This document shows positions 1 to 64,000 of a stretch of 64,000 nt of DNA, in pieces. Source of the DNA: an uncultured Bacteroidales bacterium. GTDB taxonomy: Bacteria; Bacteroidota; Bacteroidia; Bacteroidales; UBA932. The number at the start of each line of letters is the position of its first letter. Position 1 is the stretch's first letter. Under the pieces are notes generated by a model. It was not told the DNA's origin, did no database searches, and saw nothing but the letters and a program-made list of their open reading frames with translations. Location: NCBI GenBank assembly GCA_900316245.1, contig ONCE01000012.1, positions 62,001 to 126,000 of the forward strand, written 5' to 3'. A program made the position numbers and the translations under genes.

Positions 1-793
1 TTTTCTCCAGCGTGAAATCGCGGTAACCTACCGGGATGGCGCAGAACTGCTTCTTGTTGGTGATGGGAACCTGGGGCCAGTAGGGCCACATAACCTTTTC
101 TACAAACTTGGCATCTACCATAGCGTCTCCGGCAACGTCTCCCAGGCACTTGTCAAAATCTTCTGCCGAGGGGAGGTGCCAGCCGGCGGGGCAGGCGGTC
201 TGGGCTTCGGTCCAGGTGTAATACTGGCCGAAGACGGAAGCAAGAATCTCTGAATTTTGGAAATAGGTGCCGGAGTTGGTGCCATACAAGTTGTTGGCCA
301 TCCACGTCTTTCCTTCCAGTTCTACGGTAAGGAAACTGTTGCCGGCAATTTGAACGACGGGAAGGTCCGGCAGGCCGGTAAGGGCCGATACAGGATCTAC
401 AACCGTGAAATTGAGCGTAGCGGAAGCATTGTAGAATTTGTCTCCACCGAAGGCGTAGCAGTACAGGACGTAGTTGCCGGGCTTATCTAATGTAATCTCA
501 TAAGTGGGGTTGGAGACATCTACATTGGTGGTGGTGGTGTCGCGGTCGCTGGTGCCGTTGAGCACGAAGTAGATACCGATGGTTTCCGGGAACGTTTTCT
601 TGTCTGAAGAGACCAGATTGGTTACGTCCGGGGTAACGTGGACGGTTACACCCATTCCCATAAAGGTAGTATGGTCGCTATTGAGAACAAGCCCGCTGAG
701 GGTGGGCTTGGTGGTATCTTCTTCCTTCTTTTTGCAGCTGAAAGCGGTGATCAAAAGAAGCAGTAAAGCGGTGCAGAATATGGTTTTTTTCAT
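1..793 (-). CDS. FISUMP-domain lipoprotein (3' part cut by window edge)
   Basis: The reading frame opens at the ATG at 793 (complement) and is still open at base 1, so about 264 N-terminal residues are visible. It starts with a lipoprotein signal (MKKTIFCTALL... with lipobox TAFSC, Cys20) and then a charged KKKEE stretch. A roughly 130-residue region without clear family identity, possibly an Ig-like fold, precedes a FISUMP domain (Fibrobacter succinogenes major paralogous domain, TIGR02145). Its hallmarks are WMANNL near residue 164 and CPAGWHLPSAEDF near residue 203. Proteins of this family are surface or secreted and their biochemical role is unknown. It diverges from apbE and shares a short intergenic region with it. 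Two more FISUMP lipoproteins lie within 3 kb. Confidence 0.85.
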   Translation of the reverse strand, partial: MKKTIFCTALLLLLITAFSCKKKEEDTTKPTLSGLVLNSDHTTFMGMGVTVHVTPDVTNLVSSDKKTFPETIGIYFVLNGTSDRDTTTTNVDVSNPTYEITLDKPGNYVLYCYAFGGDKFYNASATLNFTVVDPVSALTGLPDLPVVQIAGNSFLTVELEGKTWMANNLYGTNSGTYFQNSEILASVFGQYYTWTEAQTACPAGWHLPSAEDFDKCLGDVAGDAMVDAKFVEKVMWPYWPQVPITNKKQFCAIPVGYRDFTLEK

Positions 794-813
794 CTTTTTT
801 CGCTTGTGTCCGG

Positions 814-821
814 CAAATATC
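814..821 (-). promoter_or_regulatory. Bacteroidota -7 box for the FISUMP gene
   Basis: Complement reads GATATTTG, 7 of 8 matches to TAnnTTTG, 20 nt before the ATG at 793. A TTTG lies about 22 nt upstream as a possible -33 element. Confidence 0.5.
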
Positions 822-833
822 GCAATTTTTTTA

Positions 834-841
834 TAAATTTG
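834..841 (+). promoter_or_regulatory. -7 box for apbE
   Basis: TAAATTTG, a perfect TAnnTTTG match, 32 nt upstream of the apbE ATG. No clear -33 TTTG at standard spacing. Confidence 0.55.
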
Positions 842-873
842 CACAAAAATCTTGCCAAGATATAAGACTCGCT

Positions 874-1911
874 ATGAAAAAGCTTTTGTTCATATCCGCC
901 CTCTTGCTATTCGTACTTTCTTCGTGCGGAGTGCAGAAGGATGAATATGTGCAAATTAGCGGTTATGCACAGGGCAACAGCTACACTGTCAAGATCAATA
1001 TGAAGGGCGTACAGGTCCCTGTAGAGACGGTCAGAGACAGTATCGACGCCCTGGTAGTCCAGATTGACACCACCCTTTCCGGATACAACAAGAAGTCTCT
1101 TCTGTCCCGTTTCAACGCAGGAGAAAAGATTCCTTCCACCCAGATGTTCCTGGATATGTACCGCGTGGCCTACCGCCTGTGGGAGCGTTCCGGAGGAGCC
1201 CTTGATTTTGGCGCCGCCGCCTTGTACGACGCCTGGGGCTTCGGTTTCCGCAACAGCACCTTCCCCACGGACGAAGAAGTGGCCCGGCTCCTGGAGCAGT
1301 GCGGTATGGGTCACCTTCCGGCAGAACTTCCTGTAACGGACGGCTACATTGACCCCGCCGTGATGGGTTATCCCCGTCTCAACTACAACGCCATTGCCCA
1401 GGGATACAGCTGCGACATCATTGCCAAGTATCTCTACAGCCTGGGCGTAAAGGATATGCTCATTGACATCGGAGAAATCTGGTGCGACGGAATGAGCCCC
1501 TCCGGCCAGCCCTGGTCCGTGGGTGTGGACCGCCCCGTAGACCGCGTGGACGGTGAAGAGACGGAAGCCGGTCTCAGCGGTGTCTGGAGCTCGGAAGGCA
1601 AGCCCGCCGGCATTGTGACTTCCGGTAACTACCGCAAGTTCTATGTCAGGGACGGCCGCAAATACGCACACACCATCAACCCCCGTACGGGTTATCCGGT
1701 ACAGCATAACCTCCTCAGCGCCACGGTGGTCTCTTCCACCAACGCCGCAGAATCCGACGCTATAGCCACCTGGTGTATGGTAACCGGCCTGCACGGTGCC
1801 CAGGTGCTCATTCTGGGAGACCCCAATCTGGAGGGTTATCTCATTTACACAGACGACAACGGAAATATGAAGGAATGGGCCTCTCCGGGCTTTGCCCTCA
1901 AGAGCGATTAA
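874..1911 (+). CDS. apbE: FAD:protein FMN transferase, lipoprotein (ApbE family)
   Basis: ApbE enzymes hydrolyse FAD and attach FMN through a phosphoester bond to Thr/Ser of target proteins such as NqrB/NqrC and RnfG/RnfD; Bacteroidota members are anchored to the outer face of the inner membrane. The 345-residue protein has a lipoprotein signal with LSSC (Cys18). ApbE hallmarks are NYNAIAQGYSCD (about 170-181), TINPRTGYP (about 268) and NAAESDAIATW (about 290-300; the Asp is the usual Mg ligand region). The family motif normally written GGE appears here as DIGE near residue 198, one glycine short, which may be lineage variation. The ATG at 874 is chosen because the signal peptide starts there. 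A FISUMP lipoprotein follows after 12 nt and may be cotranscribed. No Na+-NQR or Rnf gene is in view. Confidence 0.92.
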   Translation: MKKLLFISALLLFVLSSCGVQKDEYVQISGYAQGNSYTVKINMKGVQVPVETVRDSIDALVVQIDTTLSGYNKKSLLSRFNAGEKIPSTQMFLDMYRVAYRLWERSGGALDFGAAALYDAWGFGFRNSTFPTDEEVARLLEQCGMGHLPAELPVTDGYIDPAVMGYPRLNYNAIAQGYSCDIIAKYLYSLGVKDMLIDIGEIWCDGMSPSGQPWSVGVDRPVDRVDGEETEAGLSGVWSSEGKPAGIVTSGNYRKFYVRDGRKYAHTINPRTGYPVQHNLLSATVVSSTNAAESDAIATWCMVTGLHGAQVLILGDPNLEGYLIYTDDNGNMKEWASPGFALKSD

Positions 1912-1923
1912 ACACCCCTCTTT

Positions 1924-3003
1924 ATGCTGCGGGGACGTTTCATCATACTTCTTTCTTTCCTTGGACTGCTGTTCTCCTGTCAGCCCATTGAGCAGGGCGG
2001 TGGAAAAGTTCCCCAAGAGGACCCCGAGCCCACGCCGTTGCCCCCCACGCTTCAGTCCATTTCCCTGGACAAGACCATACTTAGACTCCGGGTTGGTGAG
2101 GCCGAAACCTTAAAGGCAGTACTTTACCCGGCCGGTGTGACGGAGACCGTTACGTGGGAGAGTTCGGACCCGGGTGTTGCCACCGTATTGAATGGCATTG
2201 TCACGGCCAAGGGTATAGGGCAGGCCAATATTGTGGCCCGCGCAGGCTCTAAGTCGGCAGACTGTCCCGTTTTGGTAAAGTGGCCCATCCCGGAAGACGC
2301 CGTGGACTTGGGCGTATGGATTACCAGGGAGAATGGCACCAAGTATAAAGTGTATTGGCGAGACCGCAATATGGGTGCTGATGCCCCCGAAGGGTATGGA
2401 GATTACTATGCCTGGGGAGAAGTGGAGACCCACTACACCAGTCTGGACCCCCTGATCTGGAAAGAAGGATATGAAACCGGATATAGCTGGGATTCTTACA
2501 GATGGGCGAAAGGTGCTCCCAACAAACTAACCAAGTATTGCTCCGTTAATAAGGATGATTATTGGGCCGGTCCGGGAGAGCCCGATGACAAGAATGTTCT
2601 GGATACAGGACCCGATGGAGATGATGTAGTATCTAAACTGCTAGGCAATGGCTGGGCTATGCCTTCCGACAAGGAATTGAAGGAATTGACGAAGCAGTGT
2701 GAGTGGGAGTGGGGCTCAAAGAACGGTATTCCCGGCTATTATGTAAAGAGCAAGGAGAAAGGAAATAATAACAGTATCTTTCTCCCGTGCGCCGGTTTTA
2801 TCTTCGATACGGTGAGAGAGATTATTGCCCCAATAATTGGAGCAGGTCCCCAGGGGGGAATCTGGTCTTCAACTATTGAATATATTTATTTCTATCAGGG
2901 TCCCTCTGACGCTTCCTGCATCATATTTGGCGATACGGGGTACTCCTATACTCAGTTTTATCGTCACGCTGGTATGTCTGTGAGACCCGTCTTCTCTGAT
3001 TAA
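1924..3003 (+). CDS. Lipoprotein with bacterial Ig-like (Big_2) and FISUMP domains
   Basis: A 359-residue exported lipoprotein: MLRGRF... hydrophobic stretch ending in LLFSC. A Big_2-type Ig domain at about residues 40-120 shows LKAVLYP..., VTWESSDPGVATV and the terminal GQANIVARAG pattern. A FISUMP-type domain at about 130-359 shows DYYAWGEVE, LTKYC, GNGWAMPSDKELKEL, SIFLPCAGF and a terminal SVRPV. The architecture suggests a cell-surface protein in which the Ig module presents the C-terminal domain; substrate and role are unknown. It follows apbE on the same strand after 12 nt, so the two may share a transcript. The C-terminal half resembles the next gene on the opposite strand (DLGV/MGIV-x-TREDG... 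LTKYC ... SIRPV), so this is a local paralogue set. Confidence 0.88.
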   Translation: MLRGRFIILLSFLGLLFSCQPIEQGGGKVPQEDPEPTPLPPTLQSISLDKTILRLRVGEAETLKAVLYPAGVTETVTWESSDPGVATVLNGIVTAKGIGQANIVARAGSKSADCPVLVKWPIPEDAVDLGVWITRENGTKYKVYWRDRNMGADAPEGYGDYYAWGEVETHYTSLDPLIWKEGYETGYSWDSYRWAKGAPNKLTKYCSVNKDDYWAGPGEPDDKNVLDTGPDGDDVVSKLLGNGWAMPSDKELKELTKQCEWEWGSKNGIPGYYVKSKEKGNNNSIFLPCAGFIFDTVREIIAPIIGAGPQGGIWSSTIEYIYFYQGPSDASCIIFGDTGYSYTQFYRHAGMSVRPVFSD

Positions 3004-3026
3004 TGCAGAAGAATTGGGGGCTTCCG

Positions 3027-3812
3027 TTATTCCTCAATGACAGGTCGGATACTCAGACCTAGCCATCGCGATTGATTGCCAATCCCTACTATTTTGTTTA
3101 TGTGATAGATCCAAATTTTAGCATTGGTGGGATAATCCGGGTCTATGTCAGAGGCCCAATAGTAAGCATTTATTGCCCTCTCATCCCGGGAATGACCGGC
3201 GGCAGGTATTATGAGTTTTTGACCGTTGATTCTGCTTGTAAACTCAAAATAGCGGTATTCCTCACGGGTAATGTCCTCATAGATATGCCTCTCGCAGATA
3301 CAGTTATCAATCAGCGCTTCCCATTCGGCTGCTGTGGGGATACGCCATTTTCCTCCCAGCCGTACCCGCGCAGCATCGTCTGTGTAGTTATAATCCTTTA
3401 GATTGGTCTTGTTGTCAATGGGGCCCAACCCGCCCCAATGGTCCGTCTTGTCAGAAGTACAGTATTTGGTAAGCCGAAGATGTATCTCATAGGAATCGGG
3501 GCCAACTTTAAAGGATTCATAACCGACACTGAACTTGTAGGAGTTCAAGTGGTCCTCCAGGGACATTCCGGCCTTTATCGGTTCCGTTTCTCCCCAAGCG
3601 TAATAATCTCCAAGATTATCAGCTTTGATTGCGCCCAAATTGCACTTTGCCCAAAACACCCTGTAAGTAGATCCATCTTCCCGGGTCATTACAATGCCCA
3701 TATCCACAGCTCCTTCCGGAACCACAATCTTATCTTCCGGCTTCTCCTTTTTACAGGAAACGGGCGTCAGGGAAGCCTGCGCTAAAAGAAAAAGAATAAA
3801 GAAACGTTTCAT
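3027..3812 (-). CDS. FISUMP-domain lipoprotein
   Basis: A 261-residue lipoprotein starting at the ATG at 3812: MKRFFILFLLAQASLTPVSC followed by KKEK. An upstream in-frame extension exists but lies over the promoter and would hide the signal peptide. The mature part is essentially one FISUMP-type domain: VDMGIVMTREDGSTYRVFWA, GDYYAWGETEP, LTKYC, GGKWRIPTAAEWEAL, KLIIPAAGH and a terminal GLSIRPVIEE. It is a clear paralogue of the C-terminal half of the protein at 1924-3003 but lacks the Ig module. It points toward that gene (convergent, 23-nt gap) and has its own perfect -7 box. Function unknown; likely surface exposed. Confidence 0.87.
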   Translation of the reverse strand: MKRFFILFLLAQASLTPVSCKKEKPEDKIVVPEGAVDMGIVMTREDGSTYRVFWAKCNLGAIKADNLGDYYAWGETEPIKAGMSLEDHLNSYKFSVGYESFKVGPDSYEIHLRLTKYCTSDKTDHWGGLGPIDNKTNLKDYNYTDDAARVRLGGKWRIPTAAEWEALIDNCICERHIYEDITREEYRYFEFTSRINGQKLIIPAAGHSRDERAINAYYWASDIDPDYPTNAKIWIYHINKIVGIGNQSRWLGLSIRPVIEE

Positions 3813-3835
3813 AATGAGCATTTTATGGTTATGAG

Positions 3836-3843
3836 CAAAGGTA
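3836..3843 (-). promoter_or_regulatory. -7 box for FISUMP gene
   Basis: Complement TACCTTTG, perfect TAnnTTTG, 23 nt before the ATG at 3812; lies in the gap after comEC. Confidence 0.6.
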
Positions 3844-3867
3844 CGCATTATTCTCCAAACTTCCCAA

Positions 3868-4950
3868 TTACATTCCGGCAATCACTTCCAGGATAAACAC
3901 TAACAGGCGGCTCAGGCTGTCTGTTATTTGTATCAGGAAGCGGGGACACAGGTGCACGGCGTCCAGGATAAGGGCCGATACCGCCGAAGTGAGCAGCCCC
4001 GTGGTAAGCGGAATGCAGAGGAGGTTGGTGAGGAGAAAGTGCCGGGGGAAGCTGTGGAAGCGAACCCAGGCCAGGGGCCCGGTAAAAACTTGGCAGGAGA
4101 GGGCCAGGGCCGATGCCTGCCAGATGCGCCGGAAAGGATCCCACTTGCTGCCGGCGGGGTACCAGCTTTCCAGGACGGGGTAGAGGATGAAGATGCCCGC
4201 CATGGCCAGGTAGGACAGTTGGAAGCCCACGGTCCGGATGACGGAAGGATCCAGTACCAGTTGCACCAGAAGGGCCAGGCAGAGCACTCGGGAGGGCTTT
4301 CGGGGCCGGCCGCTCACCCGCAGCATTTCCCCGATCAGGATGAAAAGGTAAGCGCGCACGATGGAAGGCGAAGCCCCCGTCATAAGCGTGAAGAATCCGC
4401 CGCCCAGGCCAAAGAGGATGAACCGTACCACGGCCGCCGCCTGGGAGCCGCCCCACGGCTTGGTGAACTTGTCCAGCAGCAGGTAGATGATGCCCATATG
4501 AAGGCCGCTGAGGGCCAGCAGATGGCTGGCTCCGCTGGCGCGGAAGTTTTGAACTACATCGGCCTCCAGACCGCTTCGGTCGGCTGTGAGGAAAGCCTTG
4601 AGGAGGGGGGCTGTTACATCGGCCCGAAAGGGGAGAGCGTCTATGCGTGCGCGGAGGGTATCGGCCGCCCCCAAGGCCCACATTTGAAGGGCCGATGTTT
4701 CCTCCATCCCCGGGACCGAGCGTGACAGGGCGCAGAAGAATCCCAGCAGCAAAAAGGCCGCCCAGATGAGCCCCACGGCCCATTTTTCGGGTGCCACGCG
4801 GAGCTTGTTGCGGAAGATGACGGGAAGCAGGAGGAAGGGGAGGAGGAGGCCGCTCCAGGCCCCGGCCGACGGAGCCGAAACCATAGTTCCGGCCACTGCG
4901 CCTGCCGTGAAGAGGACCGACAGCGCTTCTATGCTTTTAGCCTCGGCCAT
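3868..4950 (-). CDS. comEC: ComEC/Rec2-type DNA-uptake channel, reduced form
   Basis: ComEC forms the inner-membrane channel that passes single-stranded DNA into the cell during natural transformation. This 360-residue protein (from the ATG at 4950) contains the polytopic Competence domain (PF03772), recognised by SHLLALSGLHMGIIYLLLD (about residues 138-156), TGASPSIVRAYLF and VGFQLSYLAMAGIF, with many hydrophobic segments to the C terminus. Typical ComEC proteins are 650-800 residues with an N-terminal DUF4131/OB-fold and often a C-terminal metallo-beta-lactamase nuclease domain. Here only a short hydrophobic N terminus remains and nothing follows the channel domain. A GTG/ATG extension to 5010 would overlap the ackA leader, so 4950 is preferred. 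A near-consensus -7 box ends 5 nt before the ATG. Diverges from ackA. Confidence 0.85.
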   Translation of the reverse strand: MAEAKSIEALSVLFTAGAVAGTMVSAPSAGAWSGLLLPFLLLPVIFRNKLRVAPEKWAVGLIWAAFLLLGFFCALSRSVPGMEETSALQMWALGAADTLRARIDALPFRADVTAPLLKAFLTADRSGLEADVVQNFRASGASHLLALSGLHMGIIYLLLDKFTKPWGGSQAAAVVRFILFGLGGGFFTLMTGASPSIVRAYLFILIGEMLRVSGRPRKPSRVLCLALLVQLVLDPSVIRTVGFQLSYLAMAGIFILYPVLESWYPAGSKWDPFRRIWQASALALSCQVFTGPLAWVRFHSFPRHFLLTNLLCIPLTTGLLTSAVSALILDAVHLCPRFLIQITDSLSRLLVFILEVIAGM

Positions 4951-4955
4951 ACGTG

Positions 4956-4963
4956 CGAAATTA
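4956..4963 (-). promoter_or_regulatory. Possible -7 box for comEC
   Basis: Complement TAATTTCG, 7 of 8 to TAnnTTTG, ending 5 nt before the proposed ATG; would give a nearly leaderless mRNA. Confidence 0.35.
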
Positions 4964-4975
4964 GTAATAATTTCG

Positions 4976-4983
4976 TATCTTTG
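4976..4983 (+). promoter_or_regulatory. -7 box for the ackA operon
   Basis: TATCTTTG, perfect match, 31 nt before the ackA ATG. Confidence 0.65.
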
Positions 4984-5014
4984 CACAGATGTACTGAATT
5001 TAAATTCCAACTAT

Positions 5015-6229
5015 ATGATTATTCTCGTCATCAACTGCGGAAGCTCGTCCATCAAGTACCAGCTTCTAGACATGAAAAGCGACGACGTTTTTGACGTAAT
5101 CGCCAAAGGTATAGCAGAAAAGATCGGCCTTCCTGCCGGCATTCTCCAGTATGCTCCCACCGGTAAGGACAAGATTGTAACCGACGTCCCCATCCCGGAT
5201 CACAAGGAAGGTATGAAGCTCATCCTCAAGGCCCTTACGGACCCTCAGACCGGTGTCTTGAAGTCTCTGGAAGACATTGAGGCCGTGGGTCACCGCATCG
5301 TGCAGGGTGGAGACTTCTTCTCCGGTTCCGTGCTGGTGAACCCGGATGTGCTGGACAAGATTGCCTTCTGCGCAGACTTTGCTCCGCTGCACAACCCGGC
5401 CCACCTGCTGGGTATCCACGCTATGCAGGACGCCCTTCCCAGCGTGCCTCAGGTGGTTACTTTCGATACCGCTTTCCACCAGACCATGCCGGCTTACGCC
5501 TATATGTACGGTCTGCCTTACGAGTATTATGAGAAGTACCGCGTGCGCCGCTACGGTGCCCACGGCACGTCCCATCAGTTTGTGGCCGGTGTGGGTGCCA
5601 AGCTCGCGGGCCTGGATATCAACAACGCCAAGATCATCACCTGCCACCTGGGTGCCGGCAGTTCCATCTGCGCCATCCAGAACGGCAAGTGCGTAGATAC
5701 TTCTATGGGCTTCACCCCGCTGGAGGGTATGATTATGGGTACCCGTGTGGGTAACATCGACGCCAACGCCGTTCTCTATCTGCAGAAGAAACTGGGCGTG
5801 GACCCCGATGAGATGACCACCATCCTCAACCGCAAATCCGGCTTCCTGGGCCTTTCCACCCAGACGTCCGACGCCCGTGAACTGGACGAACTGGCCAACA
5901 ACGGAGATCCCAAGGCCAAGCTCGTGTTCAAGAAGTTCACCTATGACATCATCAAGAACATCGGCTCTTATGTAGCCGCTATGAACGGTGTAGACCTCAT
6001 CGTGTTCACCGGCGGTATCGGAGAACACAACAGCCGCCTGCGCCGCCGCGTGCTGGAGAACTTCTCCTACCTGGGCCTCAAGGTGGACTACGAAGCCAAC
6101 GTGGCCTTTGAGCAGAATGCCATCATCACCACGGAGGATTCCAAGGTAAAGGCCGCCCTCATCTGCACCAACGAGGAGCTGGTGATTGCCCGCGATACCA
6201 TGCATTTAGTACTTGAAAACCAAGAATAA
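5015..6229 (+). CDS. ackA: Acetate kinase
   Basis: Catalyses acetate + ATP <-> acetyl phosphate + ADP; in fermenters it makes ATP from acetyl phosphate. The 404-residue product has standard AckA length and motifs: N-terminal ILVINCGSSSIKYQLLD phosphate-binding loop, GHRIVQGG, FDTAFHQTMP, YGAHGTSHQFV, CHLGAGSSICAI and the C-terminal FTGGIGEHNS. It is clearly acetate rather than butyrate kinase by length and by the YGLPYEYY...RRYGAHGTSH segment. The start at 5015 is fixed by the family N terminus; a longer open frame upstream crosses the promoter and is rejected. The next gene is a phosphotransacylase 4 nt downstream, so the pair forms the acyl-CoA to acyl-phosphate to acid branch of fermentation. 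Confidence 0.97.
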   Translation: MIILVINCGSSSIKYQLLDMKSDDVFDVIAKGIAEKIGLPAGILQYAPTGKDKIVTDVPIPDHKEGMKLILKALTDPQTGVLKSLEDIEAVGHRIVQGGDFFSGSVLVNPDVLDKIAFCADFAPLHNPAHLLGIHAMQDALPSVPQVVTFDTAFHQTMPAYAYMYGLPYEYYEKYRVRRYGAHGTSHQFVAGVGAKLAGLDINNAKIITCHLGAGSSICAIQNGKCVDTSMGFTPLEGMIMGTRVGNIDANAVLYLQKKLGVDPDEMTTILNRKSGFLGLSTQTSDARELDELANNGDPKAKLVFKKFTYDIIKNIGSYVAAMNGVDLIVFTGGIGEHNSRLRRRVLENFSYLGLKVDYEANVAFEQNAIITTEDSKVKAALICTNEELVIARDTMHLVLENQE

Positions 6230-6233
6230 GAAA

Positions 6234-7139
6234 ATGATTACCAATTTTAACGATCTGTTTACCGAGCTCAAGGCACAGGGCATCTGCAAGAGAATGGTAG
6301 CCGCCTGGGGCGTGGATTCCCATACCATCGAGGCCGCTTCCCTGGCTTCCGATATGGGTTTTGTCAAGGTGACCCTGGTGGGCGACTGCGACCTCATTGC
6401 CAAAGTCTGCCAGGAGTTCAAGATTGATATGGCCAAGTTCGAGGTTGTGGACGTGAAGGACGAGCTCAAGGCTGTGGCCGAGGCCGTGCGTATGGTTCAC
6501 GACGGAGAGGGCGATGTGCTTATGAAGGGCCTTTGCTCCACGGACAAGTTCCTCCGCGCCATCCTGAACAAGGAAGTGGGTCTGCTCCCTCCCAAGGGCC
6601 TGCTCTCCCACGTGGGCGTGATCGAGAACCCCAACTACCACAAGCTCATCTTCATCACCGATATGGCCGTTATCCCTCAGCCGGATTTCCGCCAGAAGGT
6701 CAAGATGGCCGGTTTCGTGACCGGTGTGGCCCGCAGCTTCGGCATTGCCACTCCCAAGATTGCTTTCATCGCCGCCTCCGAGCAGATGCTGGACAGCATG
6801 CCCGCCTGCATCGAGGGTGCGATGTTGGCCAAGATGTGCGACCGCGGTCAGATCAAGGCCATCGGTGACGGCCCTCTGGCCCTCGATGTAGCCATCGACC
6901 AGGAATCCGTTGAAATCAAGAAGCTCAAGAGCCCCGTGGCCGGAGACGCAGACTGCCTCCTGTTCCCCAACATCGAGAGCGCCAACGTGTTCTGGAAGAC
7001 CAACTCCAAACTGGCCAAGGACGTCCGTCAGGCCGGTTTCCTGGTGGGTACCAAGGTGCCTTGCATCCTGGCCTCCCGCGCCGATTCCGTAGATGTGAAA
7101 TTAAATTCGATTGCTTCGGCAGTCATGTCTGTTAAATAA
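6234..7139 (+). CDS. Phosphate acetyl/butyryltransferase (Ptb-type phosphotransacylase)
   Basis: Transfers an acyl group between CoA and phosphate, supplying the acyl phosphate used by the adjacent kinase. The 301-residue protein matches the short Ptb/PTA_PTB family: GDGPLALDVAIDQES, SPVAGDADCLLFPNIES, GFLVGTKVPCILASRADS. The long Pta with an N-terminal regulatory domain is not present. An ATG 21 nt further upstream overlaps the ackA stop; 6234 fits the family start (MITNFNDL). Because the partner is a true acetate kinase, acetyl-CoA is the likely substrate in vivo, although Ptb-type enzymes can prefer C4 acyl groups. Its stop is followed by tpiA after 2 nt. Confidence 0.9.
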   Translation: MITNFNDLFTELKAQGICKRMVAAWGVDSHTIEAASLASDMGFVKVTLVGDCDLIAKVCQEFKIDMAKFEVVDVKDELKAVAEAVRMVHDGEGDVLMKGLCSTDKFLRAILNKEVGLLPPKGLLSHVGVIENPNYHKLIFITDMAVIPQPDFRQKVKMAGFVTGVARSFGIATPKIAFIAASEQMLDSMPACIEGAMLAKMCDRGQIKAIGDGPLALDVAIDQESVEIKKLKSPVAGDADCLLFPNIESANVFWKTNSKLAKDVRQAGFLVGTKVPCILASRADSVDVKLNSIASAVMSVK

Positions 7140-7141
7140 TT

Positions 7142-7897
7142 ATGAGAAAATACATTGTAGCGGGCAACTGGAAAATGAACACCACCGTGCCCGAAGGCGT
7201 AGAACTCGCCAAGGCTGTTGTGGAGAAAGCCCAAAATCTCCCCGCAAACGTTGAGCTTGTCGTTGCTCCTCCTTTCACCCACCTTGCCCCCGTGGCCGAG
7301 GTCCTCAAGGGTTCCAAGGTACAGCTGAGCGCCCAGAACTGCGCAGACCACGAGAAAGGTGCCTACACCGGCGAAGTAGCCGTGAATATGCTCACCTCCC
7401 TGGGTTGCCAGTACACCATCCTGGGTCACTCCGAGCGCCGTCAGTATTACGGTGAGACCGATGAGAAGCTGGTCGTGAAGACCCAGCTGGCCCTGGCCGC
7501 CGGTCTGAAGGTGATCCTCTGCGTAGGTGAGAATCTGGAAGAGCGCGAGGCCGGCAAGCACTTTGATGTGGTTACCGCCCAGACCAAGAACGTCCTTTAC
7601 AACTTCACCGCCGAAGATCTGAAGAACGTGGTCATCGCTTACGAACCCGTTTGGGCCATCGGTACCGGCAAGACCGCTACCGCCGAGCAGGCTCAGGAAA
7701 TCCACGCTTGCATCCGCAACGTCATCGAATCCAAGTTCGGTGCTGCGGTGGCCGACGAGATGACCATCCTCTACGGTGGTTCCTGCAAGCCTTCCAATGC
7801 CAAGGAACTCTTTGCCCAGAAGGACATTGACGGTGGCCTCATCGGTGGCGCCGCCCTCAAGGCCGACGACTTCCTGGGAATTGCCACTTCCTTCTAA
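7142..7897 (+). CDS. tpiA: Triosephosphate isomerase
   Basis: Interconverts dihydroxyacetone phosphate and glyceraldehyde 3-phosphate in glycolysis. 251 residues with the full set of motifs: N-terminal VAGNWKMN (catalytic Lys), ILGHSERR (catalytic His), VIAYEPVWAIGTGKTA (catalytic Glu and mobile loop) and YGGSCKPSNA phosphate-binding segment, GGLIGGAALK at the end. It is the last gene of the ackA-ptb-tpiA unit, only 2 nt after the transacylase, and is followed by a strong hairpin terminator. The arrangement couples lower glycolysis with acetate formation. Confidence 0.98.
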   Translation: MRKYIVAGNWKMNTTVPEGVELAKAVVEKAQNLPANVELVVAPPFTHLAPVAEVLKGSKVQLSAQNCADHEKGAYTGEVAVNMLTSLGCQYTILGHSERRQYYGETDEKLVVKTQLALAAGLKVILCVGENLEEREAGKHFDVVTAQTKNVLYNFTAEDLKNVVIAYEPVWAIGTGKTATAEQAQEIHACIRNVIESKFGAAVADEMTILYGGSCKPSNAKELFAQKDIDGGLIGGAALKADDFLGIATSF

Positions 7898-7920
7898 TAA
7901 GGAGCAACTCCAGCCATAAA

Positions 7921-7948
7921 AAAGACCGTCGCGTGACGGTCTTTTTTT
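7921..7948 (+). terminator. Intrinsic terminator after tpiA, likely bidirectional
   Basis: Perfect 10-bp stem AAAGACCGTC / GACGGTCTTT with a 4-nt loop GCGT, followed by TTTT on the + strand and preceded by a run of A that serves the convergent phosphatase gene. Confidence 0.85.
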
Positions 7949-7949
7949 G

Positions 7950-9908
7950 TTATCCGAGGTACTTGATGGCCATCATCGTGAGGTCGTCGCTTTGGTCGGC
8001 CCCGTTCACGTAGGCGTGTACCGAGGTGGTGACCTTCTGTACAAATTCGGCCGGGGCGCTTCCGCAGGCGGCCTTGGCGGCCTCGAAGGTGCGGTCCATT
8101 CCAAACAGTTCGTGCTTGGCGTTTTCGGCCTCCGTAAGGCCGTCCGTGTACAGGAAGAGGGTGGAGCCGGGTTTGAGCTGGGCTTCCTGCTGGGTGAAAT
8201 TGTAGTCCGGCGCAACGCCTGCGGCTACGTTGGAATCTACCGGCAGGTATTCTTCTTCGCCGCCCGGGCCCAGGACAATGGGAGCGTCGTGGCCGGCGTT
8301 GCAGTAGGTGAGGTGGCCGGACTGGTCCAGGATGCCGAAGAAAAGCGTCACGAACATCAGGGACTCGTTGTTGGCAGCCAGGCTGTTGTTGAGGTTGTCC
8401 ATAATGGCGGCGGGCCGGTTGTCCTTGGCAGCCAGGGAGCGGAAGAGGGTGCTGGTGACCGCCATTACCATAGCGGCGGGCATACCCTTGCCGGAAACGT
8501 CTCCTATGCAGAAGAAGAGCTGATGGTCTTTGATGAAATAGTCGTATAGGTCTCCTCCCACGGTCTTGGCCGGGGTGAGGGAGGCAAAGATGTCCATATC
8601 CACGCGCTCCGGGAGGGTCTTGGGCAGCATCGATTTCTGGATGTCGCCGGCAATGTGCAGTTCGCTCTCGATGGCGGCCTGCTTGGAGGTGGCCTCCGTG
8701 AGTTCGTCCACATACTTGGTGAGCGACTTCTGCATATTCTCGAAGGAGTCCCGCAGCTGGTGGATCTCGTCGTGGTAGGTGAGTTCGGGGAGTTTGGTGT
8801 CAAAGTGTCCTTTTGCCACTTCCTCCGTGGAGCGGACCAGGTACTGGAGCGGCTGGGTGCTGCGCTGGATGGAGCGTCTGAAGAACAGGGCGGCGATGAG
8901 CAGGCCGATGCCCTGCAGCAGCAGGATGAAGATGCCCAGCATCACGCCCGGAAGGATGATGCTTCGCTGGGAAACCACCACGGCGGCCGACCACCCCGTA
9001 TGCTTGAGGGTGGAGTAGAAGACCATGGACTTGATGCCGTCAATCTCTGCCACGCCGCTTCCGTGTTCTCCGGCCAGCATCTTGGTGCCGATGATCTCGT
9101 AGTTGTTGTTCTTCTTGGAGTTGCGGTGGTTGAAGTAATTGTCGTGCAGGATGCGGTTGGGATCCGGATGCACCAGGTATTCGCCGTTTCGGCTTAAGAT
9201 GAAGCAGTAGGCATTGAGTTCCTCCTTGTCCAGGAGGTTTCTGGAGACCAGGCTCAGGTGGCTGATGCCGCCGCCCAGGTTGAACTCCTTCACCCGTTCG
9301 GTGAGGGCCGTCAGGGACATATCGGCCGAAAAGACTCCCACTACTTTTCCGGAGTTGTCCTTGACCGGGAGCACGTAGGAACAGAGGATTTCCTTGGCTC
9401 CGGTGTCGTCGTAATAGGGCTCCGACCAGTAGCCGGCTCCGCCCACTTTGCAGCCTTGGATGAACCACTCATATTCGGTGTAGTCGTGGGTAGCGGAACC
9501 CAGCTGCGAGGTCTGGATGGAGCCGTCGGCCTTCTGGTGGGCATAGGGTTCAAACCAATGTCCTTTCTGGGGATAATAATCCGGCACGAAGGCCACGGCC
9601 ATACCCACGATGTGCGGGTTCAGCTTGAGCTCGTTGGCCAGGATGTCGTAGATGCCGTCCGGATCGTCCAGATGCTCGTGAATCTCGTCCACGTTGTTCA
9701 TCGACGTGGTCTCCACCAGGTTGAGCATACCTTCCAGCTGCTCGTCCGTGATGCTCAGGATGTCCTGGTAGTGATCCTTGATCATAGCCAGGGAACCGCC
9801 CGCGGAGAACAAGAAGATCAGGAGGGAGACGATGGTCATCGTGACCAGCATCACCAGCAGGATGCTGCGGGTCAATCTGCCTGAAAATGAGTGGAAATGT
9901 GGTTTCAT
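7950..9908 (-). CDS. Membrane sensor PP2C-type serine phosphatase (dCache-HAMP-SpoIIE)
   Basis: A 652-residue signalling phosphatase of the RsbU/SpoIIE kind, which dephosphorylates anti-anti-sigma-like (STAS) partners. Order: TM1 at about 14-37; a periplasmic dCache sensor at about 38-290 (WFIQGCKVGGAGYWSEPYYD, VVGVFSADMS); TM2 about 305-328; HAMP about 330-385; a short coiled segment; and a PPM/SpoIIE catalytic domain from about 430 with GGDLYDYF, CIGDVSGKGMPAAMVM, NAGHDAPIVL, FLYTDGLTEAEN and terminal SDDLTMMAI, supplying the metal-binding aspartates. The codon before the ATG at 9908 is GTG and could also start; the -7 box ends only 5 nt before 9908, so the message may be leaderless. No partner anti-sigma or STAS gene lies nearby. 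Confidence 0.93.
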   Translation of the reverse strand: MKPHFHSFSGRLTRSILLVMLVTMTIVSLLIFLFSAGGSLAMIKDHYQDILSITDEQLEGMLNLVETTSMNNVDEIHEHLDDPDGIYDILANELKLNPHIVGMAVAFVPDYYPQKGHWFEPYAHQKADGSIQTSQLGSATHDYTEYEWFIQGCKVGGAGYWSEPYYDDTGAKEILCSYVLPVKDNSGKVVGVFSADMSLTALTERVKEFNLGGGISHLSLVSRNLLDKEELNAYCFILSRNGEYLVHPDPNRILHDNYFNHRNSKKNNNYEIIGTKMLAGEHGSGVAEIDGIKSMVFYSTLKHTGWSAAVVVSQRSIILPGVMLGIFILLLQGIGLLIAALFFRRSIQRSTQPLQYLVRSTEEVAKGHFDTKLPELTYHDEIHQLRDSFENMQKSLTKYVDELTEATSKQAAIESELHIAGDIQKSMLPKTLPERVDMDIFASLTPAKTVGGDLYDYFIKDHQLFFCIGDVSGKGMPAAMVMAVTSTLFRSLAAKDNRPAAIMDNLNNSLAANNESLMFVTLFFGILDQSGHLTYCNAGHDAPIVLGPGGEEEYLPVDSNVAAGVAPDYNFTQQEAQLKPGSTLFLYTDGLTEAENAKHELFGMDRTFEAAKAACGSAPAEFVQKVTTSVHAYVNGADQSDDLTMMAIKYLG

Positions 9909-9913
9909 CACCC

Positions 9914-9921
9914 CAAAGGTA
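9914..9921 (-). promoter_or_regulatory. -7 box for the SpoIIE-type gene
   Basis: Complement TACCTTTG, perfect. Only GGGTG separates it from the ATG at 9908, implying transcription starts at or next to the start codon. Confidence 0.6.
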
Positions 9922-9937
9922 CAAACTTTTTGAAATA

Positions 9938-10012
9938 ATGAAAAGAATCATTCTAATCTTGGGCGTCCTGTTCGCCGCCGTGATCCACGTCACCGCCGGC
10001 TTCGCTTTCTAA
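9938..10012 (+). CDS. Possible 24-residue hydrophobic peptide
   Basis: A short frame reads MKRIILILGVLFAAVIHV... and ends at TAA 10010-10012. The composition, two positive residues then a single hydrophobic helix, is that of a tiny membrane protein. It sits between the divergent phosphatase promoter and a strong terminator 21 nt downstream, and nothing else in this gap needs that terminator. A promoter is not obvious: the best candidate upstream (ACTTTTTG) matches only 6 of 8 positions. It could be a small membrane regulator, a type I toxin-like peptide or chance; no function is assigned. Confidence 0.35.
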   Translation: MKRIILILGVLFAAVIHVTAGFAF

Positions 10013-10032
10013 GCAACTCCCAGCCAACTTAC

Positions 10033-10063
10033 AGGGGAAGGTCTTCACGCCTTCCCCTTTTTT
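10033..10063 (+). terminator. Intrinsic terminator
   Basis: 9-bp stem AGGGGAAGG / CCTTCCCCT with an 8-nt loop and a following T-run; lies after the 24-codon frame and before the M28 peptidase promoter. Confidence 0.75.
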
Positions 10064-10076
10064 GCAAAATATTGTG

Positions 10077-10084
10077 TAACTTTG
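10077..10084 (+). promoter_or_regulatory. -7 box for the M28 peptidase
   Basis: TAACTTTG, perfect match, 27 nt before the ATG at 10112. Confidence 0.6.
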
Positions 10085-10111
10085 TGTTGTAACCACAAAT
10101 AGTAACACGCC

Positions 10112-11665
10112 ATGAAACGTTTCCTGTTACCGGCACTGATGCTGCTGAGTGTATGCGCGTATGCGCAGGATGATGAGCAGTTGCTGCGGAATTGGATCCA
10201 GACCATCGCCTCCGATGAGCTGGGCGGCCGCAAACCTATGACCGAGTACGAGACCCGTACGGTTAACTATCTGGCTAAAGAGTTGGAACAGATGGGCCTG
10301 GAGCCTGCTTTTGACGGCAGTTGGTTCCAGGAGTTCCAGATTATTGCCGTCACGTCCAAGCCCGAGGGAAACAAGATCAGCGTCAAAGGAAAGAAAAAGG
10401 CCGATCTGAAGTACCCCGAAGACTTGATTGTCTGGACCTCCCGCGCTACCCGTAAGATAGAGCTGTCCAAGGCCGAGTATGTCTTCTGCGGCTTCGGTAT
10501 CCACGCCCCGGAGTACGGCTGGGACGATTACGAGGGCATAGACGTGAAGGGCAAGATTGTGATTGCGATGGTCAACGACCCCGGCTATTACGATGCCAGT
10601 CTTTTCCGCGGACGCAATATGACTTATTATGGCCGATGGCTCTACAAGTTTGAAGAGGCCATCTGCCAGGGCGCTGCCGGCTGCCTGGTGCTGCACAACA
10701 CGGAGGCGGCCAGTTACGGCTGGCACGTGTGCGTGAACGGCCATATGGAAAACAACCTGGCCCTGTTTGACCCGGACACCCGCAACGCCGGTGAACTGGC
10801 CGTCAAGGGCTGGCTGCACGAGGACGGAGCCCGCAAGATCTTCGCCGCCGCCGGAATGGATATGGACGCCGCCCTGGCCGCGGCCAAGAAGCCCGGCTTC
10901 AAGAGTTTCCCGCTCAAGGTGAAGGGAGACGTGAAGATGGATGTGGAGTACAACATCCAGAAGACCCGCAACGTGGGAGCTTTCCTTCGGGGCACGGACC
11001 GGGCCGATGAGGCCGTGGTGCTCTGCGCCCACTGGGATCACCTGGGGATGGGCACTCCGGACGAGACCGGCGACAACATCTACAATGGCGCGGCCGACAA
11101 TGCCAGCGGCATGGCAGGCGCGCTGTTATCGGCCCGTAAATTCACACAACTGTCCCACAAGCCGCGCAGGAGCATCCTTTTCCTTTTCCCTTCGTCGGAG
11201 GAGAGCGGGCTGTTCGGCTCCGAGTACTACTGCGCCAACCCGGCCTTCCCGCTGGCCAAGACGGTGGCTTGTCTGAACTTCGAGAGCATCGGCCCGGCCG
11301 AACTTACCAGGGATCTGGTGATCCTGGGTGGGGGACAGAGCCGCCTGGACCGTTACTTCGAGGCCGCCGCTGCCGCCCAAGGCCGCTACATTTTTTATGA
11401 TGAGGACAATTCCGACGGGTGGTTCTTCCGCTCGGACCATTATAACTTTGTCAAGAAGGGCATCCCCGCCGTGGTCTGGGAAAACGGTACGGATCTGGTG
11501 GATCCGGCCCACCCCAACAAGTACCCTATGCCGGTTTGGTATCACAAGCCTTCCGATGAATACAGGGCCGACTGGGACCTCTCCGGAACGGTGGCCAATG
11601 TGCGCCTGATATATAGTGTAGCCCTCTCCCTCTCGGGGACCGATGATTGGCTATTCCAAAAATAA
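10112..11665 (+). CDS. Secreted M28-family aminopeptidase with PA domain
   Basis: A 517-residue exported zinc peptidase. The N-terminal MKRFLLPALMLLSVCAYAQ is a signal peptide with an AYA-Q cleavage site. A PA-type inserted domain covers roughly 115-255 and the M28 catalytic domain about 290-505. Metal ligand motifs are CAHWDHLG (near 303), GAADNASG (near 328), PSSEESGLFGSEY (near 361, with the general-base Glu) and a late RSDHYNF. Family members release N-terminal amino acids from peptides and work in the periplasm or at the cell surface. It has its own promoter and is monocistronic or leads into the following lipoprotein gene, whose ATG lies 42 nt after the stop. Confidence 0.93.
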   Translation: MKRFLLPALMLLSVCAYAQDDEQLLRNWIQTIASDELGGRKPMTEYETRTVNYLAKELEQMGLEPAFDGSWFQEFQIIAVTSKPEGNKISVKGKKKADLKYPEDLIVWTSRATRKIELSKAEYVFCGFGIHAPEYGWDDYEGIDVKGKIVIAMVNDPGYYDASLFRGRNMTYYGRWLYKFEEAICQGAAGCLVLHNTEAASYGWHVCVNGHMENNLALFDPDTRNAGELAVKGWLHEDGARKIFAAAGMDMDAALAAAKKPGFKSFPLKVKGDVKMDVEYNIQKTRNVGAFLRGTDRADEAVVLCAHWDHLGMGTPDETGDNIYNGAADNASGMAGALLSARKFTQLSHKPRRSILFLFPSSEESGLFGSEYYCANPAFPLAKTVACLNFESIGPAELTRDLVILGGGQSRLDRYFEAAAAAQGRYIFYDEDNSDGWFFRSDHYNFVKKGIPAVVWENGTDLVDPAHPNKYPMPVWYHKPSDEYRADWDLSGTVANVRLIYSVALSLSGTDDWLFQK

Positions 11666-11706
11666 TTCGTATCTTGCAAGAATTAATGACGCAAACAATC
11701 AAGGAA

Positions 11707-12708
11707 ATGAAAAAGAATTTTTTAGTTAAAGCATTGTTTATTACGGTGGTAGCCCTGCTTAGCGCCGCCTGCTATAAGAGTCACGACAACGGTCATAAAG
11801 TAGCCGTGCTGCTTCCGGACGATTCCATCATCGACCGTTGGGCCATCGATAAGCAGAATCTGGAAGATGTAATGGACCAGTATGGTTTCGACGCCACTTT
11901 CTACGTGGCTCCCGAGAATGAGGACGGTGCCGTCCAGCAGATTCAGCAGATCAAGACCGCCATCAAGAGCGGTGCCAAGTATCTGGTAATCACTCCCATT
12001 GACTATAATGCCATCAACGAGTCCAAGGTTCTGGAGCAGTATCCCAGTGTAAAGGTGGTCTGCCACGACCGTTTCATCCAGAACAATCCCTGCATCGATT
12101 TCTTCTCCTCCACCGATACCAAGGAGATTGGCCGTATGCAGGCTATGTTCCTCCTCAATCACTACCACTCTTCCGGTGCCGCTACCATGACCATTGAGAT
12201 CCTCGCCGGTCCCGACACGGACAACAACGCCAAGGACTACTATGACGGTGCCATGGATCTTCTCCGGAAGTACATTGTGGGCGGCCAGCTCATTGTCAAG
12301 AGCGGCAAGAAGGAGTACAACGACGTGAAGGCCGACAGTTGGAATGTAGCCGACGGTAAGGAGGCAATGGAGGACCGCCTGGCCAGCTATGCTGAGGGTG
12401 AGTGCCCGGATATGGTTCTCGCCAGCTCCGACAATATGGCCCAGGGTGCCATCGAGGCCCTGATGGAAGCCGGTATCACCGACGTGCCGGTCATCACCGG
12501 TCAGGACAATTCCGAAATGACTCAGGTCTATATCAAGGCCAAGAAGCAGACGATGACCATTGACAAGAACCTGCGCGACATGGCCTACAACACCGGCCTG
12601 CTTGTGAACGGTCTCATCTCCAAGTCTCCGGTCCAGACCAGCCAGAGCGTCGGTGGCGTTCCGGTCCTCTACTCCAAGATCACCCTCGTGACCATCGACA
12701 GCTTCTAA
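11707..12708 (+). CDS. Periplasmic sugar-binding lipoprotein (LacI/ribose-binding fold)
   Basis: A 333-residue solute-binding protein of the Peripla_BP_4 type. MKKNFLVKALF... ends in LLSAAC (lipobox, Cys22). The mature protein starts KVAVLLPDDSIIDRWAIDKQNLEDVM, then YLVITPIDYNAINESK, VVCHDRFI, EILAGPDTDNNAKDYYDGAMDLL, VLASSDNMAQGAIEAL and VPVITGQDNS, a pattern closest to xylose/ribose ABC-transporter receptors. No ATPase or permease gene is nearby, so either the transporter is elsewhere or it serves as a sensory receptor. Longer in-frame starts overlap the preceding gene; 11707 is chosen for the signal peptide. A terminator follows after 22 nt. Confidence 0.9.
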   Translation: MKKNFLVKALFITVVALLSAACYKSHDNGHKVAVLLPDDSIIDRWAIDKQNLEDVMDQYGFDATFYVAPENEDGAVQQIQQIKTAIKSGAKYLVITPIDYNAINESKVLEQYPSVKVVCHDRFIQNNPCIDFFSSTDTKEIGRMQAMFLLNHYHSSGAATMTIEILAGPDTDNNAKDYYDGAMDLLRKYIVGGQLIVKSGKKEYNDVKADSWNVADGKEAMEDRLASYAEGECPDMVLASSDNMAQGAIEALMEAGITDVPVITGQDNSEMTQVYIKAKKQTMTIDKNLRDMAYNTGLLVNGLISKSPVQTSQSVGGVPVLYSKITLVTIDSF

Positions 12709-12730
12709 TAGACAGCTGCATACAATAAGA

Positions 12731-12764
12731 AGGAGGTGACTCATAAGTGAGTTGCCTCCTTTTT
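12731..12764 (+). terminator. Intrinsic terminator after the sugar-binding lipoprotein
   Basis: 13-bp stem 12731-12743 / 12748-12760 containing two G-U pairs, TAAG loop, T-run 12760-12764. Confidence 0.85.
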
Positions 12765-12780
12765 CATTTGTTGTATAGAG

Positions 12781-12880
12781 GAGCCACCTGTTACGCATTT
12801 ATGGGCTTTTTTGCGCGTCGGGTGGCTTTGTTGAGCCAGGCATTACGCATAAAGTGCCTTATTTGCGTAACAGGTGGCTC
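12781..12880. repeat. Long inverted repeat, REP-like doublet
   Basis: Perfect 17-bp arms: GAGCCACCTGTTACGCA at 12781-12797 and its complement at 12864-12880, enclosing 66 nt. Inside, TTACGCA recurs at 12843-12849 and GGTGGCT at 12821-12827, so two smaller hairpins are nested in the large one. Confidence 0.75.
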
Positions 12881-13006
12881 TCAATATGCTAGGCTGCCAC
12901 TTTTTCTTCCGTTTGCGGCTGGAAAAGAAACGGGCACCGCCGCCTCGATAACGAGGCTCGGCGGCTACAGACTCCGTCTGTTGCCCGCTGCAGTGGAAAG
13001 GGAGGG

Positions 13007-13110
13007 AAACGGAAGGCACCGCAGCCGGAGTATGCGACATCCGGCTGCTACGATACAACCCCTGCACGGGCTCCATCAAAGGGCCCATGCAGGGGTTGCC
13101 CGTTGCCCAC
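13007..13110 (-). repeat. Dispersed repeat element A, copy 1
   Basis: Contains a 10-bp inverted repeat AACCCCTGCA (13057-13066) / TGCAGGGGTT (13088-13097) and a second 9-bp one GCAGCCGGA (13021-13029) / TCCGGCTGC (13040-13048). Read on the complement it aligns with 46838-46928 over about 95 nt, roughly three quarters identical, with the stems conserved. Confidence 0.75.
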
Positions 13111-13346
13111 TTCAGGCAGAGAAAAAGAGGAGGGATGGAAAGAATTGTTGGCACTTAATACACAATAAATCAATAGAATAGATACATAAACCCCCATCTC
13201 GAGACAGGGGCTATGGTGGTTAACTATCACATGATCATTGACTTAATTGCCAGCGCAAGATAAGAGTAGTGGGGGCTAAAGCACAAAAACGGGCGCAGAA
13301 GGCGGAAAGTGTGCTTTAGGCAGTGCGAGGCAGGACGGTCGGGTGC

Positions 13347-13377
13347 GGTAGACGGGACGGAAAATGGCACGTCTACC
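13347..13377 (+). repeat. Dispersed palindrome B, copy 1
   Basis: GGTAGACG (13347-13354) and CGTCTACC (13370-13377) enclose GGGAC-GGAAAA-TGGCA. Two more copies lie at 46737-46766 and 46788-46818. Confidence 0.75.
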
Positions 13378-13390
13378 TCACTCTGGTCGG

Positions 13391-13419
13391 GAGATGCCCG
13401 GTCGGTGCCGGGCATGACG
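13391..13419 (+). repeat. Dispersed palindrome C, intergenic copy
   Basis: 29 nt with arms ATGCCCGG (13394-13401) and CCGGGCAT (13408-13415). The complement of 25688-25716 inside mnmA matches it at 26 of 29 positions, including a compensatory pair change in the stem. Confidence 0.8.
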
Positions 13420-13451
13420 ACGAGTGGTCCAGGATGGGGCGTGAGAACCAC

Positions 13452-13482
13452 AAAAAAAAGACGGCCAAACGGTCGTCTTTTC
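13452..13482 (-). terminator. Terminator for tRNA-Val
   Basis: On the complement, AAGACG/CGTCTT with one mismatch then CC/GG around a GTTT loop, followed by eight T; directly downstream of the tRNA. Confidence 0.75.
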
Positions 13483-13487
13483 TTTTG

Positions 13488-13562
13488 TGAGGACAAGCAG
13501 ATTTGAACTGCTGACCTCTTGCCTGTCAAGCAAGCGCTCTAAACCAACTGAGCTATGCCCTC
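13488..13562 (-). tRNA. tRNA-Val (anticodon GAC)
   Basis: The complement folds as a canonical cloverleaf: acceptor GAGGGCA/TGTCCTC (one G-U), D-arm GCTC/GAGC, anticodon stem CTTGC/GCAAG with loop TTGACAG (anticodon GAC, reads GUC), T-arm AGCAG/CTGCT with loop TTCAAAT, discriminator A. CCA is not encoded. Promoter upstream and terminator downstream are both clear. Confidence 0.95.
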
Positions 13563-13571
13563 AAAGGACTG

Positions 13572-13603
13572 CAAATATAGGCAAAAAGAACGGATGCTCC
13601 AAA
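13572..13603 (-). promoter_or_regulatory. Promoter for tRNA-Val
   Basis: Complement: TTTG (-33) at 13603-13600, 20 nt spacer, TATATTTG (-7) at 13579-13572; a full match to the Bacteroidota housekeeping promoter. Confidence 0.8.
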
Positions 13604-13613
13604 TTTTTCTGCA

Positions 13614-14756
13614 TCACTTCACCTGATGACGGCCTTTTTCAAAGGAAATTTCGTCCAGGGTGAGGATACGAGGGGAATCATAAATACTGCGGACCAGGTC
13701 CAGATGGTCTTCCGTGGAGCGGTGCCCGCCGATGAAATAGCCCCAGACCATAAACCAGGTCCAGCGGGGCTGCTCCTCAAAAACAGACAGTTCCTTGGGC
13801 AATTGCCCCACCTCGCCCATCGCGATGGGCTTGCCGCCGCCCAGCTCCACCAGCTCGTCGTGATGAGACTGCTTGTAGTCCCAGCCATAGATATCGGCCG
13901 CCAGTACGTCCACGTACTCGTTTCCGGGGTAGAAATCTGCGTAGGGGAAGGCATCATCGTTCTCCTTGACGCGCGGGGCGTTGGGATCCCAGACCCACAG
14001 CAGGTTGTCCAGGCCCTTGCCGGTGAAGTATTCATAAGTCATTATCCAAAGCCGTTTGAAGCCCTGGTCTCCGGGCTTGTTGCCCCACCAGAACCAGGCA
14101 CCGTTCATCTCGTGGTAGGGGCGCCAGAGGACAGGAACGCGGGCCTCCTTCAACTGCTGAAGGAACGGAATAACGGTATCCATTTCCCGCTCCCAGGCAT
14201 TGTGGAGGGGCGTTCCAGGGGTGCAGAGGGCATCCCACTCCTCGTCTGAGGGGCCCTGGTCCATCGTCCAGACTTTGTCTCCGTTGCAGTCGTTGCCGTC
14301 CGTGTAGCGAGGGTCGCAGCAGTGCCACATCAGGGTGATGATGCGGCCTTCGGCCCATTTGCGGATGGCCGTATCCACGATATCCTGCCGGGCTTCGGCC
14401 ACCGTGCGGCCCGTGTTTACGCAGGGGCGGTCAAACGGAACCGTGAGGTTGAGCGGACCGGCGTGCTGGTATCTTTCCGCGCCCTCTCCTATGTCATTGA
14501 AACTGAAATCGCTGCCCCAGACCACCGGAAGTTTTCCGGTGATGGCCAGCACCTCGGCGTCGTAACGCTCCAGGTCACTGGAAAAATTGTGTTCCCCAGC
14601 CAGGGTGTACTTTCCGCTGATGGAATAGAGGAAGTCCAGCAGCTCGCAGGCCTCGGGCGTGGCGTTGGGATTTACGGGACGGGGTCCGCGGTCACAGCTG
14701 CAAAAGCCGCTCAGGCATGCAGCCAGGACGATACAAAGGGTAAGTGAGTGTTTCAT
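13614..14756 (-). CDS. GH26 endo-beta-mannanase, lipoprotein
   Basis: A 380-residue outer-surface or periplasmic lipoprotein (lipobox SGFCSC, Cys21) of glycoside hydrolase family 26, mainly endo-1,4-beta-mannanases acting with retention. The acid/base Glu is in WRPYHEMNGAWFWWG (about 210-224) and the nucleophile Glu in PIAMGEVGQ (about 315). Other family segments are SGKYTLAGEHN, LPVVWGSDFSF, IITLMWHCCDP and LLWVWDPNAP. Its ATG is 7 nt downstream of the GH20 stop, so the two are cotranscribed, and an ATCGGCCGAT palindrome overlaps the junction. Mannan or a mannose-containing glycan is the likely substrate; the GH20 partner suggests a glycan that also carries N-acetylhexosamine. Confidence 0.92.
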   Translation of the reverse strand: MKHSLTLCIVLAACLSGFCSCDRGPRPVNPNATPEACELLDFLYSISGKYTLAGEHNFSSDLERYDAEVLAITGKLPVVWGSDFSFNDIGEGAERYQHAGPLNLTVPFDRPCVNTGRTVAEARQDIVDTAIRKWAEGRIITLMWHCCDPRYTDGNDCNGDKVWTMDQGPSDEEWDALCTPGTPLHNAWEREMDTVIPFLQQLKEARVPVLWRPYHEMNGAWFWWGNKPGDQGFKRLWIMTYEYFTGKGLDNLLWVWDPNAPRVKENDDAFPYADFYPGNEYVDVLAADIYGWDYKQSHHDELVELGGGKPIAMGEVGQLPKELSVFEEQPRWTWFMVWGYFIGGHRSTEDHLDLVRSIYDSPRILTLDEISFEKGRHQVK

Positions 14757-14763
14757 CGGCCGA

Positions 14764-16656
14764 TTAGTTTACCACAACCTCGTCCAGGAAGTGGAAGCCG
14801 CGGGTGGGGTGGGCTACGAAGCGGACGTAGCGGGCCTGGGCGGTCACGGGAGTGCCGAAGAGCACGTAGCTCTGGCTGGGATCCTGGATCTCGTTGGGGA
14901 TGGTGGCTGCTTGCTCAAAGTGGACGCCGTCGTTGGACAGCCAGACTTCTACGCTCTTGGGGAGGTAGATGCCGGGGCCGGGCTCGCAGAGGAAGGTGCC
15001 GCCCACATAGTGGATGGGCTGCACGCTCTCCAGGTCGATGACCACGTCAATGTCTGTGAGGAAGCCCTGCCAGCGGCCGTCTCCGTAGGACCAGCCGCCG
15101 CAGATGCCGTCCGTGAGGGTGGTCTCACCGGCGGCGGGATAACTCCGGTTCCACAGCTGGTTATACTTCACGGGCTTGCCCAGGGCCAGGTGCTTGACTC
15201 CGTTCCTGAAGGCCGGGCGCTCGCCGTATTCCTTGTGGAGGTCGAAGGCGTGGTAGCCGGCGGCAATCAGGTTGTCGTTCCAGGGGGTTACACGCTCGCG
15301 GAAGCCGTCCTTGCGGTCCGGCTGGGACCAGCCTACCTCGGCAATGGCGGCAATGCGGGGATACATCATGTATTCGTAGTGATCGTCGGTGGGGATTCTT
15401 TCGGCCCAGAGGTTGCCCTGCACGCCCAGGAGGTGCATTTGGGCCCCTTCGGGCATTCCCTCCATAGGTTCGTAGGAATGGGCTACGTCCAGGGAAAGGA
15501 AGCCTCCCCAGCCTTGCGGCTCATAGATGGGGGCGTCCTGCACCTTGTCCAAGTAGCAGTATCGGCCCGGAGTCATCACGGCGTCGTGGCCCTGTTGGAT
15601 GGCCTCGATACCGCCCTCCGTGCCTCGCCAGCTCATAACGGTGGCATTGGGCGAAAGGCCGCCTTCCAGGATCTCATCCCAGCCCAGGAGCTGACGGCCG
15701 TGGCCGTTGATGAAACGCTCGATGCGCTTGATCAGGTAGCTCTGGAGCTCTTCTACGTTGGCCAGTCCTTCGGACTTCATGCGGGCCTGGCAGTCCGGGC
15801 ACTCTTTCCAGTGGCTCTTGTCGGCCTCATCTCCTCCCACGTGGATGTACGGGGAAGGGAAGAGCTCTATCACCTCTTCCAGCACGCCTTCCAGCAGTTC
15901 AAACGTGGCTTCCTTGCCGGGGCACAGTTCGTAGCTTCCTTCCCGGCAGCCCACTTCCGGATAGGCAAAGACCACTTCCCGGCTATGGCCGGGCATCTCA
16001 ATTTCCGGAATCACGTTGATGTGCAGCTGGGCTGCCCGGTCCAGGATTTCCCGGATATCGGCCTTGGTAAGATAGCCTCCCCTGGCTTCCGGGGCACCTT
16101 CCTGCGAGTACTGACGCCCCTTGTCGCACCACTCCTGCCAGGTTTCTCCTACTCTCCAGGCGGCCTGCCGGGTGAGAAGGGGATACTTGTCTATCTGGAT
16201 GCGCCAGCCGGCGTCGTCCGTCAGATGCATATGGAAGTAGTTGATCTTGAGACTGGCCAGGGCCTCCAGCTGCTTGATGATGAAGTCTTTGTCACGGAAG
16301 TGGCGGGAAACGTCCATCATAAATCCGCGATACTGGAAACGGGGGTAATCGTACACCGTTCCGCAGGTCTCCATCTGCCGGAGGGTCTGGAGGGCGTAGA
16401 AATAGCCGGTCTGCGTATTGGCTTCCACCTTGTAGCCCTTGGGCGTGACGGTGAGCTGATAGGCCTGCTCCCGGGCAAAGGCCGGCAGCAGGGCGGTCTT
16501 CTTGGCAAAAGCCTTGCCGCCAATCTTGCGGGACAGCTCCTTGGTGAGGTTGGGGGTGCCGGGGGCCGAAGTGAACTCCAGCGGGGCCGGAACCTGCCCC
16601 AGGGCCGATACCGTCAGGGCCGTTGCAGCCAGCAGGGATAGGAATAGACGTTTCAT
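14764..16656 (-). CDS. GH20 beta-N-acetylhexosaminidase with C-terminal F5/8-type domain
   Basis: A 630-residue secreted enzyme that removes terminal beta-linked GlcNAc/GalNAc by substrate-assisted catalysis. A signal peptide (MKRLFLSLLAATALTVSALGQ) is followed by the GH20b alpha/beta domain, then the catalytic barrel with RGFMMDVSRHF, NYFHMHLTDDAGWR, INVIPEIEMPGH and the catalytic Asp-Glu in YIHVGGDEADKSHW (about 270-283), ending with MYPRIAAIAEVGWS. The last ~140 residues (KYNQLWNRSYPAAGETTLTD ... QARYVRFVAHP) look like a discoidin-type carbohydrate-binding domain. The ATG at 16656 is chosen over an upstream one because it starts the signal peptide. It leads the GH20-GH26 operon. Confidence 0.94.
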   Translation of the reverse strand: MKRLFLSLLAATALTVSALGQVPAPLEFTSAPGTPNLTKELSRKIGGKAFAKKTALLPAFAREQAYQLTVTPKGYKVEANTQTGYFYALQTLRQMETCGTVYDYPRFQYRGFMMDVSRHFRDKDFIIKQLEALASLKINYFHMHLTDDAGWRIQIDKYPLLTRQAAWRVGETWQEWCDKGRQYSQEGAPEARGGYLTKADIREILDRAAQLHINVIPEIEMPGHSREVVFAYPEVGCREGSYELCPGKEATFELLEGVLEEVIELFPSPYIHVGGDEADKSHWKECPDCQARMKSEGLANVEELQSYLIKRIERFINGHGRQLLGWDEILEGGLSPNATVMSWRGTEGGIEAIQQGHDAVMTPGRYCYLDKVQDAPIYEPQGWGGFLSLDVAHSYEPMEGMPEGAQMHLLGVQGNLWAERIPTDDHYEYMMYPRIAAIAEVGWSQPDRKDGFRERVTPWNDNLIAAGYHAFDLHKEYGERPAFRNGVKHLALGKPVKYNQLWNRSYPAAGETTLTDGICGGWSYGDGRWQGFLTDIDVVIDLESVQPIHYVGGTFLCEPGPGIYLPKSVEVWLSNDGVHFEQAATIPNEIQDPSQSYVLFGTPVTAQARYVRFVAHPTRGFHFLDEVVVN

Positions 16657-16679
16657 AGATGTGTTTATATGGTTTAACA

Positions 16680-16687
16680 CAAAGATA
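16680..16687 (-). promoter_or_regulatory. -7 box for the GH20-GH26 operon
   Basis: Complement TATCTTTG, perfect, 23 nt before the ATG at 16656. Confidence 0.65.
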
Positions 16688-16706
16688 CGCATTATTTCTT
16701 TTTTCG

Positions 16707-16714
16707 TATATTAG
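16707..16714 (+). promoter_or_regulatory. Possible -7 box for the hydrolase at 16736
   Basis: TATATTAG, 7 of 8, 21 nt before the ATG. Confidence 0.4.
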
Positions 16715-16735
16715 CGGAATATAATCTCTATCATT

Positions 16736-17689
16736 ATGAGCATCAACTTGTCCCTTAGGAAAGTCTCCATACTGGTCTTATCCCTTGTCCTTCTGGCAGG
16801 CTGCGGTATGAAGGTAAACAAGACCGCCCTGAAGATGATTGTCTCTGCCAGCTCCAAGGTAAACAAGGCGTCCTTCTATGCCGATTCCTGCGAGAACCGC
16901 ATTGGGGTGGCCTATGTGGAAGGCGGTGCCCCCGGACAGGTGGTGGATATCTATTACGCAGACCAGGCGGTCCGCAAGGATGCCGTTCTGATCGTCATCC
17001 ACGGCGGCTTCTATGTGGGCGGAGACCGGCGGAACAGCCGTCCCCTGGCTTCCGTCTTCCTGAAGGAAGGCTTTGATGTGGTTCTCCTGGAGTACCGCCT
17101 TAACGACGGCAAGCTGGACGTGGCGGACGAACTGAGCGACTGCGCCGCCGCCCTCGATTACCTTACCGTCCACGCGGAGGAACTGGGCCTGAACCGGGAC
17201 CGGATGTTCCTGACGGGGGATTCGGCCGGCGGACACCTGGCCCTGTATATGGCCGAAGGCTCCGAAGACCGGACCCTTCCCATCCATCCGAGCTTCTTTG
17301 TGACAAGGGGCGCCCTCCTGAACTGCCCGGCCTACGACTACGCCTCTTTCTCCAACCCGGAAGGCTTCACGGCCAGCGCCCTGGCTTGGTTCATCGGCCC
17401 GCGATACCAGGATCAGGACTGGCTGGTGTCCGTTTCTCCCAGGACCTTCCTCAGCCGCTATACCGGCCCTCTTTTCCTCTCTACCTGCACGCGGGATTTC
17501 ATCCGCAGCCAGTCCCTTACCCTCAAGGCAGACTGTGATGCCCTGGGCCGTCCGGTGGAGTTTGTGGACATAGCATCCAATGACAGGGCCGTGGGCCACG
17601 TCCACAATGTAATAAGCCCCAACCTTCCCGAATCCCGCCAGGTCAATGAGCGGATGATTGCGTTTATGGTGGGGCTTCTGACGGAATAA
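16736..17689 (+). CDS. Alpha/beta-hydrolase (esterase) lipoprotein
   Basis: 317 residues with lipobox LLAGC and an alpha/beta-hydrolase_3 type fold. VLIVIHGGFYVGGDRRNS (about 84-101) supplies the HGG oxyanion motif; FLTGDSAGGHLALYMAEG (about 157-174) is the nucleophile elbow with Ser; a late His is in VGHVHNVI. Related envelope esterases remove acyl groups from glycans or small esters; the substrate cannot be told. It is divergent from the GH20-GH26 operon and convergent with the envelope operon, 3 nt from it. This makes a role in the same glycan use plausible but unproven. Confidence 0.87.
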   Translation: MSINLSLRKVSILVLSLVLLAGCGMKVNKTALKMIVSASSKVNKASFYADSCENRIGVAYVEGGAPGQVVDIYYADQAVRKDAVLIVIHGGFYVGGDRRNSRPLASVFLKEGFDVVLLEYRLNDGKLDVADELSDCAAALDYLTVHAEELGLNRDRMFLTGDSAGGHLALYMAEGSEDRTLPIHPSFFVTRGALLNCPAYDYASFSNPEGFTASALAWFIGPRYQDQDWLVSVSPRTFLSRYTGPLFLSTCTRDFIRSQSLTLKADCDALGRPVEFVDIASNDRAVGHVHNVISPNLPESRQVNERMIAFMVGLLTE

Positions 17690-17692
17690 GGC

Positions 17693-18547
17693 TTAGATGG
17701 CCTCGGTGAGCGTCATCTCGAAGGTGGCGTTGTAGGTCTTCTCGTTGTGGACCATGCTGGCCTGGGCAATTACCAGGCAGGTGTTTCCTTCAAAACTTAC
17801 GGTGCCGGTGAACTGGCCGCTGGTGATGAAGGGAATGTCGTCGGAGTCAAAGCTGAACGAGATGTTGGAGTTGTTCAGCGTGTAGCGGCCCAGGAAAGGA
17901 TTGGCCTGGGAGAAGGAGATGGCGATGGAGCCGGCGCCGGTGACGCAGACTTCCTTGACCGTGTACTTGAGCAGGGTCTCCCGGTTCTCTTCGCTGATGG
18001 TGATATTGTTGTCGTCCATCCAGGTGCAGATCTGATCCATATTGATGCCGTTGTTGAACACCTTTTCGATGCCCGCTGCGCCAAAGGAGCCGCCGGACAG
18101 GCCGATGATGATCTTTCCTACCTTCCAGTTGCGGCACAGGTTGTCGTGGGGCGTATCGGAAGTGGTGGTGGGGGTGATGGTGGCCGTAGCCGTTACGGGG
18201 CTTCCGCCGGTCGTATCGGTGGTGATGGTCACCTCCGTTCCATTGATGGTGACGTGGCCGAAGCCCGACAGATGGAAGGTGCCGTTGGAATAGGTGTAGC
18301 TGCCAAAGAGGATGTTGTTGTCTCCCTCGGCCTTGGTGACGGTGTAGGTCACAATGTAGCGGCTGGCCTCGGTGAACTCGATGCTCTGGATGTCGCGGGC
18401 CTGGACCGTGGCGGCCGTCTTGAAGGTGATGACCTGGGCCAGGTCTTTGGTGGCGGGTTCATCCATAGGGTTGTCCTGGTTTCCCTTGTTGCAGGAAACG
18501 GGAACCATCAGAAGGGCTGCAAGGGCCCAGAAAATATACTTCTTCAT
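17693..18547 (-). CDS. Lipoprotein of unknown function
   Basis: 284 residues, signal MKKYIFWALAALLMVPVSC with Cys19 as lipid anchor, then a beta-rich mature protein. Two similar halves of extended strands (SRYIVTYTVTKAEGDNNILFGSYTYSNGTFHL; GRYTLNNSNISFSFDSDDI) resemble lipocalin-like Bacteroidales lipoproteins but no family is certain. It is the last gene of the six-gene envelope operon that starts at 23582, 12 nt after the barrel gene. Those neighbours suggest an outer-membrane location. Confidence 0.75.
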   Translation of the reverse strand: MKKYIFWALAALLMVPVSCNKGNQDNPMDEPATKDLAQVITFKTAATVQARDIQSIEFTEASRYIVTYTVTKAEGDNNILFGSYTYSNGTFHLSGFGHVTINGTEVTITTDTTGGSPVTATATITPTTTSDTPHDNLCRNWKVGKIIIGLSGGSFGAAGIEKVFNNGINMDQICTWMDDNNITISEENRETLLKYTVKEVCVTGAGSIAISFSQANPFLGRYTLNNSNISFSFDSDDIPFITSGQFTGTVSFEGNTCLVIAQASMVHNEKTYNATFEMTLTEAI

Positions 18548-18559
18548 AGGGAATTCGGA

Positions 18560-19357
18560 TTAAAAGAGACGGAAGAATACGTTGAGTTTCATCATAGGCA
18601 TAATGGGGAAGCCGCAGATCTTGTCAATCCAGCCATTGTCTATCTGGTGGCCTTCGTCGTCAATGAGGGCTGCGCTGGTGAGGACGGACGGGTCTCCCTT
18701 GGGGTTGCGGAGGTAGCTGTAAGACTGCACCTTGAAGCCGCCGGTGATGAGGACGCCCATATCAAACGTTACGCGTACGCGGTTGTCGGGGTTGACGGCG
18801 CGGCCAAAACCGATGCCCACATAGGGCCGGACCACACCCACCTTGATGTCTGCATTCACAAAACCCTTGGGGTCCGTGGAGATGCTGATTTTGTCGGCTC
18901 CCTGGCCATAGGTGACGGCCATTGTGGCATAATCGGCCGGGTCCAGGGCGCCGCTCAGGTCTGCACTGGCGTGGAAGAGTTTGCCGGGGCCCATATAGGC
19001 GCCCACCGTGAAGTGGAAGCTGGTGTTGCGGCCCGGGAAGATATCGGCCAGCAATTTACCGGCACCGCCGTGCCAGAGGCTGGCCTTGATGGGCGTATGG
19101 GTCAGATCCCGGGTGGATCCTCCGGCCTCTATCTTTCCCAGATTGATGTTGCCTTTGAAGGCAAAGGGAAAGAGAGAATAGCCCGTACGGAGCTGGACAT
19201 ACGGAGACATAGGGAGGGCTACTTCCAGGCCGATACCGTCCAGACCGGTGGTAATGCCCACTGCCAGGTGGTTGGCAATCTGTTTGTCCTGTGCGCGGGC
19301 GGTAAGTCCCATCAGGGAAACCGCCAGGGCGGCGATGAAGGTGACAGTTTTTTTCAT
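18560..19357 (-). CDS. Predicted outer-membrane beta-barrel protein
   Basis: 265 residues with a cleavable signal peptide (MKKTVTFIAALAVSLMGLTARAQ), alternating hydrophobic strands such as YVQLRTGYSLFPFAF, FHFTVGAYMGPGKLF and RVRVTFDMGVLITGGFKVQ, and a C-terminal LNVFFRLF ending in Phe, as expected for Bam-inserted barrels. Substrate or ligand unknown. It lies 3 nt downstream of the S9 peptidase gene and 12 nt before a lipoprotein gene, inside the operon 23582-17693. Confidence 0.78.
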   Translation of the reverse strand: MKKTVTFIAALAVSLMGLTARAQDKQIANHLAVGITTGLDGIGLEVALPMSPYVQLRTGYSLFPFAFKGNINLGKIEAGGSTRDLTHTPIKASLWHGGAGKLLADIFPGRNTSFHFTVGAYMGPGKLFHASADLSGALDPADYATMAVTYGQGADKISISTDPKGFVNADIKVGVVRPYVGIGFGRAVNPDNRVRVTFDMGVLITGGFKVQSYSYLRNPKGDPSVLTSAALIDDEGHQIDNGWIDKICGFPIMPMMKLNVFFRLF

Positions 19358-19360
19358 AGG

Positions 19361-21370
19361 TTAAAGATAATCTTCAAAGTACCGGGTAATCTTGTCCATA
19401 AGGTGGAGGCGGTTCTTGCCGGAGACGTTGTGCTTGGCCACGGGGTAGGGGAAGTAGTCTACCGGGATGTCCAGGTCTATGCACTGCTGGATGAAGCTGA
19501 GGCTGTGCTCCCAGACCACGGTGTCATCGATGGCGCCCTGGCAGATGAGGAGCTTGCCCCTGAGGTTCTTGGCCTTGTTGATGAGGGAGGTGGACTCGAA
19601 GCCCTCGGGGTTGGTCTGGGGGTTGTCCATATAGCGCTCTCCGTACATAATCTCATACCACTTCCAGTCAATGACGGGACCGCCGGCCACGCCCACCTTG
19701 AACACATCGGGATAGGTGGTGAGGAGACTGATGGTCATAAAGCCGCCGTAGCTCCAGCCGTGAACACCGATTCGGGAGGCGTCCACAAAAGGCTGGCTGC
19801 GGAGCCAGTCAATGCCCACCATCTGGTCTTCCATCTCGGCCTTGCCGCACTGGCGGTTGATGGCCTGCTCGAAGGCGGTGCCGCGGTTCTGCGTGCCGCG
19901 GTTGTCCTGGATGTAGACGATGTGGCCGGTCTGGGCCATATACATCTCCCACATCCGGATCTGGGCCAGCCAGCTGTCCTGTACCATCTGGCTGTGGGGA
20001 CCGCCGTAGACATACAGGATTACGGGGTATTTCTTGGAAGGATCGAAGTCTTTTGGATAGATGAGACGGTAGTAGTTCTCAAACTGGCCGTCTGCGCTGG
20101 GAACGGTTCCCAGTTCCACCTGGCAGGAGTTGTAATCCTTGAGGGGGTCTTCCAGGGTAACGAGCTCGCGGACCGTCCTGCCATCCGTGGAGCACACGGA
20201 AACCCGGGCCGGGAGGTTGAGGTTGGAGTTGTTGTCCAGGAACCAGGTGAGGTCCCTGTTCAGGCGGACGGTGTGCCAGCCGCGGCCCACGGTGAGCTGG
20301 ACGGGCTTGCCCACCTTGGCCTTGGCCACGGGGTTCTTGCCGGGCAGTTTGACGCCCACCTTGTAGAGATGATTCTCCACCGGAGAATTCTGGGCCGATG
20401 TATAGAAGACCTGGCTGCCGTCGTTGCCGGCGTATTCCACGTCTGCATCCACGGCCGTGAGGCGGCGGACGGTGCCCAGCGTATCCACCAGGTACAGGTT
20501 GCGGTAGCCGTCCCGGTTGCCGGTGCGGTACACGAACACATCCTTTCGGCCCTTGATGAACCACACGGGATCCAGGGGCTCTTCCCAGGCCTCGTTGTCT
20601 TCCGTGAGGATGGTGCGCACGAAACTGCCGTCGCTCACGCGGTACTGGTTGAGCCGCATATGATGCTGGCTGCGGTCCAGTACCTGGGCAAAGAGATACT
20701 TCTCGTCCGGGCTCCAGGCCAGGTTGGTGATGTAACGCTCTTCGGTGAAATCCGTCACGTTCATCCAGACCGTGGTCTCGGTGTTGAAGTCAAACACGCC
20801 CACCTGCAGGAGTTCGGAGTCCATCCCGTTCATAGGGTACTTGAGGAGTTCCAGGTTGCCGGTGCGGGTCTTGATGTCCAGGAGCGGGAAGTCCGTTACG
20901 CGGGACTGGTCTTTCTTATAGTAGGCTACCTTGGTGCCGTCCGGCGACCACAGGAAACCCTGGGTAAAGCCAAACTCGTTGCGCATCATCGTGCCGCCGT
21001 AGACGATGTTGCGGTCCGTGGAGACGCCGATGGGCAGCTTACGGCCGTCCTTGATGCCGTAGAAGGAGTCTCCCTCCTGCTTGATCTGGTAGGAGTCGTC
21101 GCTCTGACGGCCGCCGCGGGACATCTGGAAGGGCTCCAGGGCGGTGGAGGAGATGCTGCCTTTCTGGGCGCCGGTGGGGCCCATCAGGGCAAAGGTCTCG
21201 TTGTCCAGCCAGTAGGCCGAAGCCCGGGCGTAGCCCACGCCATTGAGGACAACGTCTTTCAGGGAGAGGTCTTTCCCGCCGTGGGCGGGACGGGTGTCAA
21301 TGACCCGGTTTTGCGCAAATGCAAAAAAGCAGGCGAGCAGAGCGCCTGCTGCAAGAAGGGTTCGCTTCAT
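19361..21370 (-). CDS. Dipeptidyl-peptidase IV-like S9 serine peptidase
   Basis: 669 residues, signal peptide MKRTLLAAGALLACFFAFAQ, an eight-bladed DPP4 N-terminal propeller (about 40-420) and a C-terminal prolyl oligopeptidase domain. The catalytic triad is visible: Ser in VHGWSYGGFMT (about 538), Asp in QGAIDDTVVW (about 614), His in PVAKHNVSGKN (about 646). Such periplasmic enzymes remove X-Pro dipeptides from peptides. It is the fourth gene of the operon starting at 23582; gaps on both sides are only 3-6 nt, so it is translated together with the envelope barrels and phosphoesterase. Confidence 0.93.
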   Translation of the reverse strand: MKRTLLAAGALLACFFAFAQNRVIDTRPAHGGKDLSLKDVVLNGVGYARASAYWLDNETFALMGPTGAQKGSISSTALEPFQMSRGGRQSDDSYQIKQEGDSFYGIKDGRKLPIGVSTDRNIVYGGTMMRNEFGFTQGFLWSPDGTKVAYYKKDQSRVTDFPLLDIKTRTGNLELLKYPMNGMDSELLQVGVFDFNTETTVWMNVTDFTEERYITNLAWSPDEKYLFAQVLDRSQHHMRLNQYRVSDGSFVRTILTEDNEAWEEPLDPVWFIKGRKDVFVYRTGNRDGYRNLYLVDTLGTVRRLTAVDADVEYAGNDGSQVFYTSAQNSPVENHLYKVGVKLPGKNPVAKAKVGKPVQLTVGRGWHTVRLNRDLTWFLDNNSNLNLPARVSVCSTDGRTVRELVTLEDPLKDYNSCQVELGTVPSADGQFENYYRLIYPKDFDPSKKYPVILYVYGGPHSQMVQDSWLAQIRMWEMYMAQTGHIVYIQDNRGTQNRGTAFEQAINRQCGKAEMEDQMVGIDWLRSQPFVDASRIGVHGWSYGGFMTISLLTTYPDVFKVGVAGGPVIDWKWYEIMYGERYMDNPQTNPEGFESTSLINKAKNLRGKLLICQGAIDDTVVWEHSLSFIQQCIDLDIPVDYFPYPVAKHNVSGKNRLHLMDKITRYFEDYL

Positions 21371-21376
21371 ATACAG

Positions 21377-21805
21377 TTAAAGGAAAAATCCGTCTTCCGT
21401 CTTCTGGGGAGTGGTTGTAGACTCAGGAAATTCTTCCTGGACGCTGTCTACGACGGCTCTCTCATAGCCGCGCCAGGGGAGTCGGCCCTTGTACTCCTTG
21501 TAGTGCACCGTGACGCGGAGACCGGTCATCTGGCGGAGCTTTTCGGCCACGTCCTTATTCTCTACCGAGAACTTGAAATTCTTGGACTGGACGGTCCCGG
21601 AAGCATTCTTGCTGCCGTAACCGGTGAGGATGATCTCGCCTTCGTAGGTCTTGAAAACATAACCTGTGTAGGTGAGGGAGTTGAGTTCTCCGGTCTTGGT
21701 TCCGTCGGAGAAAACCCAGAGGAACTTGAAGTAGAAAATAACGGCCAGGATGGCCAGGATGAACAGGCCTGTAAAGAGCCCGATACCTTTTCCGGGACGT
21801 GCCAT
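21377..21805 (-). CDS. Conserved Bacteroidota single-pass membrane protein
   Basis: 142 residues with one N-terminal membrane segment (GLFTGLFILAILAVIFYFKFLW) and an extracytoplasmic domain with the family pattern SDGTKTGELNSLTYTGY followed by FKTYEGEI and WRGYERAVVD. Relatives in Bacteroidales are often labelled 6-phosphogluconate dehydrogenase in databases, a mis-annotation that this sequence does not support, since no Rossmann fold is present. Function unknown. Sits 3 nt after the phosphoesterase and 6 nt before the S9 peptidase. Confidence 0.8.
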   Translation of the reverse strand: MARPGKGIGLFTGLFILAILAVIFYFKFLWVFSDGTKTGELNSLTYTGYVFKTYEGEIILTGYGSKNASGTVQSKNFKFSVENKDVAEKLRQMTGLRVTVHYKEYKGRLPWRGYERAVVDSVQEEFPESTTTPQKTEDGFFL

Positions 21806-21808
21806 ATC

Positions 21809-22831
21809 TTATTTCTTTTTCTTAGGAGTATAATTCATCTTGACGGGTTCCCATTCCACGCCGTCTTCGCCCACGTTTACGCGGATGAGATAGTTTCCGG
21901 GTTCCGGGTTGTTCTTCTCGCACATAGAGTCCATTGTGATGTAGTGGACGCCGTTGAAGTCTCGCTCGTCCCAGGTGTGGACGTGCCCCAGGAATACGCC
22001 GGTTACGTTCCACTCCTCAAACTGGTCCAGCAGGAAGAAGGTTTCTTCGCGGGTGAACGTGGAGGCAAACTCGAAGAACTGGGGACGGAAAATATTGGTG
22101 TGCGAGAACACGAACGTATAGCGGTATATGGAGCTTCCGTCACTGTACTTGCCGTCCAGAACGCCCTGGTTGATGAGGTCTATCTGGGTCTTTCCCAGGG
22201 TGCCGCTGGCCGAATCCAGGAAGATCAGGTGGTCTACCTTGATGTCTATGTTCTCAGGATCCACGACGAGTACATCTATCTCGTAGAACGAAGAGTGGAA
22301 GATGTTGGACCACAGGGCCCAGCCGTTGTGGGTGATGTCGTGGTTGCCTACCACCGGGAAGAAGGGGAAGGTAATCATTTCGTACGGAATGCCCTGTTCC
22401 GCGATGGGATTCTCCCGGGGCACGTACTCGTAGTCGTTGATCTTTTTGTAGTGCTTTTCTACGTACCGGTCCTTGGCCTCCCTGAGGAGGGAGTCCAGGG
22501 TGAAGTAGTACTCCGGCTTGGTGTCGGCCAAATCTCCCAGGTGGGCGTAGAAGAGGTCGTCTTTGTTGAGGCCGATGGCCAGCATCTCATCCAGACGGCC
22601 GGGGTCCGTGGTGAGGTGACTGTCTGCTCCCACGATGAAGGAGTAGTCTTTTTTATCGATGGCCAGGACCACTTGGTCGTCCAGGTAATCCTTGTAAAAC
22701 TTATAGGACATTTTTACGCGGTCTTCCACGGCCGTTCCTGCCATCAGGATGCCGGCGGGGCTTACTTTGTCGCAGGCGGAGAGAAGGGCCGCCGCGGCAA
22801 TGACCAGGGATATGATGAATGTCTTTTTCAT
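21809..22831 (-). CDS. Metallophosphoesterase lipoprotein
   Basis: 340 residues starting at the ATG at 22831 (MKKTFIISLVIAAAALLSAC lipoprotein signal; an upstream ATG overlaps the preceding gene's coding region). Calcineurin-type phosphoesterase motifs are in order: VGADSHL (about 69), HLGDLAD (about 97), VGNHDITHN (about 162), FSHTN and FLGHVHTW (about 282), which bind two metal ions. Exported members hydrolyse phosphomonoesters or diesters; the substrate is unknown. It is second in the envelope operon, 1 nt after a barrel protein gene. Confidence 0.9.
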   Translation of the reverse strand: MKKTFIISLVIAAAALLSACDKVSPAGILMAGTAVEDRVKMSYKFYKDYLDDQVVLAIDKKDYSFIVGADSHLTTDPGRLDEMLAIGLNKDDLFYAHLGDLADTKPEYYFTLDSLLREAKDRYVEKHYKKINDYEYVPRENPIAEQGIPYEMITFPFFPVVGNHDITHNGWALWSNIFHSSFYEIDVLVVDPENIDIKVDHLIFLDSASGTLGKTQIDLINQGVLDGKYSDGSSIYRYTFVFSHTNIFRPQFFEFASTFTREETFFLLDQFEEWNVTGVFLGHVHTWDERDFNGVHYITMDSMCEKNNPEPGNYLIRVNVGEDGVEWEPVKMNYTPKKKK

Positions 22832-22832
22832 A

Positions 22833-23582
22833 CTACCAAACATAACGGAGTCCAACTTTGAGGGAGGTTTCGTAACGGGTGGCCAGCTGGCTCAGACTGC
22901 CGGCGGGGCGCACGTTAAACTCGCTGTATATCTTCATCTGAGGGGTCAGGGTTGCGTGGAAGCGGAGGCCCCAGTTGATGTTCCAGTTCTCGTAATAGAA
23001 TTGGTCGTAGTTGCGGATGAACAGACCCAGGTTCCAGGGATTGCTGCGCGGACGGATGTTGACACCGAAAGCGAAGGTCATCACCAGGGGCTCATTGTAG
23101 CTGGCGTCGGTGTAATCCTTGTAGGAGTCCTTGACATTGGTCTTGAAGTAGCTCACGAAACTCCAGCCCCAGCGGAGATCGATGTAATTGGTCTCCAGAT
23201 AGCCCGACAGGTTCAGGATGGTCTCGTTCACGCTCCACTGCTGGTAGCGGTTGAACAGGGCGCGTCCGTCTATGTACAGATTGGTCTTTTTGCCGAGGGG
23301 GATGCGATAGGTGCCCATCACATCCAGGGAGTACACCTGCTTGAAGAACTGGATCTGCTGTCCTCCGGAGATGCTCCAGCGCGGATTGAAATGGTAGGTA
23401 TAGGTGCCGGCTTGTCCCAGGAAGAACCCGGTGACCACGTTGCTGCCTCCGGAGAGGAAGGCGCTCACTTGGTGTTTGTGCTCTCCGTCAAACTGGCGGT
23501 AGCCGCTGTAGACCTGCGCGCGGGCCGGGAAAGCGGCCAGCAGCACCAGAACAGTCAATAGTGTGGTTAAGTTTTTTCTCAT
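22833..23582 (-). CDS. Predicted outer-membrane beta-barrel protein
   Basis: 249 residues with a signal peptide (MRKNLTTLLTVLVLLAAFPARAQ) and regular amphipathic strands rich in Tyr/Trp: FGVNIRPRSNPWNLGLFIRN, YENWNINWGLRFHATL and a C-terminal SLKVGLRYVW ending in an aromatic residue. This is an outer-membrane barrel of unknown specificity. It leads the six-gene operon 23582-17693 (barrel, phosphoesterase, small membrane protein, S9 peptidase, barrel, lipoprotein), with a perfect -7 box just upstream. Confidence 0.78.
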   Translation of the reverse strand: MRKNLTTLLTVLVLLAAFPARAQVYSGYRQFDGEHKHQVSAFLSGGSNVVTGFFLGQAGTYTYHFNPRWSISGGQQIQFFKQVYSLDVMGTYRIPLGKKTNLYIDGRALFNRYQQWSVNETILNLSGYLETNYIDLRWGWSFVSYFKTNVKDSYKDYTDASYNEPLVMTFAFGVNIRPRSNPWNLGLFIRNYDQFYYENWNINWGLRFHATLTPQMKIYSEFNVRPAGSLSQLATRYETSLKVGLRYVW

Positions 23583-23588
23583 ACTCTA

Positions 23589-23596
23589 CAAAAATA
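23589..23596 (-). promoter_or_regulatory. -7 box for the six-gene envelope operon
   Basis: Complement TATTTTTG, perfect; 6 nt before the ATG at 23582, so the leader is at most a few nucleotides. Confidence 0.55.
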
Positions 23597-23607
23597 GCAA
23601 AAAAAAA

Positions 23608-24555
23608 CTACGCTTCAAACAGGGTGGCAAACAGAGTTCCGTCCAGCCCGTCAAAATAGGCCGATACATCCAGCCTTTCAAGCTCTTGCAGCCGTTTTCC
23701 CTTGAGCTGAGCCGCCAGTTCTTCCGCTGGCCGATTGCCAAGGAAATCCCCCTGGAAAGTGACATCGGCCAGTTCTCCGCCCTTGAGGCTGTAGAGCACC
23801 TCCACGGTGCCGCAGGCGAACTTTTTCTTGCCGCGGTGGGTGGTCTCCGGCGAGTGCCCGAAGTTCCATTCCCAGGTGCTGAACTTCTCACGGGCTTCGC
23901 GGTCTACTTCGGCCCTCTGTGCCTCTGTGAGAACGTATTCTCCGTCTCCGGCGGCCAGCTGCTCCTGCAGGGCCTTTCGGAAGGCGTCCAGGGTGGGGAA
24001 CTGCGGCAGGTAGTCCTTGAGGTTGGCCACCCGGCTGCGCACCGAAGCTATGCCCTTGGCCGTGACTTTGCTGCCCGGGGTCTTGAGCGCATCCGTGAGC
24101 ACATCCAGGTCTACATCCCACATCAGCGTGCCGTGAATCATCATCCGGTCCTTGCTCAGGCGCTTGGCGTAGCCGGAGCACTTTTTGCCGTCCACCAGGA
24201 TGTCGTTTCGGCCCGAACGCTCTGCGGGGACGCCCATTTTCTGAAGGGCCTCGGGAACCCATTCGAAGGCGTTTTCCATTTGCTCCAGCGGACCCACGAT
24301 GCTGTAGTTGAGGTTGCCCAGGTCGTGATACACGGCCCCGCCGCCGGTAACCCTGCGCGCCAGCAGGATGCCCTTCTGCTCCAGGTAGGGGAGGTTCACC
24401 TCTGCATACGGACTCTGATTGAGGCCGATGATCACCGCCGGTGCATTCTGCCACAGAAAGAACAGGGGCTCGGGGGTATGGATGCCCTCCAGCGCAAATT
24501 CGTCGAAGGCCATGTTCCAGTGGGCATTGGTGCAAAAGTTGGTAAGAAATTTCAT
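23608..24555 (-). CDS. lplA: Lipoate-protein ligase
   Basis: 315 residues starting at 24555 (MKFLTNFCTNAHWNMAFDE). It activates lipoate with ATP and attaches it to a lysine of E2 or GcvH proteins. LplA motifs: FFLWQNAPAVIIGLNQSPY, RRVTGGGAVYHDLGNLNYS, GRNDILVDGKKCSGYAKR (catalytic Lys in the family motif) and MIHGTLMWDVDLD, then the C-terminal accessory domain (FSTWEWNFGHSP onward). An upstream in-frame ATG lies on the promoter and is rejected; the -7 box ends just 4 nt before 24555, indicating a leaderless mRNA. Monocistronic, divergent from the SGNH hydrolase gene. Confidence 0.95.
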   Translation of the reverse strand: MKFLTNFCTNAHWNMAFDEFALEGIHTPEPLFFLWQNAPAVIIGLNQSPYAEVNLPYLEQKGILLARRVTGGGAVYHDLGNLNYSIVGPLEQMENAFEWVPEALQKMGVPAERSGRNDILVDGKKCSGYAKRLSKDRMMIHGTLMWDVDLDVLTDALKTPGSKVTAKGIASVRSRVANLKDYLPQFPTLDAFRKALQEQLAAGDGEYVLTEAQRAEVDREAREKFSTWEWNFGHSPETTHRGKKKFACGTVEVLYSLKGGELADVTFQGDFLGNRPAEELAAQLKGKRLQELERLDVSAYFDGLDGTLFATLFEA

Positions 24556-24559
24556 AGGA

Positions 24560-24567
24560 CAAATGTA
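24560..24567 (-). promoter_or_regulatory. -7 box for lplA
   Basis: Complement TACATTTG, perfect, separated from ATG by only TCCT. Confidence 0.65.
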
Positions 24568-24576
24568 CAAAAATTG

Positions 24577-24584
24577 TATCTTTG
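24577..24584 (+). promoter_or_regulatory. -7 box for the SGNH hydrolase-mnmA unit
   Basis: TATCTTTG, perfect, 37 nt before the ATG at 24622; back-to-back with the lplA promoter. Confidence 0.65.
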
Positions 24585-24621
24585 TGGCTGCATAAAGGCC
24601 TACTATTTAATACCTATAAAC

Positions 24622-25284
24622 ATGAAAAAACTGTTAGTCCTGACAACGGCCCTGCTGCTGGCCCTTGGCGCCGCAGCCCAGAACCCGGCCCACGTAGAAC
24701 GTTATGCGGCCGCCAACGCCGCCCTGGAAGCCCCCACCGGTCCCCGCGTGGTGCTTTTCGGTGATTCCATTACAGACGGCTGGCCGGACCAGCGGCCGGA
24801 ATTCTTTGCCTCCACCGGCTTCATCGGCCGGGGCATCGGCGGAGAAGAAACCTCCCATATGGTACTTCGTTTCCGTCAGGACGTGATTGATATCCAGGCC
24901 TCCACCGTGGTCATCCTGGCCGGCATCAACGACATTGCCGTGAATATGGGCGGCCCCTACCGCGAGGATGTGACCTACGCCAACATCCTCACGATGATTG
25001 ACCTGGCCTGGCAGAACGGCATCCGCCCTGTAATCTGCAGCGTGCTGCCTTCCTACCACCTCCGCTGGCGCACGGAAGTGACGGACTGCTATGAAAAAGT
25101 GTGCAGCCTCAATGCCCGCCTCAAGGCCTACTGCGAGCGCCACGGCGTTACCTACATTGACTACGGCTCCGTGCTGGCCGGCCCGGACGGCAAGGTACGC
25201 GACGGCCTCACCAACGACACCGTCCACCCCAACGCGGCCGGTTACGCTTTAATGGAAAAACTCCTGCTGGAGACGCTTAAATAA
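24622..25284 (+). CDS. Secreted SGNH/GDSL hydrolase
   Basis: 220 residues with a signal peptide (MKKLLVLTTALLLALGAAAQ). SGNH blocks: LFGDSITDGWP (block I, nucleophile Ser), GRGIGGEE (Gly block), LAGINDIAVN (Asn block) and DTVHPNAAGYALM (Asp and His of the triad). Such periplasmic hydrolases remove acetyl or other acyl groups from glycans or lipids; the exact substrate is not visible. The open frame runs back to 23563 but only 24622 gives an N-terminal signal peptide. Its stop overlaps the mnmA start by one base (TAATG), so the two are translationally coupled. Confidence 0.92.
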   Translation: MKKLLVLTTALLLALGAAAQNPAHVERYAAANAALEAPTGPRVVLFGDSITDGWPDQRPEFFASTGFIGRGIGGEETSHMVLRFRQDVIDIQASTVVILAGINDIAVNMGGPYREDVTYANILTMIDLAWQNGIRPVICSVLPSYHLRWRTEVTDCYEKVCSLNARLKAYCERHGVTYIDYGSVLAGPDGKVRDGLTNDTVHPNAAGYALMEKLLLETLK

Positions 25285-26690
25285 TGGACAAGTCCAAGAT
25301 CAAGGTATGCGTCGGTCTGTCCGGCGGCGTGGACTCTTCTGTGGCAGCTTATCTGCTCAAACAGGAGGGCTACGACGTCTTTGCGATGTTCATGCAGAAC
25401 TGGGACAACGCCGACGTTACCCTGCACGGGGACTGCGAATGGGAGGAAGACCGCTTTGTGGCCGAAATGGTGGCCCGCAAGATAGGCATTCCCTTCTATT
25501 ACGTGAACCTGGCCGCCCAGTACCGTCAGCGGGTGGTGGACTATATGTTTGACGAGTACGCCAAAGGCCGTACGCCCAATCCGGACGTGCTCTGCAACCG
25601 GGAAATCAAGTTTGACGCCTTCTGGGAGGTGGCCCGCAAGTACGGGGCCGATTACGTGGCCACCGGCCACTACTGCCGGAAGGAATCCGTCATGCCCGAC
25701 TCCGATCGGGCATCTCGAGTATACAGGATATTAGAAGGCACGGACCCCAATAAGGACCAGACGTACTTCCTCTGTCAGCTTTCCCAGGAACAGCTGGCTA
25801 CGGCCCTGTTCCCCATCGGGCACCTGACCAAGCCGGAAGTGCGGCGCATTGCCAAGGAGGCGGATCTTCCTTCGGCCGAAAAAAAGGACTCCCAGGGCAT
25901 CTGCTTTGTGGGAAAGGTGGACCTTCCTACCTTCCTCAAGCAGAAACTCACCTCGGTGGAGGGCGATGTGGTGGAGGTCTTTGACCCCTACTATGCCACG
26001 GACCCTCTTTACCAGTGGCAGCAGGAAACGCTCACCGGCCTTTTGAAGGAAGGCCAGACGCTGGAGCGCACCGTCCGGTACGCCCCGGAAGAGAAGGTGC
26101 TCACTACGGACGGCCAGCCGCTGGGGGAGAGCCCGTACAGGGCCGATGCCGTTGCGGCGCTCACCGATGAAGCCCTTCAGAAACTGGCTACGCCGCTACA
26201 TTACGCCATCACTTTCGAGACCGAGACCTACCGCAGCGGTAAGCATCACATTAAGAAAACCCGTTACAAGGAGAACCCCTGCGGCCGCATTGTGGGCCGT
26301 CACGAGGGTGCTCAGTTCTATACCATAGGCCAGCGCAAGGGCCTGGGAATCGGCGGCCACAGCGAGCCCGTGTTTGTGATTGCCACGGATACGGAAGCCA
26401 ACCGCATTTACGTGGGAGAAGGCCACCACCACAAGGGCCTGAGCCGTTTCTGCCTCCGGGTAGCCCCGGAAGAGATCCACTGGATCCGGACAGACCTCGC
26501 TATGAAGCCCGGAGAAATCCGCCGCTACCGCGTTCGCATCCGCTACCGCCAGCCCCTGCAAAGCGCCACCCTCCTGATGAAGGAGAGCGGCCTCTACATC
26601 CTCTTTGACCAGCCTCAGCGGGGCATTTCCCCTGGCCAGTTTGCCGTGTGGTACGAAGGCCAGGAAATGCTGGGCAGCGGTGTCATCTGA
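25284..26690 (+). CDS. mnmA: tRNA-specific 2-thiouridylase, with extra insertions
   Basis: Makes the 2-thiouridine at position 34 of tRNA-Lys/Glu/Gln. Family motifs: VGLSGGVDSS P-loop (10-19), FMQNWD, TPNPDVLCNREIKF with catalytic Cys (about 104), YVATGHYCR, PNKDQTYFL, KKDSQGICFVGK with the second catalytic Cys (about 207), and HEGAQFYTIGQRKGLG. At 468 residues it is about 100 longer than the usual 360-380. Two departures explain this: a short insert at about 133-150 that contains the 29-nt palindrome C (25688-25716), and a ~110-residue extra segment at about 225-340 between GKVDLPTFLKQKL and CGRIVGRHEGAQF. The catalytic parts are intact, so it should be active. Confidence 0.93.
   Translation: MDKSKIKVCVGLSGGVDSSVAAYLLKQEGYDVFAMFMQNWDNADVTLHGDCEWEEDRFVAEMVARKIGIPFYYVNLAAQYRQRVVDYMFDEYAKGRTPNPDVLCNREIKFDAFWEVARKYGADYVATGHYCRKESVMPDSDRASRVYRILEGTDPNKDQTYFLCQLSQEQLATALFPIGHLTKPEVRRIAKEADLPSAEKKDSQGICFVGKVDLPTFLKQKLTSVEGDVVEVFDPYYATDPLYQWQQETLTGLLKEGQTLERTVRYAPEEKVLTTDGQPLGESPYRADAVAALTDEALQKLATPLHYAITFETETYRSGKHHIKKTRYKENPCGRIVGRHEGAQFYTIGQRKGLGIGGHSEPVFVIATDTEANRIYVGEGHHHKGLSRFCLRVAPEEIHWIRTDLAMKPGEIRRYRVRIRYRQPLQSATLLMKESGLYILFDQPQRGISPGQFAVWYEGQEMLGSGVI
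25688..25716 (-). repeat. Palindrome C inserted in the mnmA coding sequence
   Basis: Arms ATGCCCGA / TCGGGCAT, in frame, coding residues 135-145 (SVMPDSDRASR). Complement matches the intergenic copy at 13391-13419 at 26 of 29 positions. Confidence 0.8.
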
Positions 26691-26694
26691 TCCT

Positions 26695-28464
26695 ATGGCG
26701 AGTTATCTGCAAATAGAGAATATCTCCAAGAGTTACGGACCCAAGGTGCTGTTCGAGCATATTGGGTTCAATATCAATGAAGGCGACAAGGTGGCGCTCA
26801 TTGCGCCCAACGGGACGGGCAAGACCTCGCTGCTGAGGATCCTGGCCGGAAAAGACTCCTCCGACAGTGGCGGAAAGGTCCTCTTCCTCAAGGACATCCG
26901 CATAGCCTTCCTGGAGCAGGAGTATGCCTACGACCCGGAGAAAACCATCTTCCGGCAGGTGATGGACAGTTCCAAGGAGTGGACGGAGCAGCTGGACCAG
27001 GACCACCTGTGGCAGTACGAACTGAGGGTAACCCAGCTGCTGGACCAGTTTGCCCTGAACGGCGAGCGCCTGATGAAGGAACTCTCCGGCGGAGAAGTCA
27101 AGCGCGTGGCCCTGACGCAGATGCTGGCCTCCGAGGCCGATTTCTACATTATGGACGAGCCCACCAACCACCTGGACATAGACGCCATCGAGTTCCTGGA
27201 GGGCCACCTCAAGCACAGTCGCTGCACCCTGTTTATGGTAACCCACGACCGGTACTTCCTGGACCGCGTGTGCAACACCGTGATGGAAATGGACCGCGGC
27301 CAAATCTTCATCTACCGCGGGGACTATATGAACTTCCTGGAAAAGCGCCAGGAACGCATAGACAACTACAACGCCGAAACCGAAAGGGTGCGGAATCTCT
27401 ACCGGAGGGAACTGGAGTGGATGCACGCCAGTCCCTGCGCCCGCACCGGCAAGGCCAAATACCGCAAGCAGGCCTTCTGGGACATCAAGGAGAGGGCCGA
27501 TGACAGCTACATCCAGAAGAAGGTAGACCTGAGCGAGACCAAGGTGGGCAACACCTACCTGGGCAACAAGGTCATCAACTGCCGGGACGTGAGTTTCTGG
27601 TGGGAGCAGAAGTGCTATCTGAGGCATTTCACCTACAACTTCCAGCGTTACGAGCGCGTGGGCATCGTGGGCCGGAACGCTGCCGGCAAGACCACTTTCC
27701 TGAACCTCATCACCGGAGGCTGGAAGCCGGAAATGGGCGGCACCCTGGAGGGCGTCATAGACTTGGGCGAATCCCTCAAGATTGGCTACTACCACCAGAG
27801 CGGGATGCACTTCAAGCCCGGCCAGACGGTGCTGCAGACCGTGAACGACACCCATCTGCTGGGCCGCTTCCTCTTTACCCACGATATGCTCAACAACCCC
27901 GTTGAGCGCCTCTCGGGCGGCGAAAGAAGGCGTCTGTACCTCCTCACCATCCTGTTGCAGCAGCCCAACTTCCTCATCCTGGACGAGCCCACCAACGACC
28001 TCGATATCGTAACCCTTGAAATCCTGGAAGAATACCTCCTGGAGTACAAGGGCTCGCTGGTAATTGTCTCTCACGACCGCCACTTCCTGGACCGCCTGGT
28101 AGACCACCTCTTCGTCTTCTGCGGAGACGGTGTGGTAAAGGACTTCGTGGGCAACTACACGGAGTACCGGACTTTCATCAAGGACTACGAAGAAGCCCGG
28201 AGGATTGACCAGAAGCCTGTGCAAGTGCAGGCTAAGGTGAAAACAACGGCCAAAAAGCTGTCTTACAAGGAGCAGCAGGAGCTGAAGGCGCTGGAGGAAA
28301 AACTTCCTCAGCTGGAGAGCGAGAAGGCCCAAATAGAAGCCAAGCTCTCGGGAGGAGAACTTGGCTTGGAGGAGTTGCAGGCCTTATCGGCCCGGTATGG
28401 GGAGTTGAAGGAGGAGCTGGATTTGGCTGAAATGCGCTGGCTCGAGCTCTCCGAAACTACTTAA
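26695..28464 (+). CDS. ABC-F family ATPase (Uup/YdiF-like)
   Basis: 589 residues with two ABC domains and no membrane segments, typical of ABC-F ribosome-associated ATPases. Domain 1: Walker A APNGTGKTS (about 37), LSGGEVKRVAL (about 128), Walker B IMDEPTNHLD (about 151). A linker follows (DNYNAETERVRNLYRRELEW). Domain 2: GRNAAGKTT (about 326), LSGGERRRLYL, LILDEPTNDLD. The C terminus (about 520-589) is a charged coiled coil, as in Uup. Starting at 26695 gives the usual MASYLQIENISKSYG; a longer frame upstream overlaps mnmA. Its 3' end overlaps the convergent pyrB by 8 nt. ABC-F proteins assist stalled or special ribosomes; a resistance role cannot be excluded. Confidence 0.93.
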   Translation: MASYLQIENISKSYGPKVLFEHIGFNINEGDKVALIAPNGTGKTSLLRILAGKDSSDSGGKVLFLKDIRIAFLEQEYAYDPEKTIFRQVMDSSKEWTEQLDQDHLWQYELRVTQLLDQFALNGERLMKELSGGEVKRVALTQMLASEADFYIMDEPTNHLDIDAIEFLEGHLKHSRCTLFMVTHDRYFLDRVCNTVMEMDRGQIFIYRGDYMNFLEKRQERIDNYNAETERVRNLYRRELEWMHASPCARTGKAKYRKQAFWDIKERADDSYIQKKVDLSETKVGNTYLGNKVINCRDVSFWWEQKCYLRHFTYNFQRYERVGIVGRNAAGKTTFLNLITGGWKPEMGGTLEGVIDLGESLKIGYYHQSGMHFKPGQTVLQTVNDTHLLGRFLFTHDMLNNPVERLSGGERRRLYLLTILLQQPNFLILDEPTNDLDIVTLEILEEYLLEYKGSLVIVSHDRHFLDRLVDHLFVFCGDGVVKDFVGNYTEYRTFIKDYEEARRIDQKPVQVQAKVKTTAKKLSYKEQQELKALEEKLPQLESEKAQIEAKLSGGELGLEELQALSARYGELKEELDLAEMRWLELSETT

Positions 28465-29536
28465 TCTTGGAATCGCAATACCAGCATCTGAGAACGCCAT
28501 TTTCCGTCTTGCGGAACTTGTGCGGGGCGTGCTCGTTGTTGCAGATGCACTTGCGGTTGGGACAGTGCAGTTCGGGATCCACCACCGGCGGCTCTTCGTC
28601 GGGCATACCGTGCTCGGGATCGTTCTTCCACTCCATCAGTTTCACGATGAGGGCCTCGCGGACAAACTTGCCGTTCTCCACCTGGCGGAAGTAAGCGGCG
28701 CGGGGGTCGCTGTCTACCTCGGTGAGAATCTCGTTCACACGCGGAAGCGGGTGCAGGATGGCCATCTTCTCCTTGGCGTGGGCCAGGCGGGCGCAGTCCA
28801 GCACGAAGCTGTCCTTGACGCGGTCAAACTCGTCCTCGTCCAGGAAACGCTCCTTCTGCACGCGGGTCATATAGAGCACGTCCAGTTCCGGCATCACCTC
28901 TTCCATAGTTTCCACCTCGCGGTAGGGGATACCCGTGCGCTCGCACACATCCTGCTTGATGTAGTCCGGCAGCTTGAGCTCCTGGGGGGCGATGAGGATG
29001 ACCTTGATGCCCTCGTAGCGGGACAGGGCCTTGATGAGGGAGTGCACCGTACGGCCAAAGCGGAGGTCTCCGCAGAATCCGATGGTGATGTTGTCAATGT
29101 GACCCAGTTCACGCTTGATGGTGAGGAGGTCGGTGAGGGTCTGCGTGGGATGGCTGTGGGAGCCGTCACCGGCATTGATGATGGGCACGCGGGAAACCTC
29201 GGTGGCCACCAGCGGGGCGCCCTCGATGGGGTGACGCATAGCAATGATGTCTGCAAAGCAGCCCACCACGCGGACGGTGTCCTGCACGGTTTCGCCCTTG
29301 CTGACGGAAGCGTTCTGGGGATTGGAGAAGCCCAGGACCTGGCCGCCCAGTTCCATCATGGCCGAGGTAAAGCTGAGACGGGTACGGGTACTGGGTTCGT
29401 AGAAGAGCGTGGCCAGCTTCTTGTGAGCCATGCTGCCCTGGTAGCGCTCACGGTGGGCAATGATGTCCTGCGCCAGGGTGATGATCTCATCGGTCTCCTG
29501 TTTGGTGAGATCCATCGGGTCAATGAGGTGCTTCAT
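28457..29536 (-). CDS. pyrB: Aspartate carbamoyltransferase fused to a PyrI-type zinc ribbon
   Basis: Condenses carbamoyl phosphate and aspartate to carbamoyl aspartate, the committed step of pyrimidine synthesis. Residues 1-305 are a complete catalytic chain: YEPSTRTRLSF, NAGDGSHSHPTQTLTDL, GFCGDLRFGRTVHSL, LYMTRVQKERF, LHPLPRVNEI. After a linker the last 40 residues carry CPNRKC ... CWYC, the Cx4C/CxxC zinc ligands of the C-terminal domain of the regulatory chain PyrI. The N-terminal allosteric nucleotide-binding half of PyrI is absent and no pyrI gene is nearby. In the E. coli enzyme this zinc domain makes the catalytic-regulatory contact, so here it may tether catalytic trimers without allostery. 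Last gene of the pyr operon. Confidence 0.95.
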   Translation of the reverse strand: MKHLIDPMDLTKQETDEIITLAQDIIAHRERYQGSMAHKKLATLFYEPSTRTRLSFTSAMMELGGQVLGFSNPQNASVSKGETVQDTVRVVGCFADIIAMRHPIEGAPLVATEVSRVPIINAGDGSHSHPTQTLTDLLTIKRELGHIDNITIGFCGDLRFGRTVHSLIKALSRYEGIKVILIAPQELKLPDYIKQDVCERTGIPYREVETMEEVMPELDVLYMTRVQKERFLDEDEFDRVKDSFVLDCARLAHAKEKMAILHPLPRVNEILTEVDSDPRAAYFRQVENGKFVREALIVKLMEWKNDPEHGMPDEEPPVVDPELHCPNRKCICNNEHAPHKFRKTENGVLRCWYCDSKIK

Positions 29537-29545
29537 ATCGGTGTG

Positions 29546-30178
29546 TTATTTGTTGATCCAAGATTCGTCAGAGGGATTGTCCCTAAATTTTAGGATGCGG
29601 TCTTTCCACTCCGGAGCAATGTAACCTTCTTCTACGGCTACGTCTACCAGGGCGTCCAGATTGCTGAGGGAATGGTTCACGGTGCCTGCGGCAGCGATGC
29701 GCTCCACACCCTTTTTCATTCCGTATGTGAAGATGCTCACGATGCCCAGCACGTTGGCGCCGGCCTCGCGCAGGGCTTCCACCACGTCGATGGAACTGCC
29801 GCCGGTGGAGATGAGGTCCTCAATGACCACCACCTTGGTACCGGGCTCCATCTTACCCTCGATGCGGTTGGTACGGCCGTGGGTCTTGGCCTCTGAGCGC
29901 ACATAACCCATAGGAAGGTTCAGGAGCGTGGCGGTCATAGCGGCGTGGGCAATGCCGGCCGTGGAGGTGCCCATCAGCATCTCGCAGTCCGGGTGGTACT
30001 TCTTTACCAGCTCCGCCAGGCCGGCCTCCACCTTGTCGCGGGTAGAAGGGGCCGAAAGGGTGAGCCGGTTGTCGCAGTAAATAGGGCTTTTGATGCCGCT
30101 GGCCCAGGTAAAAGGATTCTCGGGCCTCAGGAATACGGCTCCGATGCTAAGCAGTTCGTGTGCAATCTGTTTTTCCAT
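29546..30178 (-). CDS. pyrE: Orotate phosphoribosyltransferase
   Basis: 210 residues from 30178 (MEKQIAHELLSIGAVFLRP). Converts orotate and PRPP to OMP. The PRPP-binding motif is VVVIEDLISTGGSS; other family parts are FTWASGIKSPIYCDNR, GTSTAGIAHAA and VRSEAKTHGRTNRIEG. A slightly longer in-frame start overlaps pyrF and is less likely. It sits 2 nt after pyrF and 9 nt before pyrB in the operon. Confidence 0.97.
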   Translation of the reverse strand: MEKQIAHELLSIGAVFLRPENPFTWASGIKSPIYCDNRLTLSAPSTRDKVEAGLAELVKKYHPDCEMLMGTSTAGIAHAAMTATLLNLPMGYVRSEAKTHGRTNRIEGKMEPGTKVVVIEDLISTGGSSIDVVEALREAGANVLGIVSIFTYGMKKGVERIAAAGTVNHSLSNLDALVDVAVEEGYIAPEWKDRILKFRDNPSDESWINK

Positions 30179-30180
30179 AT

Positions 30181-30882
30181 CTATTTGCAAAACTCTTCCA
30201 AACAACGGTTGTAGGCAGCCACGGGGTCTTCGGCTGCGGTGATGGGACGGCCCACCACAATGAAGTCGGAGCCAATTTCGCGGGCCTTGGCGGGCGTGGT
30301 AACGCGAACCTGGTCATCGGCGGCGGCATCGGCAAAGCGGATGCCCGGGGTGACGGTGAGGAAACCGGCGCCGCAACCCTCCTTGACCATAGCGGCCTCC
30401 AGGGGAGAGCAGACCACTCCGTCCAGACCGGCCTCCTTGGCGTTGCGGGCATATTGGACGATGGTTTCATTGATGCCGGCCCCGATGAGCAGTTCCTTCT
30501 GCATCACTTCCTCGGAGGTGGACGTGAGCTGGGTTACGGCTATCAGGAGGGGGCGGGTTCCATCGGCCCTGGTGAGGCCTTCGAGGGCGGCCTTCATCAT
30601 AGCCACGGTTCCGGCGGCGTGGACATTGACCATATCCACGTCCAGGGCGCTCAGAACGGACATAGCCTTGCGCACGGTGTTGGGGATGTCGTGCAGCTTG
30701 AGGTCCAGGAAAATCTTATGACCACGGGCCTTGATCTGGCGCACAATCTCGGGACCTTCGGCGTAAAAAAGCTCCATCCCAATTTTAACGAAAGGCTTGC
30801 GACTTCCGGAGAATCGGTCCAGGAAGTTCAGGCAAGCCTCTTTACTGCTGAAATCGCAGGCTATGATAACGTCTCTTTGCAT
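30181..30882 (-). CDS. pyrF: Orotidine 5'-phosphate decarboxylase
   Basis: 233 residues; decarboxylates OMP to [11 protein letters not shown] at the N terminus, the catalytic Lys/Asp array in [32 protein letters not shown] and the phosphate-binding FIVVGRPIT. Length and the [11 protein letters not shown] motif fit the bacterial type 1 enzyme. Start codon overlaps the pyrD stop by one base; pyrE follows after 2 nt. Expression should therefore be coupled to pyrD and pyrE. Confidence 0.97.
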
Positions 30883-31796
30883 TATACCGTTTTTATGATC
30901 TCTTTGATGTCTTGGATGCCCAGCCGTTCCATCTCCAGGGGCAGCGCCTCTATGATTTCCGGACAGGCAAAGGGATTGCGCAGATTTTCGGCCCCTACCT
31001 GGACGGCCGTTGCGCCGGCCATCATCATTTCCAGGACATCGCGGGCCGATGTCACCCCGCCGCAGCCCATCACGGGGATGCTGCAGGCGTGCGCCACCTG
31101 ATACACCATACGCAGGGCGATGGGGAAGATGGCTGCGCCGGAATATCCGCCGGTGGTGTTGGCCAGGATGGGCTTCCGGCGGGCGATGTCAATGCGCATT
31201 CCCAGGAAGGTGTTCACCAGCGTGAGGCCGTCGGCTCCGGCGTTTTCGCACGCGCGGGCTATGGCCACGATATCCGTCACATTGGGACTGAGCTTGATGA
31301 AGACCGGTTTTTGGGAACAGACCTCCCGCACGGCCTTGGTTACCTCTGCGGCGGCGTTCGGGTTGGTTCCGAAAGCCATTCCGCCGTTGTGCACGTTGGG
31401 GCAGGAGATGTTGACTTCTATTATATCTATGCCTTCGCAGGTATCGGCCTTGGCGCAGCACTCGCGGTATTCATCCAGGGAGAAGCCGCTGATGTTGGCT
31501 ATGACGCAGCCGTTGTAAATCTTTCTGAGGGCCGGGACCTTGCTGTTAACCAGCACGTCTATGCCGGGATTCTGCAGGCCCACGGCGTTGAGCATACCGC
31601 TCTGGGCCTCGGCAATGCGCGGAACGGGATTGCCGTAACGGGCTTCGCGCGTGCTGCCCTTGAGCGAGATGCCGCCCAGGACGTTGAGGTCAAAGGAATC
31701 GGCCAGTTCCAGGCCGAAGCCGAAGGTTCCGCTGGCGGGAACCACCGGGTTTCTGAGGCTCTTGCCGCAGAGATTCACCGAAAGGTCCTTTACCAT
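30882..31796 (-). CDS. pyrD: Dihydroorotate dehydrogenase B, catalytic subunit
   Basis: 304 residues of the class 1B enzyme, which oxidises dihydroorotate to orotate on FMN and passes electrons to PyrK and NAD+. Motifs: [42 protein letters not shown] (catalytic Cys class), [19 protein letters not shown] and [11 protein letters not shown]. Cytosolic, no membrane helix, consistent with the 1B rather than the quinone-linked class 2. Overlaps pyrK by 7 nt upstream and pyrF by 1 nt downstream. Confidence 0.97.
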
Positions 31797-32521
31797 AGAA
31801 TCTCCTCCTTTTTAAATACGGGACCGTCTTTGCAGACGCGGCGCGGTCCGTTCTGGGTCTGGACGCTGCAGCCGTAGCAGAAGCCGGCGCCGCAGCCCAT
31901 CCGCTCTTCCAGCGAGGCCTCGCCGGGGCCGGAAAGGGCCTCGCAGACCACCTTCATCATAATCATAGGGCCGCAGGTGTAGAAGTAATCGTAATCCAGA
32001 CCGGCCATCCCTTTGATGGCGTCGGTTACGAAGCCCTTCACTCCCACGCTGCCATCCAGCGTGGCTATGGCAAAGCCGTCGCAGAGGGCTTTGAACTCGT
32101 TGGCCAGCACTATCTCATCGGCCTTGTTGAAGCCCAGCACCACCGTTACTTTCTTGCCCTGCCTTTTGAGCTCTTTGGCCAGTAGGTAGAGGGGAGCGGC
32201 GCCCAGGCCTCCGCCCACCAGCAGCGCGCTGCGGGAGCAGGCCGATGCATCAAACCCCCTGCCCAGTCCGGTGAGAACGCTCAGCTGAGTGCCTTCCGGA
32301 AGAGTGGCCAGCACTTTTGTGCCTTCGCCCACGGTCTTGTACAGCAGCGTAAAGCGGCCTTCCTCGCTGTCGCATACGGAGAGCGGGCGGCGCAGATAGA
32401 ATCCGGGAATCTCCAGGTGAACGAACTCGCCGTCTACCTTTCCCTTTCCGGAAAGGACCAGCCGGTAAGTGTCGGCCGCCACCAGGCGGTTCTCGGTTAT
32501 TGTATAGAGCTGTTTTTCCAT
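31790..32521 (-). CDS. pyrK: Dihydroorotate dehydrogenase B, electron transfer subunit
   Basis: 243 residues. An FAD-binding barrel (FYLRRPLSVCDSEEGRF, about 42-58), a nucleotide-binding domain (LLVGGGLGAAPLYLLAKEL) and a C-terminal [2Fe-2S] site with the four cysteines in CGAGFCYGC and VCKDG. It delivers electrons from PyrD to NAD+. Encoded directly upstream of pyrD with 7 nt overlap and overlapping the end of pyrC by 25 nt, an unusually long overlap but both frames are well supported. Confidence 0.96.
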   Translation of the reverse strand: MEKQLYTITENRLVAADTYRLVLSGKGKVDGEFVHLEIPGFYLRRPLSVCDSEEGRFTLLYKTVGEGTKVLATLPEGTQLSVLTGLGRGFDASACSRSALLVGGGLGAAPLYLLAKELKRQGKKVTVVLGFNKADEIVLANEFKALCDGFAIATLDGSVGVKGFVTDAIKGMAGLDYDYFYTCGPMIMMKVVCEALSGPGEASLEERMGCGAGFCYGCSVQTQNGPRRVCKDGPVFKKEEILW

Positions 32522-33588
32522 TGATAAACGGGCCTGCCGTCCAGGCGGGTTTCCAGCACGCGGCCATACACCTCCCAGCCGTCGAACGGCGTGGAATGGC
32601 CCATGGAAGCAAACTGCGAACTGTCTATGATAAAGGGAGTGTTTAAATCTATGGTAACGCTGTCCTGCGGGGTGGCAGGCAGGCCGAAGATGCGGCGCGG
32701 CGCGGTGCTCATAGCGTCTACCAGGCGCTCCAGGCTGATGCGGCCGGTGCGGATCAGGCGGGTGTAGAGCACGGGGAAGGAGGTCTCCAGGCCCACGATG
32801 CCCATAGCGCTGCCGGCAAAGCCGCGGCTCTTTTCCTCGGCGGTGTGCGGGGCGTGGTCGGTGGCTATCACGTCGATGGTGCCGTCGGCCAGGCCCTCGA
32901 TGAGCGCCTCGCGGTCCTCGGCGCTGCGGATGGGGGGATTCATCCGGAATCGGCCTTCATCCCTTACATCCTCCTTGCAGAGGGTGAGGTAGTGGGGGGC
33001 AGTCTCGCAGGTGACGTTGACGCCGCGGGCCTTGGCTTCGCGGATGAGGCGGACGCTCTCGCGGGAAGAGATGTGGCACACGTGGTAGTGGCAGCCGGTC
33101 TTGGCGCAGAGCTCCAGGTCGCGTTCAATCTGGCCCCATTCGCTGCGGGGGTCTTCTCCGGGCAGGGTGTTGTCTTCGCAGTGGGCGGCTATGATTACGC
33201 CTTCGCGGGCGGCGGCCTTCATCGCTTCCAGCATCACGGCTTCGCTCTGGACGCCGGATCCGTCATCCGAAAAGGCGCAGCAACTGCCCTTGAGGGTAGC
33301 AAAGTCTACGAGTTCCAGGCCTCTTCGGCCCTTTGTGATGGAGCAATAGGGGAGCACCCTTACCACGGCGTCTTTGCGAATGGCCTCCAGCTCAATGGCC
33401 AGGGTCTCCGGAGAATCCGGAACCGGATTGAGGTTGGGCATGGGACAAACGAGGGTGTAACCGCCGCGAGCTGCGGCTTGGGTGCCTGTCAGAATGGTTT
33501 CTTTAGCGGTGAAACCGGGCTCTCGCAGGTGTACGTGCACATCTGCAAAGGAGAGGCAAACCAGGATTCCGTCTTTTACGGGCTTCAT
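32497..33588 (-). CDS. pyrC: Dihydroorotase, N-terminally short form
   Basis: Cyclises carbamoyl aspartate to dihydroorotate. 363 residues of the amidohydrolase class I dihydroorotase type: FADVHVHLREPG (metal ligands HVH, about 15-26), TLVCPMPNLNP, AHCEDNTL, HVCHISSRESV, ETAPHYLTL and DVIATDHAPHTAEEK. Class I enzymes usually have 420-430 residues because of an N-terminal beta-sandwich of about 50 residues. Here only about 14 residues precede the first metal site, and the promoter directly upstream leaves no room for more. First gene of the operon pyrC-K-D-F-E-B, which covers all steps from carbamoyl aspartate formation to UMP (carbamoyl-phosphate synthetase not in window). Confidence 0.94.
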   Translation of the reverse strand: MKPVKDGILVCLSFADVHVHLREPGFTAKETILTGTQAAARGGYTLVCPMPNLNPVPDSPETLAIELEAIRKDAVVRVLPYCSITKGRRGLELVDFATLKGSCCAFSDDGSGVQSEAVMLEAMKAAAREGVIIAAHCEDNTLPGEDPRSEWGQIERDLELCAKTGCHYHVCHISSRESVRLIREAKARGVNVTCETAPHYLTLCKEDVRDEGRFRMNPPIRSAEDREALIEGLADGTIDVIATDHAPHTAEEKSRGFAGSAMGIVGLETSFPVLYTRLIRTGRISLERLVDAMSTAPRRIFGLPATPQDSVTIDLNTPFIIDSSQFASMGHSTPFDGWEVYGRVLETRLDGRPVYQWKNSSIQ

Positions 33589-33595
33589 ATTGAGG

Positions 33596-33627
33596 CAAAG
33601 TTACGGCGTTTTCCCCAATCTTCCAAA
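33596..33627 (-). promoter_or_regulatory. Promoter of the pyr operon
   Basis: Complement: TTTG (33627-33624), 20 nt, TAACTTTG (33603-33596). Both elements are perfect. Only 7 nt separate the -7 box from the pyrC ATG, leaving no room for a leader attenuator or PyrR-type site. Confidence 0.8.
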
Positions 33628-33661
33628 ATATTTTTAAAAAGGAAGTTTGAGAAATAATTGT

Positions 33662-33669
33662 TATATTTA
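33662..33669 (+). promoter_or_regulatory. -7 box for the arginine deiminase-like gene
   Basis: TATATTTA, 7 of 8, 9 nt before the ATG at 33679. Confidence 0.45.
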
Positions 33670-33678
33670 CAAACTTTT

Positions 33679-34602
33679 ATGTCCTTGATAGAACTCCATA
33701 TAGAGTCGGAGACCTCCCGCCTGCGGGAAGTGGTACTGGGATTGCCCCAGTCCTGCGGCCCGAACCCCACATTGGACCAGACTTATGACTGCAAGTCGTA
33801 CGAGTCCGTCAAGAAGGGCGTTTATCCCAAAGAGGAAGATATTGTGAAGGAAATGGGCGCCTTTGAAGCCGTCCTTCGCAAGTATGATGTGAAGGTCTAT
33901 CGGCCCTGTCTGGTTCCCAATTGTAACCAAGTATTCTCGCGGGATGTGGGTTTTGTCATCGGAGACACCATCATCGTCTCCAACATCATTCCGGACCGCC
34001 AGGAAGAGATTGACGCCTACGGAGATATCTATCGTCAGATTCATTACAAGCACATCTATAACCTTCCGGAGTCCGTGCACGTGGAAGGGGGAGACGTGAT
34101 CCTGTACAAGAACTACATCTTCCTGGGCCAGTACGATTTCCCGGATTACCGCAGCGTAAAGACGGCCCGCACCAACCGCCTGGCCTTGGAATACCTCAGG
34201 ATGCTCTTCCCGGAGCGCACGATTGTGCCGCTCAACCTTCTCAAGAGCGATACGGATCCCTACGCCGGCATCCTGCACCTGGACTGCGCCTTTATGCCGG
34301 TGGGGAAGGATAAGGCCATTATCTACCGCCAGGGTTTTATGAACCCCAGGGATGCGGAGCACCTGATTGAACTTTTCGGCCCGGAGAATGTCTTTGAGAT
34401 TACCCGGGAAGAAATGTATTATATGAACACCAACGTGTTCTCCATCGCCCCCGACGTGGTGGTGACGGAAGAGCACTTTACCCGTTTGAACAACCACCTC
34501 CGAGAGGCGTGGGGCATCACCGTAGAAACCGTCCCGTACCGGGAAATCTCCAAGATGGGCGGCCTGCTGCGCTGTTCTACCCTCCCGCTAAGAAGAGACT
34601 GA
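33679..34602 (+). CDS. Arginine deiminase / amidinotransferase family hydrolase
   Basis: 307 residues of the guanidino-modifying fold. Family residues are visible: NQVFSRDVGFVI, HVEGGDVILYKN (about 133-144, Glu/Asp substrate site), GILHLDCAFMP (catalytic His near 199) and the C-terminal nucleophile Cys in MGGLLRCSTLPLRR (about 299). Members release citrulline plus ammonia from arginine or act on related guanidines. It is shorter than classical ArcA (about 400), so arginine deiminase is likely but not certain; citrulline hydrolysis is an alternative. An ornithine carbamoyltransferase gene follows after 3 nt, which favours a role in arginine/citrulline metabolism. Start chosen at MSLIELHIESETSRL. 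Confidence 0.85.
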   Translation: MSLIELHIESETSRLREVVLGLPQSCGPNPTLDQTYDCKSYESVKKGVYPKEEDIVKEMGAFEAVLRKYDVKVYRPCLVPNCNQVFSRDVGFVIGDTIIVSNIIPDRQEEIDAYGDIYRQIHYKHIYNLPESVHVEGGDVILYKNYIFLGQYDFPDYRSVKTARTNRLALEYLRMLFPERTIVPLNLLKSDTDPYAGILHLDCAFMPVGKDKAIIYRQGFMNPRDAEHLIELFGPENVFEITREEMYYMNTNVFSIAPDVVVTEEHFTRLNNHLREAWGITVETVPYREISKMGGLLRCSTLPLRRD

Positions 34603-34605
34603 ACT

Positions 34606-35610
34606 ATGACCGTAGACTTACACAACCGACATTTCCTCAAACTGTTGGACTTTACCCCGCAGGAGATTCAGTATTTCCTGGACCTGGCAGCGGAACTCAA
34701 GCGCGCCAAGAAGGCCGGGACCGAGGTCCAGCGCCTCAAAGGCAAGAACATTGCCCTCATATTTGAAAAGACCTCTACCCGTACGCGCTGCTCGTTCGAG
34801 GTGGCTGCGCACGACCAAGGTGCCCACGTCACGTACCTGGGCCCCACCGGAAGCCAGATTGGCATCAAGGAGAGTATGAAAGACACGGCCCGCGTGCTGG
34901 GCCGGATGTTTGACGGCATCGAGTACCGCGGCTTTGGCCAGAGCATCGTGGAAGAACTGGCGCAGTACGCCGGCGTTCCCGTCTGGAACGGCCTCACCAA
35001 CGAGTTCCATCCCACTCAGATTTTGGCCGATTTCCTCACTATGCAGGAGCATATTGACAAGCCTCTGAACAAGGTGAGTTACGCCTACCTGGGCGATGCC
35101 CGCTACAATATGGGCAACTCCCTGCTGGTGGGCGGCGCCAAGATGGGTATGGACGTACGCATTGTGGCGCCCAAGGCCCTGCAGCCGGCAGCCGACCTGG
35201 TTTCCGAGTGCCAGGCGGTTGCTGCTCAAACCGGTGCCCGCATTACCATTACGGATGACGTCAAGTCCGGAGTCAAGGGCTGCGATTTCCTCATCACCGA
35301 TGTCTGGGTTTCTATGGGAGAACCGGCCGAGGTCTGGGCTGAGCGCATCAAGCTCCTGAAGCCCTACCAGGTGAATGCGGAACTGATGGCCGCCACCGGC
35401 AACCCCAACTGCAAGTTCATGCACTGCCTTCCGGCCTATCACAATCTGGAAACCAAGGTGGGCAGGGAAGTGTACGAGAAATTCGGCCTGGATGGCGTAG
35501 AAGTAACCGAAGATGTATTTGAAGGCCCCCAGAGCATCGTCTTTGACGAGGCCGAAAACCGTTTGCACACCATCAAAGCCGTGATGGTGGCAACCCTGGG
35601 TAGTAAATAA
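34606..35610 (+). CDS. argF: Ornithine carbamoyltransferase
   Basis: 334 residues. Interconverts ornithine + carbamoyl phosphate and citrulline + phosphate. Motifs: [16 protein letters not shown] (carbamoyl-phosphate loop), [36 protein letters not shown] and [10 protein letters not shown] with the catalytic HCLP. It follows the deiminase-like gene by 3 nt. The pair could run catabolically (arginine to citrulline to ornithine plus carbamoyl phosphate); carbamate kinase is not in view, and the carbamoyl phosphate could instead feed the divergent pyr operon. An N-succinylornithine specificity, known in some Bacteroidota, cannot be excluded, though the HCLPAYHN and length fit ordinary OTCase. Confidence 0.9.
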
Positions 35611-35623
35611 AAAGAGTTCAATA

Positions 35624-36109
35624 ATGGCACAAGTTCAATTTACCATAAACTACGAGGAGTTCTCTTCCCCCGAAGAGATGGATCCCGTTGACCAGAAACT
35701 GATAGCCGAGGCCCTGGATGCCCAGAAGGGATCGTATTCCCCCTTCTCCCATTTCCAGGTAGGTGCAGCCCTGCTGCTGGCAGACGGTACCATAGTCAAG
35801 GGCGCCAATCAGGAAAACCTAGCCTATCCTTCCGGTCTGTGCGCAGAGCGTACCGCTATGTTTGCCGCCGGTGCCAATTATCCCGATACGCCTATGGTCA
35901 CGCTGGCCATAGCCGGCAGCGACCACGGCGTCCTCTGCGAAAGCCCCGCCTCGCCCTGCGGCGCCTGCCGCCAGGTGATGGCCCAGTACCAGAGGAAATT
36001 CGGCCGTCCCATCCAGATTATCCTGGTGGGCAGCAAGCGTATCCGCAAGTTCCAGAAGGTGGACGACATCCTGCCCTTCATCTTCGACAGCCTCACGATG
36101 GACGAATAA
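35624..36109 (+). CDS. cdd: Cytidine deaminase
   Basis: 161 residues; deaminates cytidine and deoxycytidine to uridine forms for pyrimidine salvage. Zinc-site motifs GLCAERTAMFAAGA (Cys-Ala-Glu with the catalytic Glu) and SPCGACRQVMAQY (PCxxC) are intact, with YSPFSHFQVGAALL upstream. Homotetrameric short type. Lies 13 nt after argF on the same strand, so probably in the same transcript as the deiminase-like gene. Confidence 0.96.
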   Translation: MAQVQFTINYEEFSSPEEMDPVDQKLIAEALDAQKGSYSPFSHFQVGAALLLADGTIVKGANQENLAYPSGLCAERTAMFAAGANYPDTPMVTLAIAGSDHGVLCESPASPCGACRQVMAQYQRKFGRPIQIILVGSKRIRKFQKVDDILPFIFDSLTMDE

Positions 36110-36130
36110 ACAACCCAATCAAACACTTAT

Positions 36131-36946
36131 ATGAAACGAATTCTTGTTCTTGCCGCAATGGCCACTCTGCTGTTCTCCGCCTGCGGGCCCAAGACCCCCA
36201 AGGTGCTGGTACTCTATTATTCCCAGACGGATCATACCCGTACGGTTGCCCAGGAAATCCAGAAGGCGCTTGGAGCCGACATAGAGGAAGTCCTGTGCGT
36301 AAAACCCTATGACGGTACCTATCAGGAGACTGTCAACCGCGCCGGAGAAGAGCGTGCCAAAGGCATTTTCCCCGAACTCGAGCCCATCAAGGCAGACCTT
36401 TCCCAGTATGATATCATCTTCCTGGGCTATCCGGTCTGGTACGGCACCATCTCCCTGCCTATGGCCGGCCTTGTGGAGAGGGTCGACTTCGCCGGTAAGA
36501 AACTGGTACCGTTCTGCACCTTCGGCAGCGGCGGTCTGCAGACCAGTGCTGCCGAACTGGCCGTCAAGGAGCCCAATGCCACCGTGCTGCCCGGCTATGG
36601 CGTGCGTGCCGCCCGTATGGACGCCGTCCCGGCAGAGGTAGATTATTTCCTCAAGTCCAATGGCTATATCAAGGGTGAGTTCACTCCGCTGGAGGAGTTC
36701 CCGGAGCCGGAAGTCGTTTCCGAAGAGCAGGCCGCTCTCTTTGATGCCGCCGTGGGAGATTATCCTATGATCCGGGCCAAGGCCACTATGGTAGCCTGCC
36801 GCCCCGTTTCCGGTGGTACCGAGTACAAGTTCACGGCCGAGAACCTGCCCCGCGAAGGCGTGCCTCAGTTCAGCCCTTCCGAGATTACCGTTTACGTGCT
36901 GGTTGAAGACGGGAAGGCCCCTGTGTTTACCCAGGTGGTACGTTAG
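36131..36946 (+). CDS. Flavodoxin-domain lipoprotein
   Basis: 271 residues with lipobox LLFSAC and a flavodoxin_4-type domain at about 24-185: VLVLYYSQTDHTRTVAQEI (FMN phosphate loop), IIFLGYPVWYGTISLPM and VPFCTFGSGGLQTS are the usual FMN contacts. A further ~85 residues at the C terminus (from about 190) form an extra domain of unknown kind. Exported flavodoxins of this sort may carry FMN in the periplasm; the electron partners are unknown. It follows cdd by 21 nt without a clear promoter box. Confidence 0.87.
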   Translation: MKRILVLAAMATLLFSACGPKTPKVLVLYYSQTDHTRTVAQEIQKALGADIEEVLCVKPYDGTYQETVNRAGEERAKGIFPELEPIKADLSQYDIIFLGYPVWYGTISLPMAGLVERVDFAGKKLVPFCTFGSGGLQTSAAELAVKEPNATVLPGYGVRAARMDAVPAEVDYFLKSNGYIKGEFTPLEEFPEPEVVSEEQAALFDAAVGDYPMIRAKATMVACRPVSGGTEYKFTAENLPREGVPQFSPSEITVYVLVEDGKAPVFTQVVR

Positions 36947-36948
36947 TC

Positions 36949-37434
36949 CTATACGGCCCCCAGGACAAGGTTCCAGACGAAAAAGCGGAGGAACCGGCCC
37001 ACGAGGAGCAGGAGAGCGGTGAGCCAAGGGTTGGTCTTATAGAAGCCCAGCGCAAGGGTGAGAAGGTCTCCTACAAAGGGAAGCCAGCTGAAAAGGGCCA
37101 GCCAGATACCGTATCGGTCTATGTAGACTTTCTGCTTCTCCAACTTGGCACGGTCCACTTTGAAGAGCTTTTCAATCCAGTCCCACCGCCCCAGCCTGCC
37201 CAGGCCGAAGGTGGTGAGACATCCCAGCCAGTTCCCGAGCGAAGCCACCGCCAGGCAAGCCCAAGGATTGGACGTCATTTGCAGCATCGTGACATAGAGG
37301 ACATCGGCGCTGAAAGGAACCACCGTCGCTGCCAGGAACGTGCCGATAAACAGCCCCCACAAGCCCCAGGCCCCAAGGTCCGGGAGTTGCGACAGGAGGT
37401 CTGTGAGACCGGTTATTAGATGGAACGGTGACAT
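36949..37434 (-). CDS. VTT/DedA-type small membrane protein (YqaA-like)
   Basis: 161-codon frame from 37434 with several membrane segments: GLWGLFIGTFLAATVVPFSADVLYV, CLAVASLGNWLGCLTTFGLG and ALFSWLPFVGDLLTLALGFY, the last being the conserved re-entrant loop region of the VTT (SNARE-associated Golgi/DedA) family. Family members are implicated in lipid carrier or phospholipid transport across the membrane. The frame is open further upstream but 37434 lies 15 nt after a perfect -7 box, which fixes the start. Convergent with the flavodoxin gene, 2 nt apart. Confidence 0.85.
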   Translation of the reverse strand: MSPFHLITGLTDLLSQLPDLGAWGLWGLFIGTFLAATVVPFSADVLYVTMLQMTSNPWACLAVASLGNWLGCLTTFGLGRLGRWDWIEKLFKVDRAKLEKQKVYIDRYGIWLALFSWLPFVGDLLTLALGFYKTNPWLTALLLLVGRFLRFFVWNLVLGAV

Positions 37435-37449
37435 ATTGGCTTGCAAAGG

Positions 37450-37457
37450 CAAATGTA
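37450..37457 (-). promoter_or_regulatory. -7 box for the VTT-family gene
   Basis: Complement TACATTTG, perfect; 15 nt before the ATG at 37434. Confidence 0.6.
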
Positions 37458-37668
37458 CGCAAATTCTGTTGATTTTCCGGCATACGGCGTATGATGGGCA
37501 ACAAAGAATTTTTGTCAATTTCCAGCAAAAAGAGTTTTGTAAGATTTTTACAAATTGACTTTCCGTTAAAAATTGAAGTGCTTTTCTTGACCCTGCGTCA
37601 AAACTTTACTTAATCGTATTGCCTGTGGTGGATTATTTGTATAACTTCGGGTTGAAAGAATTTTTGAC

Positions 37669-38343
37669 ATGGAACTTTTAGACGCAATTCGTAGCAGACA
37701 TTCGGTCCGTCGTTACACGGATCAGCCCATTGATGAGGCTACGGCAGACGCTCTCAAGAAGACCATCGAGCGCTGCAACGAGGAAAGTGGACTCAATATC
37801 CAGCTGGTGCTGGACGAACCCAAGGCTTTTTCGAACAAACTGATCACGTACGGTAGTTTTTCCGGTGTGAGGAACTACCTGGTGATGGCCGGTCCCAAGG
37901 GCCCCGAGTGGGAAGAGAAGATTGGGTATTACGGGGAGAAGATTGTCATCTTTGCCCAGACCATCGATCTCAATACCTGCTGGGTGGGCCTTACTTATAA
38001 GAAGGTCCCCGGTGCCTTTACCCTCCGCGAGGGAGATGTCATTCACTGTGTGATAGCCATCGGCTACGGCGCCGAACAAGGCCGACAGCATCCGATGAAG
38101 TCCCTGGACCGCTTCTTTGAGGCTCCCGGCGGCATCCCCGAGTGGTTTGTGGATGGCCTGGAGGCCGCTGTCCTGGCCCCTACGGCCGTAAATCAGCAGA
38201 AGTTCAAGTTCATTCTTCACCCCGACAACCGGGTGGAGGCAAAGGCTTTGCCCTCTCTCATCGGTTATACGCACGTGGACCTGGGCATTGCCAAATACAA
38301 CTTTGAACTGGCCGCCGGCAAGGAAAACTTCAAGTGGTTCTAA
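37669..38343 (+). CDS. Nitroreductase family flavoprotein
   Basis: 224 residues. The N-terminal [20 protein letters not shown] and [19 protein letters not shown] segments define the FMN-dependent nitroreductase fold, here of the longer two-repeat type with a second [20 protein letters not shown] half. Such enzymes reduce nitro compounds, quinones or enones with NAD(P)H; the physiological substrate is unknown. Its stop overlaps the start of dtd (TAATG), so the genes are coupled. The 150 nt upstream are A+T-rich with a 7-of-8 box TAACTTCG near 37642 but no other feature. Confidence 0.88.
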
Positions 38344-38789
38344 TGCGAGCTGTCGTACAGAGAGTGTCGTCCGCTTCCGTCAGCATTGGCGGGACTGTGA
38401 AGAGCGCCATCGGCCCCGGGCTGCTGGTGCTCTTGGGCGTGGGCCACGAGGATACGCAGGAAGACCTGGACTGGCTGGTGAAGAAGGTGGCCGGCCTGCG
38501 CATCTTTGACGACGAGGCCGGCGTGATGAACCGCAGCGTGGTGGAGGTGGGCGGAGAGGCCCTGGTGGTGAGCCAGTTTACCCTTATGGCTTCTACTAAA
38601 AAAGGGAATCGGCCCTCCTATCTGGGTGCTGCCGGTCACGAGAAAGCCGTGCCTATGTATGAGGCTTTCTGTTCGGCCCTCTCCGAAGCCATCGGACGCC
38701 CTGTGGGTACCGGCGAATTTGGGGCCGATATGCAAGTGGCCCTGGTCAACGACGGTCCGGTGACCATCTGTATGGACACAAACCTTTAG
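38343..38789 (+). CDS. dtd: D-aminoacyl-tRNA deacylase
   Basis: 148 residues from the ATG at 38343 ([15 protein letters not shown]). Hydrolyses D-aminoacyl-tRNAs and Gly-tRNA-Ala as a proofreading step. Family motifs [17 protein letters not shown] and [11 protein letters not shown] (the cross-subunit Gly-cisPro motif) are intact, with the family-typical length. Overlaps the preceding nitroreductase stop by one base. Confidence 0.96.
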
Positions 38790-38799
38790 CCTGTCTTTG

Positions 38800-38830
38800 T
38801 TTGAGAACACAAATGTATTCATTATATTTG
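38800..38830 (+). promoter_or_regulatory. Promoter for the DUF1232 gene
   Basis: TTTG at 38800-38803, 19 nt, TATATTTG at 38823-38830; both perfect. The ATG at 38836 follows after 5 nt, so the mRNA should be leaderless. Confidence 0.8.
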
Positions 38831-38835
38831 TAGCT

Positions 38836-39222
38836 ATGAAAAAGAAAAACATGACCCCGGAAGAGCTGGTTCAATACCAGGAGCATTTCTCAGAAGACGC
38901 CTTCTGGGATAAGGTGAAGCTCCTGGCGGGCAAGGCCGGTTCCAAGGTCATCTACTATGCCCTTGTGTTGTACTACACGCTGATGGACCCTAAGACACCC
39001 CTGCGGTACAAGACCATCATTGCCGGAGCATTGGGCTATTTCATTCTCCCCATAGACCTGATGCCGGATTTCCTCCCCTTCGCCGGCCTGGCCGACGACT
39101 GGGCCGCTCTCATTGCCGCCGTCACGTATGTGGCAACGGCCGTTACGCCCGAAAACAAGGAAAAGGCCAAAGAGAAGGTGCAGGCTTGGTTCCCCTTCGC
39201 AAAGACAGACGACGAAGAGTAG
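38836..39222 (+). CDS. DUF1232 (YkvA-type) membrane protein
   Basis: 128 residues. The core DPKTPLRYKTIIAGALGYFILPIDLMPDFLPFAGLADDWAAL region (PIDxxPD motif) is the DUF1232 signature, with two hydrophobic segments, followed by a charged C-terminal tail (AKEKVQAWFPFAKTDDEE). Function is unknown in the family. The start at 38836 is fixed by the promoter 5 nt upstream; the longer open frame starts before the -7 box. Convergent with the Fur-family gene, with adjacent stop codons. Confidence 0.9.
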   Translation: MKKKNMTPEELVQYQEHFSEDAFWDKVKLLAGKAGSKVIYYALVLYYTLMDPKTPLRYKTIIAGALGYFILPIDLMPDFLPFAGLADDWAALIAAVTYVATAVTPENKEKAKEKVQAWFPFAKTDDEE

Positions 39223-39624
39223 TTATTGGGAACAATCCGGGCAAACGCCCTTGAGCAGATAGCTCATACTTTCCACTTCATATCCATCCGGCACTTTTAC
39301 CGGAGGCACCGGTGTGTCTTCCAGGCAAAAAGTGCGGCGGCATTTGGTGCAGTAGAAGTGTACGTGGAGGTCATCGTCGTGGCCCTCGTGGTGGCTGTGG
39401 CAGAGCTCGTAGCGTACGCCGTCTCCGCTGTTTTCCAGAACGTGGACCAGGTGGGCCTCCTTGAAGGCCGTCAGCGTGCGGAAGATGGCACTCTTGTCAA
39501 TGGTTTCCAGCAGGGCCTCCAGCTCCATCAGCGAGAGCGGACGGCCGGCGCCGGACAGTGCCTTGGCTACCAGCAGGCGGTTGGGCGTAACCTTTACGCC
39601 GTGTTCTTCCAGCAGATGTTCCAT
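39223..39624 (-). CDS. Fur-family metalloregulator
   Basis: 133 residues. The winged helix (VTPNRLLVAKALSGAGRPLS, then DKSAIFRTLTAFKEAHLV) is followed by the His-rich metal-sensing part (CHSHHEGHDDDLHVHFYC) and two CxxC pairs (CTKC, CPDC) of the structural zinc site. By the spaced HxH and short length it could be a Zur- or Fur-type repressor; the sensed metal cannot be told. Its start overlaps the stop of the fucose-isomerase-like gene by one base, so it is the second gene of that unit. Confidence 0.92.
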   Translation of the reverse strand: MEHLLEEHGVKVTPNRLLVAKALSGAGRPLSLMELEALLETIDKSAIFRTLTAFKEAHLVHVLENSGDGVRYELCHSHHEGHDDDLHVHFYCTKCRRTFCLEDTPVPPVKVPDGYEVESMSYLLKGVCPDCSQ

Positions 39625-40814
39625 TACAGCAGCTCCTCCAACAGCTCTTTGCAGTGACCGGTGAGAATGATATGGTGATTGCCGATGGGATGGGTCAAGA
39701 AGTACCTGGCGTCTTCCGGCTGCAGTTTAAGCACCACCTGGGTGCGGCAGAGATGGTCTTCGTACTGGTTGTAAAGGAGCTCGCCTTCCGCCGCGAAGTG
39801 GCGGTCCAGCTTGCCGGACACCTTGAAGACGGTTACCGGGTCTTCGGGCAGATGGCCGTGGATGCCCACGCCGATGCCGGACTCGAAGTGGGTGTCGTAC
39901 TGCCAGTCCGTAACCATATTGAACGGCACGGTGCAGTGGGCAAAGAGCATTTCTCCCGTCTGGGCGTCGATGCGGGAAGGATTGGCCTGGAAGCCGGTCT
40001 GGCCGATAAGGGCCTGGGCTATCATCATGGACAGCAGGGCCGGGACATCTCCTTCACAGGAGGCCGGGATCCCATCTGAATTGAAGGAGGCCAAGGCCAG
40101 GCAGCCGGTATTGCCCACGGCGGTGAGGAGGTCAAAACACCTGAGGGTAAAGGCTCCCAGTTCGTATTTCTTTACCAGTACTTCCAGGGCGTGATAAATC
40201 TGAGTGGCGCCCGGGTACGAGGCCCGCACGTTGGGGGTCATCTTTTCCTCGGCCGGAGCGTCGTCCTTGGGGGCCCTGGCAATCTCGTTGAGGAGTTCCT
40301 CCATAGGAACTTCCACCAGGCGTACGCCCAGCCGGTCCATCAGGGCCGTGGGGTCGGCCTGGCTGGCGATGAGCCAGTCCGAAGGCTGTCCAATGACCCC
40401 GATGCGGGTGCCCTGCAGCTTTTTGCGGGCTTCCGCCACCGTGTTCAGCACCTGGATGCGGTGCTGCAGGTAGTCTGCGTTGCCGTGAAGCACCTCACCC
40501 TTGAGGCCCTGCTGGCGCAGGTACGACAGGATTTCCAAAGAAGCCGCCAGCGAGTTGCTCTTGCCGGACGTGAGCAGGTAGTACCGCTCGATGCCCCGGG
40601 CCAGCATCTCGGGCAGCAGCTGCTTGAAGATGCCTTCGGCCCCGCCGGTTCTCACATAGATGAGATCCAGGCTGTGAGTGCCATAGTCTGCGAAGTGGGA
40701 GCCCTTGAACTCAAAGCCTCCGTCAGGGAATACCTCGGAAAGGAAGGCGTCGCTTAACTGGGACACCGACTGCTCGTCGTGCAGTCCGGAAGTAATGGTG
40801 TATACTGCTATCAT
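39624..40814 (-). CDS. L-fucose isomerase-like protein
   Basis: 396 residues from the ATG at 40814 (MIAVYTITSGLHDEQSV); an upstream extension runs into the SRP RNA gene. The C-terminal half shows the fucose/arabinose isomerase-like pattern: FTLRCFDLLTAVGNTGCLALA, SCEGDVPALLSMMIAQAL and GEMLFAHCTVPFNMV with putative metal ligands Glu and His. COG2407 proteins of this kind are mostly uncharacterised and may not isomerise sugars. The gene begins 53 nt downstream of the SRP RNA and no -7 box is seen between, so it may be transcribed by read-through. Coupled to a Fur regulator. Confidence 0.8.
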   Translation of the reverse strand: MIAVYTITSGLHDEQSVSQLSDAFLSEVFPDGGFEFKGSHFADYGTHSLDLIYVRTGGAEGIFKQLLPEMLARGIERYYLLTSGKSNSLAASLEILSYLRQQGLKGEVLHGNADYLQHRIQVLNTVAEARKKLQGTRIGVIGQPSDWLIASQADPTALMDRLGVRLVEVPMEELLNEIARAPKDDAPAEEKMTPNVRASYPGATQIYHALEVLVKKYELGAFTLRCFDLLTAVGNTGCLALASFNSDGIPASCEGDVPALLSMMIAQALIGQTGFQANPSRIDAQTGEMLFAHCTVPFNMVTDWQYDTHFESGIGVGIHGHLPEDPVTVFKVSGKLDRHFAAEGELLYNQYEDHLCRTQVVLKLQPEDARYFLTHPIGNHHIILTGHCKELLEELL

Positions 40815-40860
40815 CTGGTTTTTTACTTTATTTTCGAGGGAAAAAGCCCCGGAAAGAAAT

Positions 40861-40874
40861 AAAAAAAGGGAAAG
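40861..40874 (-). terminator. Terminator of the SRP RNA
   Basis: T-run (A-run 40861-40867 on +) directly after the terminal stem of the RNA. Confidence 0.6.
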
Positions 40875-40964
40875 CCCCTTGTATCGCACCGCTACAACCT
40901 CCTACCCTTGCTACGTTCCCGTCCTGGGGGAGTTCAGAGGGAGCTGGTCGTACAAGACTTTCCC
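40868..40964 (-). ncRNA. ffs: Signal recognition particle RNA (bacterial small type)
   Basis: On the complement the terminal stem GGGAAAG (40964-40958) pairs with CTTTCCC (40874-40868), followed by a T-run. The SRP core is evident in CCAGGACGGGAACGTAGCAA and AGGGTAGGAGG, i.e. the AGG...GGAA...AGCA apical loop bound by Ffh. Length about 97 nt. A perfect -7 box lies 4 nt upstream. Confidence 0.88.
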
Positions 40965-40968
40965 GCCA

Positions 40969-40976
40969 CAAAGGTA
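40969..40976 (-). promoter_or_regulatory. -7 box for SRP RNA
   Basis: Complement TACCTTTG, perfect, ending 4 nt before the first base of the terminal stem. Confidence 0.75.
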
Positions 40977-40991
40977 TAAAATCTTTTTGAA

Positions 40992-41702
40992 TTACGAAAC
41001 TAGAATGTGCTCAATCACCAGACCGGCCAGGGTGAAGCCAAAGATGCCGGTGATGTGGGCCAGGGTTCCGTTGGCTATGGCCTTGCCGGGACCGGGGTCC
41101 TGTTCGGGGCCCCGGTTGGGGAGGACTTCCTCATCATAGACGGCCGTAATGGGTTTGGCGGGAAGGGTATTCTCTTTCCGCATCTTTTTGCGGAGGGCGG
41201 CGCCCAGCGGGCATCCGCGGACGCTGAAGAATTCGGCCACCTTGATCTTGGTGGGGTCCAGCTTGCAGGCGGCTCCCAGGGAGCAGAAGACCTGGGCCGG
41301 CGTGGCCGAGGCTTCCAGCAACAGGTTCATCTTGTCCGTGAGGGAGTCTATGGCGTCAATGATGACATCGTATTGGGACAGGCCGAAGTCAACCCCCTTT
41401 TCATAGCGCTGGCGCAGGGCGGTGATATCGGCCTCCGGATTGATTTCCAGCAGACGGTTGCGGAGCACCTCCACTTTGGGCTGGCCCACGGTGGCGGTGG
41501 TGGCCGGAAGCTGGCGGTTGATATTGGTTTCGTCCACACAGTCGGGGTCTACCATAGTCAGGTGGCCTATGCCGCTGCGGATGAGGGCTTCGGCGCACCA
41601 GCTGCCCACCCCGCCGGTCCCGAAGAGGATGACCCGGGCGGCGGCCAGGCGGGCCAGCCCATCGGCCCCGATCAAACGCTCTGTGCGGGCGAAAATGTTC
41701 AT
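40992..41702 (-). CDS. tcdA: tRNA threonylcarbamoyladenosine dehydratase
   Basis: 236 residues of the ThiF/E1-like family. It uses ATP to cyclise t6A37 of tRNA to ct6A. Motifs: RVILFGTGGVGSWCAEALIRSGIG (nucleotide loop), VDPDCVDETNINRQ (adenylation site), DAIDSLTDKM and the CPLGAALRKKMRKE segment typical of TcdA/CsdL. The C terminus has a hydrophobic helix (NGTLAHITGIFGFTLAGLVIEHIL), as in TcdA, which is membrane-associated. Last gene of the operon 44635-40992; its start overlaps the hydrolase stop by 4 nt (ATGA). Confidence 0.93.
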   Translation of the reverse strand: MNIFARTERLIGADGLARLAAARVILFGTGGVGSWCAEALIRSGIGHLTMVDPDCVDETNINRQLPATTATVGQPKVEVLRNRLLEINPEADITALRQRYEKGVDFGLSQYDVIIDAIDSLTDKMNLLLEASATPAQVFCSLGAACKLDPTKIKVAEFFSVRGCPLGAALRKKMRKENTLPAKPITAVYDEEVLPNRGPEQDPGPGKAIANGTLAHITGIFGFTLAGLVIEHILVS

Positions 41703-42604
41703 AGCCAGTTCTTAAGGACGCCGGCTACGTCTTTCCAGACGTCTTCCTTGCCCAGTTCGTTGAGGACCTCGTGGCGCAGGCCGGGGTACACCTTGCTGGT
41801 GACCGTCTTGTAGCCGCGGTTGCGGAAGTGGCTCACGGCCTTGGAGAACTGGTCCAGGGTAATGATGCAGGGGTCTGTGCTGCCGGCCAGGAAGTGCACC
41901 GGCATATTGGGGTTGTTCACGGCCCAGCCGCGGGTGGAATAAGTCTCCTGCATAAGCTGCATCACTACGCGGTAGCCGTTGAGGGTGAACAGGAAGCCAC
42001 AGAGCGGGTCCAGGTTGTATTCCTCCACGTTGGCTTTGTTGGTGGAAAGCCAGGCGTTGGGGGTTCCTTCGGCCTTGAATTTCTTGGTATGGGGGCCAAA
42101 CATCATCTGGGCTATCTTCTTGGAACGGTGACGCTCTCCCTTGAACAGTTGGAGGATGCGGGTTAGCAGGATGCCCATCCCCGCCACTCCGTTGCCGGAG
42201 GGACTGCCGCACACCACCAGGCCGTCAATCTCTGCGTCGTACTTCTTGGCAAAGCAGCGGACCACCATCGATCCCATGCTGTGGCCGAAGAGGAAGACTT
42301 TGAGGCCGGGGTACTGTCCGTGGGCCCACTGGACCACGGTGCGGGCGTCTTCTACCAGGCTGTTCACGCCATTCTTGCCAAAGAAGCCCAGTTCTTCAGG
42401 GCTCGTGGCGGTGGAGCCGTGGCCTCGCTGGTCGTAAATGACGCAGGCGAATCCCTGCTCGCAGAGATAGGTCATGAAGGGGTAGTAACGCTCCTTATGC
42501 TCGGCCATGCCGTGCACGAACACGACGGCAGCCTTGGGCTGCTCGGGGGCTATGATGGCGGCCTGGAGCTGGAGGTCGCCGGAAAGGATGGTCTGTTCTA
42601 TCAT
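41699..42604 (-). CDS. Alpha/beta-hydrolase, monoacylglycerol lipase-like
   Basis: 301 residues, cytosolic (no signal peptide). VVFVHGMAEHKERYYPFM, VIYDQRGHGST, nucleophile elbow FLFGHSMGSMVVR (Ser about 115), Asp in LAGSTDPCIIT and His in PGLRHEVLNE form a complete triad of the Hydrolase_4 (monoacylglycerol lipase/lysophospholipase) family. The substrate is probably a glyceride or lysophospholipid. Overlaps both neighbours by 4 nt in the operon. Confidence 0.92.
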   Translation of the reverse strand: MIEQTILSGDLQLQAAIIAPEQPKAAVVFVHGMAEHKERYYPFMTYLCEQGFACVIYDQRGHGSTATSPEELGFFGKNGVNSLVEDARTVVQWAHGQYPGLKVFLFGHSMGSMVVRCFAKKYDAEIDGLVVCGSPSGNGVAGMGILLTRILQLFKGERHRSKKIAQMMFGPHTKKFKAEGTPNAWLSTNKANVEEYNLDPLCGFLFTLNGYRVVMQLMQETYSTRGWAVNNPNMPVHFLAGSTDPCIITLDQFSKAVSHFRNRGYKTVTSKVYPGLRHEVLNELGKEDVWKDVAGVLKNWL

Positions 42605-43554
42605 TTGGCTGTAAATCTTTCAAAGGATTCGGGAAGGGGGGAGGAGCAGCGCACCATCTTGTTGGAGAAGGGGTTGCGGAATACCAGCGTGGCGGCGTGC
42701 AGGGCCAGGCGTTTGATGGGGTCGGTCTCTGCGCCGTACTTGTCGTCTCCGGCCACGGGATGGCCCAGGGAGGCTGCGTGCACGCGGATCTGGTTCTTTC
42801 GGCCCGTCTCCAAGGAGAATTCCACCTGCGTGTAGCGGCGGCTGTAACTGAGCACGCGGTAATGCGTGATGGCCAGCTGGCCGTCCTTGACCTCCGTGTC
42901 AAAGGAGTTCATCTTGAGGGACTTGGGGTTCTCTACCAGCCAGGTCTGGATGGCGCCGCTTTCCTTTTCCACCTTGCCTTCCAGCCAGGCTACGTATTTT
43001 CTTTCGGCCACCAAATCCTTCCACCGGCTCTGGAGGATGTCCTTGGCGCGCTCGTTCTTGGCAAATACCAGGGCTCCGGACGTTCCCTTGTCCAGGCGGT
43101 GTACAATCCAGATCTTGGCGGTGCTGCGGTCCGGGGTTTTGCCGGAAATGAGGTCTTCTTTGCGCTGCATCCGGGCGTTGACCTTGATGTAGGCGTTCAG
43201 AAGGGCGTAGAGGGTCTTTTTCTCCTTGCCCGTGGCCACGGTGAGCATCCCGGAGGGTTTGTCTACCACTATGTAGTTCTCGTCTTCGAAGAGGATTTTG
43301 ACGCCGGCCTTGAGGACCTCGTCCTTGGCGTCGCTCTTGACGGCGCGGGCAATGGAGATGCCTTTGGGCAGGATGGTGATGGTGTCGCCCTTTTTCAGAG
43401 GCAGGTCAAAGGCCGTCTGGCCTTCTCCGTTCACCAGCACCTGGCCTTTGGAAAGCAGGTTCTTGACGCCGGTGCGGGATTGTCCCGGGAGAATCTCAAA
43501 GAGGTATTGCAGTAGGGCGCCCTCGTGGGTCACCTTGAAGTTTTGTCCGGTCAT
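42601..43554 (-). CDS. RluA/RluD-family rRNA pseudouridine synthase
   Basis: 317 residues: an N-terminal S4 RNA-binding domain (SRTGVKNLLSKGQVLVNGE, about 27-45) and a pseudouridine synthase domain with catalytic Asp in IVHRLDKGTSGALVFAK (about 140), NYIVVDKPSGMLTV and RKNQIRVHAASLGHP. It isomerises uridine in rRNA (the exact site is not predictable). In the operon, its start overlaps the leucine-rich repeat gene's stop by 4 nt and its stop overlaps the hydrolase start by 4 nt. Confidence 0.93.
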   Translation of the reverse strand: MTGQNFKVTHEGALLQYLFEILPGQSRTGVKNLLSKGQVLVNGEGQTAFDLPLKKGDTITILPKGISIARAVKSDAKDEVLKAGVKILFEDENYIVVDKPSGMLTVATGKEKKTLYALLNAYIKVNARMQRKEDLISGKTPDRSTAKIWIVHRLDKGTSGALVFAKNERAKDILQSRWKDLVAERKYVAWLEGKVEKESGAIQTWLVENPKSLKMNSFDTEVKDGQLAITHYRVLSYSRRYTQVEFSLETGRKNQIRVHAASLGHPVAGDDKYGAETDPIKRLALHAATLVFRNPFSNKMVRCSSPLPESFERFTAK

Positions 43555-44171
43555 AATTCTTCCAATAGGGGATGTAATTCCTTGGGGAGGAGCTTCATGA
43601 AGCGGTCCAGCGTCCCGTGGGGAATGATAATGGTTTCCAGGGATTCGCAGTCGTCAAAGGCTTCTTCGCCAATGACTTCCAGCGCCTTGTTAAGCTTTAC
43701 CTGGTACAGATTGACGCACCCCTGAAAAGCAGCCGGGCCGATGATTTTGGTGCTGGCGGGAAGGGAAATCTTCTCCAGCTGCCAGCAGTCTGCAAAGGCC
43801 GACGGGCCGATGTACAGAAGGCTAGTGGGGAGCTTGATCTTCATAAGTTCGCCGCATTCGCAGAAGGCTGCTGCGCCTATATGGGTGATGCTGTTGGGGA
43901 GCGTGATTCTCTCGAGGTAGGAGGAACGGTCCTCCAGGGGGATTTCTTGTCCTATCCTTTTGCCCGCCATATAATCCTGGAAGGCAAACACGTCGTCACA
44001 GATGACTTCGCAACCGTCTCTGACGGTGACTTCGGAGGGAAAGTTCTCGGCGTCCAGAAGGCGCTTGCCATCGGCCGAATAGCTTACACAGTTGTCGCCG
44101 TCCCAAAAGTCCCTATCCAGCTCTTCCTTGGACGGAGCGGTGGGGACGGCCAGGATTTGTTCCAAGGTCAT
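43551..44171 (-). CDS. Leucine-rich repeat (LRR_5, BspA-type) protein, cytosolic
   Basis: 206 residues with four or five consecutive LRR_5 repeats of about 23 residues at roughly 92-195: LERITLPNSITHIGAAAF, MKIKLPTSLLYIGPSAF, EKISLPASTKIIGPAAF, YQVKLNKALEVIGEEAF, ETIIIPHG. BspA-type repeats are usually on secreted proteins, but no signal peptide or anchor is present here. It probably mediates protein contacts. Sits in a run of overlapping genes between an unknown protein and the pseudouridine synthase. Confidence 0.85.
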   Translation of the reverse strand: MTLEQILAVPTAPSKEELDRDFWDGDNCVSYSADGKRLLDAENFPSEVTVRDGCEVICDDVFAFQDYMAGKRIGQEIPLEDRSSYLERITLPNSITHIGAAAFCECGELMKIKLPTSLLYIGPSAFADCWQLEKISLPASTKIIGPAAFQGCVNLYQVKLNKALEVIGEEAFDDCESLETIIIPHGTLDRFMKLLPKELHPLLEEL

Positions 44172-44173
44172 AG

Positions 44174-44635
44174 CTAGAAGCTCTTAACAAAGTCGATGTC
44201 CTTCTTGAGCATAATCTTGGGCTCCATATGGGACACTTTCTGGAAAAGTTTGAATTGGTAGGCGGGGGAGAGGTAGACGCGATGTTCGTTCTTTCCCTTG
44301 CGCCACCACTTGTAGAAGGCGATGGGATCTGTATCGTAGGGAATGCGGGCTTCAATTTCCGAGGGGAATCCGGGGAAATCGATCATCATCTTGAGCCCGG
44401 TAATGCGCTTGTAATATTCGTAATCGGCCCTTCTGAGCTTGGATACGAGCGGGGCGAAAACCTCCATCTGGTCTACCTGTAAGGCCTTCTCTTTCACGAT
44501 CATACGGTGAATGCGAACGGGGTCTTTGTGGAGCCAGTCGGAAACCTTCAACGTCACTGGACCTTCTTCGCAGTCCAGTGTAAGCATGTCCGAAGAGAAG
44601 TAAATCTTTTCGCTATCTAACGGAAAGTTTTCCAT
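44174..44635 (-). CDS. Protein of unknown function
   Basis: 153 residues, soluble, no signal peptide. Rich in charged and aromatic residues (ADYEYYKRITGLKMMIDFPG, FYKWWRKGKNEHRVYLS). I recognise no family. It opens the five-gene operon 44635-40992 and has a perfect -7 box upstream; the next gene begins 2 nt after its stop. Confidence 0.75.
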   Translation of the reverse strand: MENFPLDSEKIYFSSDMLTLDCEEGPVTLKVSDWLHKDPVRIHRMIVKEKALQVDQMEVFAPLVSKLRRADYEYYKRITGLKMMIDFPGFPSEIEARIPYDTDPIAFYKWWRKGKNEHRVYLSPAYQFKLFQKVSHMEPKIMLKKDIDFVKSF

Positions 44636-44653
44636 AAAATTCGCCTACTCCTG

Positions 44654-44661
44654 CAAATATA
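44654..44661 (-). promoter_or_regulatory. -7 box for the operon 44635-40992
   Basis: Complement TATATTTG, perfect, 18 nt before the ATG at 44635. Confidence 0.65.
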
Positions 44662-44693
44662 TGCAAAAATTTCCTTTTTTCAGTAATATTTTT

Positions 44694-44701
44694 TAACTTT
44701 G
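44694..44701 (+). promoter_or_regulatory. -7 box for the DUF4332 gene
   Basis: TAACTTTG, perfect, 42 nt before the ATG at 44744. Confidence 0.65.
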
Positions 44702-44743
44702 AGGTTGAAACGACCACTATTTAACCATTTAATAACTACAACT

Positions 44744-45151
44744 ATGGCTTACAAAATCATTGACATTCAGGGTGTCGGCCCTGTTTACGCCGAGAAACTA
44801 GTCGCAATCGGTGTAGAAACGGTAGCTCAGCTGCTTAAGGAAGGCGCTACTCCCAAAGGCCGCAAGGCTTTGGAAGAAAAGACTGGTATCCGCGGTGACC
44901 TCATCCTCACCTGGGTCAACCACGCAGATCTGTTCCGTGTCAAGGGCGTAGGCCCTCAGTTTGCCGAGCTCCTGGAAGCCGCCGGTGTAGACACCGTCAA
45001 GGAACTCCGCACCCGCAAGGCTGCCAACCTGGCCGCCAAGATGGCAGAGATCAACGAAGCCAAACACCTATGCAAGCGTACCCCTGTCGAGAAGGAGGTA
45101 GCCAAGTACATCGAGCTGGCCCAGAAGCTGGAGCCCGTGGTATCTTATTAA
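44744..45151 (+). CDS. DUF4332 helix-hairpin-helix protein
   Basis: 135 residues from the ATG at 44744 (MAYKIIDIQGVGPVYAEKL). Two helix-hairpin-helix units, IQGVGPVYAEKLVAIGVETVAQLL (about 6-29) and VKGVGPQFAELLEAAGVDTVKEL (about 68-90), define DUF4332. This resembles the HhH tandem found in RNA polymerase alpha and DNA-binding proteins, so nucleic-acid binding is plausible though unproven. A frame is open 45 nt further upstream but starts at the -7 box. High use of preferred codons suggests strong expression. Confidence 0.9.
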   Translation: MAYKIIDIQGVGPVYAEKLVAIGVETVAQLLKEGATPKGRKALEEKTGIRGDLILTWVNHADLFRVKGVGPQFAELLEAAGVDTVKELRTRKAANLAAKMAEINEAKHLCKRTPVEKEVAKYIELAQKLEPVVSY

Positions 45152-45162
45152 AAGGATACCGC

Positions 45163-45489
45163 GTGAATCCCAAATTTGTGTTAGTATCATCAGCGTCCTC
45201 ACCCATGGTGGGGACGTTTGTGTATGGTATGGTGGGTCAGCACGAAGAACTGGTCCGTCAGTATGAGGAGGCTTTTGGTTATGTCCGTCCCCGCGGGGGA
45301 GGCTGGTACGAGAAAGACGACGGGGCCCGGACTATGATTCTGTACGGTTCTTCCGGCGATTATGGGGAGCCTCGCCTGGCCTTTCTGAACCGCATACCCG
45401 CTGAGCTGAAGGGGTATAAGTTCTATTTCCGAGTGGGCCCTGGCTTCCCTATGAATGAGCTCGATTTGGAGGATGTAGAATGGTTTTAA
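45163..45489 (+). CDS. Small protein of unknown function
   Basis: 108 residues if translation begins at the GTG at 45163, 11 nt after the DUF4332 stop and preceded by AAAGGA; an internal ATG at 45205 is the alternative. The frame is open upstream, overlapping the DUF4332 gene, which is less likely. No signal peptide. Features: EELVRQYEEAFGYV, RTMILYGSSGDYG, KFYFRVGPGFPMNELDLEDVEWF. I recognise no family; codon use matches its neighbours, supporting a real gene. Confidence 0.6.
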   Translation: MNPKFVLVSSASSPMVGTFVYGMVGQHEELVRQYEEAFGYVRPRGGGWYEKDDGARTMILYGSSGDYGEPRLAFLNRIPAELKGYKFYFRVGPGFPMNELDLEDVEWF

Positions 45490-45507
45490 AAAAATTGTGA
45501 AAAGGTA

Positions 45508-45537
45508 TTGCAGATTCAAAATTTGTTTGTACCTTTG
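45508..45537 (+). promoter_or_regulatory. Promoter for tRNA-Asp
   Basis: TTG (45508-45510), 19 nt, TACCTTTG (45530-45537, perfect); transcription would begin about 30 nt before the tRNA. Confidence 0.65.
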
Positions 45538-45568
45538 CAATCCCGAAAGGGAAGTTCACTGAAAACTT

Positions 45569-45665
45569 GGTGCGGTAGTTCAGTCGGTTTAGAATACCGG
45601 CCTGTCACGCCGGGGGTCGCGAGTTCGAACGCCGGGGGTCGCGAGTTCGAGCCTCGTCCGCACCG
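45569..45665 (+). tRNA. tRNA-Asp (GTC) with a 22-nt internal tandem duplication
   Basis: Acceptor GGTGCGG/CCGCACC with discriminator G, D-arm GTTC/GAAT, anticodon stem CCGGC/GCCGG with loop CTGTCAC (anticodon GTC) and T-arm GCGAG/CTCGT define tRNA-Asp. Bases 45607-45628 are repeated exactly at 45629-45650, so the 3' anticodon-stem strand, variable loop and 5' T-arm occur twice and the gene is 97 nt instead of 75. Without one unit the cloverleaf is normal. Either the extra unit is looped out as a long variable arm, the gene is inactive, or the assembly is wrong here. Confidence 0.85.
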
Positions 45666-45667
45666 CA

Positions 45668-45706
45668 GAAACGGAGTCTAGCGAAAGCTAAACTCCGTTT
45701 CTTAGT
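45668..45706 (+). terminator. Terminator-like hairpin after tRNA-Asp
   Basis: GAAACGGAGT (45668-45677) pairs with ACTCCGTTTC (45692-45701), with an inner TAGC-GAAA-GCTA; weak T-tract. Confidence 0.6.
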
Positions 45707-45763
45707 TTATACGGTGGCTCCCGAACTCAGCCCCCAGCCCCCGAGGGGATCAAGAAAATAACG

Positions 45764-45771
45764 TATATTTG
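45764..45771 (+). promoter_or_regulatory. -7 box for the kinase-like gene
   Basis: TATATTTG, perfect, 21 nt before the ATG at 45793. Confidence 0.65.
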
Positions 45772-45792
45772 TACAATCTAATTACTTATCCT

Positions 45793-46650
45793 ATGGACGA
45801 ATACAGAAATTTAGACATCAGTGCCTGGACTAAGGTGGGTGAGGGCGGAAACGGGACTGTGTACGAGAATCCGTCGGAGCCGGATGTGATTTTGAAGGTG
45901 AATAAGGCGGGGATCAATACGCTTGCGTTTGTTTCCAACGAGTACAAGGTTTCCAGGGCCGTGGAGGGACTGGGAATTCAGGTCCCCAAGATGTATGAGA
46001 TTGTGAAGGTGGGAGATGCATATGCTACCCTTTCCCAGCGCATCAGGAACAAGAAATCCTTCTCCCGGACCTGTCAGGAGAATCCTGACCGCACGGAAGA
46101 GATGGCTCGGGTGCTGTGTGAGAAGGGGAAGGAACTGTTCCGTACTCCCTGCAATACGGATATCTTCCCCAGCCGGAAGGAGCAGTTGCTGAGGGCCATC
46201 GGCAAAGCGAGGTTCATCGGCAAAAAGAACCGTGAAATCATTGCCCAATTCGCCCGGACAATCCCGGAAGAAAAGACCTGCGTTCACGGAGATTTCAGTA
46301 TGGCCAACATCATTGTATCGGAAGGCAATTACTACTGGATAGACCTGGACCGCTTTGGCTACGGGGATCCTATGTTCGACATCGGCCATCTTTTCCAGAT
46401 ATGCAACGTGTATTCTTCCATGAAACAGGTGCAGGATATCTTCCATATGTCAGAGGAGCAGCTGAAGCGTTTCTGGACAGCGTTTGCCAAAGCGTATACG
46501 GGTGAGGAAACCCCGGAAGCGTTCAACCGCCTGGCCGGAAAGTTCGCCTGCCTGGATTTGGTCGTACGCAACGAATTTCAAAAGCCCAGCCTGGTGGAGA
46601 GCCTTTTCTTTGCCTCGTACATCCGCAATCATGTTAAAAACTACTTCTGA
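45793..46650 (+). CDS. Aminoglycoside phosphotransferase-like kinase (TIGR02172 type)
   Basis: 285 residues with a small-molecule kinase fold. Gly-rich loop VGEGGNGTVYEN (about 14-25), ATP Lys in VILKVNK, Brenner motif TCVHGDFSMANIIV (catalytic Asp about 173) and metal Asp in YYWIDLDRFGYGDPMFDIGH. It resembles the TIGR02172 family of APH-like kinases first noted as a paralogous set in Fibrobacter. The substrate is unknown; resistance is possible but such genes are common in Bacteroidota without that role. The start at 45793 follows a perfect -7 box; an upstream ATG at 45769 overlaps the box. Confidence 0.88.
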   Translation: MDEYRNLDISAWTKVGEGGNGTVYENPSEPDVILKVNKAGINTLAFVSNEYKVSRAVEGLGIQVPKMYEIVKVGDAYATLSQRIRNKKSFSRTCQENPDRTEEMARVLCEKGKELFRTPCNTDIFPSRKEQLLRAIGKARFIGKKNREIIAQFARTIPEEKTCVHGDFSMANIIVSEGNYYWIDLDRFGYGDPMFDIGHLFQICNVYSSMKQVQDIFHMSEEQLKRFWTAFAKAYTGEETPEAFNRLAGKFACLDLVVRNEFQKPSLVESLFFASYIRNHVKNYF

Positions 46651-46736
46651 TTGACCGTTTCCTCCTCCCTATACGCCCAGCAGTTTCTCCCCACCAAGAG
46701 CATTGTGAATGCCTGGGATCTCCACTCCAGAGCGCA

Positions 46737-46766
46737 GTAGACGTGCCATTATTTGTCCCGTCTACC
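46737..46766 (-). repeat. Dispersed palindrome B, copy 2
   Basis: Arms GTAGACG / CGTCTAC; complement reads GGTAGACGGGAC-AAATAA-TGGCACGTCTAC, matching the copy at 13347-13377. Confidence 0.75.
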
Positions 46767-46787
46767 ACGTTTTGGGTACCTTTTCGC

Positions 46788-46818
46788 GGTAGATGGGACA
46801 TTTTCCGGCACGTCTACC
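46788..46818 (+). repeat. Dispersed palindrome B, copy 3
   Basis: GGTAGATG ... CGTCTACC with one G-U pair and GC extensions on both arms; opposite orientation to copy 2, 21 nt away, forming a pair as in REP doublets. Confidence 0.75.
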
Positions 46819-46837
46819 GCACCCCGCCCCATCAGAG

Positions 46838-46928
46838 GTGGGAAACAGAGAACCCCTGCAAGGGTTCCATCAAAGAACGCGTGCAGGGGTTGTTCTGTTG
46901 CGGCCGGATGAAGGATACTCCGGAGGTG
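46838..46928 (+). repeat. Dispersed repeat element A, copy 2
   Basis: 10-bp inverted repeat AACCCCTGCA (46851-46860) / TGCAGGGGTT (46882-46891) and CCGGA (46904-46908) / TCCGG (46919-46923). Homologous to the complement of 13007-13110. It abuts the 3' end of the TlpA-like gene and may serve as its terminator. Confidence 0.75.
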
Positions 46929-46931
46929 ACT

Positions 46932-48044
46932 TTATTCGAAAATTTCGGCCAGTTTCTTTTGCAGGGCTTCGCCGCGGAGACCGCGGGCGACGATGGTGCC
47001 TTCGGGGTCGATGAGGAGGTTATCGGGGATGGCGTTCACCCGGTAGACCTGGGAGGCGACGGTCTTCCAGCCTTTGAGGTCGGAGAGGTGGATCCAAGGC
47101 ATCTGCCATTCTACGATGGCTTCCACCCAGGGCTGTTTTTCGCTGTCGAAGGAGAGGCCCACAATCTCGAAGCCTTTGCTGTGGTATTTCTTGTAAGCGT
47201 CTACTACGTTGGGCATTTCGGACTTGCAGGGGCCGCACCAGGAGGCCCAGAAGTCTACCAGAACCCAGTTGCCCTGGCCGACGTATTCGCTCAGTTTGTG
47301 GAGGTTGCCTTCCGAATCGGCCTCTTCCAGATCCGTGAACTTCTGGCCGACGAAGGCGCTCTTGGCCCCTTCGGACTTTGTTTCTTCTTCCATCATCTGT
47401 TCCATGCTGGCCTTGAGGTCTGCCACAAACGGGTGCTTGGTGTAGGGGGCGCCGGAGTTGAGCAGTTCGTTAAGCTTTGCGTAACCCGCTGCCTCGGCAA
47501 CGTTTTCGATGAAGACTACGGGAACCAGGTTGTCCTTGTTCTCCTCGATGATGGCGAGTTTGGTCTCTACATAATCGTTCACGGCCTCTTCATAGTTGGC
47601 TATAAAGGCATCTTCCTGGGCCTTCTGCTCCTCCTTGGGAAGGGCTACGTACTCTTTGACCATCTGGTTGATGCGGTGATAGGCCTTGCCGTTGCGTTTG
47701 TCGCATTCCGTGATCTTGTTGTTGAGGTCCGATCCGGAGAGGGTGGTGTCTGCGAAGTCGACTACCATAGGAACACCGTCGTTGATGAGGGGGAAGTTCC
47801 AGTCGAAGTTGTCCATTACGACGCCCAGGAAGGCATCCTTGTCGGCCTTTCCTTTGAGTTGGAAAGTTCCGTTCACCACTGCGGCGCTGTCTATGTCGTC
47901 TTCGATCAGGCGGCTTACCAGAAAGACTTTGGTAACGTTCTCAGGGACGTTCTTACCCGTGATGACATACTGGGTTTGATGGGACGAGCACGCCAGCATT
48001 CCAGCGGCGGCTACCGTGAGCATTAAAATAGATACTGCTTTCAT
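46932..48044 (-). CDS. TlpA-like thioredoxin-fold lipoprotein with DUF4369-type N terminus
   Basis: 370 residues: lipobox AGMLAC, an N-terminal beta-rich DUF4369-like domain (about 22-120; YVITGKNVPENVTKVFLVSR), a helical linker, and a C-terminal redoxin domain (about 230-370) with active site VLVDFWASWCGPCKSEMP. Such periplasmic proteins reduce disulfides, for example in cytochrome c maturation or envelope stress. It has its own promoter. The downstream end abuts repeat element A, whose hairpins may terminate the message. Confidence 0.92.
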   Translation of the reverse strand: MKAVSILMLTVAAAGMLACSSHQTQYVITGKNVPENVTKVFLVSRLIEDDIDSAAVVNGTFQLKGKADKDAFLGVVMDNFDWNFPLINDGVPMVVDFADTTLSGSDLNNKITECDKRNGKAYHRINQMVKEYVALPKEEQKAQEDAFIANYEEAVNDYVETKLAIIEENKDNLVPVVFIENVAEAAGYAKLNELLNSGAPYTKHPFVADLKASMEQMMEEETKSEGAKSAFVGQKFTDLEEADSEGNLHKLSEYVGQGNWVLVDFWASWCGPCKSEMPNVVDAYKKYHSKGFEIVGLSFDSEKQPWVEAIVEWQMPWIHLSDLKGWKTVASQVYRVNAIPDNLLIDPEGTIVARGLRGEALQKKLAEIFE

Positions 48045-48066
48045 AAGGATGGATAATAAAGTTCGT

Positions 48067-48074
48067 CAAAGATA
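48067..48074 (-). promoter_or_regulatory. -7 box for the TlpA-like gene
   Basis: Complement TATCTTTG, perfect, 22 nt before the ATG at 48044. Confidence 0.65.
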
Positions 48075-48080
48075 GGAAAA

Positions 48081-49136
48081 TTATTCAATGGGGGCCAAGG
48101 GGAGGGGCCAACCGGTGAGGGTGGCGATGTAGGGGGCCATGAGGCTGGCTACTTTACGCATGCCTTGGTAGTTGGGATGCCAGGACGCTCCCAGGTCGGA
48201 GGTAGTGTTGTGGCCGTCCTTCTGGATGGCGGTCCAGTAGATGTTGGGCAGGCCGCTCTGGGTGGCTGCGGTACGGACATAGTCCGTGAGCATAGGGTCT
48301 GCGTTGGAGGCTACGCAGAGAATGGGGACCTGGTTGCCGTGGAATTCCCGTATCTCCTCAAGAAGGGTCTTGTACCCTTGGCACCAACTCTCCAGCGAGG
48401 GCTGTTTCCCAACAGAGAAATCGTTGGTTCCCAGGTAGATGACAATGATGTCGGGGGTGTAGTCGGGGGTCCATTTGGGGCCTTCGGCCGCATCGAAGAC
48501 ACCCGGGTACCGTACCGGCATGGTGCGTCCGGGGTCGCTGTCTCCGTAGTTGCGGACAATGCCCCGTCCCGAGTGGGAGATGCGGACTACGTCGGCCTGG
48601 AAGTATCGGCCCAGAATGCCGGAGTAGCTCTTGTTGCAGTTCTCCTCCGAAAGCACAAAGGGGCAGTCCCGGTCCGGAGCTTCCACTCCATAGCCGCAGG
48701 TGTATGAGTCTCCAACAATCTCAATGACGCGCTCCTTCCACGGCCGTGCCTGCAGGAGGGTGCCGTCTGTTTTGAAGGAAGAGAACGTGATGCAACCGTA
48801 TTCTCCCTCGCTCCGCTTCTGGAGATAGACTGTGTGTACCCCTTTCTTCTTAAAGGTGCACAACTCAGCTTCTCCTTCTCCTTGGGTCAGATGAAGAACC
48901 TGGTCGGCTTCCACGCCTGGCTCTTTATCTACCCAGATGTTCAGGTAGTCTTCGCCGCTCTCGGCGTATGCCAGCGAGAGGCTTTTGCCCTCAAAGCGCA
49001 CAATGGCCATGGTGCCGCTCCAATCGGCCCGGACCGGACCCGCATTGTCCCGCAGGACCCTTCCAATGTATGTCACTTGAGAATAGCCTTGCAGGGATAG
49101 CATCAGCAGGCACAGGAGTAAAATGGTCTTTTTCAT
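48081..49136 (-). CDS. CE2-type carbohydrate esterase (SGNH with N-terminal jelly-roll)
   Basis: 351 residues from the ATG at 49136, which starts a signal peptide (MKKTILLLCLLMLSLQGYSQ); the longer frame into the GH92 gene is rejected. An N-terminal beta-sandwich at about 22-130 precedes the SGNH hydrolase domain. Family CE2 hallmarks are IVGDSYTCGYGVE (nucleophile Ser), VIYLGTNDFSV and LGASWHPNYQGM (catalytic His). CE2 enzymes deacetylate xylo- and mannosaccharides. It lies 8 nt downstream of the GH92 mannosidase, so acetylated mannose-containing glycans are a likely target of this operon. Confidence 0.9.
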   Translation of the reverse strand: MKKTILLLCLLMLSLQGYSQVTYIGRVLRDNAGPVRADWSGTMAIVRFEGKSLSLAYAESGEDYLNIWVDKEPGVEADQVLHLTQGEGEAELCTFKKKGVHTVYLQKRSEGEYGCITFSSFKTDGTLLQARPWKERVIEIVGDSYTCGYGVEAPDRDCPFVLSEENCNKSYSGILGRYFQADVVRISHSGRGIVRNYGDSDPGRTMPVRYPGVFDAAEGPKWTPDYTPDIIVIYLGTNDFSVGKQPSLESWCQGYKTLLEEIREFHGNQVPILCVASNADPMLTDYVRTAATQSGLPNIYWTAIQKDGHNTTSDLGASWHPNYQGMRKVASLMAPYIATLTGWPLPLAPIE

Positions 49137-49144
49137 GATAGGGT

Positions 49145-51337
49145 TTATTGCATTACAAAAAGGAGTTCGGCCCCGTCCTTGATGTCCTCGTACTTGAGGG
49201 TGGTGCCTTTTAGTTTGGTTCCGTTGAGATAGACGGCCTTTACGTATACGTGGTCCGGGGTCCAGTTTTGGGTGCGGACCCGGAGCACGCCGCCGTCCGA
49301 GAGTTTTACCTCCACGCCGGGGAGGCAGGGGGAGCCCAGTTCGTACTCGTTGCTGCCGGGGCAGAGCGGGTAAAAGCCCAGGCAGTTGAAGATGTACCAG
49401 GCACTCATCTGGCCGCAGTCGTCGTTGCCGCTCAGGGCGTCGGGGGTGTTGCCGTAGAAGTGGTCGGCCACGTAGCGGACCCACTTCTGGCACTCCCGGG
49501 GCTTGCCCAGTTTGTTATACAGGTACAGCACGTGGTGGCAGGGCTCGTTGCCGTGCCAGTAGCCGCCAATGCGGCCCCAGATGTCGTGGGCGCCGGGGAT
49601 GTCGTCGCTCATCTCAAGGGTGAACATCTTGTCCAGGCGCGCTGTGAGGAACTTCTTGCCGGCTAGGGCCATGTAGTCTTCAAAGGCGTGCGGCACCGTC
49701 CAGGTGTACTGCAGGGTAAAGCCTTCCGTAATGTCTCCCCAGCCGTTGTCCGAGCCCGGTCCCTCGTAGGCAATATCCGAGAAAGGGGTGCGCCAGTTTC
49801 CCTGGCTGTCCCGGCCCCGCATATACTTGGTTTCCGGGTCTATGAGGTTGCGGTAGTTCTGGCTGCGCTTGAAAAAGAACTGGTAGTCTTCTTCGTGGCC
49901 CAGGAGCCGGGCGGCCTGGGCTATGCACCAGTCGTCGTAGGCATATTCCAGCGTTTTGGAAACGGATTCCATTTCCTTGTCAAAGGGGACGTATCCCAGT
50001 TGCGTGTATTCCGGAAGGCAGTCGTAATGAGGGTTGGTGGCGGTGGCCTTCATAGCCTGGTACGCGCGCTCGTAATCGAAGCCCTTCACGCCCTTGACCA
50101 TCATATCGGCCAGTACCGAAACGGCGTGATAACCAATCATACACCACGTTTCACCTCCATAGAAACTCCAGATGGGCAGCATATGCTCCGTGCTCTTGTC
50201 ATAGTGCGCCAGCATCGAGTTGGCCAGCTGCGCCTGCAGGGGCTTGTTGATGAGGTTGAGCAGGGGATGGAAAGCCCGGTAGGTGTCCCAGAGGGAGAAG
50301 GTGGTGTAATTGGTGAAGTCGCTGGCGTAGCCCAGGGTGCCGTCGTGCTCGCGGAAGCGGCCGTCCCGGTCCTGGAAAAGGAAGGGATGCAGCGCTGTGT
50401 GGTACACGCTGGTGTAGAAGGTCTCCTTCTGCTCCCGGGTGCAGGTCTCGGCCAACTGGTATCGGCCCAATTCGGCCTCCCAGAGGTTCTCCGCCTCTTT
50501 CCGGATGCCGTCAAAGGACTTGCCTTCAATCTCCGATAGGTTGAGCAGGGCTCCGTCTATTCCGGTGGCCGATACAGCCACCTGCACGTTCACCTGCTGG
50601 CCCTCGGTGGTGGCAAAGCGCACGCAGGCCTGCAGGGGTGTACCCCAGGCTTCCTTGCTGCTGCGGAAACGGCTGGTGTTGTAGATGACGGGCTGGCCGT
50701 CCTTGTAGATGACCAGGTCCCGGATGGGTTCCGAGAAACGGGCCGCAAAATACACGTACCGGTTGGGGTTCCAGCCGTTGACCAGTTTGCCGCCCACGAG
50801 GGTATAATCATCGATTTGACGGACCTCCGACCAGACGGTTTTCCATCTCAAGGAGTGGTTTACATTGATAAGCACAAAGGCCGAATCGGCAGCGGGATAC
50901 GTAAAGCGGAAGGCCCCGCTGAGGGAGGCGGCGGTCATCTCGGCCTTTACATCATAATCATCCAACCGGACGCTGTAGTAGCCGGGGGAAGCTACTTCCG
51001 TCTCGTGGCTGAAGAGGCCCTGCTTGAGCGAGCCCGTGCCCGGCACGAAGAGGAAATCTCCCAGGTCCGGGATGCCCGTGCCGCTCAGGTGGGTAAGGCT
51101 GAACCCCAGGATGGCTTCCCGGGTGTACTTGTAACCGGCGGCGGTGTCGTAATCGTAGTCGTCCGTGTCCGGGCTGATCTGGATGCCGCCGAAGGGCACC
51201 TGCGCGCCCGGGTAAACATTGCCAAAGCCGGCGGTTCCTACCAGGGGATTTACGTATTGGATGAGTTCCTGGGCCGGAACTTCCATACAGCCAAGGGCTA
51301 AAACAGCAGCCCAAAACCATTTTGTCAAGTTCTTCAT
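49145..51337 (-). CDS. GH92 alpha-mannosidase
   Basis: 730 residues with a signal peptide (MKNLTKWFWAAVLALGCMEVPAQ). GH92 enzymes are calcium-dependent exo-alpha-mannosidases abundant in Bacteroidota that trim host or yeast mannans. Diagnostic segments: VNPLVGTAGFGNVYPGAQVP at the N terminus, GFSLTHLSGTGIPDLGDFLF, FSLWDTYRAFHPLL, and the catalytic-base region ALSGNDDCGQMSAWYIFNCL, followed by GFYPLCPGSNEYELGSPCLP. The start at 51337 is 5 nt after a perfect -7 box, implying a leaderless message; a TTG at 51379 lies upstream of the box. It leads the operon with the CE2 esterase. Confidence 0.94.
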   Translation of the reverse strand: MKNLTKWFWAAVLALGCMEVPAQELIQYVNPLVGTAGFGNVYPGAQVPFGGIQISPDTDDYDYDTAAGYKYTREAILGFSLTHLSGTGIPDLGDFLFVPGTGSLKQGLFSHETEVASPGYYSVRLDDYDVKAEMTAASLSGAFRFTYPAADSAFVLINVNHSLRWKTVWSEVRQIDDYTLVGGKLVNGWNPNRYVYFAARFSEPIRDLVIYKDGQPVIYNTSRFRSSKEAWGTPLQACVRFATTEGQQVNVQVAVSATGIDGALLNLSEIEGKSFDGIRKEAENLWEAELGRYQLAETCTREQKETFYTSVYHTALHPFLFQDRDGRFREHDGTLGYASDFTNYTTFSLWDTYRAFHPLLNLINKPLQAQLANSMLAHYDKSTEHMLPIWSFYGGETWCMIGYHAVSVLADMMVKGVKGFDYERAYQAMKATATNPHYDCLPEYTQLGYVPFDKEMESVSKTLEYAYDDWCIAQAARLLGHEEDYQFFFKRSQNYRNLIDPETKYMRGRDSQGNWRTPFSDIAYEGPGSDNGWGDITEGFTLQYTWTVPHAFEDYMALAGKKFLTARLDKMFTLEMSDDIPGAHDIWGRIGGYWHGNEPCHHVLYLYNKLGKPRECQKWVRYVADHFYGNTPDALSGNDDCGQMSAWYIFNCLGFYPLCPGSNEYELGSPCLPGVEVKLSDGGVLRVRTQNWTPDHVYVKAVYLNGTKLKGTTLKYEDIKDGAELLFVMQ

Positions 51338-51342
51338 GGGAA

Positions 51343-51350
51343 CAAAGATA
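51343..51350 (-). promoter_or_regulatory. -7 box for the GH92-CE2 operon
   Basis: Complement TATCTTTG, perfect, separated from the ATG by TTCCC. Confidence 0.65.
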
Positions 51351-51387
51351 ATCATTTTCTGCATTTGGTAGTGCCGCAAGAATGTTG

Positions 51388-51395
51388 TATCTTTG
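51388..51395 (+). promoter_or_regulatory. -7 box for the nusG-like/uvrA unit
   Basis: TATCTTTG, perfect, 21 nt before the ATG at 51417. Confidence 0.65.
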
Positions 51396-51416
51396 TTTAC
51401 TTATCTGCCGGGGTTG

Positions 51417-52031
51417 ATGGACAAGAATTGGTACGCTATAAAAGTCTTTTTCAACAAGGTGTTCAAAATGGAGGACATCTTGTCCGATATGGATTTGGAA
51501 ACGTACCTGCCCGTTCAGAAAGTAAGGCTCCGTGGCCTGGAACATATGAAGGCGGCCAAATTGCTGGCAGCGGTAGACGCCAACCACAGAAAAGACAGCC
51601 GCTACATCCAGCAGGGCCCCATTATTTTCGAGCGTAAACCCCTGGTAGCCTCCCTCATTTTTGTAAAGGCCGATGACAACGAAATCCAAGCCATAGACAA
51701 CCGCCTCCAGGAAGAAAGGATCCTGGGGCAAGTGCAAGGATTTATCTACAAATCGGCCGATTTTAAGAAACGGGCCACCATCCCCGAAAAGCAGATGGAG
51801 TCTTTCCGCCTGCTTACAGAAAACGGAGACGGCCTTACCTTCTACACGGCCGACTTGGTCAAACTGATGGAGGGAGACAAAGTGCGCGTCATTGAAGGAC
51901 CGCTCAAGGGGGCCGAAGGATACATCAAACGCATCAAGAAAGACCGCCGCCTGCTGGTCTGTGTGGAGGGCGTGATAGCGGTAGCAACGTCCTACATCCC
52001 GGACAGTATGTTGGAAAAGATAACGGAATAG
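51417..52031 (+). CDS. NusG-paralogue transcription antiterminator (UpxY-like)
   Basis: 204 residues from 51417 (MDKNWYAIKVFFNKVFKMED). The NGN domain (NWYAIKVF ... RKPLVASLIFVKADDNEI, about 3-100) and a C-terminal KOW domain (GDKVRVIEGPLKGAEGYIKRIKKDRRLLVCVEG, about 160-195) make a specialised NusG paralogue. In Bacteroides, UpxY proteins of this build allow read-through of long capsular polysaccharide operons. Here the gene is followed after 3 nt by uvrA, not by glycan genes; the surface-glycan cluster starts 3 kb further on. Whether it acts on that cluster is open. Confidence 0.88.
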   Translation: MDKNWYAIKVFFNKVFKMEDILSDMDLETYLPVQKVRLRGLEHMKAAKLLAAVDANHRKDSRYIQQGPIIFERKPLVASLIFVKADDNEIQAIDNRLQEERILGQVQGFIYKSADFKKRATIPEKQMESFRLLTENGDGLTFYTADLVKLMEGDKVRVIEGPLKGAEGYIKRIKKDRRLLVCVEGVIAVATSYIPDSMLEKITE

Positions 52032-52034
52032 AAA

Positions 52035-54854
52035 ATGCCGGCCGAAGGAAACATAGTCATCCGGCACGCCCGGGTCAACAACCTCAAGGACATTACGGTG
52101 GAGATTCCCCGTAACCGCCTTGTGGTGGTGACCGGCGTATCCGGCAGCGGCAAGAGTTCGCTGGCCTTTGACACGCTGTTTGCAGAGGGGCAGCGCCGCT
52201 TTGCAGAGAGCCTCTCTTCCTATGCCCGCCAGTTCCTGGGCCGAATGGCCAAGCCCGATGTAGAGGCCATCGAGGGCATCCCGCCGGCCATTGCCATAGA
52301 GCAGAAGGTGAACATCCGGAACCCCCGTTCCACGGTGGCTACCACCACAGAGATATACGATTTCCTGCGCCTGTTGTTTGCGCGCATCGGCCGCACCTAT
52401 TCCCCCGTGAGCGGGGAGGAGGTGAAGACCCAGTCCGTCAAGGACGTGCTGGCCTATATGGAGGAAGTGTCCGTCCAGAAGCCTTCGGCCTGGTACATCC
52501 TTTCCAACTTGAACTGGGACGCCCGCAAGGACCACGTGGAACTGATGCTGTCCCTCAAGGAAGAAGGCTTCGGCCGCCTGTTCAATCCGGCCGATGCGTC
52601 CATCCTCCAGATTGAGGATGTGCTCAAGATGGACGGCCAGTACCCCGCCGGCCTTCTGCTCCTGGTGGACCGCGTAAAGACGTCGGGTTCCCTGGACGAG
52701 GATATGCGTACGCGTCTGAACGCATCCGTCCAGTCGGCCTTTGACAAAGGCGACGGAGATATGTCGCTTTATCTGATGGCCGGCTCCGAGCATACCCTCA
52801 AGGCCTTCTCTTCCCGTTTCGAGCGGGACGGCATCGTGTTCCGCAAGCCCGATGAATACCTCTTCTCCTTCAACAGCCCGCTGGGCGCCTGCCCGGTGTG
52901 CGGCGGCCTGGGAAAGATTGTGGGCGTGAGCGAAGACCTGGTGGTGCCGGACAAGACCAAGAGCATCTACGAGGGTGCCATTGCCTGCTGGAGAGGAGAC
53001 AAGATGAGCTGGTTCAAGGACCAGGTGGTCCGCAATTCGGAGAAGTACGGCATCCCCATCTTCGAGCCCTACTGCAAACTCACGGAAGCCCAGAAGCGCA
53101 CGCTCTGGGAGAGCCGTTCCGTGCAGGGGGACGAGTCCACCATCGTGGGCATAGACGAATTCTTTGAATGGGTCGAAAGCAACCGCTACAAGATCCAGTA
53201 CAAGTATATGCTGTCCCGCTACAGCGGGCGCACCACCTGCCACGCCTGCGGCGGCAGCCGCCTCCGCAAAGAGGCGCTGTACGTGAAAGTGGCCGGAAAA
53301 ACCATCCACGACCTGCTGAGTATGACGGTGGAGGAACTCTTGAAGTGGTTCAAGTCCGTGGAACTGACCGCGCACGAGCAGGAAGTGGCGGGGAAGACCA
53401 TCGAGGAGATTGTGTACCGCCTGCAGTGCATCGAGGACGTGGGCCTGGGGTACCTGACGCTGAGCCGTACTATGAATACCCTCTCCGGTGGCGAAAGCCA
53501 GCGGGTGAACCTGGTGACGGCCCTGGGCAGTTCCCTGGTAGGCAGTATGTACATCCTGGACGAACCTTCCATCGGCCTGCATCCGCGCGACACCGAGCGC
53601 CTCATTTCCGTGCTCAAGCGCTTGCGGGACATTGGCAACACCGTAGTGGTGGTAGAGCACGACCCTGAGATTATCCGCAGTGCAGACTGCCTCATAGACC
53701 TGGGCCCCAAGGCCGGGTCCAATGGGGGAGAGATAGTGTATCAGGGAGATCCTCTCGCTTCGCTCGGGAAGACATCCAGTCAATCTCTTACGCTTCAATA
53801 TTTGGCCGGCATCCGGAAGCCGTACGTGCGGGAGAAGAATCCCTGGCGGTACAGCATTACCGTGCAGGGCGCCATGCAGAACAACCTCAAGGACATTGAC
53901 GTCCAGTTCCCCTTGAATGCCTTTACCGTGGTGAGCGGCGTCTCCGGCAGCGGCAAGAGTTCGCTGGTGGGAGACATCCTGTACCCGGCCCTGCACCGTC
54001 GGCTCAACGAGACCGGAGACCTTCCGGGCACCTTCAAGGGCCTGGCCGGGGACCTCAATAGAATTACCCGCGTGGAGTATGTGGACCAGAACCCCATAGG
54101 CAAGAGTTCCCGCTCCAACGCCGTTACTTATCTGAAAGTTTACGACGATATCCGCAAGCTCCTGAGCGAGCAGCAGTACGCCCGCATCAACGGGTACACG
54201 CCGTCGTTCTTCTCCTTCAACCAGGAGGGAGGCCGATGCCCGGAGTGCCAGGGAGACGGCTTCGTGAAGATTGGCATGCAGTTTATGGCCGATGTGACCA
54301 TGGTCTGCGAGAGCTGCGGCGGCAAGCGCTTCAAACCGGACATCCTGGAAGTGCGCTACCAGGGCCTGAACGTAGACGATATCCTGAACCTGAGCGTGGA
54401 GGAGGCCATAGCCTTCTTCGGTGCCCAGAAGGAAGACGCGGCCAAGTCCATTGCCGCCAAACTGCAGCCGCTGGTGGATGTGGGCCTGGGCTATATCAAA
54501 CTGGGCCAGCCGTCCAGCACGCTGAGCGGCGGCGAGAGCCAGCGCATCAAGCTGGCGTACTTCCTGTCGTTGGCCGCCGGCGGCCGCGAGCGCATCCTCT
54601 TCATCTTTGACGAACCTACCACCGGCCTCCATTTCTACGATGTGGAGAAGCTCCTGAAGGCGTTTGACGTGCTCATTTCCAAGGGGCACACGGTGATAGT
54701 GGTAGAACATAACGTAGACGTCATCCGCAGCGCCGACTGGGTCATAGACCTGGGACCCGACGCCGGTGACCGGGGTGGGGAAGTGGTTTTTGCCGGTACC
54801 CCCGAAGACCTAGCGGCCTCTGGCAGTACCTTCACGGCAAAATATCTGGCTTAG
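52035..54854 (+). CDS. uvrA: Excinuclease ABC subunit A
   Basis: 939 residues, standard UvrA length; damage-recognition ATPase of nucleotide excision repair. First ABC module: VTGVSGSGKSSLAFDTLFAE, zinc module CPVCGGLGKI region and CHACGG, LSGGESQRVNL, ILDEPSIGLHP. Second module: VVSGVSGSGKSSL, zinc module CPECQGDGF ... CESCGGKRF, LSGGESQRIKL, FIFDEPTTGLHF. Starts 3 nt after the nusG-like stop, so it shares that promoter. Its last 4 nt overlap the convergent waaA. This gene also marks the last stretch rich in the GGCCGAT word before the island. Confidence 0.97.
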   Translation: MPAEGNIVIRHARVNNLKDITVEIPRNRLVVVTGVSGSGKSSLAFDTLFAEGQRRFAESLSSYARQFLGRMAKPDVEAIEGIPPAIAIEQKVNIRNPRSTVATTTEIYDFLRLLFARIGRTYSPVSGEEVKTQSVKDVLAYMEEVSVQKPSAWYILSNLNWDARKDHVELMLSLKEEGFGRLFNPADASILQIEDVLKMDGQYPAGLLLLVDRVKTSGSLDEDMRTRLNASVQSAFDKGDGDMSLYLMAGSEHTLKAFSSRFERDGIVFRKPDEYLFSFNSPLGACPVCGGLGKIVGVSEDLVVPDKTKSIYEGAIACWRGDKMSWFKDQVVRNSEKYGIPIFEPYCKLTEAQKRTLWESRSVQGDESTIVGIDEFFEWVESNRYKIQYKYMLSRYSGRTTCHACGGSRLRKEALYVKVAGKTIHDLLSMTVEELLKWFKSVELTAHEQEVAGKTIEEIVYRLQCIEDVGLGYLTLSRTMNTLSGGESQRVNLVTALGSSLVGSMYILDEPSIGLHPRDTERLISVLKRLRDIGNTVVVVEHDPEIIRSADCLIDLGPKAGSNGGEIVYQGDPLASLGKTSSQSLTLQYLAGIRKPYVREKNPWRYSITVQGAMQNNLKDIDVQFPLNAFTVVSGVSGSGKSSLVGDILYPALHRRLNETGDLPGTFKGLAGDLNRITRVEYVDQNPIGKSSRSNAVTYLKVYDDIRKLLSEQQYARINGYTPSFFSFNQEGGRCPECQGDGFVKIGMQFMADVTMVCESCGGKRFKPDILEVRYQGLNVDDILNLSVEEAIAFFGAQKEDAAKSIAAKLQPLVDVGLGYIKLGQPSSTLSGGESQRIKLAYFLSLAAGGRERILFIFDEPTTGLHFYDVEKLLKAFDVLISKGHTVIVVEHNVDVIRSADWVIDLGPDAGDRGGEVVFAGTPEDLAASGSTFTAKYLA

Positions 54855-56035
54855 TCGAAGATGGTGTCTACGATGGTATGCGTGGCACCCGTTGAACTTA
54901 GGACGTAGTCTTTGGAGATGGCGGCCGCTTTCTCTACAAATTCATGATCTGAGATGCATCTGTCAAAGTAGGCTTCCAATTCCTGCTGGTCTTTGACGGG
55001 GAATGCGGCTCCCAGGGCCGTAAGGTTGCGGCAGTGGGATTCACGACCATAGACTGGACCGAAACTGATAGGCATGCCGAAAACGGCTGGCTCCACCACG
55101 CTGTGCGGCATGTTGTCTGTAAAGCCTCCGCCGATGAGGGAAGCGAAACCGTAGCGGTACAGGCGGGCCAGCATGCCGACGGTGTTGATAACCAGGATCT
55201 GTGCATTCAGCAGCTTTTCGTCGGGTTCCTTTCCTTCGTAATCTGTGTATCTGACAGCGCAGTGCTGTGCCTGGGCCAGAATGGCATCGACCTCCTTGGG
55301 GTCTGTCTCATGGGGGATGATCATGATTTTCTGGTCGGGATGGCTGTTCGCGATTTTGAGCATCATCTCATCTTCGGCCGGGAAGGTGCTGCCGGCCATG
55401 AAGACTTTCTTACCCTTGCACCAGGCGTCCACGACCGGATTGCTCCAAGGTTCCTTGAGGATGTCTGCCACGCGGTCCAGGCGCGGATCTCCGGTGATTC
55501 TTACCTTGGGGACGCCCAGTTTGGTGAGCACGTCGTAGCTCATCTGGTCCCGCACCATGACGCAGTTGTAGCAGTTGCGCATAATCTGGCGATAGTTGAA
55601 GTCCCACCAGCTTAGGTGGTAGGAGTCCGGCTCTACGTGCACAGACATGATGTAGGTGTCAATCTTGCGGCGTCGGAGCATATTCATCATAACAGGCCAG
55701 AAGTCCGTGATGGTGAAGATGACCTTGGAGGGACGGACGGCATCCAGGAAACGTTTCATGTCCCAGGGTGTATCCAACGGGATGTAGAACACCCAGTCTA
55801 CTTTATCATAATGCTGGAGCGGAATGAATCCGGTAGGGGAAAAGAAGGTGAGCAGGATTTTCCCTTTCGGGAAACGGGCCCGCGTGGCTTCGATGACCGG
55901 ACGAGCTTCCTCGAACTCTCCGTACGAGGGCACGTGGAACCAGATGATGTCTTGATTTCCTTTTACGGCGGCTTCAATTTTGGGAAGCAGGCCTTTGCGG
56001 CCCTTGATGAACAGTTTCAGTTTCTCAATATTCAT
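54851..56035 (-). CDS. waaA: Kdo transferase (WaaA/KdtA)
   Basis: 394 residues from 56035 (MNIEKLKLFIKGRKGLLPKI). Transfers Kdo from CMP-Kdo to lipid A at the inner membrane. The glycosyltransferase N domain shows IWFHVPSYGEFEEARPVIEA (the catalytic Glu in the GEF motif) and KILLTFFSPTGF; the C domain has RITGDPRLDRV, KVFMAGSTFPAEDE and LIGGGFTDNMPHSVVEPAVFG, all typical of WaaA. The N-terminal membrane anchor common in WaaA is reduced to a short basic helix. CATG-rich and lacking GGCCGAT, unlike uvrA next to it, so it belongs to the compositional island. Divergent from the nonulosonate genes. Confidence 0.9.
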   Translation of the reverse strand: MNIEKLKLFIKGRKGLLPKIEAAVKGNQDIIWFHVPSYGEFEEARPVIEATRARFPKGKILLTFFSPTGFIPLQHYDKVDWVFYIPLDTPWDMKRFLDAVRPSKVIFTITDFWPVMMNMLRRRKIDTYIMSVHVEPDSYHLSWWDFNYRQIMRNCYNCVMVRDQMSYDVLTKLGVPKVRITGDPRLDRVADILKEPWSNPVVDAWCKGKKVFMAGSTFPAEDEMMLKIANSHPDQKIMIIPHETDPKEVDAILAQAQHCAVRYTDYEGKEPDEKLLNAQILVINTVGMLARLYRYGFASLIGGGFTDNMPHSVVEPAVFGMPISFGPVYGRESHCRNLTALGAAFPVKDQQELEAYFDRCISDHEFVEKAAAISKDYVLSSTGATHTIVDTIFD

Positions 56036-56057
56036 GCTTCGGTTTTCTTTCCAGGGG

Positions 56058-56065
56058 CAAAGATA
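56058..56065 (-). promoter_or_regulatory. -7 box for waaA
   Basis: Complement TATCTTTG, perfect, 22 nt before the ATG at 56035. Confidence 0.65.
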
Positions 56066-56098
56066 CCTCAATTTCTTGATTTTCGTGAGGAATTATAG

Positions 56099-56106
56099 TA
56101 AATTTG
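56099..56106 (+). promoter_or_regulatory. -7 box for the nonulosonate-rml cluster
   Basis: TAAATTTG, perfect, 27 nt before the ATG at 56134. No further box is seen before rmlA, so one transcript through 63634 is likely. Confidence 0.6.
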
Positions 56107-56133
56107 TAAGTTATAGAAAAGAAGTAGAAAGAT

Positions 56134-57156
56134 ATGTTAAACGGAAAATCAGTTCTCATTACCGGCGGAACGGGCTCATTTGGAAAGAAGTTCGTGGAGG
56201 TTATCCTGAGGGATTATCCTCAGGTTAAGAAGATTATCATTTATTCGCGGGATGAATTGAAACAGTTTGAACTGAAACAGAAGTATCCGGAGTATAAATA
56301 TCCGATGATGCGTTATTTCATTGGAGACGTGCGTGACCTGGAGCGGCTTACCCGCGCCTGCGAAGGCGTCGATGTCATTATCCATGCGGCGGCCATCAAA
56401 CAGGTAGATACAGCCGAGTACAACCCGGATGAATGTATCAAGACCAATGTGCACGGCGCTCAGAATGTGATCAAAGCCGCTTTGGCCACGGGTGTCAAGG
56501 ATGTGGTCGCCCTGTCTACAGACAAGGCCTGCGCCCCCATCAACCTGTATGGAGCTACCAAACTCACCAGCGACAAACTTTTCTGCGCCGCCAACAATAT
56601 CAGCGGCGCCCGGCCCATTAAATTCTCGGTGGTCCGCTATGGAAACGTCATGGGCTCCCGTGGCTCGGTTATTCCCTTCTTTATCAACAAGCGGGACAGC
56701 GGTGCAAAGGAACTTCCCATCACCGATTTTCGCATGACGCGCTTCAACATTTCCCTGGAAGCGGGTGTCGCTCTGGTGATGTATGCGCTGGGCCACCATC
56801 TGGGCGGGGAAATCTTCATTCCCAAGATTCCTTCCTATCACATCAAGGACGTGGCCAAGGCCATTGCCCCCCATCTGCCTCAAGTAGAGGTGGGTATCCG
56901 TCCCGGAGAGAAACTGCACGAGGAAATGATCACGGTCACCGACGCCCTGGATACCATCGACCTGGGCCGTTATTATGTGATTCTCCCTTCGGTCTCGGAT
57001 AAACACACGCGGGAGGAATTCATTCAGCACCACCATGCCAAGCCGGTTCCGGAAGGTTTCCATTACAGCTCGGACAACAATACCGAGTGGGAAACCGTGG
57101 AATCCATGCGGGAGAACATCCGGAAATTCGTTGACCCTAATTTTGAGGTGAAATGA
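56134..57156 (+). CDS. pseB: UDP-GlcNAc 4,6-dehydratase, PseB-like
   Basis: 340 residues of the extended SDR polysaccharide-synthesis family. NAD loop VLITGGTGSFGKKF (about 7-20), GDVRDLERL, HAAAIKQVDTAEYNPDE, catalytic region STDKACAPINLYGATK (Ser...Tyr-x3-Lys), and VVRYGNVMGSRGSVIPFF. The AAxKQV and short length fit PseB (C5-inverting dehydratase, first step to pseudaminic acid) and related FnlA/CapE enzymes; exact stereochemistry cannot be told. Followed by a nucleotidyltransferase-like gene overlapping by 4 nt. Confidence 0.88.
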   Translation: MLNGKSVLITGGTGSFGKKFVEVILRDYPQVKKIIIYSRDELKQFELKQKYPEYKYPMMRYFIGDVRDLERLTRACEGVDVIIHAAAIKQVDTAEYNPDECIKTNVHGAQNVIKAALATGVKDVVALSTDKACAPINLYGATKLTSDKLFCAANNISGARPIKFSVVRYGNVMGSRGSVIPFFINKRDSGAKELPITDFRMTRFNISLEAGVALVMYALGHHLGGEIFIPKIPSYHIKDVAKAIAPHLPQVEVGIRPGEKLHEEMITVTDALDTIDLGRYYVILPSVSDKHTREEFIQHHHAKPVPEGFHYSSDNNTEWETVESMRENIRKFVDPNFEVK

Positions 57157-57890
57157 GTGTAAACGCTATCATTCAGGCCCGTTGCGGTTCAACCCGGTTC
57201 CCGGCCAAGGTCTTTGCCGACATTGACGGCAAGCCTCTTATCTGGCATGTGGTCGACCGCCTCAAACATACCAATAAGATTGATAAAATCATCATTGCCA
57301 CCACTGTTTCGTCTAAGGATGACAGAATAGAGGAGTGGTGCAGGGAGAATGGCGTAGATTGTTTCCGTGGCAGCGAGGAGAATGTCCTTAACCGTTATTA
57401 CAGCGCATCGGAAGCCTTCCCGTCGGATTATGTGGTCCGCATTACCGCCGATGACCCCTTCAAGGAGCCTGCTGTCATTGACGCTGTCATTACTAAGTTG
57501 CTGGAAGAGGGTTTTGACCACGTTACCAACAACCTGCCTCCTTCCTTCCCGGAAGGACTCGATTGCGAGGCATTCCGGAAATCGGCCCTGGACCGTTCCG
57601 AAAAGGAAGCCGAGACCGATTTTGAGCGCGAACACGTAACGCAGTACATCTATCACCATCCGGAAATCTTCAAAATTGGCAACGTGTCATGCGACCGTCA
57701 GCTTTCGCATCTTCGCTGGACCATCGACAAAGAAGCAGACCTGGAAATGGTGCGTGCCGTCTATGCGCACCGAAACCCGGAAAACAGGGGAATCCTGCTG
57801 ATGGAAGAAATCCTCCAGATCCTGAAAGACAACCCGGAGATTGAGAAGATCAATTCCGAGGTCGAAAGAAGTGCGATGTATAAATCATAA
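57153..57890 (+). CDS. SpsF/PseF-like cytidylyltransferase family protein
   Basis: 245 residues. NAIIQARCGSTRFPAKVFADIDGKPL (nucleotide-binding N terminus), TVSSKDDRIEEWC, YVVRITADDPF (metal Asp) and RWTIDKEADLEMVRAVY match COG1861/SpsF, the cytidylyltransferase-like partner found in spore-coat and nonulosonic acid clusters, which would make the CMP-activated sugar. It overlaps the pseB-like gene by 4 nt and precedes the aminotransferase by 12 nt. Sugar specificity is inferred only from the neighbours. Confidence 0.85.
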   Translation: MSVNAIIQARCGSTRFPAKVFADIDGKPLIWHVVDRLKHTNKIDKIIIATTVSSKDDRIEEWCRENGVDCFRGSEENVLNRYYSASEAFPSDYVVRITADDPFKEPAVIDAVITKLLEEGFDHVTNNLPPSFPEGLDCEAFRKSALDRSEKEAETDFEREHVTQYIYHHPEIFKIGNVSCDRQLSHLRWTIDKEADLEMVRAVYAHRNPENRGILLMEEILQILKDNPEIEKINSEVERSAMYKS

Positions 57891-57902
57891 AAATAAAATA
57901 GA

Positions 57903-59081
57903 ATGGAACGCATTTCCGATTTAGAAAGAAAATACGTAAACGAAGCATTGGATAATGCCTTCGCCACCTCGAAGAATTCCATCTTCAATACCCGGCTCGA
58001 AAAAGAGTTCGCCCAGAAGTTCGGAATGAAATATGCCATTGGCAGCAGCAACGGAACGGCCACGCTGCACACAGCCGTTGCCGCCCTGGGCATCAAGCCC
58101 GGCGAGGAAGTGATTGCCCCCGCCCTTACCATGTCCAGCTCGTCCTTCGGCATCATCATGGCCGGTTGCAATCCCGTTTTTGCCGACAGCGACCGTGAGA
58201 CCTTCCAGATTACGGCAGAAAGCATCGAGAAGTGCATTACCCCCAAGACCCGGGCTGTCATGACGGTGGCCCTCTATGGATTCTGCCCCGACTACGACAA
58301 TATTATCGAGGTTTGCAAGAAGCACAACCTCTATCTGATAGAAGACAATGCAGAGGCCTTTGGCGCCAAGTATAAGGGCAAGCTGGTGGGAACCTTCGGT
58401 GACTTCTCCAGCTTCAGTTTCCAGGCCTCCAAGCACCTGACCACCGGTGAAGGCGGCATGCTCTTGACCGACAATCTGGAGCTGGCCGATGAAGCCCGCC
58501 GTTTCGGCTGCCTGGGTTATGGCAGCGTAGGTGCCACCAAGCAGAAGATTTCCCGCAATGACATCCAGGATCCGGCCTATTTCCGTCATGTGAGCGTCGG
58601 CTTCAACTACCGCATGTCGGAATTACAGGCCGCCTGTGCCCTGGGTCAGTTGGAGCGCTCCGACGAACTCGTCCAGAACTTCAAGGATTGCGCGAAAATA
58701 TTCGATGAAGCGCTCAAGGGACAGAATCTGCTGATCCCCGAAAAGGCACCCGAGGGCTGCGAGCCTTCGTACTGGACCTACTGCTGCGTCCTGAATACCG
58801 ACAAGCCCGAGAAGGAATGGTACGAGTTCCGTGACCTGTTCCAGAAGAATGGCGGAGACCCTTACTATGCTGCCTGGAAGCTCTCTTATCAGGAGCCTGC
58901 TTTCCAGAACATCGTTCATAATCAGCCGGGTATCTGGCAGTCATACGAGCCTGGCCTTTGCCCGAATTCAGAGTATCTCCAGTTGCGCATGATCCAGCTC
59001 AAGACCAACTATTGGGATCTGGATGAATGCAAGCAGCAGGCCGAGATCCTTCACAAGACTATCCAAGAGTTCCAAAAGTAA
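57903..59081 (+). CDS. DegT/DnrJ/EryC1 aminotransferase, PseC-like
   Basis: 392 residues, PLP-dependent sugar aminotransferase. Substrate and cofactor motifs: AIGSSNGTATLHTAVAALG, EVIAPALTMSSSSF, LIEDNAEAFGAKYKG and the PLP lysine in SFQASKHLTTGEGGML (about 180). In the cluster it would aminate the 4-keto sugar made by the PseB-like dehydratase. CATG is frequent in this gene, unlike the chromosome around the cluster. Confidence 0.9.
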   Translation: MERISDLERKYVNEALDNAFATSKNSIFNTRLEKEFAQKFGMKYAIGSSNGTATLHTAVAALGIKPGEEVIAPALTMSSSSFGIIMAGCNPVFADSDRETFQITAESIEKCITPKTRAVMTVALYGFCPDYDNIIEVCKKHNLYLIEDNAEAFGAKYKGKLVGTFGDFSSFSFQASKHLTTGEGGMLLTDNLELADEARRFGCLGYGSVGATKQKISRNDIQDPAYFRHVSVGFNYRMSELQAACALGQLERSDELVQNFKDCAKIFDEALKGQNLLIPEKAPEGCEPSYWTYCCVLNTDKPEKEWYEFRDLFQKNGGDPYYAAWKLSYQEPAFQNIVHNQPGIWQSYEPGLCPNSEYLQLRMIQLKTNYWDLDECKQQAEILHKTIQEFQK

Positions 59082-59089
59082 TAACCAAT

Positions 59090-60151
59090 ATGTTGGATTT
59101 CAACCAAAACATCAAGATTGGAGACCGCATGATCGGTCCCGACTATCCTACCTATATCATCGCCGAGATTGGTGGTAACTTCGACGGCAGCCTGGATAAG
59201 GCCAAGCGCCTGATTGACGCTGCCAAGGCAGCCGGCGCCGACTGTGCCAAGTTCCAGACTTTCAAGGCCGAGAGCATCGTTTCCGAGGGCGGTTTTTCCA
59301 AGATGACCCTGCACGGAGTACATGGCTCCTGGGGCCGCACCGTCACCGAGGTCTTCAAGGATGTGGAACTTCCGCTGGAGTGGCATCAGGAGCTGGCCGA
59401 CTATTGCAAGAAGGTAGGGATTGATTTCTCCACCTCTCCTTACAACAAAGAGGCTGTGGACCTCTGCGCCGACATGAAGCTGCCTTTCATCAAGATTGGT
59501 TCCGGCGAAATCACCTGGCTGGAAATGCTGGACTACATTGCCCGTAAGGATATTCCCATCATGCTGGCCACCGGCGACGCCACCATGTCCGAGATTGACG
59601 AGGCCGTACGCACCATCGAAAAGACCGGCAATAAGGACTTTGTGCTGATGCAGTGCATCACCAACTATCCTTCCAAATTGGAGAGCGCCAACGTAAACGT
59701 GCTCAAGACCTATCAGAGTGCCTTCGGCTGCCTCACCGGTTACAGCGACCACGCTCCCGGTCCCGTCGTGGCCATCGCCTCTGTGGTGCTGGGTGCCCGT
59801 GTCATTGAGAAGCACTTCACCCTGAACAAGAAGGATAAAGGTCCCGACCACCCGCACTCGATGGAACCGGCCGAGTTCAAGTTCATGGTAGACAGTATCC
59901 GCGAGGTAGAGAAAGCCATGGGCAGCACCCGTAAGGAAGTGCAGAAAGAGGAAGGCGAGACTGTCTTTGTCCAGCGCCGCTGCCTCTATGCCAAGCACGA
60001 CCTGAAGAAAGGCCAGGTAATCAAGGAAGAAGACCTGGACGTGCTACGTCCCGCCCTGGGAATCCTGCCCAAGTACAAGAATGTAGTCATCGGCAAGGCT
60101 GTCAACAAGGACATCCCAGCCCGTGATCCCATCTTCTGGGAAGACCTTTAG
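59090..60151 (+). CDS. Nonulosonic acid synthase (NeuB/PseI family)
   Basis: 353 residues from the ATG at 59090. Condenses phosphoenolpyruvate with a six-carbon amino sugar to a nine-carbon sialic-acid-like sugar. Catalytic TIM barrel (about 1-275) with YIIAEIGGNFDGSLDKAK, AKFQTFKAES, KIGSGEITWLEML, TGYSDHAPGPVVAIASVVLG, IEKHFTLNKKDKGPDHPHS; C-terminal SAF (antifreeze-like) domain about 285-353 (RRCLYAKHDLKKGQVIKEED, VVIGKAVNKDI). The GPDHPHS metal site fits NeuB/PseI/LegI. Which nonulosonate is formed is uncertain. Confidence 0.93.
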   Translation: MLDFNQNIKIGDRMIGPDYPTYIIAEIGGNFDGSLDKAKRLIDAAKAAGADCAKFQTFKAESIVSEGGFSKMTLHGVHGSWGRTVTEVFKDVELPLEWHQELADYCKKVGIDFSTSPYNKEAVDLCADMKLPFIKIGSGEITWLEMLDYIARKDIPIMLATGDATMSEIDEAVRTIEKTGNKDFVLMQCITNYPSKLESANVNVLKTYQSAFGCLTGYSDHAPGPVVAIASVVLGARVIEKHFTLNKKDKGPDHPHSMEPAEFKFMVDSIREVEKAMGSTRKEVQKEEGETVFVQRRCLYAKHDLKKGQVIKEEDLDVLRPALGILPKYKNVVIGKAVNKDIPARDPIFWEDL

Positions 60152-60161
60152 TCTCCGGATC

Positions 60162-60749
60162 ATGATTACCGATAGGGAAATCATATTGGCTATCGTGGAC
60201 AATGACTGTCTCACGCACTCCGACGCGGCTGTCCTGCTGGAAGGAGACGGTTTTTTCCGCTTCCAGAAAGCGGTGGAACTGTACAAGCACGGGCTTGTAG
60301 ACCGCATTGTGTTTAGCGGCAACATCATTGACAAGGATTACGGCAGTTTCCCTTACGAGGAAGTTGCTCCCTTCATCCTGAACCAGGGGGTTCCCGAAAA
60401 GGACCTGATCCACGAGAACAAATCCATGCACACCCGCCAGCAAGCCATCGAAGTGGTGAAAATGGCCATGGAAAGGGGCTGGAAGAAGTTGGCCCTTGTG
60501 GCTTCCCACGAGCATCAATATCGCGCCTATCTCACGTTCCTGCGTGAAGTGCTGGACAGTAAGAGCGGCATTATCCTGTACAATGCCCCGGTTCGTAACC
60601 TGAACTGGTTCGTGGATAGCGGGTGGGGATACCGCTTCGACCGCCTCCTGGCCGAGTTTGAGCGTATTGAGAAATATGGCGCTATGGGTCATTTGGCCAC
60701 CGCCGAAGAAGTAATTGAGTACCAACGATGGAAAGAATCTCTGCTGTAG
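60162..60749 (+). CDS. DUF218 (YdcF/ElyC-like) protein
   Basis: 195 residues from 60162 (MITDREIILAIVDNDCLTH). The segments GLVDRIVFSGNIIDKDYG, KDLIHENKSMHTRQQAIEVV and KKLALVASHEHQYRAYLTFLRE match the DUF218 fold, whose members include ElyC/SanA/YdcF envelope proteins of uncertain activity. No signal peptide, so cytosolic. Placed inside the nonulosonate cluster, 10 nt after the synthase gene and overlapping the next gene by 22 nt. It could act on a sugar-phosphate or nucleotide-sugar intermediate in place of the absent PseG hydrolase, but this is speculation. Confidence 0.85.
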   Translation: MITDREIILAIVDNDCLTHSDAAVLLEGDGFFRFQKAVELYKHGLVDRIVFSGNIIDKDYGSFPYEEVAPFILNQGVPEKDLIHENKSMHTRQQAIEVVKMAMERGWKKLALVASHEHQYRAYLTFLREVLDSKSGIILYNAPVRNLNWFVDSGWGYRFDRLLAEFERIEKYGAMGHLATAEEVIEYQRWKESLL

Positions 60750-61318
60750 AACTGCGTCCGCTGCTGGACGCCTTGGGGCTTTCCGGGGCCGAAGTAACGG
60801 AAACGGCTGTCCCTTTCGGGGATGCTGTCCTGGAAAAGGCCCATCAGGAAGGGTATATCCTTGTCTGGTGCCCGTCCTCCATTGCCGGGCACGCCATCAC
60901 TCTCCGCTTCCTGCGGGAGCGCTTCGGGATAGATCCAGCCGTATCTGAGCCGTGTTTCTACAACCAGGACTGGTACCTTGCAGAGTCCTTCATGGACCAG
61001 CCCCTGGACAACAGCTGGCACCTCATCAAAAAGGAAGTCTTGGAGGAATCCCGTGCCGTACAGCCCGGCGACTTACTAGCAGCCGGGTGCTCTTTCCCGC
61101 CGGCCGTGGTCTGTGCCTGGACCTTTTTCGCCTGGTATTATGCCAGGAGTGAATATCTCTGGTGGCACGACTTTGTGTGGTGTTCCGACGTCGACCACAA
61201 TGGGGACCGCGTCTATGTGGGTAAGTATCACGACATTGACGGCATAAACAAGAACGGTTTCAGCATTCACCGCCATCTGGCCCTGAGACCGTGTTATGCC
61301 GCAGTTTCATACCAATAG
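60728..61318 (+). CDS. Unknown protein of the nonulosonate cluster
   Basis: 196 residues, no signal peptide or membrane segment that is clear. I recognise no family. The N-terminal half (AVELRPLLDALGLSGAEVTE, HAITLRFLRERFGIDPAVSE) is followed by FYNQDWYLAESFMDQPL, a Trp-rich core (AWTFFAWYYARSEYLWWHDF) and VWCSDVDHNGDRVYVGKYHD. Tryptophans and histidines suggest an enzyme core. Overlap of 22 nt with the DUF218 gene and 3-nt spacing to rmlA indicate cotranscription. It may fill one of the steps missing from the cluster (N-acetylation or nucleotide removal) or modify or transfer the sugar. Confidence 0.75.
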   Translation: MERISAVELRPLLDALGLSGAEVTETAVPFGDAVLEKAHQEGYILVWCPSSIAGHAITLRFLRERFGIDPAVSEPCFYNQDWYLAESFMDQPLDNSWHLIKKEVLEESRAVQPGDLLAAGCSFPPAVVCAWTFFAWYYARSEYLWWHDFVWCSDVDHNGDRVYVGKYHDIDGINKNGFSIHRHLALRPCYAAVSYQ

Positions 61319-61321
61319 CCT

Positions 61322-62218
61322 ATGAAAGGAATTGTACTGGCCGGTGGGTCCGGCACCCGACTTTATCCCATTACCAAGGGCGTGAGCAAGCAGCTCCTGC
61401 CGGTTTACGACAAGCCCATGGTGTACTATCCCATTAGCGCTCTGATGCTGGCGGGCATCCGGGATATCCTCATCATCTCCACGCCGCAGGATCTGCCTGC
61501 TTTCAAGCGCCTGCTGGGCAGCGGAGAAGAATTCGGCCTACATCTTTCCTACGCCGAGCAGCCGTCTCCGGACGGCCTGGCCCAGGCTTTCATCATCGGC
61601 AAGGAATTCATCGGTCAGGACAGCGTGTGCCTGGTGCTGGGAGACAACATCTTCCACGGCGCGGGCTTTTCCCCGCTTCTGAAGGAGGCGGTCCGTACGG
61701 CCGAAGAGGATAGCAAGGCTACGGTCTTCGGCTATTGGGTGAGCGATCCCGAGCGTTACGGCGTGGCCCAGTTTGACAAGGCCGGCAACTGCCTTTCCAT
61801 TGAGGAGAAACCCGAGCATCCCAAGAGCAATTATGCCGTGGTGGGCCTCTACTTCTATCCCAACAAGGTGGTGGAGGTAGCCCAGAGCATCAAGCCTTCG
61901 GCCCGCGGAGAACTGGAGATTACCACCGTGAACCAGGAATTCCTGAGGGACGGCCAGCTCAAGGTCCAGACGCTGGGCCGCGGTTTTGCCTGGCTGGATA
62001 CCGGTACCCACGACTCCTTGGCCGAAGCCTCCATCTACATTGAAACCATAGAGAAGCGCCAGGGCCTCAAGGTGGCCTGCCTGGAGGGCATCGGCCTGCG
62101 ACAGGGGTGGATTACCCCGGCTCAGGTGCGCAAGGAGGCCGCCCCTATGGCCAAGAACCAGTATGGCCAGTATCTGCTGAAACTGGCCGATGATGTGGAA
62201 AACGGCATTTATGATTGA
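61322..62218 (+). CDS. rmlA: Glucose-1-phosphate thymidylyltransferase
   Basis: 298 residues. Makes dTDP-glucose from glucose 1-phosphate and dTTP, first step of dTDP-rhamnose synthesis. Motifs: [22 protein letters not shown] start, [61 protein letters not shown]. Codon and CATG use return to the backbone pattern here (only one CATG). Overlaps rmlC by 8 nt. Confidence 0.97.
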
Positions 62219-62789
62219 AGTTAAGCATACGGAGATACCGGGCCCGCTGGTGATTGAACCCAAAGTGTTTGGGGACCACCGGGGCTATTTCTTTGAGAGT
62301 TGGAGCCAGCGGGATTTTGACGCGGCCGTGCGCCCCATCCACTTTGTGCAGGACAACGAGAGCAAGAGCCGGTACGGCGTGCTCCGCGGCCTGCATTACC
62401 AGAAGGGAGCCTGCGCCCAGAGCAAACTGGTACGCGTGGTCAAGGGCCGGGTGCTGGACATTGCGGTGGATATCCGCCGCGGCTCACCCTGGTTTGGTAA
62501 GCACGTGACGTGCGAACTCTCCGAGGAAAACCACCTGCAGTTCTTTGTGCCGCGCGGCTTTGCCCACGGATTTGTGGTTCTCAGTGAAGAGGCTGTTTTC
62601 CAATACAAGTGCGACTATCCCTACGCCCCGGAGTCCGAGGGCGCCATCGCTTGGAATGACCCTGCTCTGGGCATTGACTGGCGCATCCCGGAGGCCGATA
62701 TCCTGCTCTCCGAGAAAGACAAGCACCATCCGCTGCTGGTGGAGGCCACCGATTTGTTTGACTATTCCATAGACTATTACGCAGAATGA
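62211..62789 (+). CDS. rmlC: dTDP-4-dehydrorhamnose 3,5-epimerase
   Basis: 192 residues from 62211. Cupin-fold epimerase of dTDP-rhamnose synthesis: [33 protein letters not shown] (catalytic His), [33 protein letters not shown] (Asp/Tyr region follows) and [12 protein letters not shown]. Overlaps rmlA by 8 nt and rmlD by 4 nt. Confidence 0.97.
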
Positions 62790-63634
62790 AGATCCTGGTA
62801 ACCGGTGCCAACGGCCAGTTGGGAATGAGCCTCAGAAAAAGGGCCGATCAGGTGGAAAATGACTGGTTCTTCACAGACGTGGAAGAACTGGACATCACGG
62901 ATGCCGCCGCCGTCAAGGCTATGGTGGCGCAGAACCGGATTGATACCATCATCAACTGCGCAGCCTATACCAATGTAGATGCCGCCGAGGACAACGAACC
63001 CCTGGCCGAACGGCTCAACGCCCAGGCGGTGGAGAACCTGGCTCTGGCTATGAAGGAAGTGGGCGGCCGGCTCATCCACATTTCTACGGATTACGTGTTT
63101 GGCGGAGAGCCGCACAATACGCCCTGCCGGGAGGACCTTCCGGCCTGCCCCACGGGCGCCTATGGCCGCACCAAACTCCACGGGGAAGAAGCCATCCTGC
63201 GCTCCGGCGTGCGGTATCTGATTGTCCGTACCAGCTGGCTCTACAGCGAGTACGGCAAGAATTTCCTCAAGACTATGCTGCGCCTCACGTCCGAGAAACC
63301 TTCCCTCAAGGTGGTCTTTGACCAGGTGGGAACCCCCACCTATGCCGGAGATCTGGCGGAGGCTATCCTGAAAATGGCCGCACAGGACGGCCGGGATGGA
63401 ATCTATCATTATAGCAACGAGGGCGTATGCTCCTGGTATGACTTTGCCAAGGCCATTGCTGAATATTCCGGGCATACGGAGTGCGCCATTCAGCCGTGCC
63501 ACAGCGACGAGTTCCCTTCCAAGGTGGTCCGTCCCGCTTATTCCGTTCTGGACAAGACCAAGGTCAAGGAGACCTTCGGCCTGTCTGTCCCTTACTGGAC
63601 GGATTCCCTCAAGAAGTGCCTCAAGAACCTCTGA
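62786..63634 (+). CDS. rmlD: dTDP-4-dehydrorhamnose reductase
   Basis: 282 residues; reduces dTDP-4-keto-rhamnose to dTDP-L-rhamnose. SDR motifs ILVTGANGQLGMSLRK (about 2-17), INCAAYTNVDAAEDN, HISTDYVFGG, and catalytic Tyr/Lys in AYGRTKLHGEE. Last gene of the run; rmlB (4,6-dehydratase) is not in the window. Its 3' end overlaps the convergent DUF4906-like gene by 14 nt. Confidence 0.97.
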   Translation: MKILVTGANGQLGMSLRKRADQVENDWFFTDVEELDITDAAAVKAMVAQNRIDTIINCAAYTNVDAAEDNEPLAERLNAQAVENLALAMKEVGGRLIHISTDYVFGGEPHNTPCREDLPACPTGAYGRTKLHGEEAILRSGVRYLIVRTSWLYSEYGKNFLKTMLRLTSEKPSLKVVFDQVGTPTYAGDLAEAILKMAAQDGRDGIYHYSNEGVCSWYDFAKAIAEYSGHTECAIQPCHSDEFPSKVVRPAYSVLDKTKVKETFGLSVPYWTDSLKKCLKNL

Positions 63635-64000
63635 GGGACTCTTTGTTAACCCGCCAACTGCTTTCCTGAAGCCCGTCTCCCACGGGACATACCGTTATGC
63701 GGTACCAGGTATTCCTTACCACATCGAAGTTGTTGCGGTCCTCTCCCAGATAGAACCGGTAGATGAGCCGGTCTCCCACCGGGGTGCTGTAGGTGGAGGA
63801 ATGGTACTGGGCCTTTAATTCTATATAGGAGCAGATGTCCTGGTAGCGGCCGTCCTTGAAGACTTTGCCGCTGTCGGTCTGGACGTTCTCCAGGAGGTTT
63901 CCCTGGCAGTTTTCCAGCAGGTATACATTGACGCTGCGGCTGAGCCCGGCGTTGGCGCCTTCGTTGAGGGCGCTCACCTGGTTGCCGCTTTTGCCGTAGC
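63621..64000 (-). CDS. DUF4906/fimbrillin-like surface protein (5' part beyond window)
   Basis: The C-terminal 126 residues of a gene on the complement that enters from beyond base 64000; the frame is open to the edge. The ending YRFYLGEDRNNFDVVRNTWY followed by CPVGDGLQESSWRVNKES is the C-terminal pattern of the DUF4906/Mfa-fimbrillin-like surface proteins of Bacteroidales, in which this strand completes the beta-sandwich. Likely an exported pilus-related or adhesin protein. An internal GTG at 63977 is unlikely to be the true start since the frame continues upstream. Confidence 0.75.
   Translation of the reverse strand, partial: YGKSGNQVSALNEGANAGLSRSVNVYLLENCQGNLLENVQTDSGKVFKDGRYQDICSYIELKAQYHSSTYSTPVGDRLIYRFYLGEDRNNFDVVRNTWYRITVCPVGDGLQESSWRVNKESLRGS

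Follow-up and report, generated by a model that had tools for sequence, protein, structure and literature searches.

KGCCGAT, a short word iterated throughout the genomes of one mostly ruminant-gut clade of Bacteroidales, and its possible role as a self-recognition signal

The window analysed here, a stretch of 64,000 bases, contains genes resembling uvrA, nusG and comEC, and a glycan island of the nonulosonic-acid type (Table 1). The comEC gene had been reported in a first-pass annotation of this DNA, and a match to the Competence domain (PF03772, E = 6.3e-42) confirms it; it is a candidate uptake-machinery gene, with a putative tie to the word described below. Dispersed among the genes are 78 exact copies of the 7-mer GGCCGAT, 38 on the forward strand and 40 on the reverse, so the earlier count of about 75 (36 and 38 by strand) was close. 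Ten of the 14 positions listed at that time are exact, and the other four are off by 1–2 bases (27496 for 27495, 38725 for 38723, 43806 for 43805, and 62841 for 62842).

Table 1. Coordinates of the word copies and other features in the 64,000-base window.
Feature	Position	Strand	Remarks
GGCCGAT, 38 starts within 383..62848	383, 3973, 4108, 4690, 8903, 10399, 10631, 11002, 14758, 16603, 18100, 19228, 20393, 22570, 23659, 23729, 24423, 25646, 26141, 27135, 27495, 31044, 32240, 35025, 38723, 40001, 43736, 43805, 50567, 51668, 51755, 52589, 54231, 54287, 58484, 62185, 62693, 62842	+	exact match
GGCCGAT, 40 positions	4558, 4618, 4660, 5123, 9321, 11128, 11288, 13893, 14755, 15561, 16057, 17393, 18932, 19043, 23764, 24823, 28386, 30562, 31443, 31698, 32117, 32949, 33899, 38409, 38608, 41427, 41661, 44070, 44423, 46381, 47316, 48605, 49023, 50105, 50461, 51752, 52386, 53571, 57581, 62090	-	exact match
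comEC-like gene	3868..5010	-	Competence domain; 380-aa frame
ATCGGCCGAT, two overlapping GGCCGAT in opposite orientation	14755..14764		at start of frame 13614-14756 (-)
ATCGGCCGAT, second overlapping inverted pair	51752..51761		inside NusG-like gene 51393-52031 (Pfam)
uvrA-like gene	52035..54854	+	named from reading of the sequence; 5 words, at 52386, 52589, 53571, 54231 and 54287; source of the tree and of most of the conservation test
Glycan island (nonulosonic-acid type)	54855..61320		three of its genes match Polysacc_synt_2, DegT and NeuB

In 100 shuffles of the window that preserved dinucleotides, GGCCGAT occurred 11.9 times on average (s.d. 3.3, largest value 20). The extended form GGGCCGAT is present in 31 copies, equal to the number given earlier, and GGCCGAC is rarer than GGCCGAT, as had been claimed (27 copies). 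The window is also rich in GGCCGAA (59 copies), with 18 of GGCCGAG and 2–11 of each NGCCGAN word that starts with a base other than G; judged by word counts and near-miss ratios, no NGCCGAN word is enriched as GGCCGAT is, with the exception of GGCCGAA. Because these two words are high and the others low, we take the core in the source genome to be GGCCGA followed by T or A. Under a maximal-order Markov model of the window, the 6-mer GGCCGA was seen 182 times against 110 expected, and GGCCGAT itself 78 times against 68 expected, being mostly accounted for by its own 6-mers. We found no longer consensus of the uptake type: the preceding base is weakly A or G, the following base avoids C, and there is little beyond.

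The whole source genome has 2,561 copies of GGCCGAT (1.14 per kb), divided 1,281 to 1,280 between the contig strands. In 312 sampled genes, with gene calls made by our own codon-model script, we saw 384 copies where synonymous-codon shuffles predict 93–94, which places GGCCGAT at the top of all 7-mers; copies are nearly equal on the coding (202) and template (182) strands. The word is raised in five of the six gene reading frames, with the sixth at expectation–for example, we saw 21 copies against 1.4 expected in the Gly-CGA frame and 98 against 5.8 in the xxA-TCG-GCC frame. It is also raised between genes, where 11 kb of short intergenic DNA holds 10 copies against 1.1 expected (sixth among the 7-mers there). 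Codon usage therefore does not explain the word, and the codon-context cause that the first-pass annotation had allowed for is rejected; its proposal of a genome-wide, strand-balanced signal at the DNA level, in excess of protein composition and about as dense as uptake sequences are, is supported. Drive at the amino-acid level is weak: the dipeptide Ala-Asp is at 1.27 of expectation in loci of the clade described below, 1.07 in the source genome and 1.04 in other loci, and Ser-Ala is at 0.92, 1.13 and 0.87, respectively. A reversed-word control is left out of our evidence, as it contains TAG and is hence biased low. Other biases in the genome (GGAA, CCAG, TCCGGA and GGAGAC up; CGAC, CATG, TCGA and GATC down) would fit a codon-pair or oligonucleotide context preference with no reader behind it, but the enrichment in frames with unrelated codons and between genes, and the word's concentration in one clade with conservation by site, already contradict such a preference, which we regard as very improbable.

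Copies of the word are spread in a Poisson-like manner, with a dispersion of 0.985 over 70 windows of 5 kb, and in a sample of the source genome we saw no even or periodic spacing (coefficient of variation 0.99). GGCCGAT is not its own complement, and the palindrome ATCGGCCGAT, in which two copies overlap in inverted orientation at a spacing of 3, makes up only 7 of the 409 spacings in that sample. Two ribosomal-protein stretches are poor in the word: their 18 genes have 2 copies against 1.8 expected from shuffles, compared with 382 against 90 in the other 294 genes. We did not see depletion in codon-atypical genes, the density being lowest in the most typical quartile (0.93 per kb, and 1.30 in the least typical). 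The low count that had been remarked on in the glycan island does hold (2 copies against 7.9 expected, Poisson P = 0.015), but it is weak evidence, because copies are Poisson-spread over the sampled genome and there are other word-poor windows, including the ribosomal-protein operons.

The word is not a genus trait: 10 of the 54 genus genomes counted have more than 450 GGCCGAT per Mb. In a UvrA tree, with the density of each named genome taken from one locus of 3.5–23 kb around uvrA, one clade of Cryptobacteroides-like Bacteroidales, mostly from the ruminant gut, is word-rich in 30 of its 34 rows. The sister group of this clade has a weak excess (1.7-fold), and deeper groups lie close to expectation, although in low-G+C deep relatives raw densities are the safer figure because our gene script under-calls there (in deep group 3, it called 101 kb of 382 kb). 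G+C content is not the cause, since among loci with G+C over 0.52 the median density is 1.28 words per kb in word-bearing loci and 0.31 in other loci, a difference of about four-fold. The word probably originated close to the base of the clade, in a single event or a few.

Where amino acids are identical, the fraction of own words retained was 0.687 over 182 comparisons with word-rich partners (0.334 for other 7-mers) and 0.262 over 145 comparisons with word-poor partners (0.222 for other 7-mers). KGCCGAT is thus conserved at orthologous places above other 7-mers, in figures that come mostly from uvrA (169 of the 247 word-partner pairs). Three of the five uvrA sites are frequent in word-poor relatives too (19, 12 and 8 of 36), and outside uvrA word-rich partners retain 37 of 78 words. 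Because the word is in excess beyond protein coding and tends to be kept at the same places in relatives, we suggest that the cell recognises it as a signal.

The consensus of the clade is KGCCGAT, with G as the first base in six of eight subgroups and T at least as strong in two; it is an iterated, non-palindromic word present about once per kb on both strands. One distant member of the genus, G228, has a one-letter dialect, KGCCAAT (GGCCAAT 136/34 and TGCCAAT 135/34, in 260 kb of this one genome). Of the twelve one-mismatch forms in the GGCC half of the word, eight in genome G000, seven in G216 and four in G225 are at or below 0.7 of shuffle expectation, compared with none in the pooled other genomes; the near-miss picture is mixed, with GGCCGAA at 2.79, 1.63 and 1.44, respectively, and some other forms above 1. 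The trinucleotide CGA is at 0.64, 0.57 and 0.76 of expectation in the same three genomes and at 0.95 in 12 pooled other genus genomes, and among NNNCGA words GGCCGA alone is strongly raised (2.07, 2.16 and 1.86, against median contexts of 0.55, 0.41 and 0.69). Median CGA density is 24.3 per kb in 34 word-bearing loci and 40.1 in 19 other loci with G+C over 0.52. In G228, it is CAA that falls slightly short of expectation (0.88), with KGCCAA leading its contexts. None of the loci in these CGA and CAA comparisons were picked by CGA. The contrast in intergenic CGA depletion is small (0.69 against 0.80), and it is biased because a CGA density above 33 per kb was among the grounds for picking its 16 control loci. 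The clade set in the intergenic-CGA, GTC-before-G, strand-skew and dipeptide comparisons excludes locus L172 and the window.

These CGA figures would be expected if defence or nuclease pressure acted on CGA-centred sequences with KGCCGA exempt, so that CGA was purged everywhere except inside the word, and the mild loss of CAA in G228 would be expected likewise. Protection alone adds no copies, yet the word is about four-fold denser than in relatives, its density is uncorrelated with that of CGA within the word-bearing group (29 loci, rho = -0.10, p = 0.6), and the intergenic contrast is slight; we consider such protection improbable. Depleted near-misses and CGA avoidance also speak against a simple uptake drive, which does not predict avoidance of CGA outside the word. 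By contrast, according to PMC1939737, H. influenzae and N. gonorrhoeae have an excess of uptake sequences with a single mismatch, under a null model that differs from ours. Avoidance of a word's centre outside the word does not appear in the portions of the literature on DUS, USS and HIP1 that we consulted.

A word could also accumulate with no signal role if DNA modification together with mismatch repair, or another biased repair, favoured it, as Elhai proposed for HIP1 of cyanobacteria. The Poisson dispersion, the presence of copies both in genes and between them, the many depleted near-misses, the lack of enrichment in ribosomal-protein stretches, where codon selection is likely to be strong, and the use of different words in different lineages, as in cyanobacteria (PMC4390886, in part), are all consistent with such a by-product. 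The word is non-palindromic, however, and of four methyltransferase families none is common to all 10 word-rich genomes, which are incomplete: PF00145 is in three, PF01555 is over the cut-off in three, PF02384 is in two and PF02086 is in seven, and none of them is matched in G216, the genome densest in the word, at 91% completeness. The first-pass suggestion of a methylation target gains no support from these four families, and we rate the by-product explanation as somewhat unlikely. Deamination of m5C or a Vsr-type mechanism was also rejected, given a C5 methyltransferase in only three of the 10 word-rich genomes, with none in G216; moreover, where the clade avoids GTC before G, the gain is mostly in GTG and not GTT. 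The methyltransferase loci of word-rich genomes are themselves word-poor (3 words in 9 loci of 33 kb), a comparison that is confounded because eight of the nine loci have low G+C (0.42–0.47).

Known Chi words are biased to the leading strand. GGCCGAT is short, GC-rich, non-palindromic and dispersed, and Chi words are of similar length, but it has no replication-strand bias (124/145, 325/291 and 49/44) by a GC-skew proxy, the local skew of short stretches, and its coding and template counts are nearly equal. Because no strand bias is seen, a Chi-type signal for a RecBCD or AddAB enzyme is disfavoured, and we give it very little credence.

We put the probability that the word is an uptake or other self-recognition signal at a little under 40%. 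If so, something in cells of the clade would recognise the word and so maintain it, and the likeliest reader would be a step that recognises self DNA during uptake or recombination, perhaps in a transformation route of Bacteroidota that works without a pilus. Preferred uptake and recombination of word-bearing DNA from kin could repair copies lost to mutation and propagate new ones, and shifts in receptor specificity could give rise to one-letter dialects such as that of G228. In its fuller form, which we hold tentatively, this would be a self-recognition system of gut Bacteroidota with non-pilus machinery. The specificity of its reader protein would drift from one species to another (KGCCGAT, KGCCAAT, and perhaps GGCAATG and TGAATAT), and the central trinucleotide of the word (CGA, or CAA in G228) would be avoided at other places.

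Several properties of the word are in keeping with uptake: a density near 1 per kb, equal strands, enrichment in all but one of the six frames and in intergenic DNA, restriction to a clade and conservation by site. The low number of copies in methyltransferase loci, the presence of comEC-like and dprA genes, and the Riemerella case described below also count in its favour. Known uptake sequences are 9–12 bp long, and the 7-bp word with little flanking consensus is shorter than these; the rarity of overlapping inverted pairs is a further point against uptake. We know of no experiment showing competence or uptake bias in this genus. The competence gene dprA fails to set the word-bearing clade apart, because all 10 genus genomes that we checked have it, whether word-rich or word-poor. 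The pilus ATPase family PF00437 is over the cut-off in one of 20 genomes, a word-poor one, and in none of the 10 word-rich genomes; 19 of the 20 show only weak or additional partial matches. A non-palindromic word with the lineage variants KGCCGAT and KGCCAAT resembles the Neisseria uptake sequence, which has dialects according to the part of PMC3630211 that we could consult.

Genome-wide signal words are known from few lineages. In the open-licence literature of PubMed Central, we found none with validated function in Bacteroidota. An uptake signal would imply natural transformation in a large, little-cultured group of rumen and gut bacteria, and would open a direct route to the pilus-less DNA receptor of Bacteroidota. 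A HIP1-like word would instead provide a second and independent case, where comparing the gene content of word-rich relatives with that of word-poor ones could test the HIP1 question. About 30 species-level word-bearing genomes (one locus each) and their close relatives without the word make the question testable.

Among known systems, the DUS of Neisseriaceae and USS of Pasteurellaceae are like KGCCGAT in being non-palindromic, spaced at roughly 1 per kb over both strands of coding and intergenic DNA, inherited within clades and divided into dialects with a common core. They differ in that the word here has 7 bp, is known from sequence alone, has many depleted near-misses and an avoided CGA outside it, and occurs in genomes where the pilus ATPase is below the cut-off. 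Chi sites are likewise short, GC-rich, over-represented and non-palindromic, but strand-biased, whereas GGCCGAT is balanced by the skew proxy. HIP1 (GCGATCGC) and the alternative HIPs of cyanobacteria are similarly short, highly iterated, dispersed and present about once per kb, with other words in some lineages (PMC4390886, as far as available to us), but they are palindromes and generally have matching methyltransferases, whereas GGCCGAT is non-palindromic and has no clade-wide methyltransferase among the four families. Within the phylum, Riemerella has ComEC and DprA and, in the accessible parts of two papers (PMC8459023, PMC7965970), transforms without detected pilus homologues, with R. 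columbina preferring its own DNA; those parts give no validated uptake word and report k-mers that are A-rich and whose role they leave open.

The word GGCCGAT occurs 78 times in the window (38 copies on the forward strand and 40 on the reverse), compared to a mean of 11.9 and a maximum of 20 in 100 dinucleotide-preserving shuffles, and it is the top 7-mer by first-order score. The over-representation that the first-pass annotation had reported is thus genuine, and the strand balance that it had noticed extends to the whole genome (2.24 Mb in 35 contigs), where 2,561 copies are divided 1,281 to 1,280 between contig strands. Under a maximal-order Markov model the top-scoring 6-mer of the window is GGCCGA (182 seen, 110 expected; z 10.2), and the 7-mer is largely explained by its 6-mers (78 seen, 68 expected). 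Sorted by final base, GGCCGAT is followed by GGCCGAA (59 copies), GGCCGAC (27, rare as the annotation had said) and GGCCGAG (18). The annotation had named equal enrichment of other NGCCGAN words as grounds for refutation, and apart from GGCCGAA they are not equally enriched: GGCCGAA is also high, and is raised in this genome in the same frames as GGCCGAT, but words with a first base other than G have only 2–11 copies each in the window.

Placement along the genome is Poisson-like (dispersion 0.985 over 70 windows; spacing cv 0.99). A reading of the word as a Chi-type signal is disfavoured by the lack of strand bias, which we looked for in the sampled genes of this genome and by a GC-skew proxy on short stretches. 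Density is low at some loci: 18 ribosomal-protein genes (two stretches, 9.8 kb) have 2 words where a synonymous-codon shuffle expects 1.8, compared to 382 against 90 in the other 294 genes sampled, and just 3 words occur across nine methyltransferase loci that total 33 kb in word-rich genomes (G+C 0.42–0.47 in eight and 0.62 in one). Within the sampled genes of this genome, the last tenth holds 19 words, the first 27 and the intervening tenths 30–55. Separately, the tRNA-Asp predicted at 45569–45666 in the window is 98 nt long, and aligning it with another sampled locus (L141) points to a tandem duplication of 22 bp in the 3' portion (45607–45628, again at 45629–45650), perhaps an integration scar or a misprediction.

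GGCCGAT is a word at the level of DNA. We sampled 311 kb of the genome in 20 stretches plus the window, used a codon-model script to identify 312 genes, and permuted synonymous codons within each gene, which preserves both protein and codon usage. GGCCGAT then ranks first among all 7-mers (384 seen, 94 expected, z 30; repeats expect 93), so protein composition cannot explain it, as had been argued from the window, and it is enriched in frames whose codons are unrelated, such as GGC-CGA-T and xxA-TCG-GCC (see table). Short intergenic DNA of the same genome (101 pieces, 11.1 kb) has 10 copies with 1.1 expected, the sixth-highest score there, and all uncalled sequence, which includes missed genes such as comEC, has 43 with 7.2 expected. 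Pooled short intergenic pieces have 4 copies (0.7 expected) in 34 word-bearing loci and none (1.3 expected) in 46 other loci.

Copies of GGCCGAT by reading frame in the sampled genes of the window's own genome, with synonymous-shuffle expectations
Frame	Orientation	Seen	Expected
GGC-CGA-T	forward	21	1.4
xGG-CCG-AT	forward	4	3.5
xxG-GCC-GAT	forward	177	40.5
ATC-GGC-C	reverse	76	41.8
xAT-CGG-CC	reverse	8	1.2
xxA-TCG-GCC	reverse	98	5.8

The word belongs to one clade. Among 54 genomes of the genus (37 plus 17 more, including this one; per-Mb figures use rounded sizes), 10 exceed 450 copies per Mb: G216 (about 1,515), G225 (1,237), the window's own (1,142), G258 (831), G202 (780), G259 (742), G278 (681), G275 (527), G200 (491) and G272 (475). 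The remaining 44 have about 74 to 409. Against the synonymous shuffle, counts are 127/19 (seen/expected) in G216, 80/22 in G225 and 49/15 in G202, compared to 93/91 in 12 pooled other members. A UvrA scan of named genomes gave 80 loci, all from Bacteroidales or Bacteroidia assemblies, many titled as rumen or other ruminant gut and two as Candidatus Cryptobacteroides. In an 81-row UvrA tree from a quick search (rows are rich at 0.8 or more words per kb of locus), one 34-row group (SH-aLRT 93) comprises 30 rich and 4 intermediate rows, and all 33 rows at the greatest distance are word-poor; the three density labels require 9 changes, compared to 31.5 when shuffled. Two rich rows lie outside the group: L184 adjoins it, and L172, at only 1.8 times the shuffle, belongs to the sister group. 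When pooled, that sister group shows weak enrichment (71/43, 1.7-fold), and deeper groups are at 0.6–1.3 of the shuffle, with one small group at 9/5. High raw counts also occur in other families of the phylum (e.g. f29 and f11), such as 1,902 in 3.8 Mb (G135) and 1,435 in 7.2 Mb (G190).

Individual sites are conserved. The 35 UvrA genes of word-bearing species hold 147 words at only 19 aligned sites, three of which are common to 25, 32 and 32 species. Where the amino acids are identical, words are identical in the partner at a frequency of 0.753, compared to 0.302 for other 7-mers (0.755 and 0.203 for Ala-Asp, 0.842 and 0.388 for Ile-Gly; pairs are not independent). Across 29 genes of this genome with orthologues, words are kept at 0.687 in word-rich partners (182 comparisons; other 7-mers 0.334) and at 0.262 in word-poor partners (145 comparisons; others 0.222), uvrA supplying the bulk of the comparisons and 3 of its 5 sites being common in word-poor species too. 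The annotation had proposed such a check between orthologues; with uvrA excluded, word-rich partners keep 37 of 78. Gly-Arg sites are an exception in the 29-gene comparison (0.286 for words, 0.321 for others). The nearest relative (L176) keeps 10 of 13 words, where identity of all 7-mers is 0.458.

Flanking bases add little: the preceding base is weakly A or G, and the following one is rarely C (0.06). Of eight subgroups, one consisting of the single locus L184, six have GGCCGAT as their top 7-mer. Because TGCCGAT equals or exceeds it in subgroups E (42/12, compared to 33/10) and F (28/6, compared to 23/8), we write the consensus as KGCCGAT, where K is G or T. The distant member G228 (UvrA 65%) has a variant one letter from KGCCGAT: in 260 kb, GGCCAAT reaches 136/34, with each of the six frames raised two-fold or more, and TGCCAAT reaches 135/34, giving KGCCAAT; intergenic DNA has just 3 copies (1.6 expected). 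GGCAATG in G227 (111/31) and TGAATAT in G230 (94/34) are less marked, and context may account for part of them; the top lists of other sampled members (small samples, 7 to 60 kb) have no comparable word. Many members share a second raised word, TCCGGA (1.78-fold in 12 pooled, about 4.7-fold between genes in G213). GGCCGAT is thus a real word at the level of DNA, inherited within a clade, conserved by site and accompanied by one related dialect or more, and the inheritance, conservation and dialect extend what could be seen from the window's sequence alone.

CGA itself is depleted, at 0.64 of the shuffle in G000 (apparently the window's genome), 0.57 in G216 and 0.76 in G225, compared to 0.95 in a pool of 12 others. 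Among NNNCGA words only GGCCGA is strongly raised in these three; subgroup A has CGA at 0.45 and GGCCGA at 2.31. Of the 12 one-mismatch forms altered in the GGCC half, 8, 7 and 4 reach no more than 0.7 of expectation in G000, G216 and G225, compared to none in the pooled others, and most forms altered in the last three bases lie close to 1 or higher. G228 shows a mild deficit of CAA (0.88), whose highest contexts are TGCCAA (1.83) and GGCCAA (1.70). The median CGA/TCG density is 24.3 per kb in the 34 word-bearing loci (L140–L162, L170, L171, L173, L174, L176, L178 and L180–L184), compared to 40.1 in 19 other loci with G+C above 0.52; within the word-bearing group, word and CGA densities are uncorrelated (29 loci, rho −0.10). 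Pressure acting on a protected word is a reading that we rank third and consider improbable. In word-bearing loci Val GTC before G also drops to 0.08 while GTG rises (the control set is biased). Elsewhere in the genus, CATG is almost missing from G228 (0.08 of shuffle; L019–L020, L099, L231–L240), G227 (0.14; L016–L018, L097–L098, L247–L250) and G219 (0.10; L050–L052), resembling restriction-target avoidance, and GATC is avoided in these three and several further members.

A comEC-like gene does lie in the window, as had been noted. Its frame (3868–5010, reverse strand) is just 380 amino acids and may miss portions of longer ComEC proteins; ComEC proteins also occur in long forms. DprA is present in all 10 genus genomes checked, irrespective of word richness, and a pilus ATPase scored over the cut-off in none of 10 word-rich genomes. 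Passages of PMC8459023 and PMC7965970 describe transformation in Riemerella, of the same phylum, that requires ComEC and DprA and proceeds without detected pilus homologues; R. columbina favours its own DNA, and the k-mers given in the passage are A-rich, with their role left open there. We rank first an uptake or self-recognition signal, at a probability of somewhat under two in five. Second, and rather unlikely, is a repair product like HIP1: in Elhai's model, as part of PMC4390886 presents it, such a word accumulates without function, but the model depends on a methyltransferase, and the families PF00145 (C5), PF01555 (N4/N6), PF02384 (N6) and PF02086 (Dam-like) match in 3, 3, 2 and 7 of 10 word-rich genomes, G216 matching none of the four. 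Our literature search, which covered open-licence articles in PubMed Central, turned up no such word described for Bacteroidales. Among known systems, the dialect pattern resembles that of the Neisseria uptake sequence, as described in PMC3630211; the depletion of many near-miss words sets GGCCGAT apart from it (PMC1939737).
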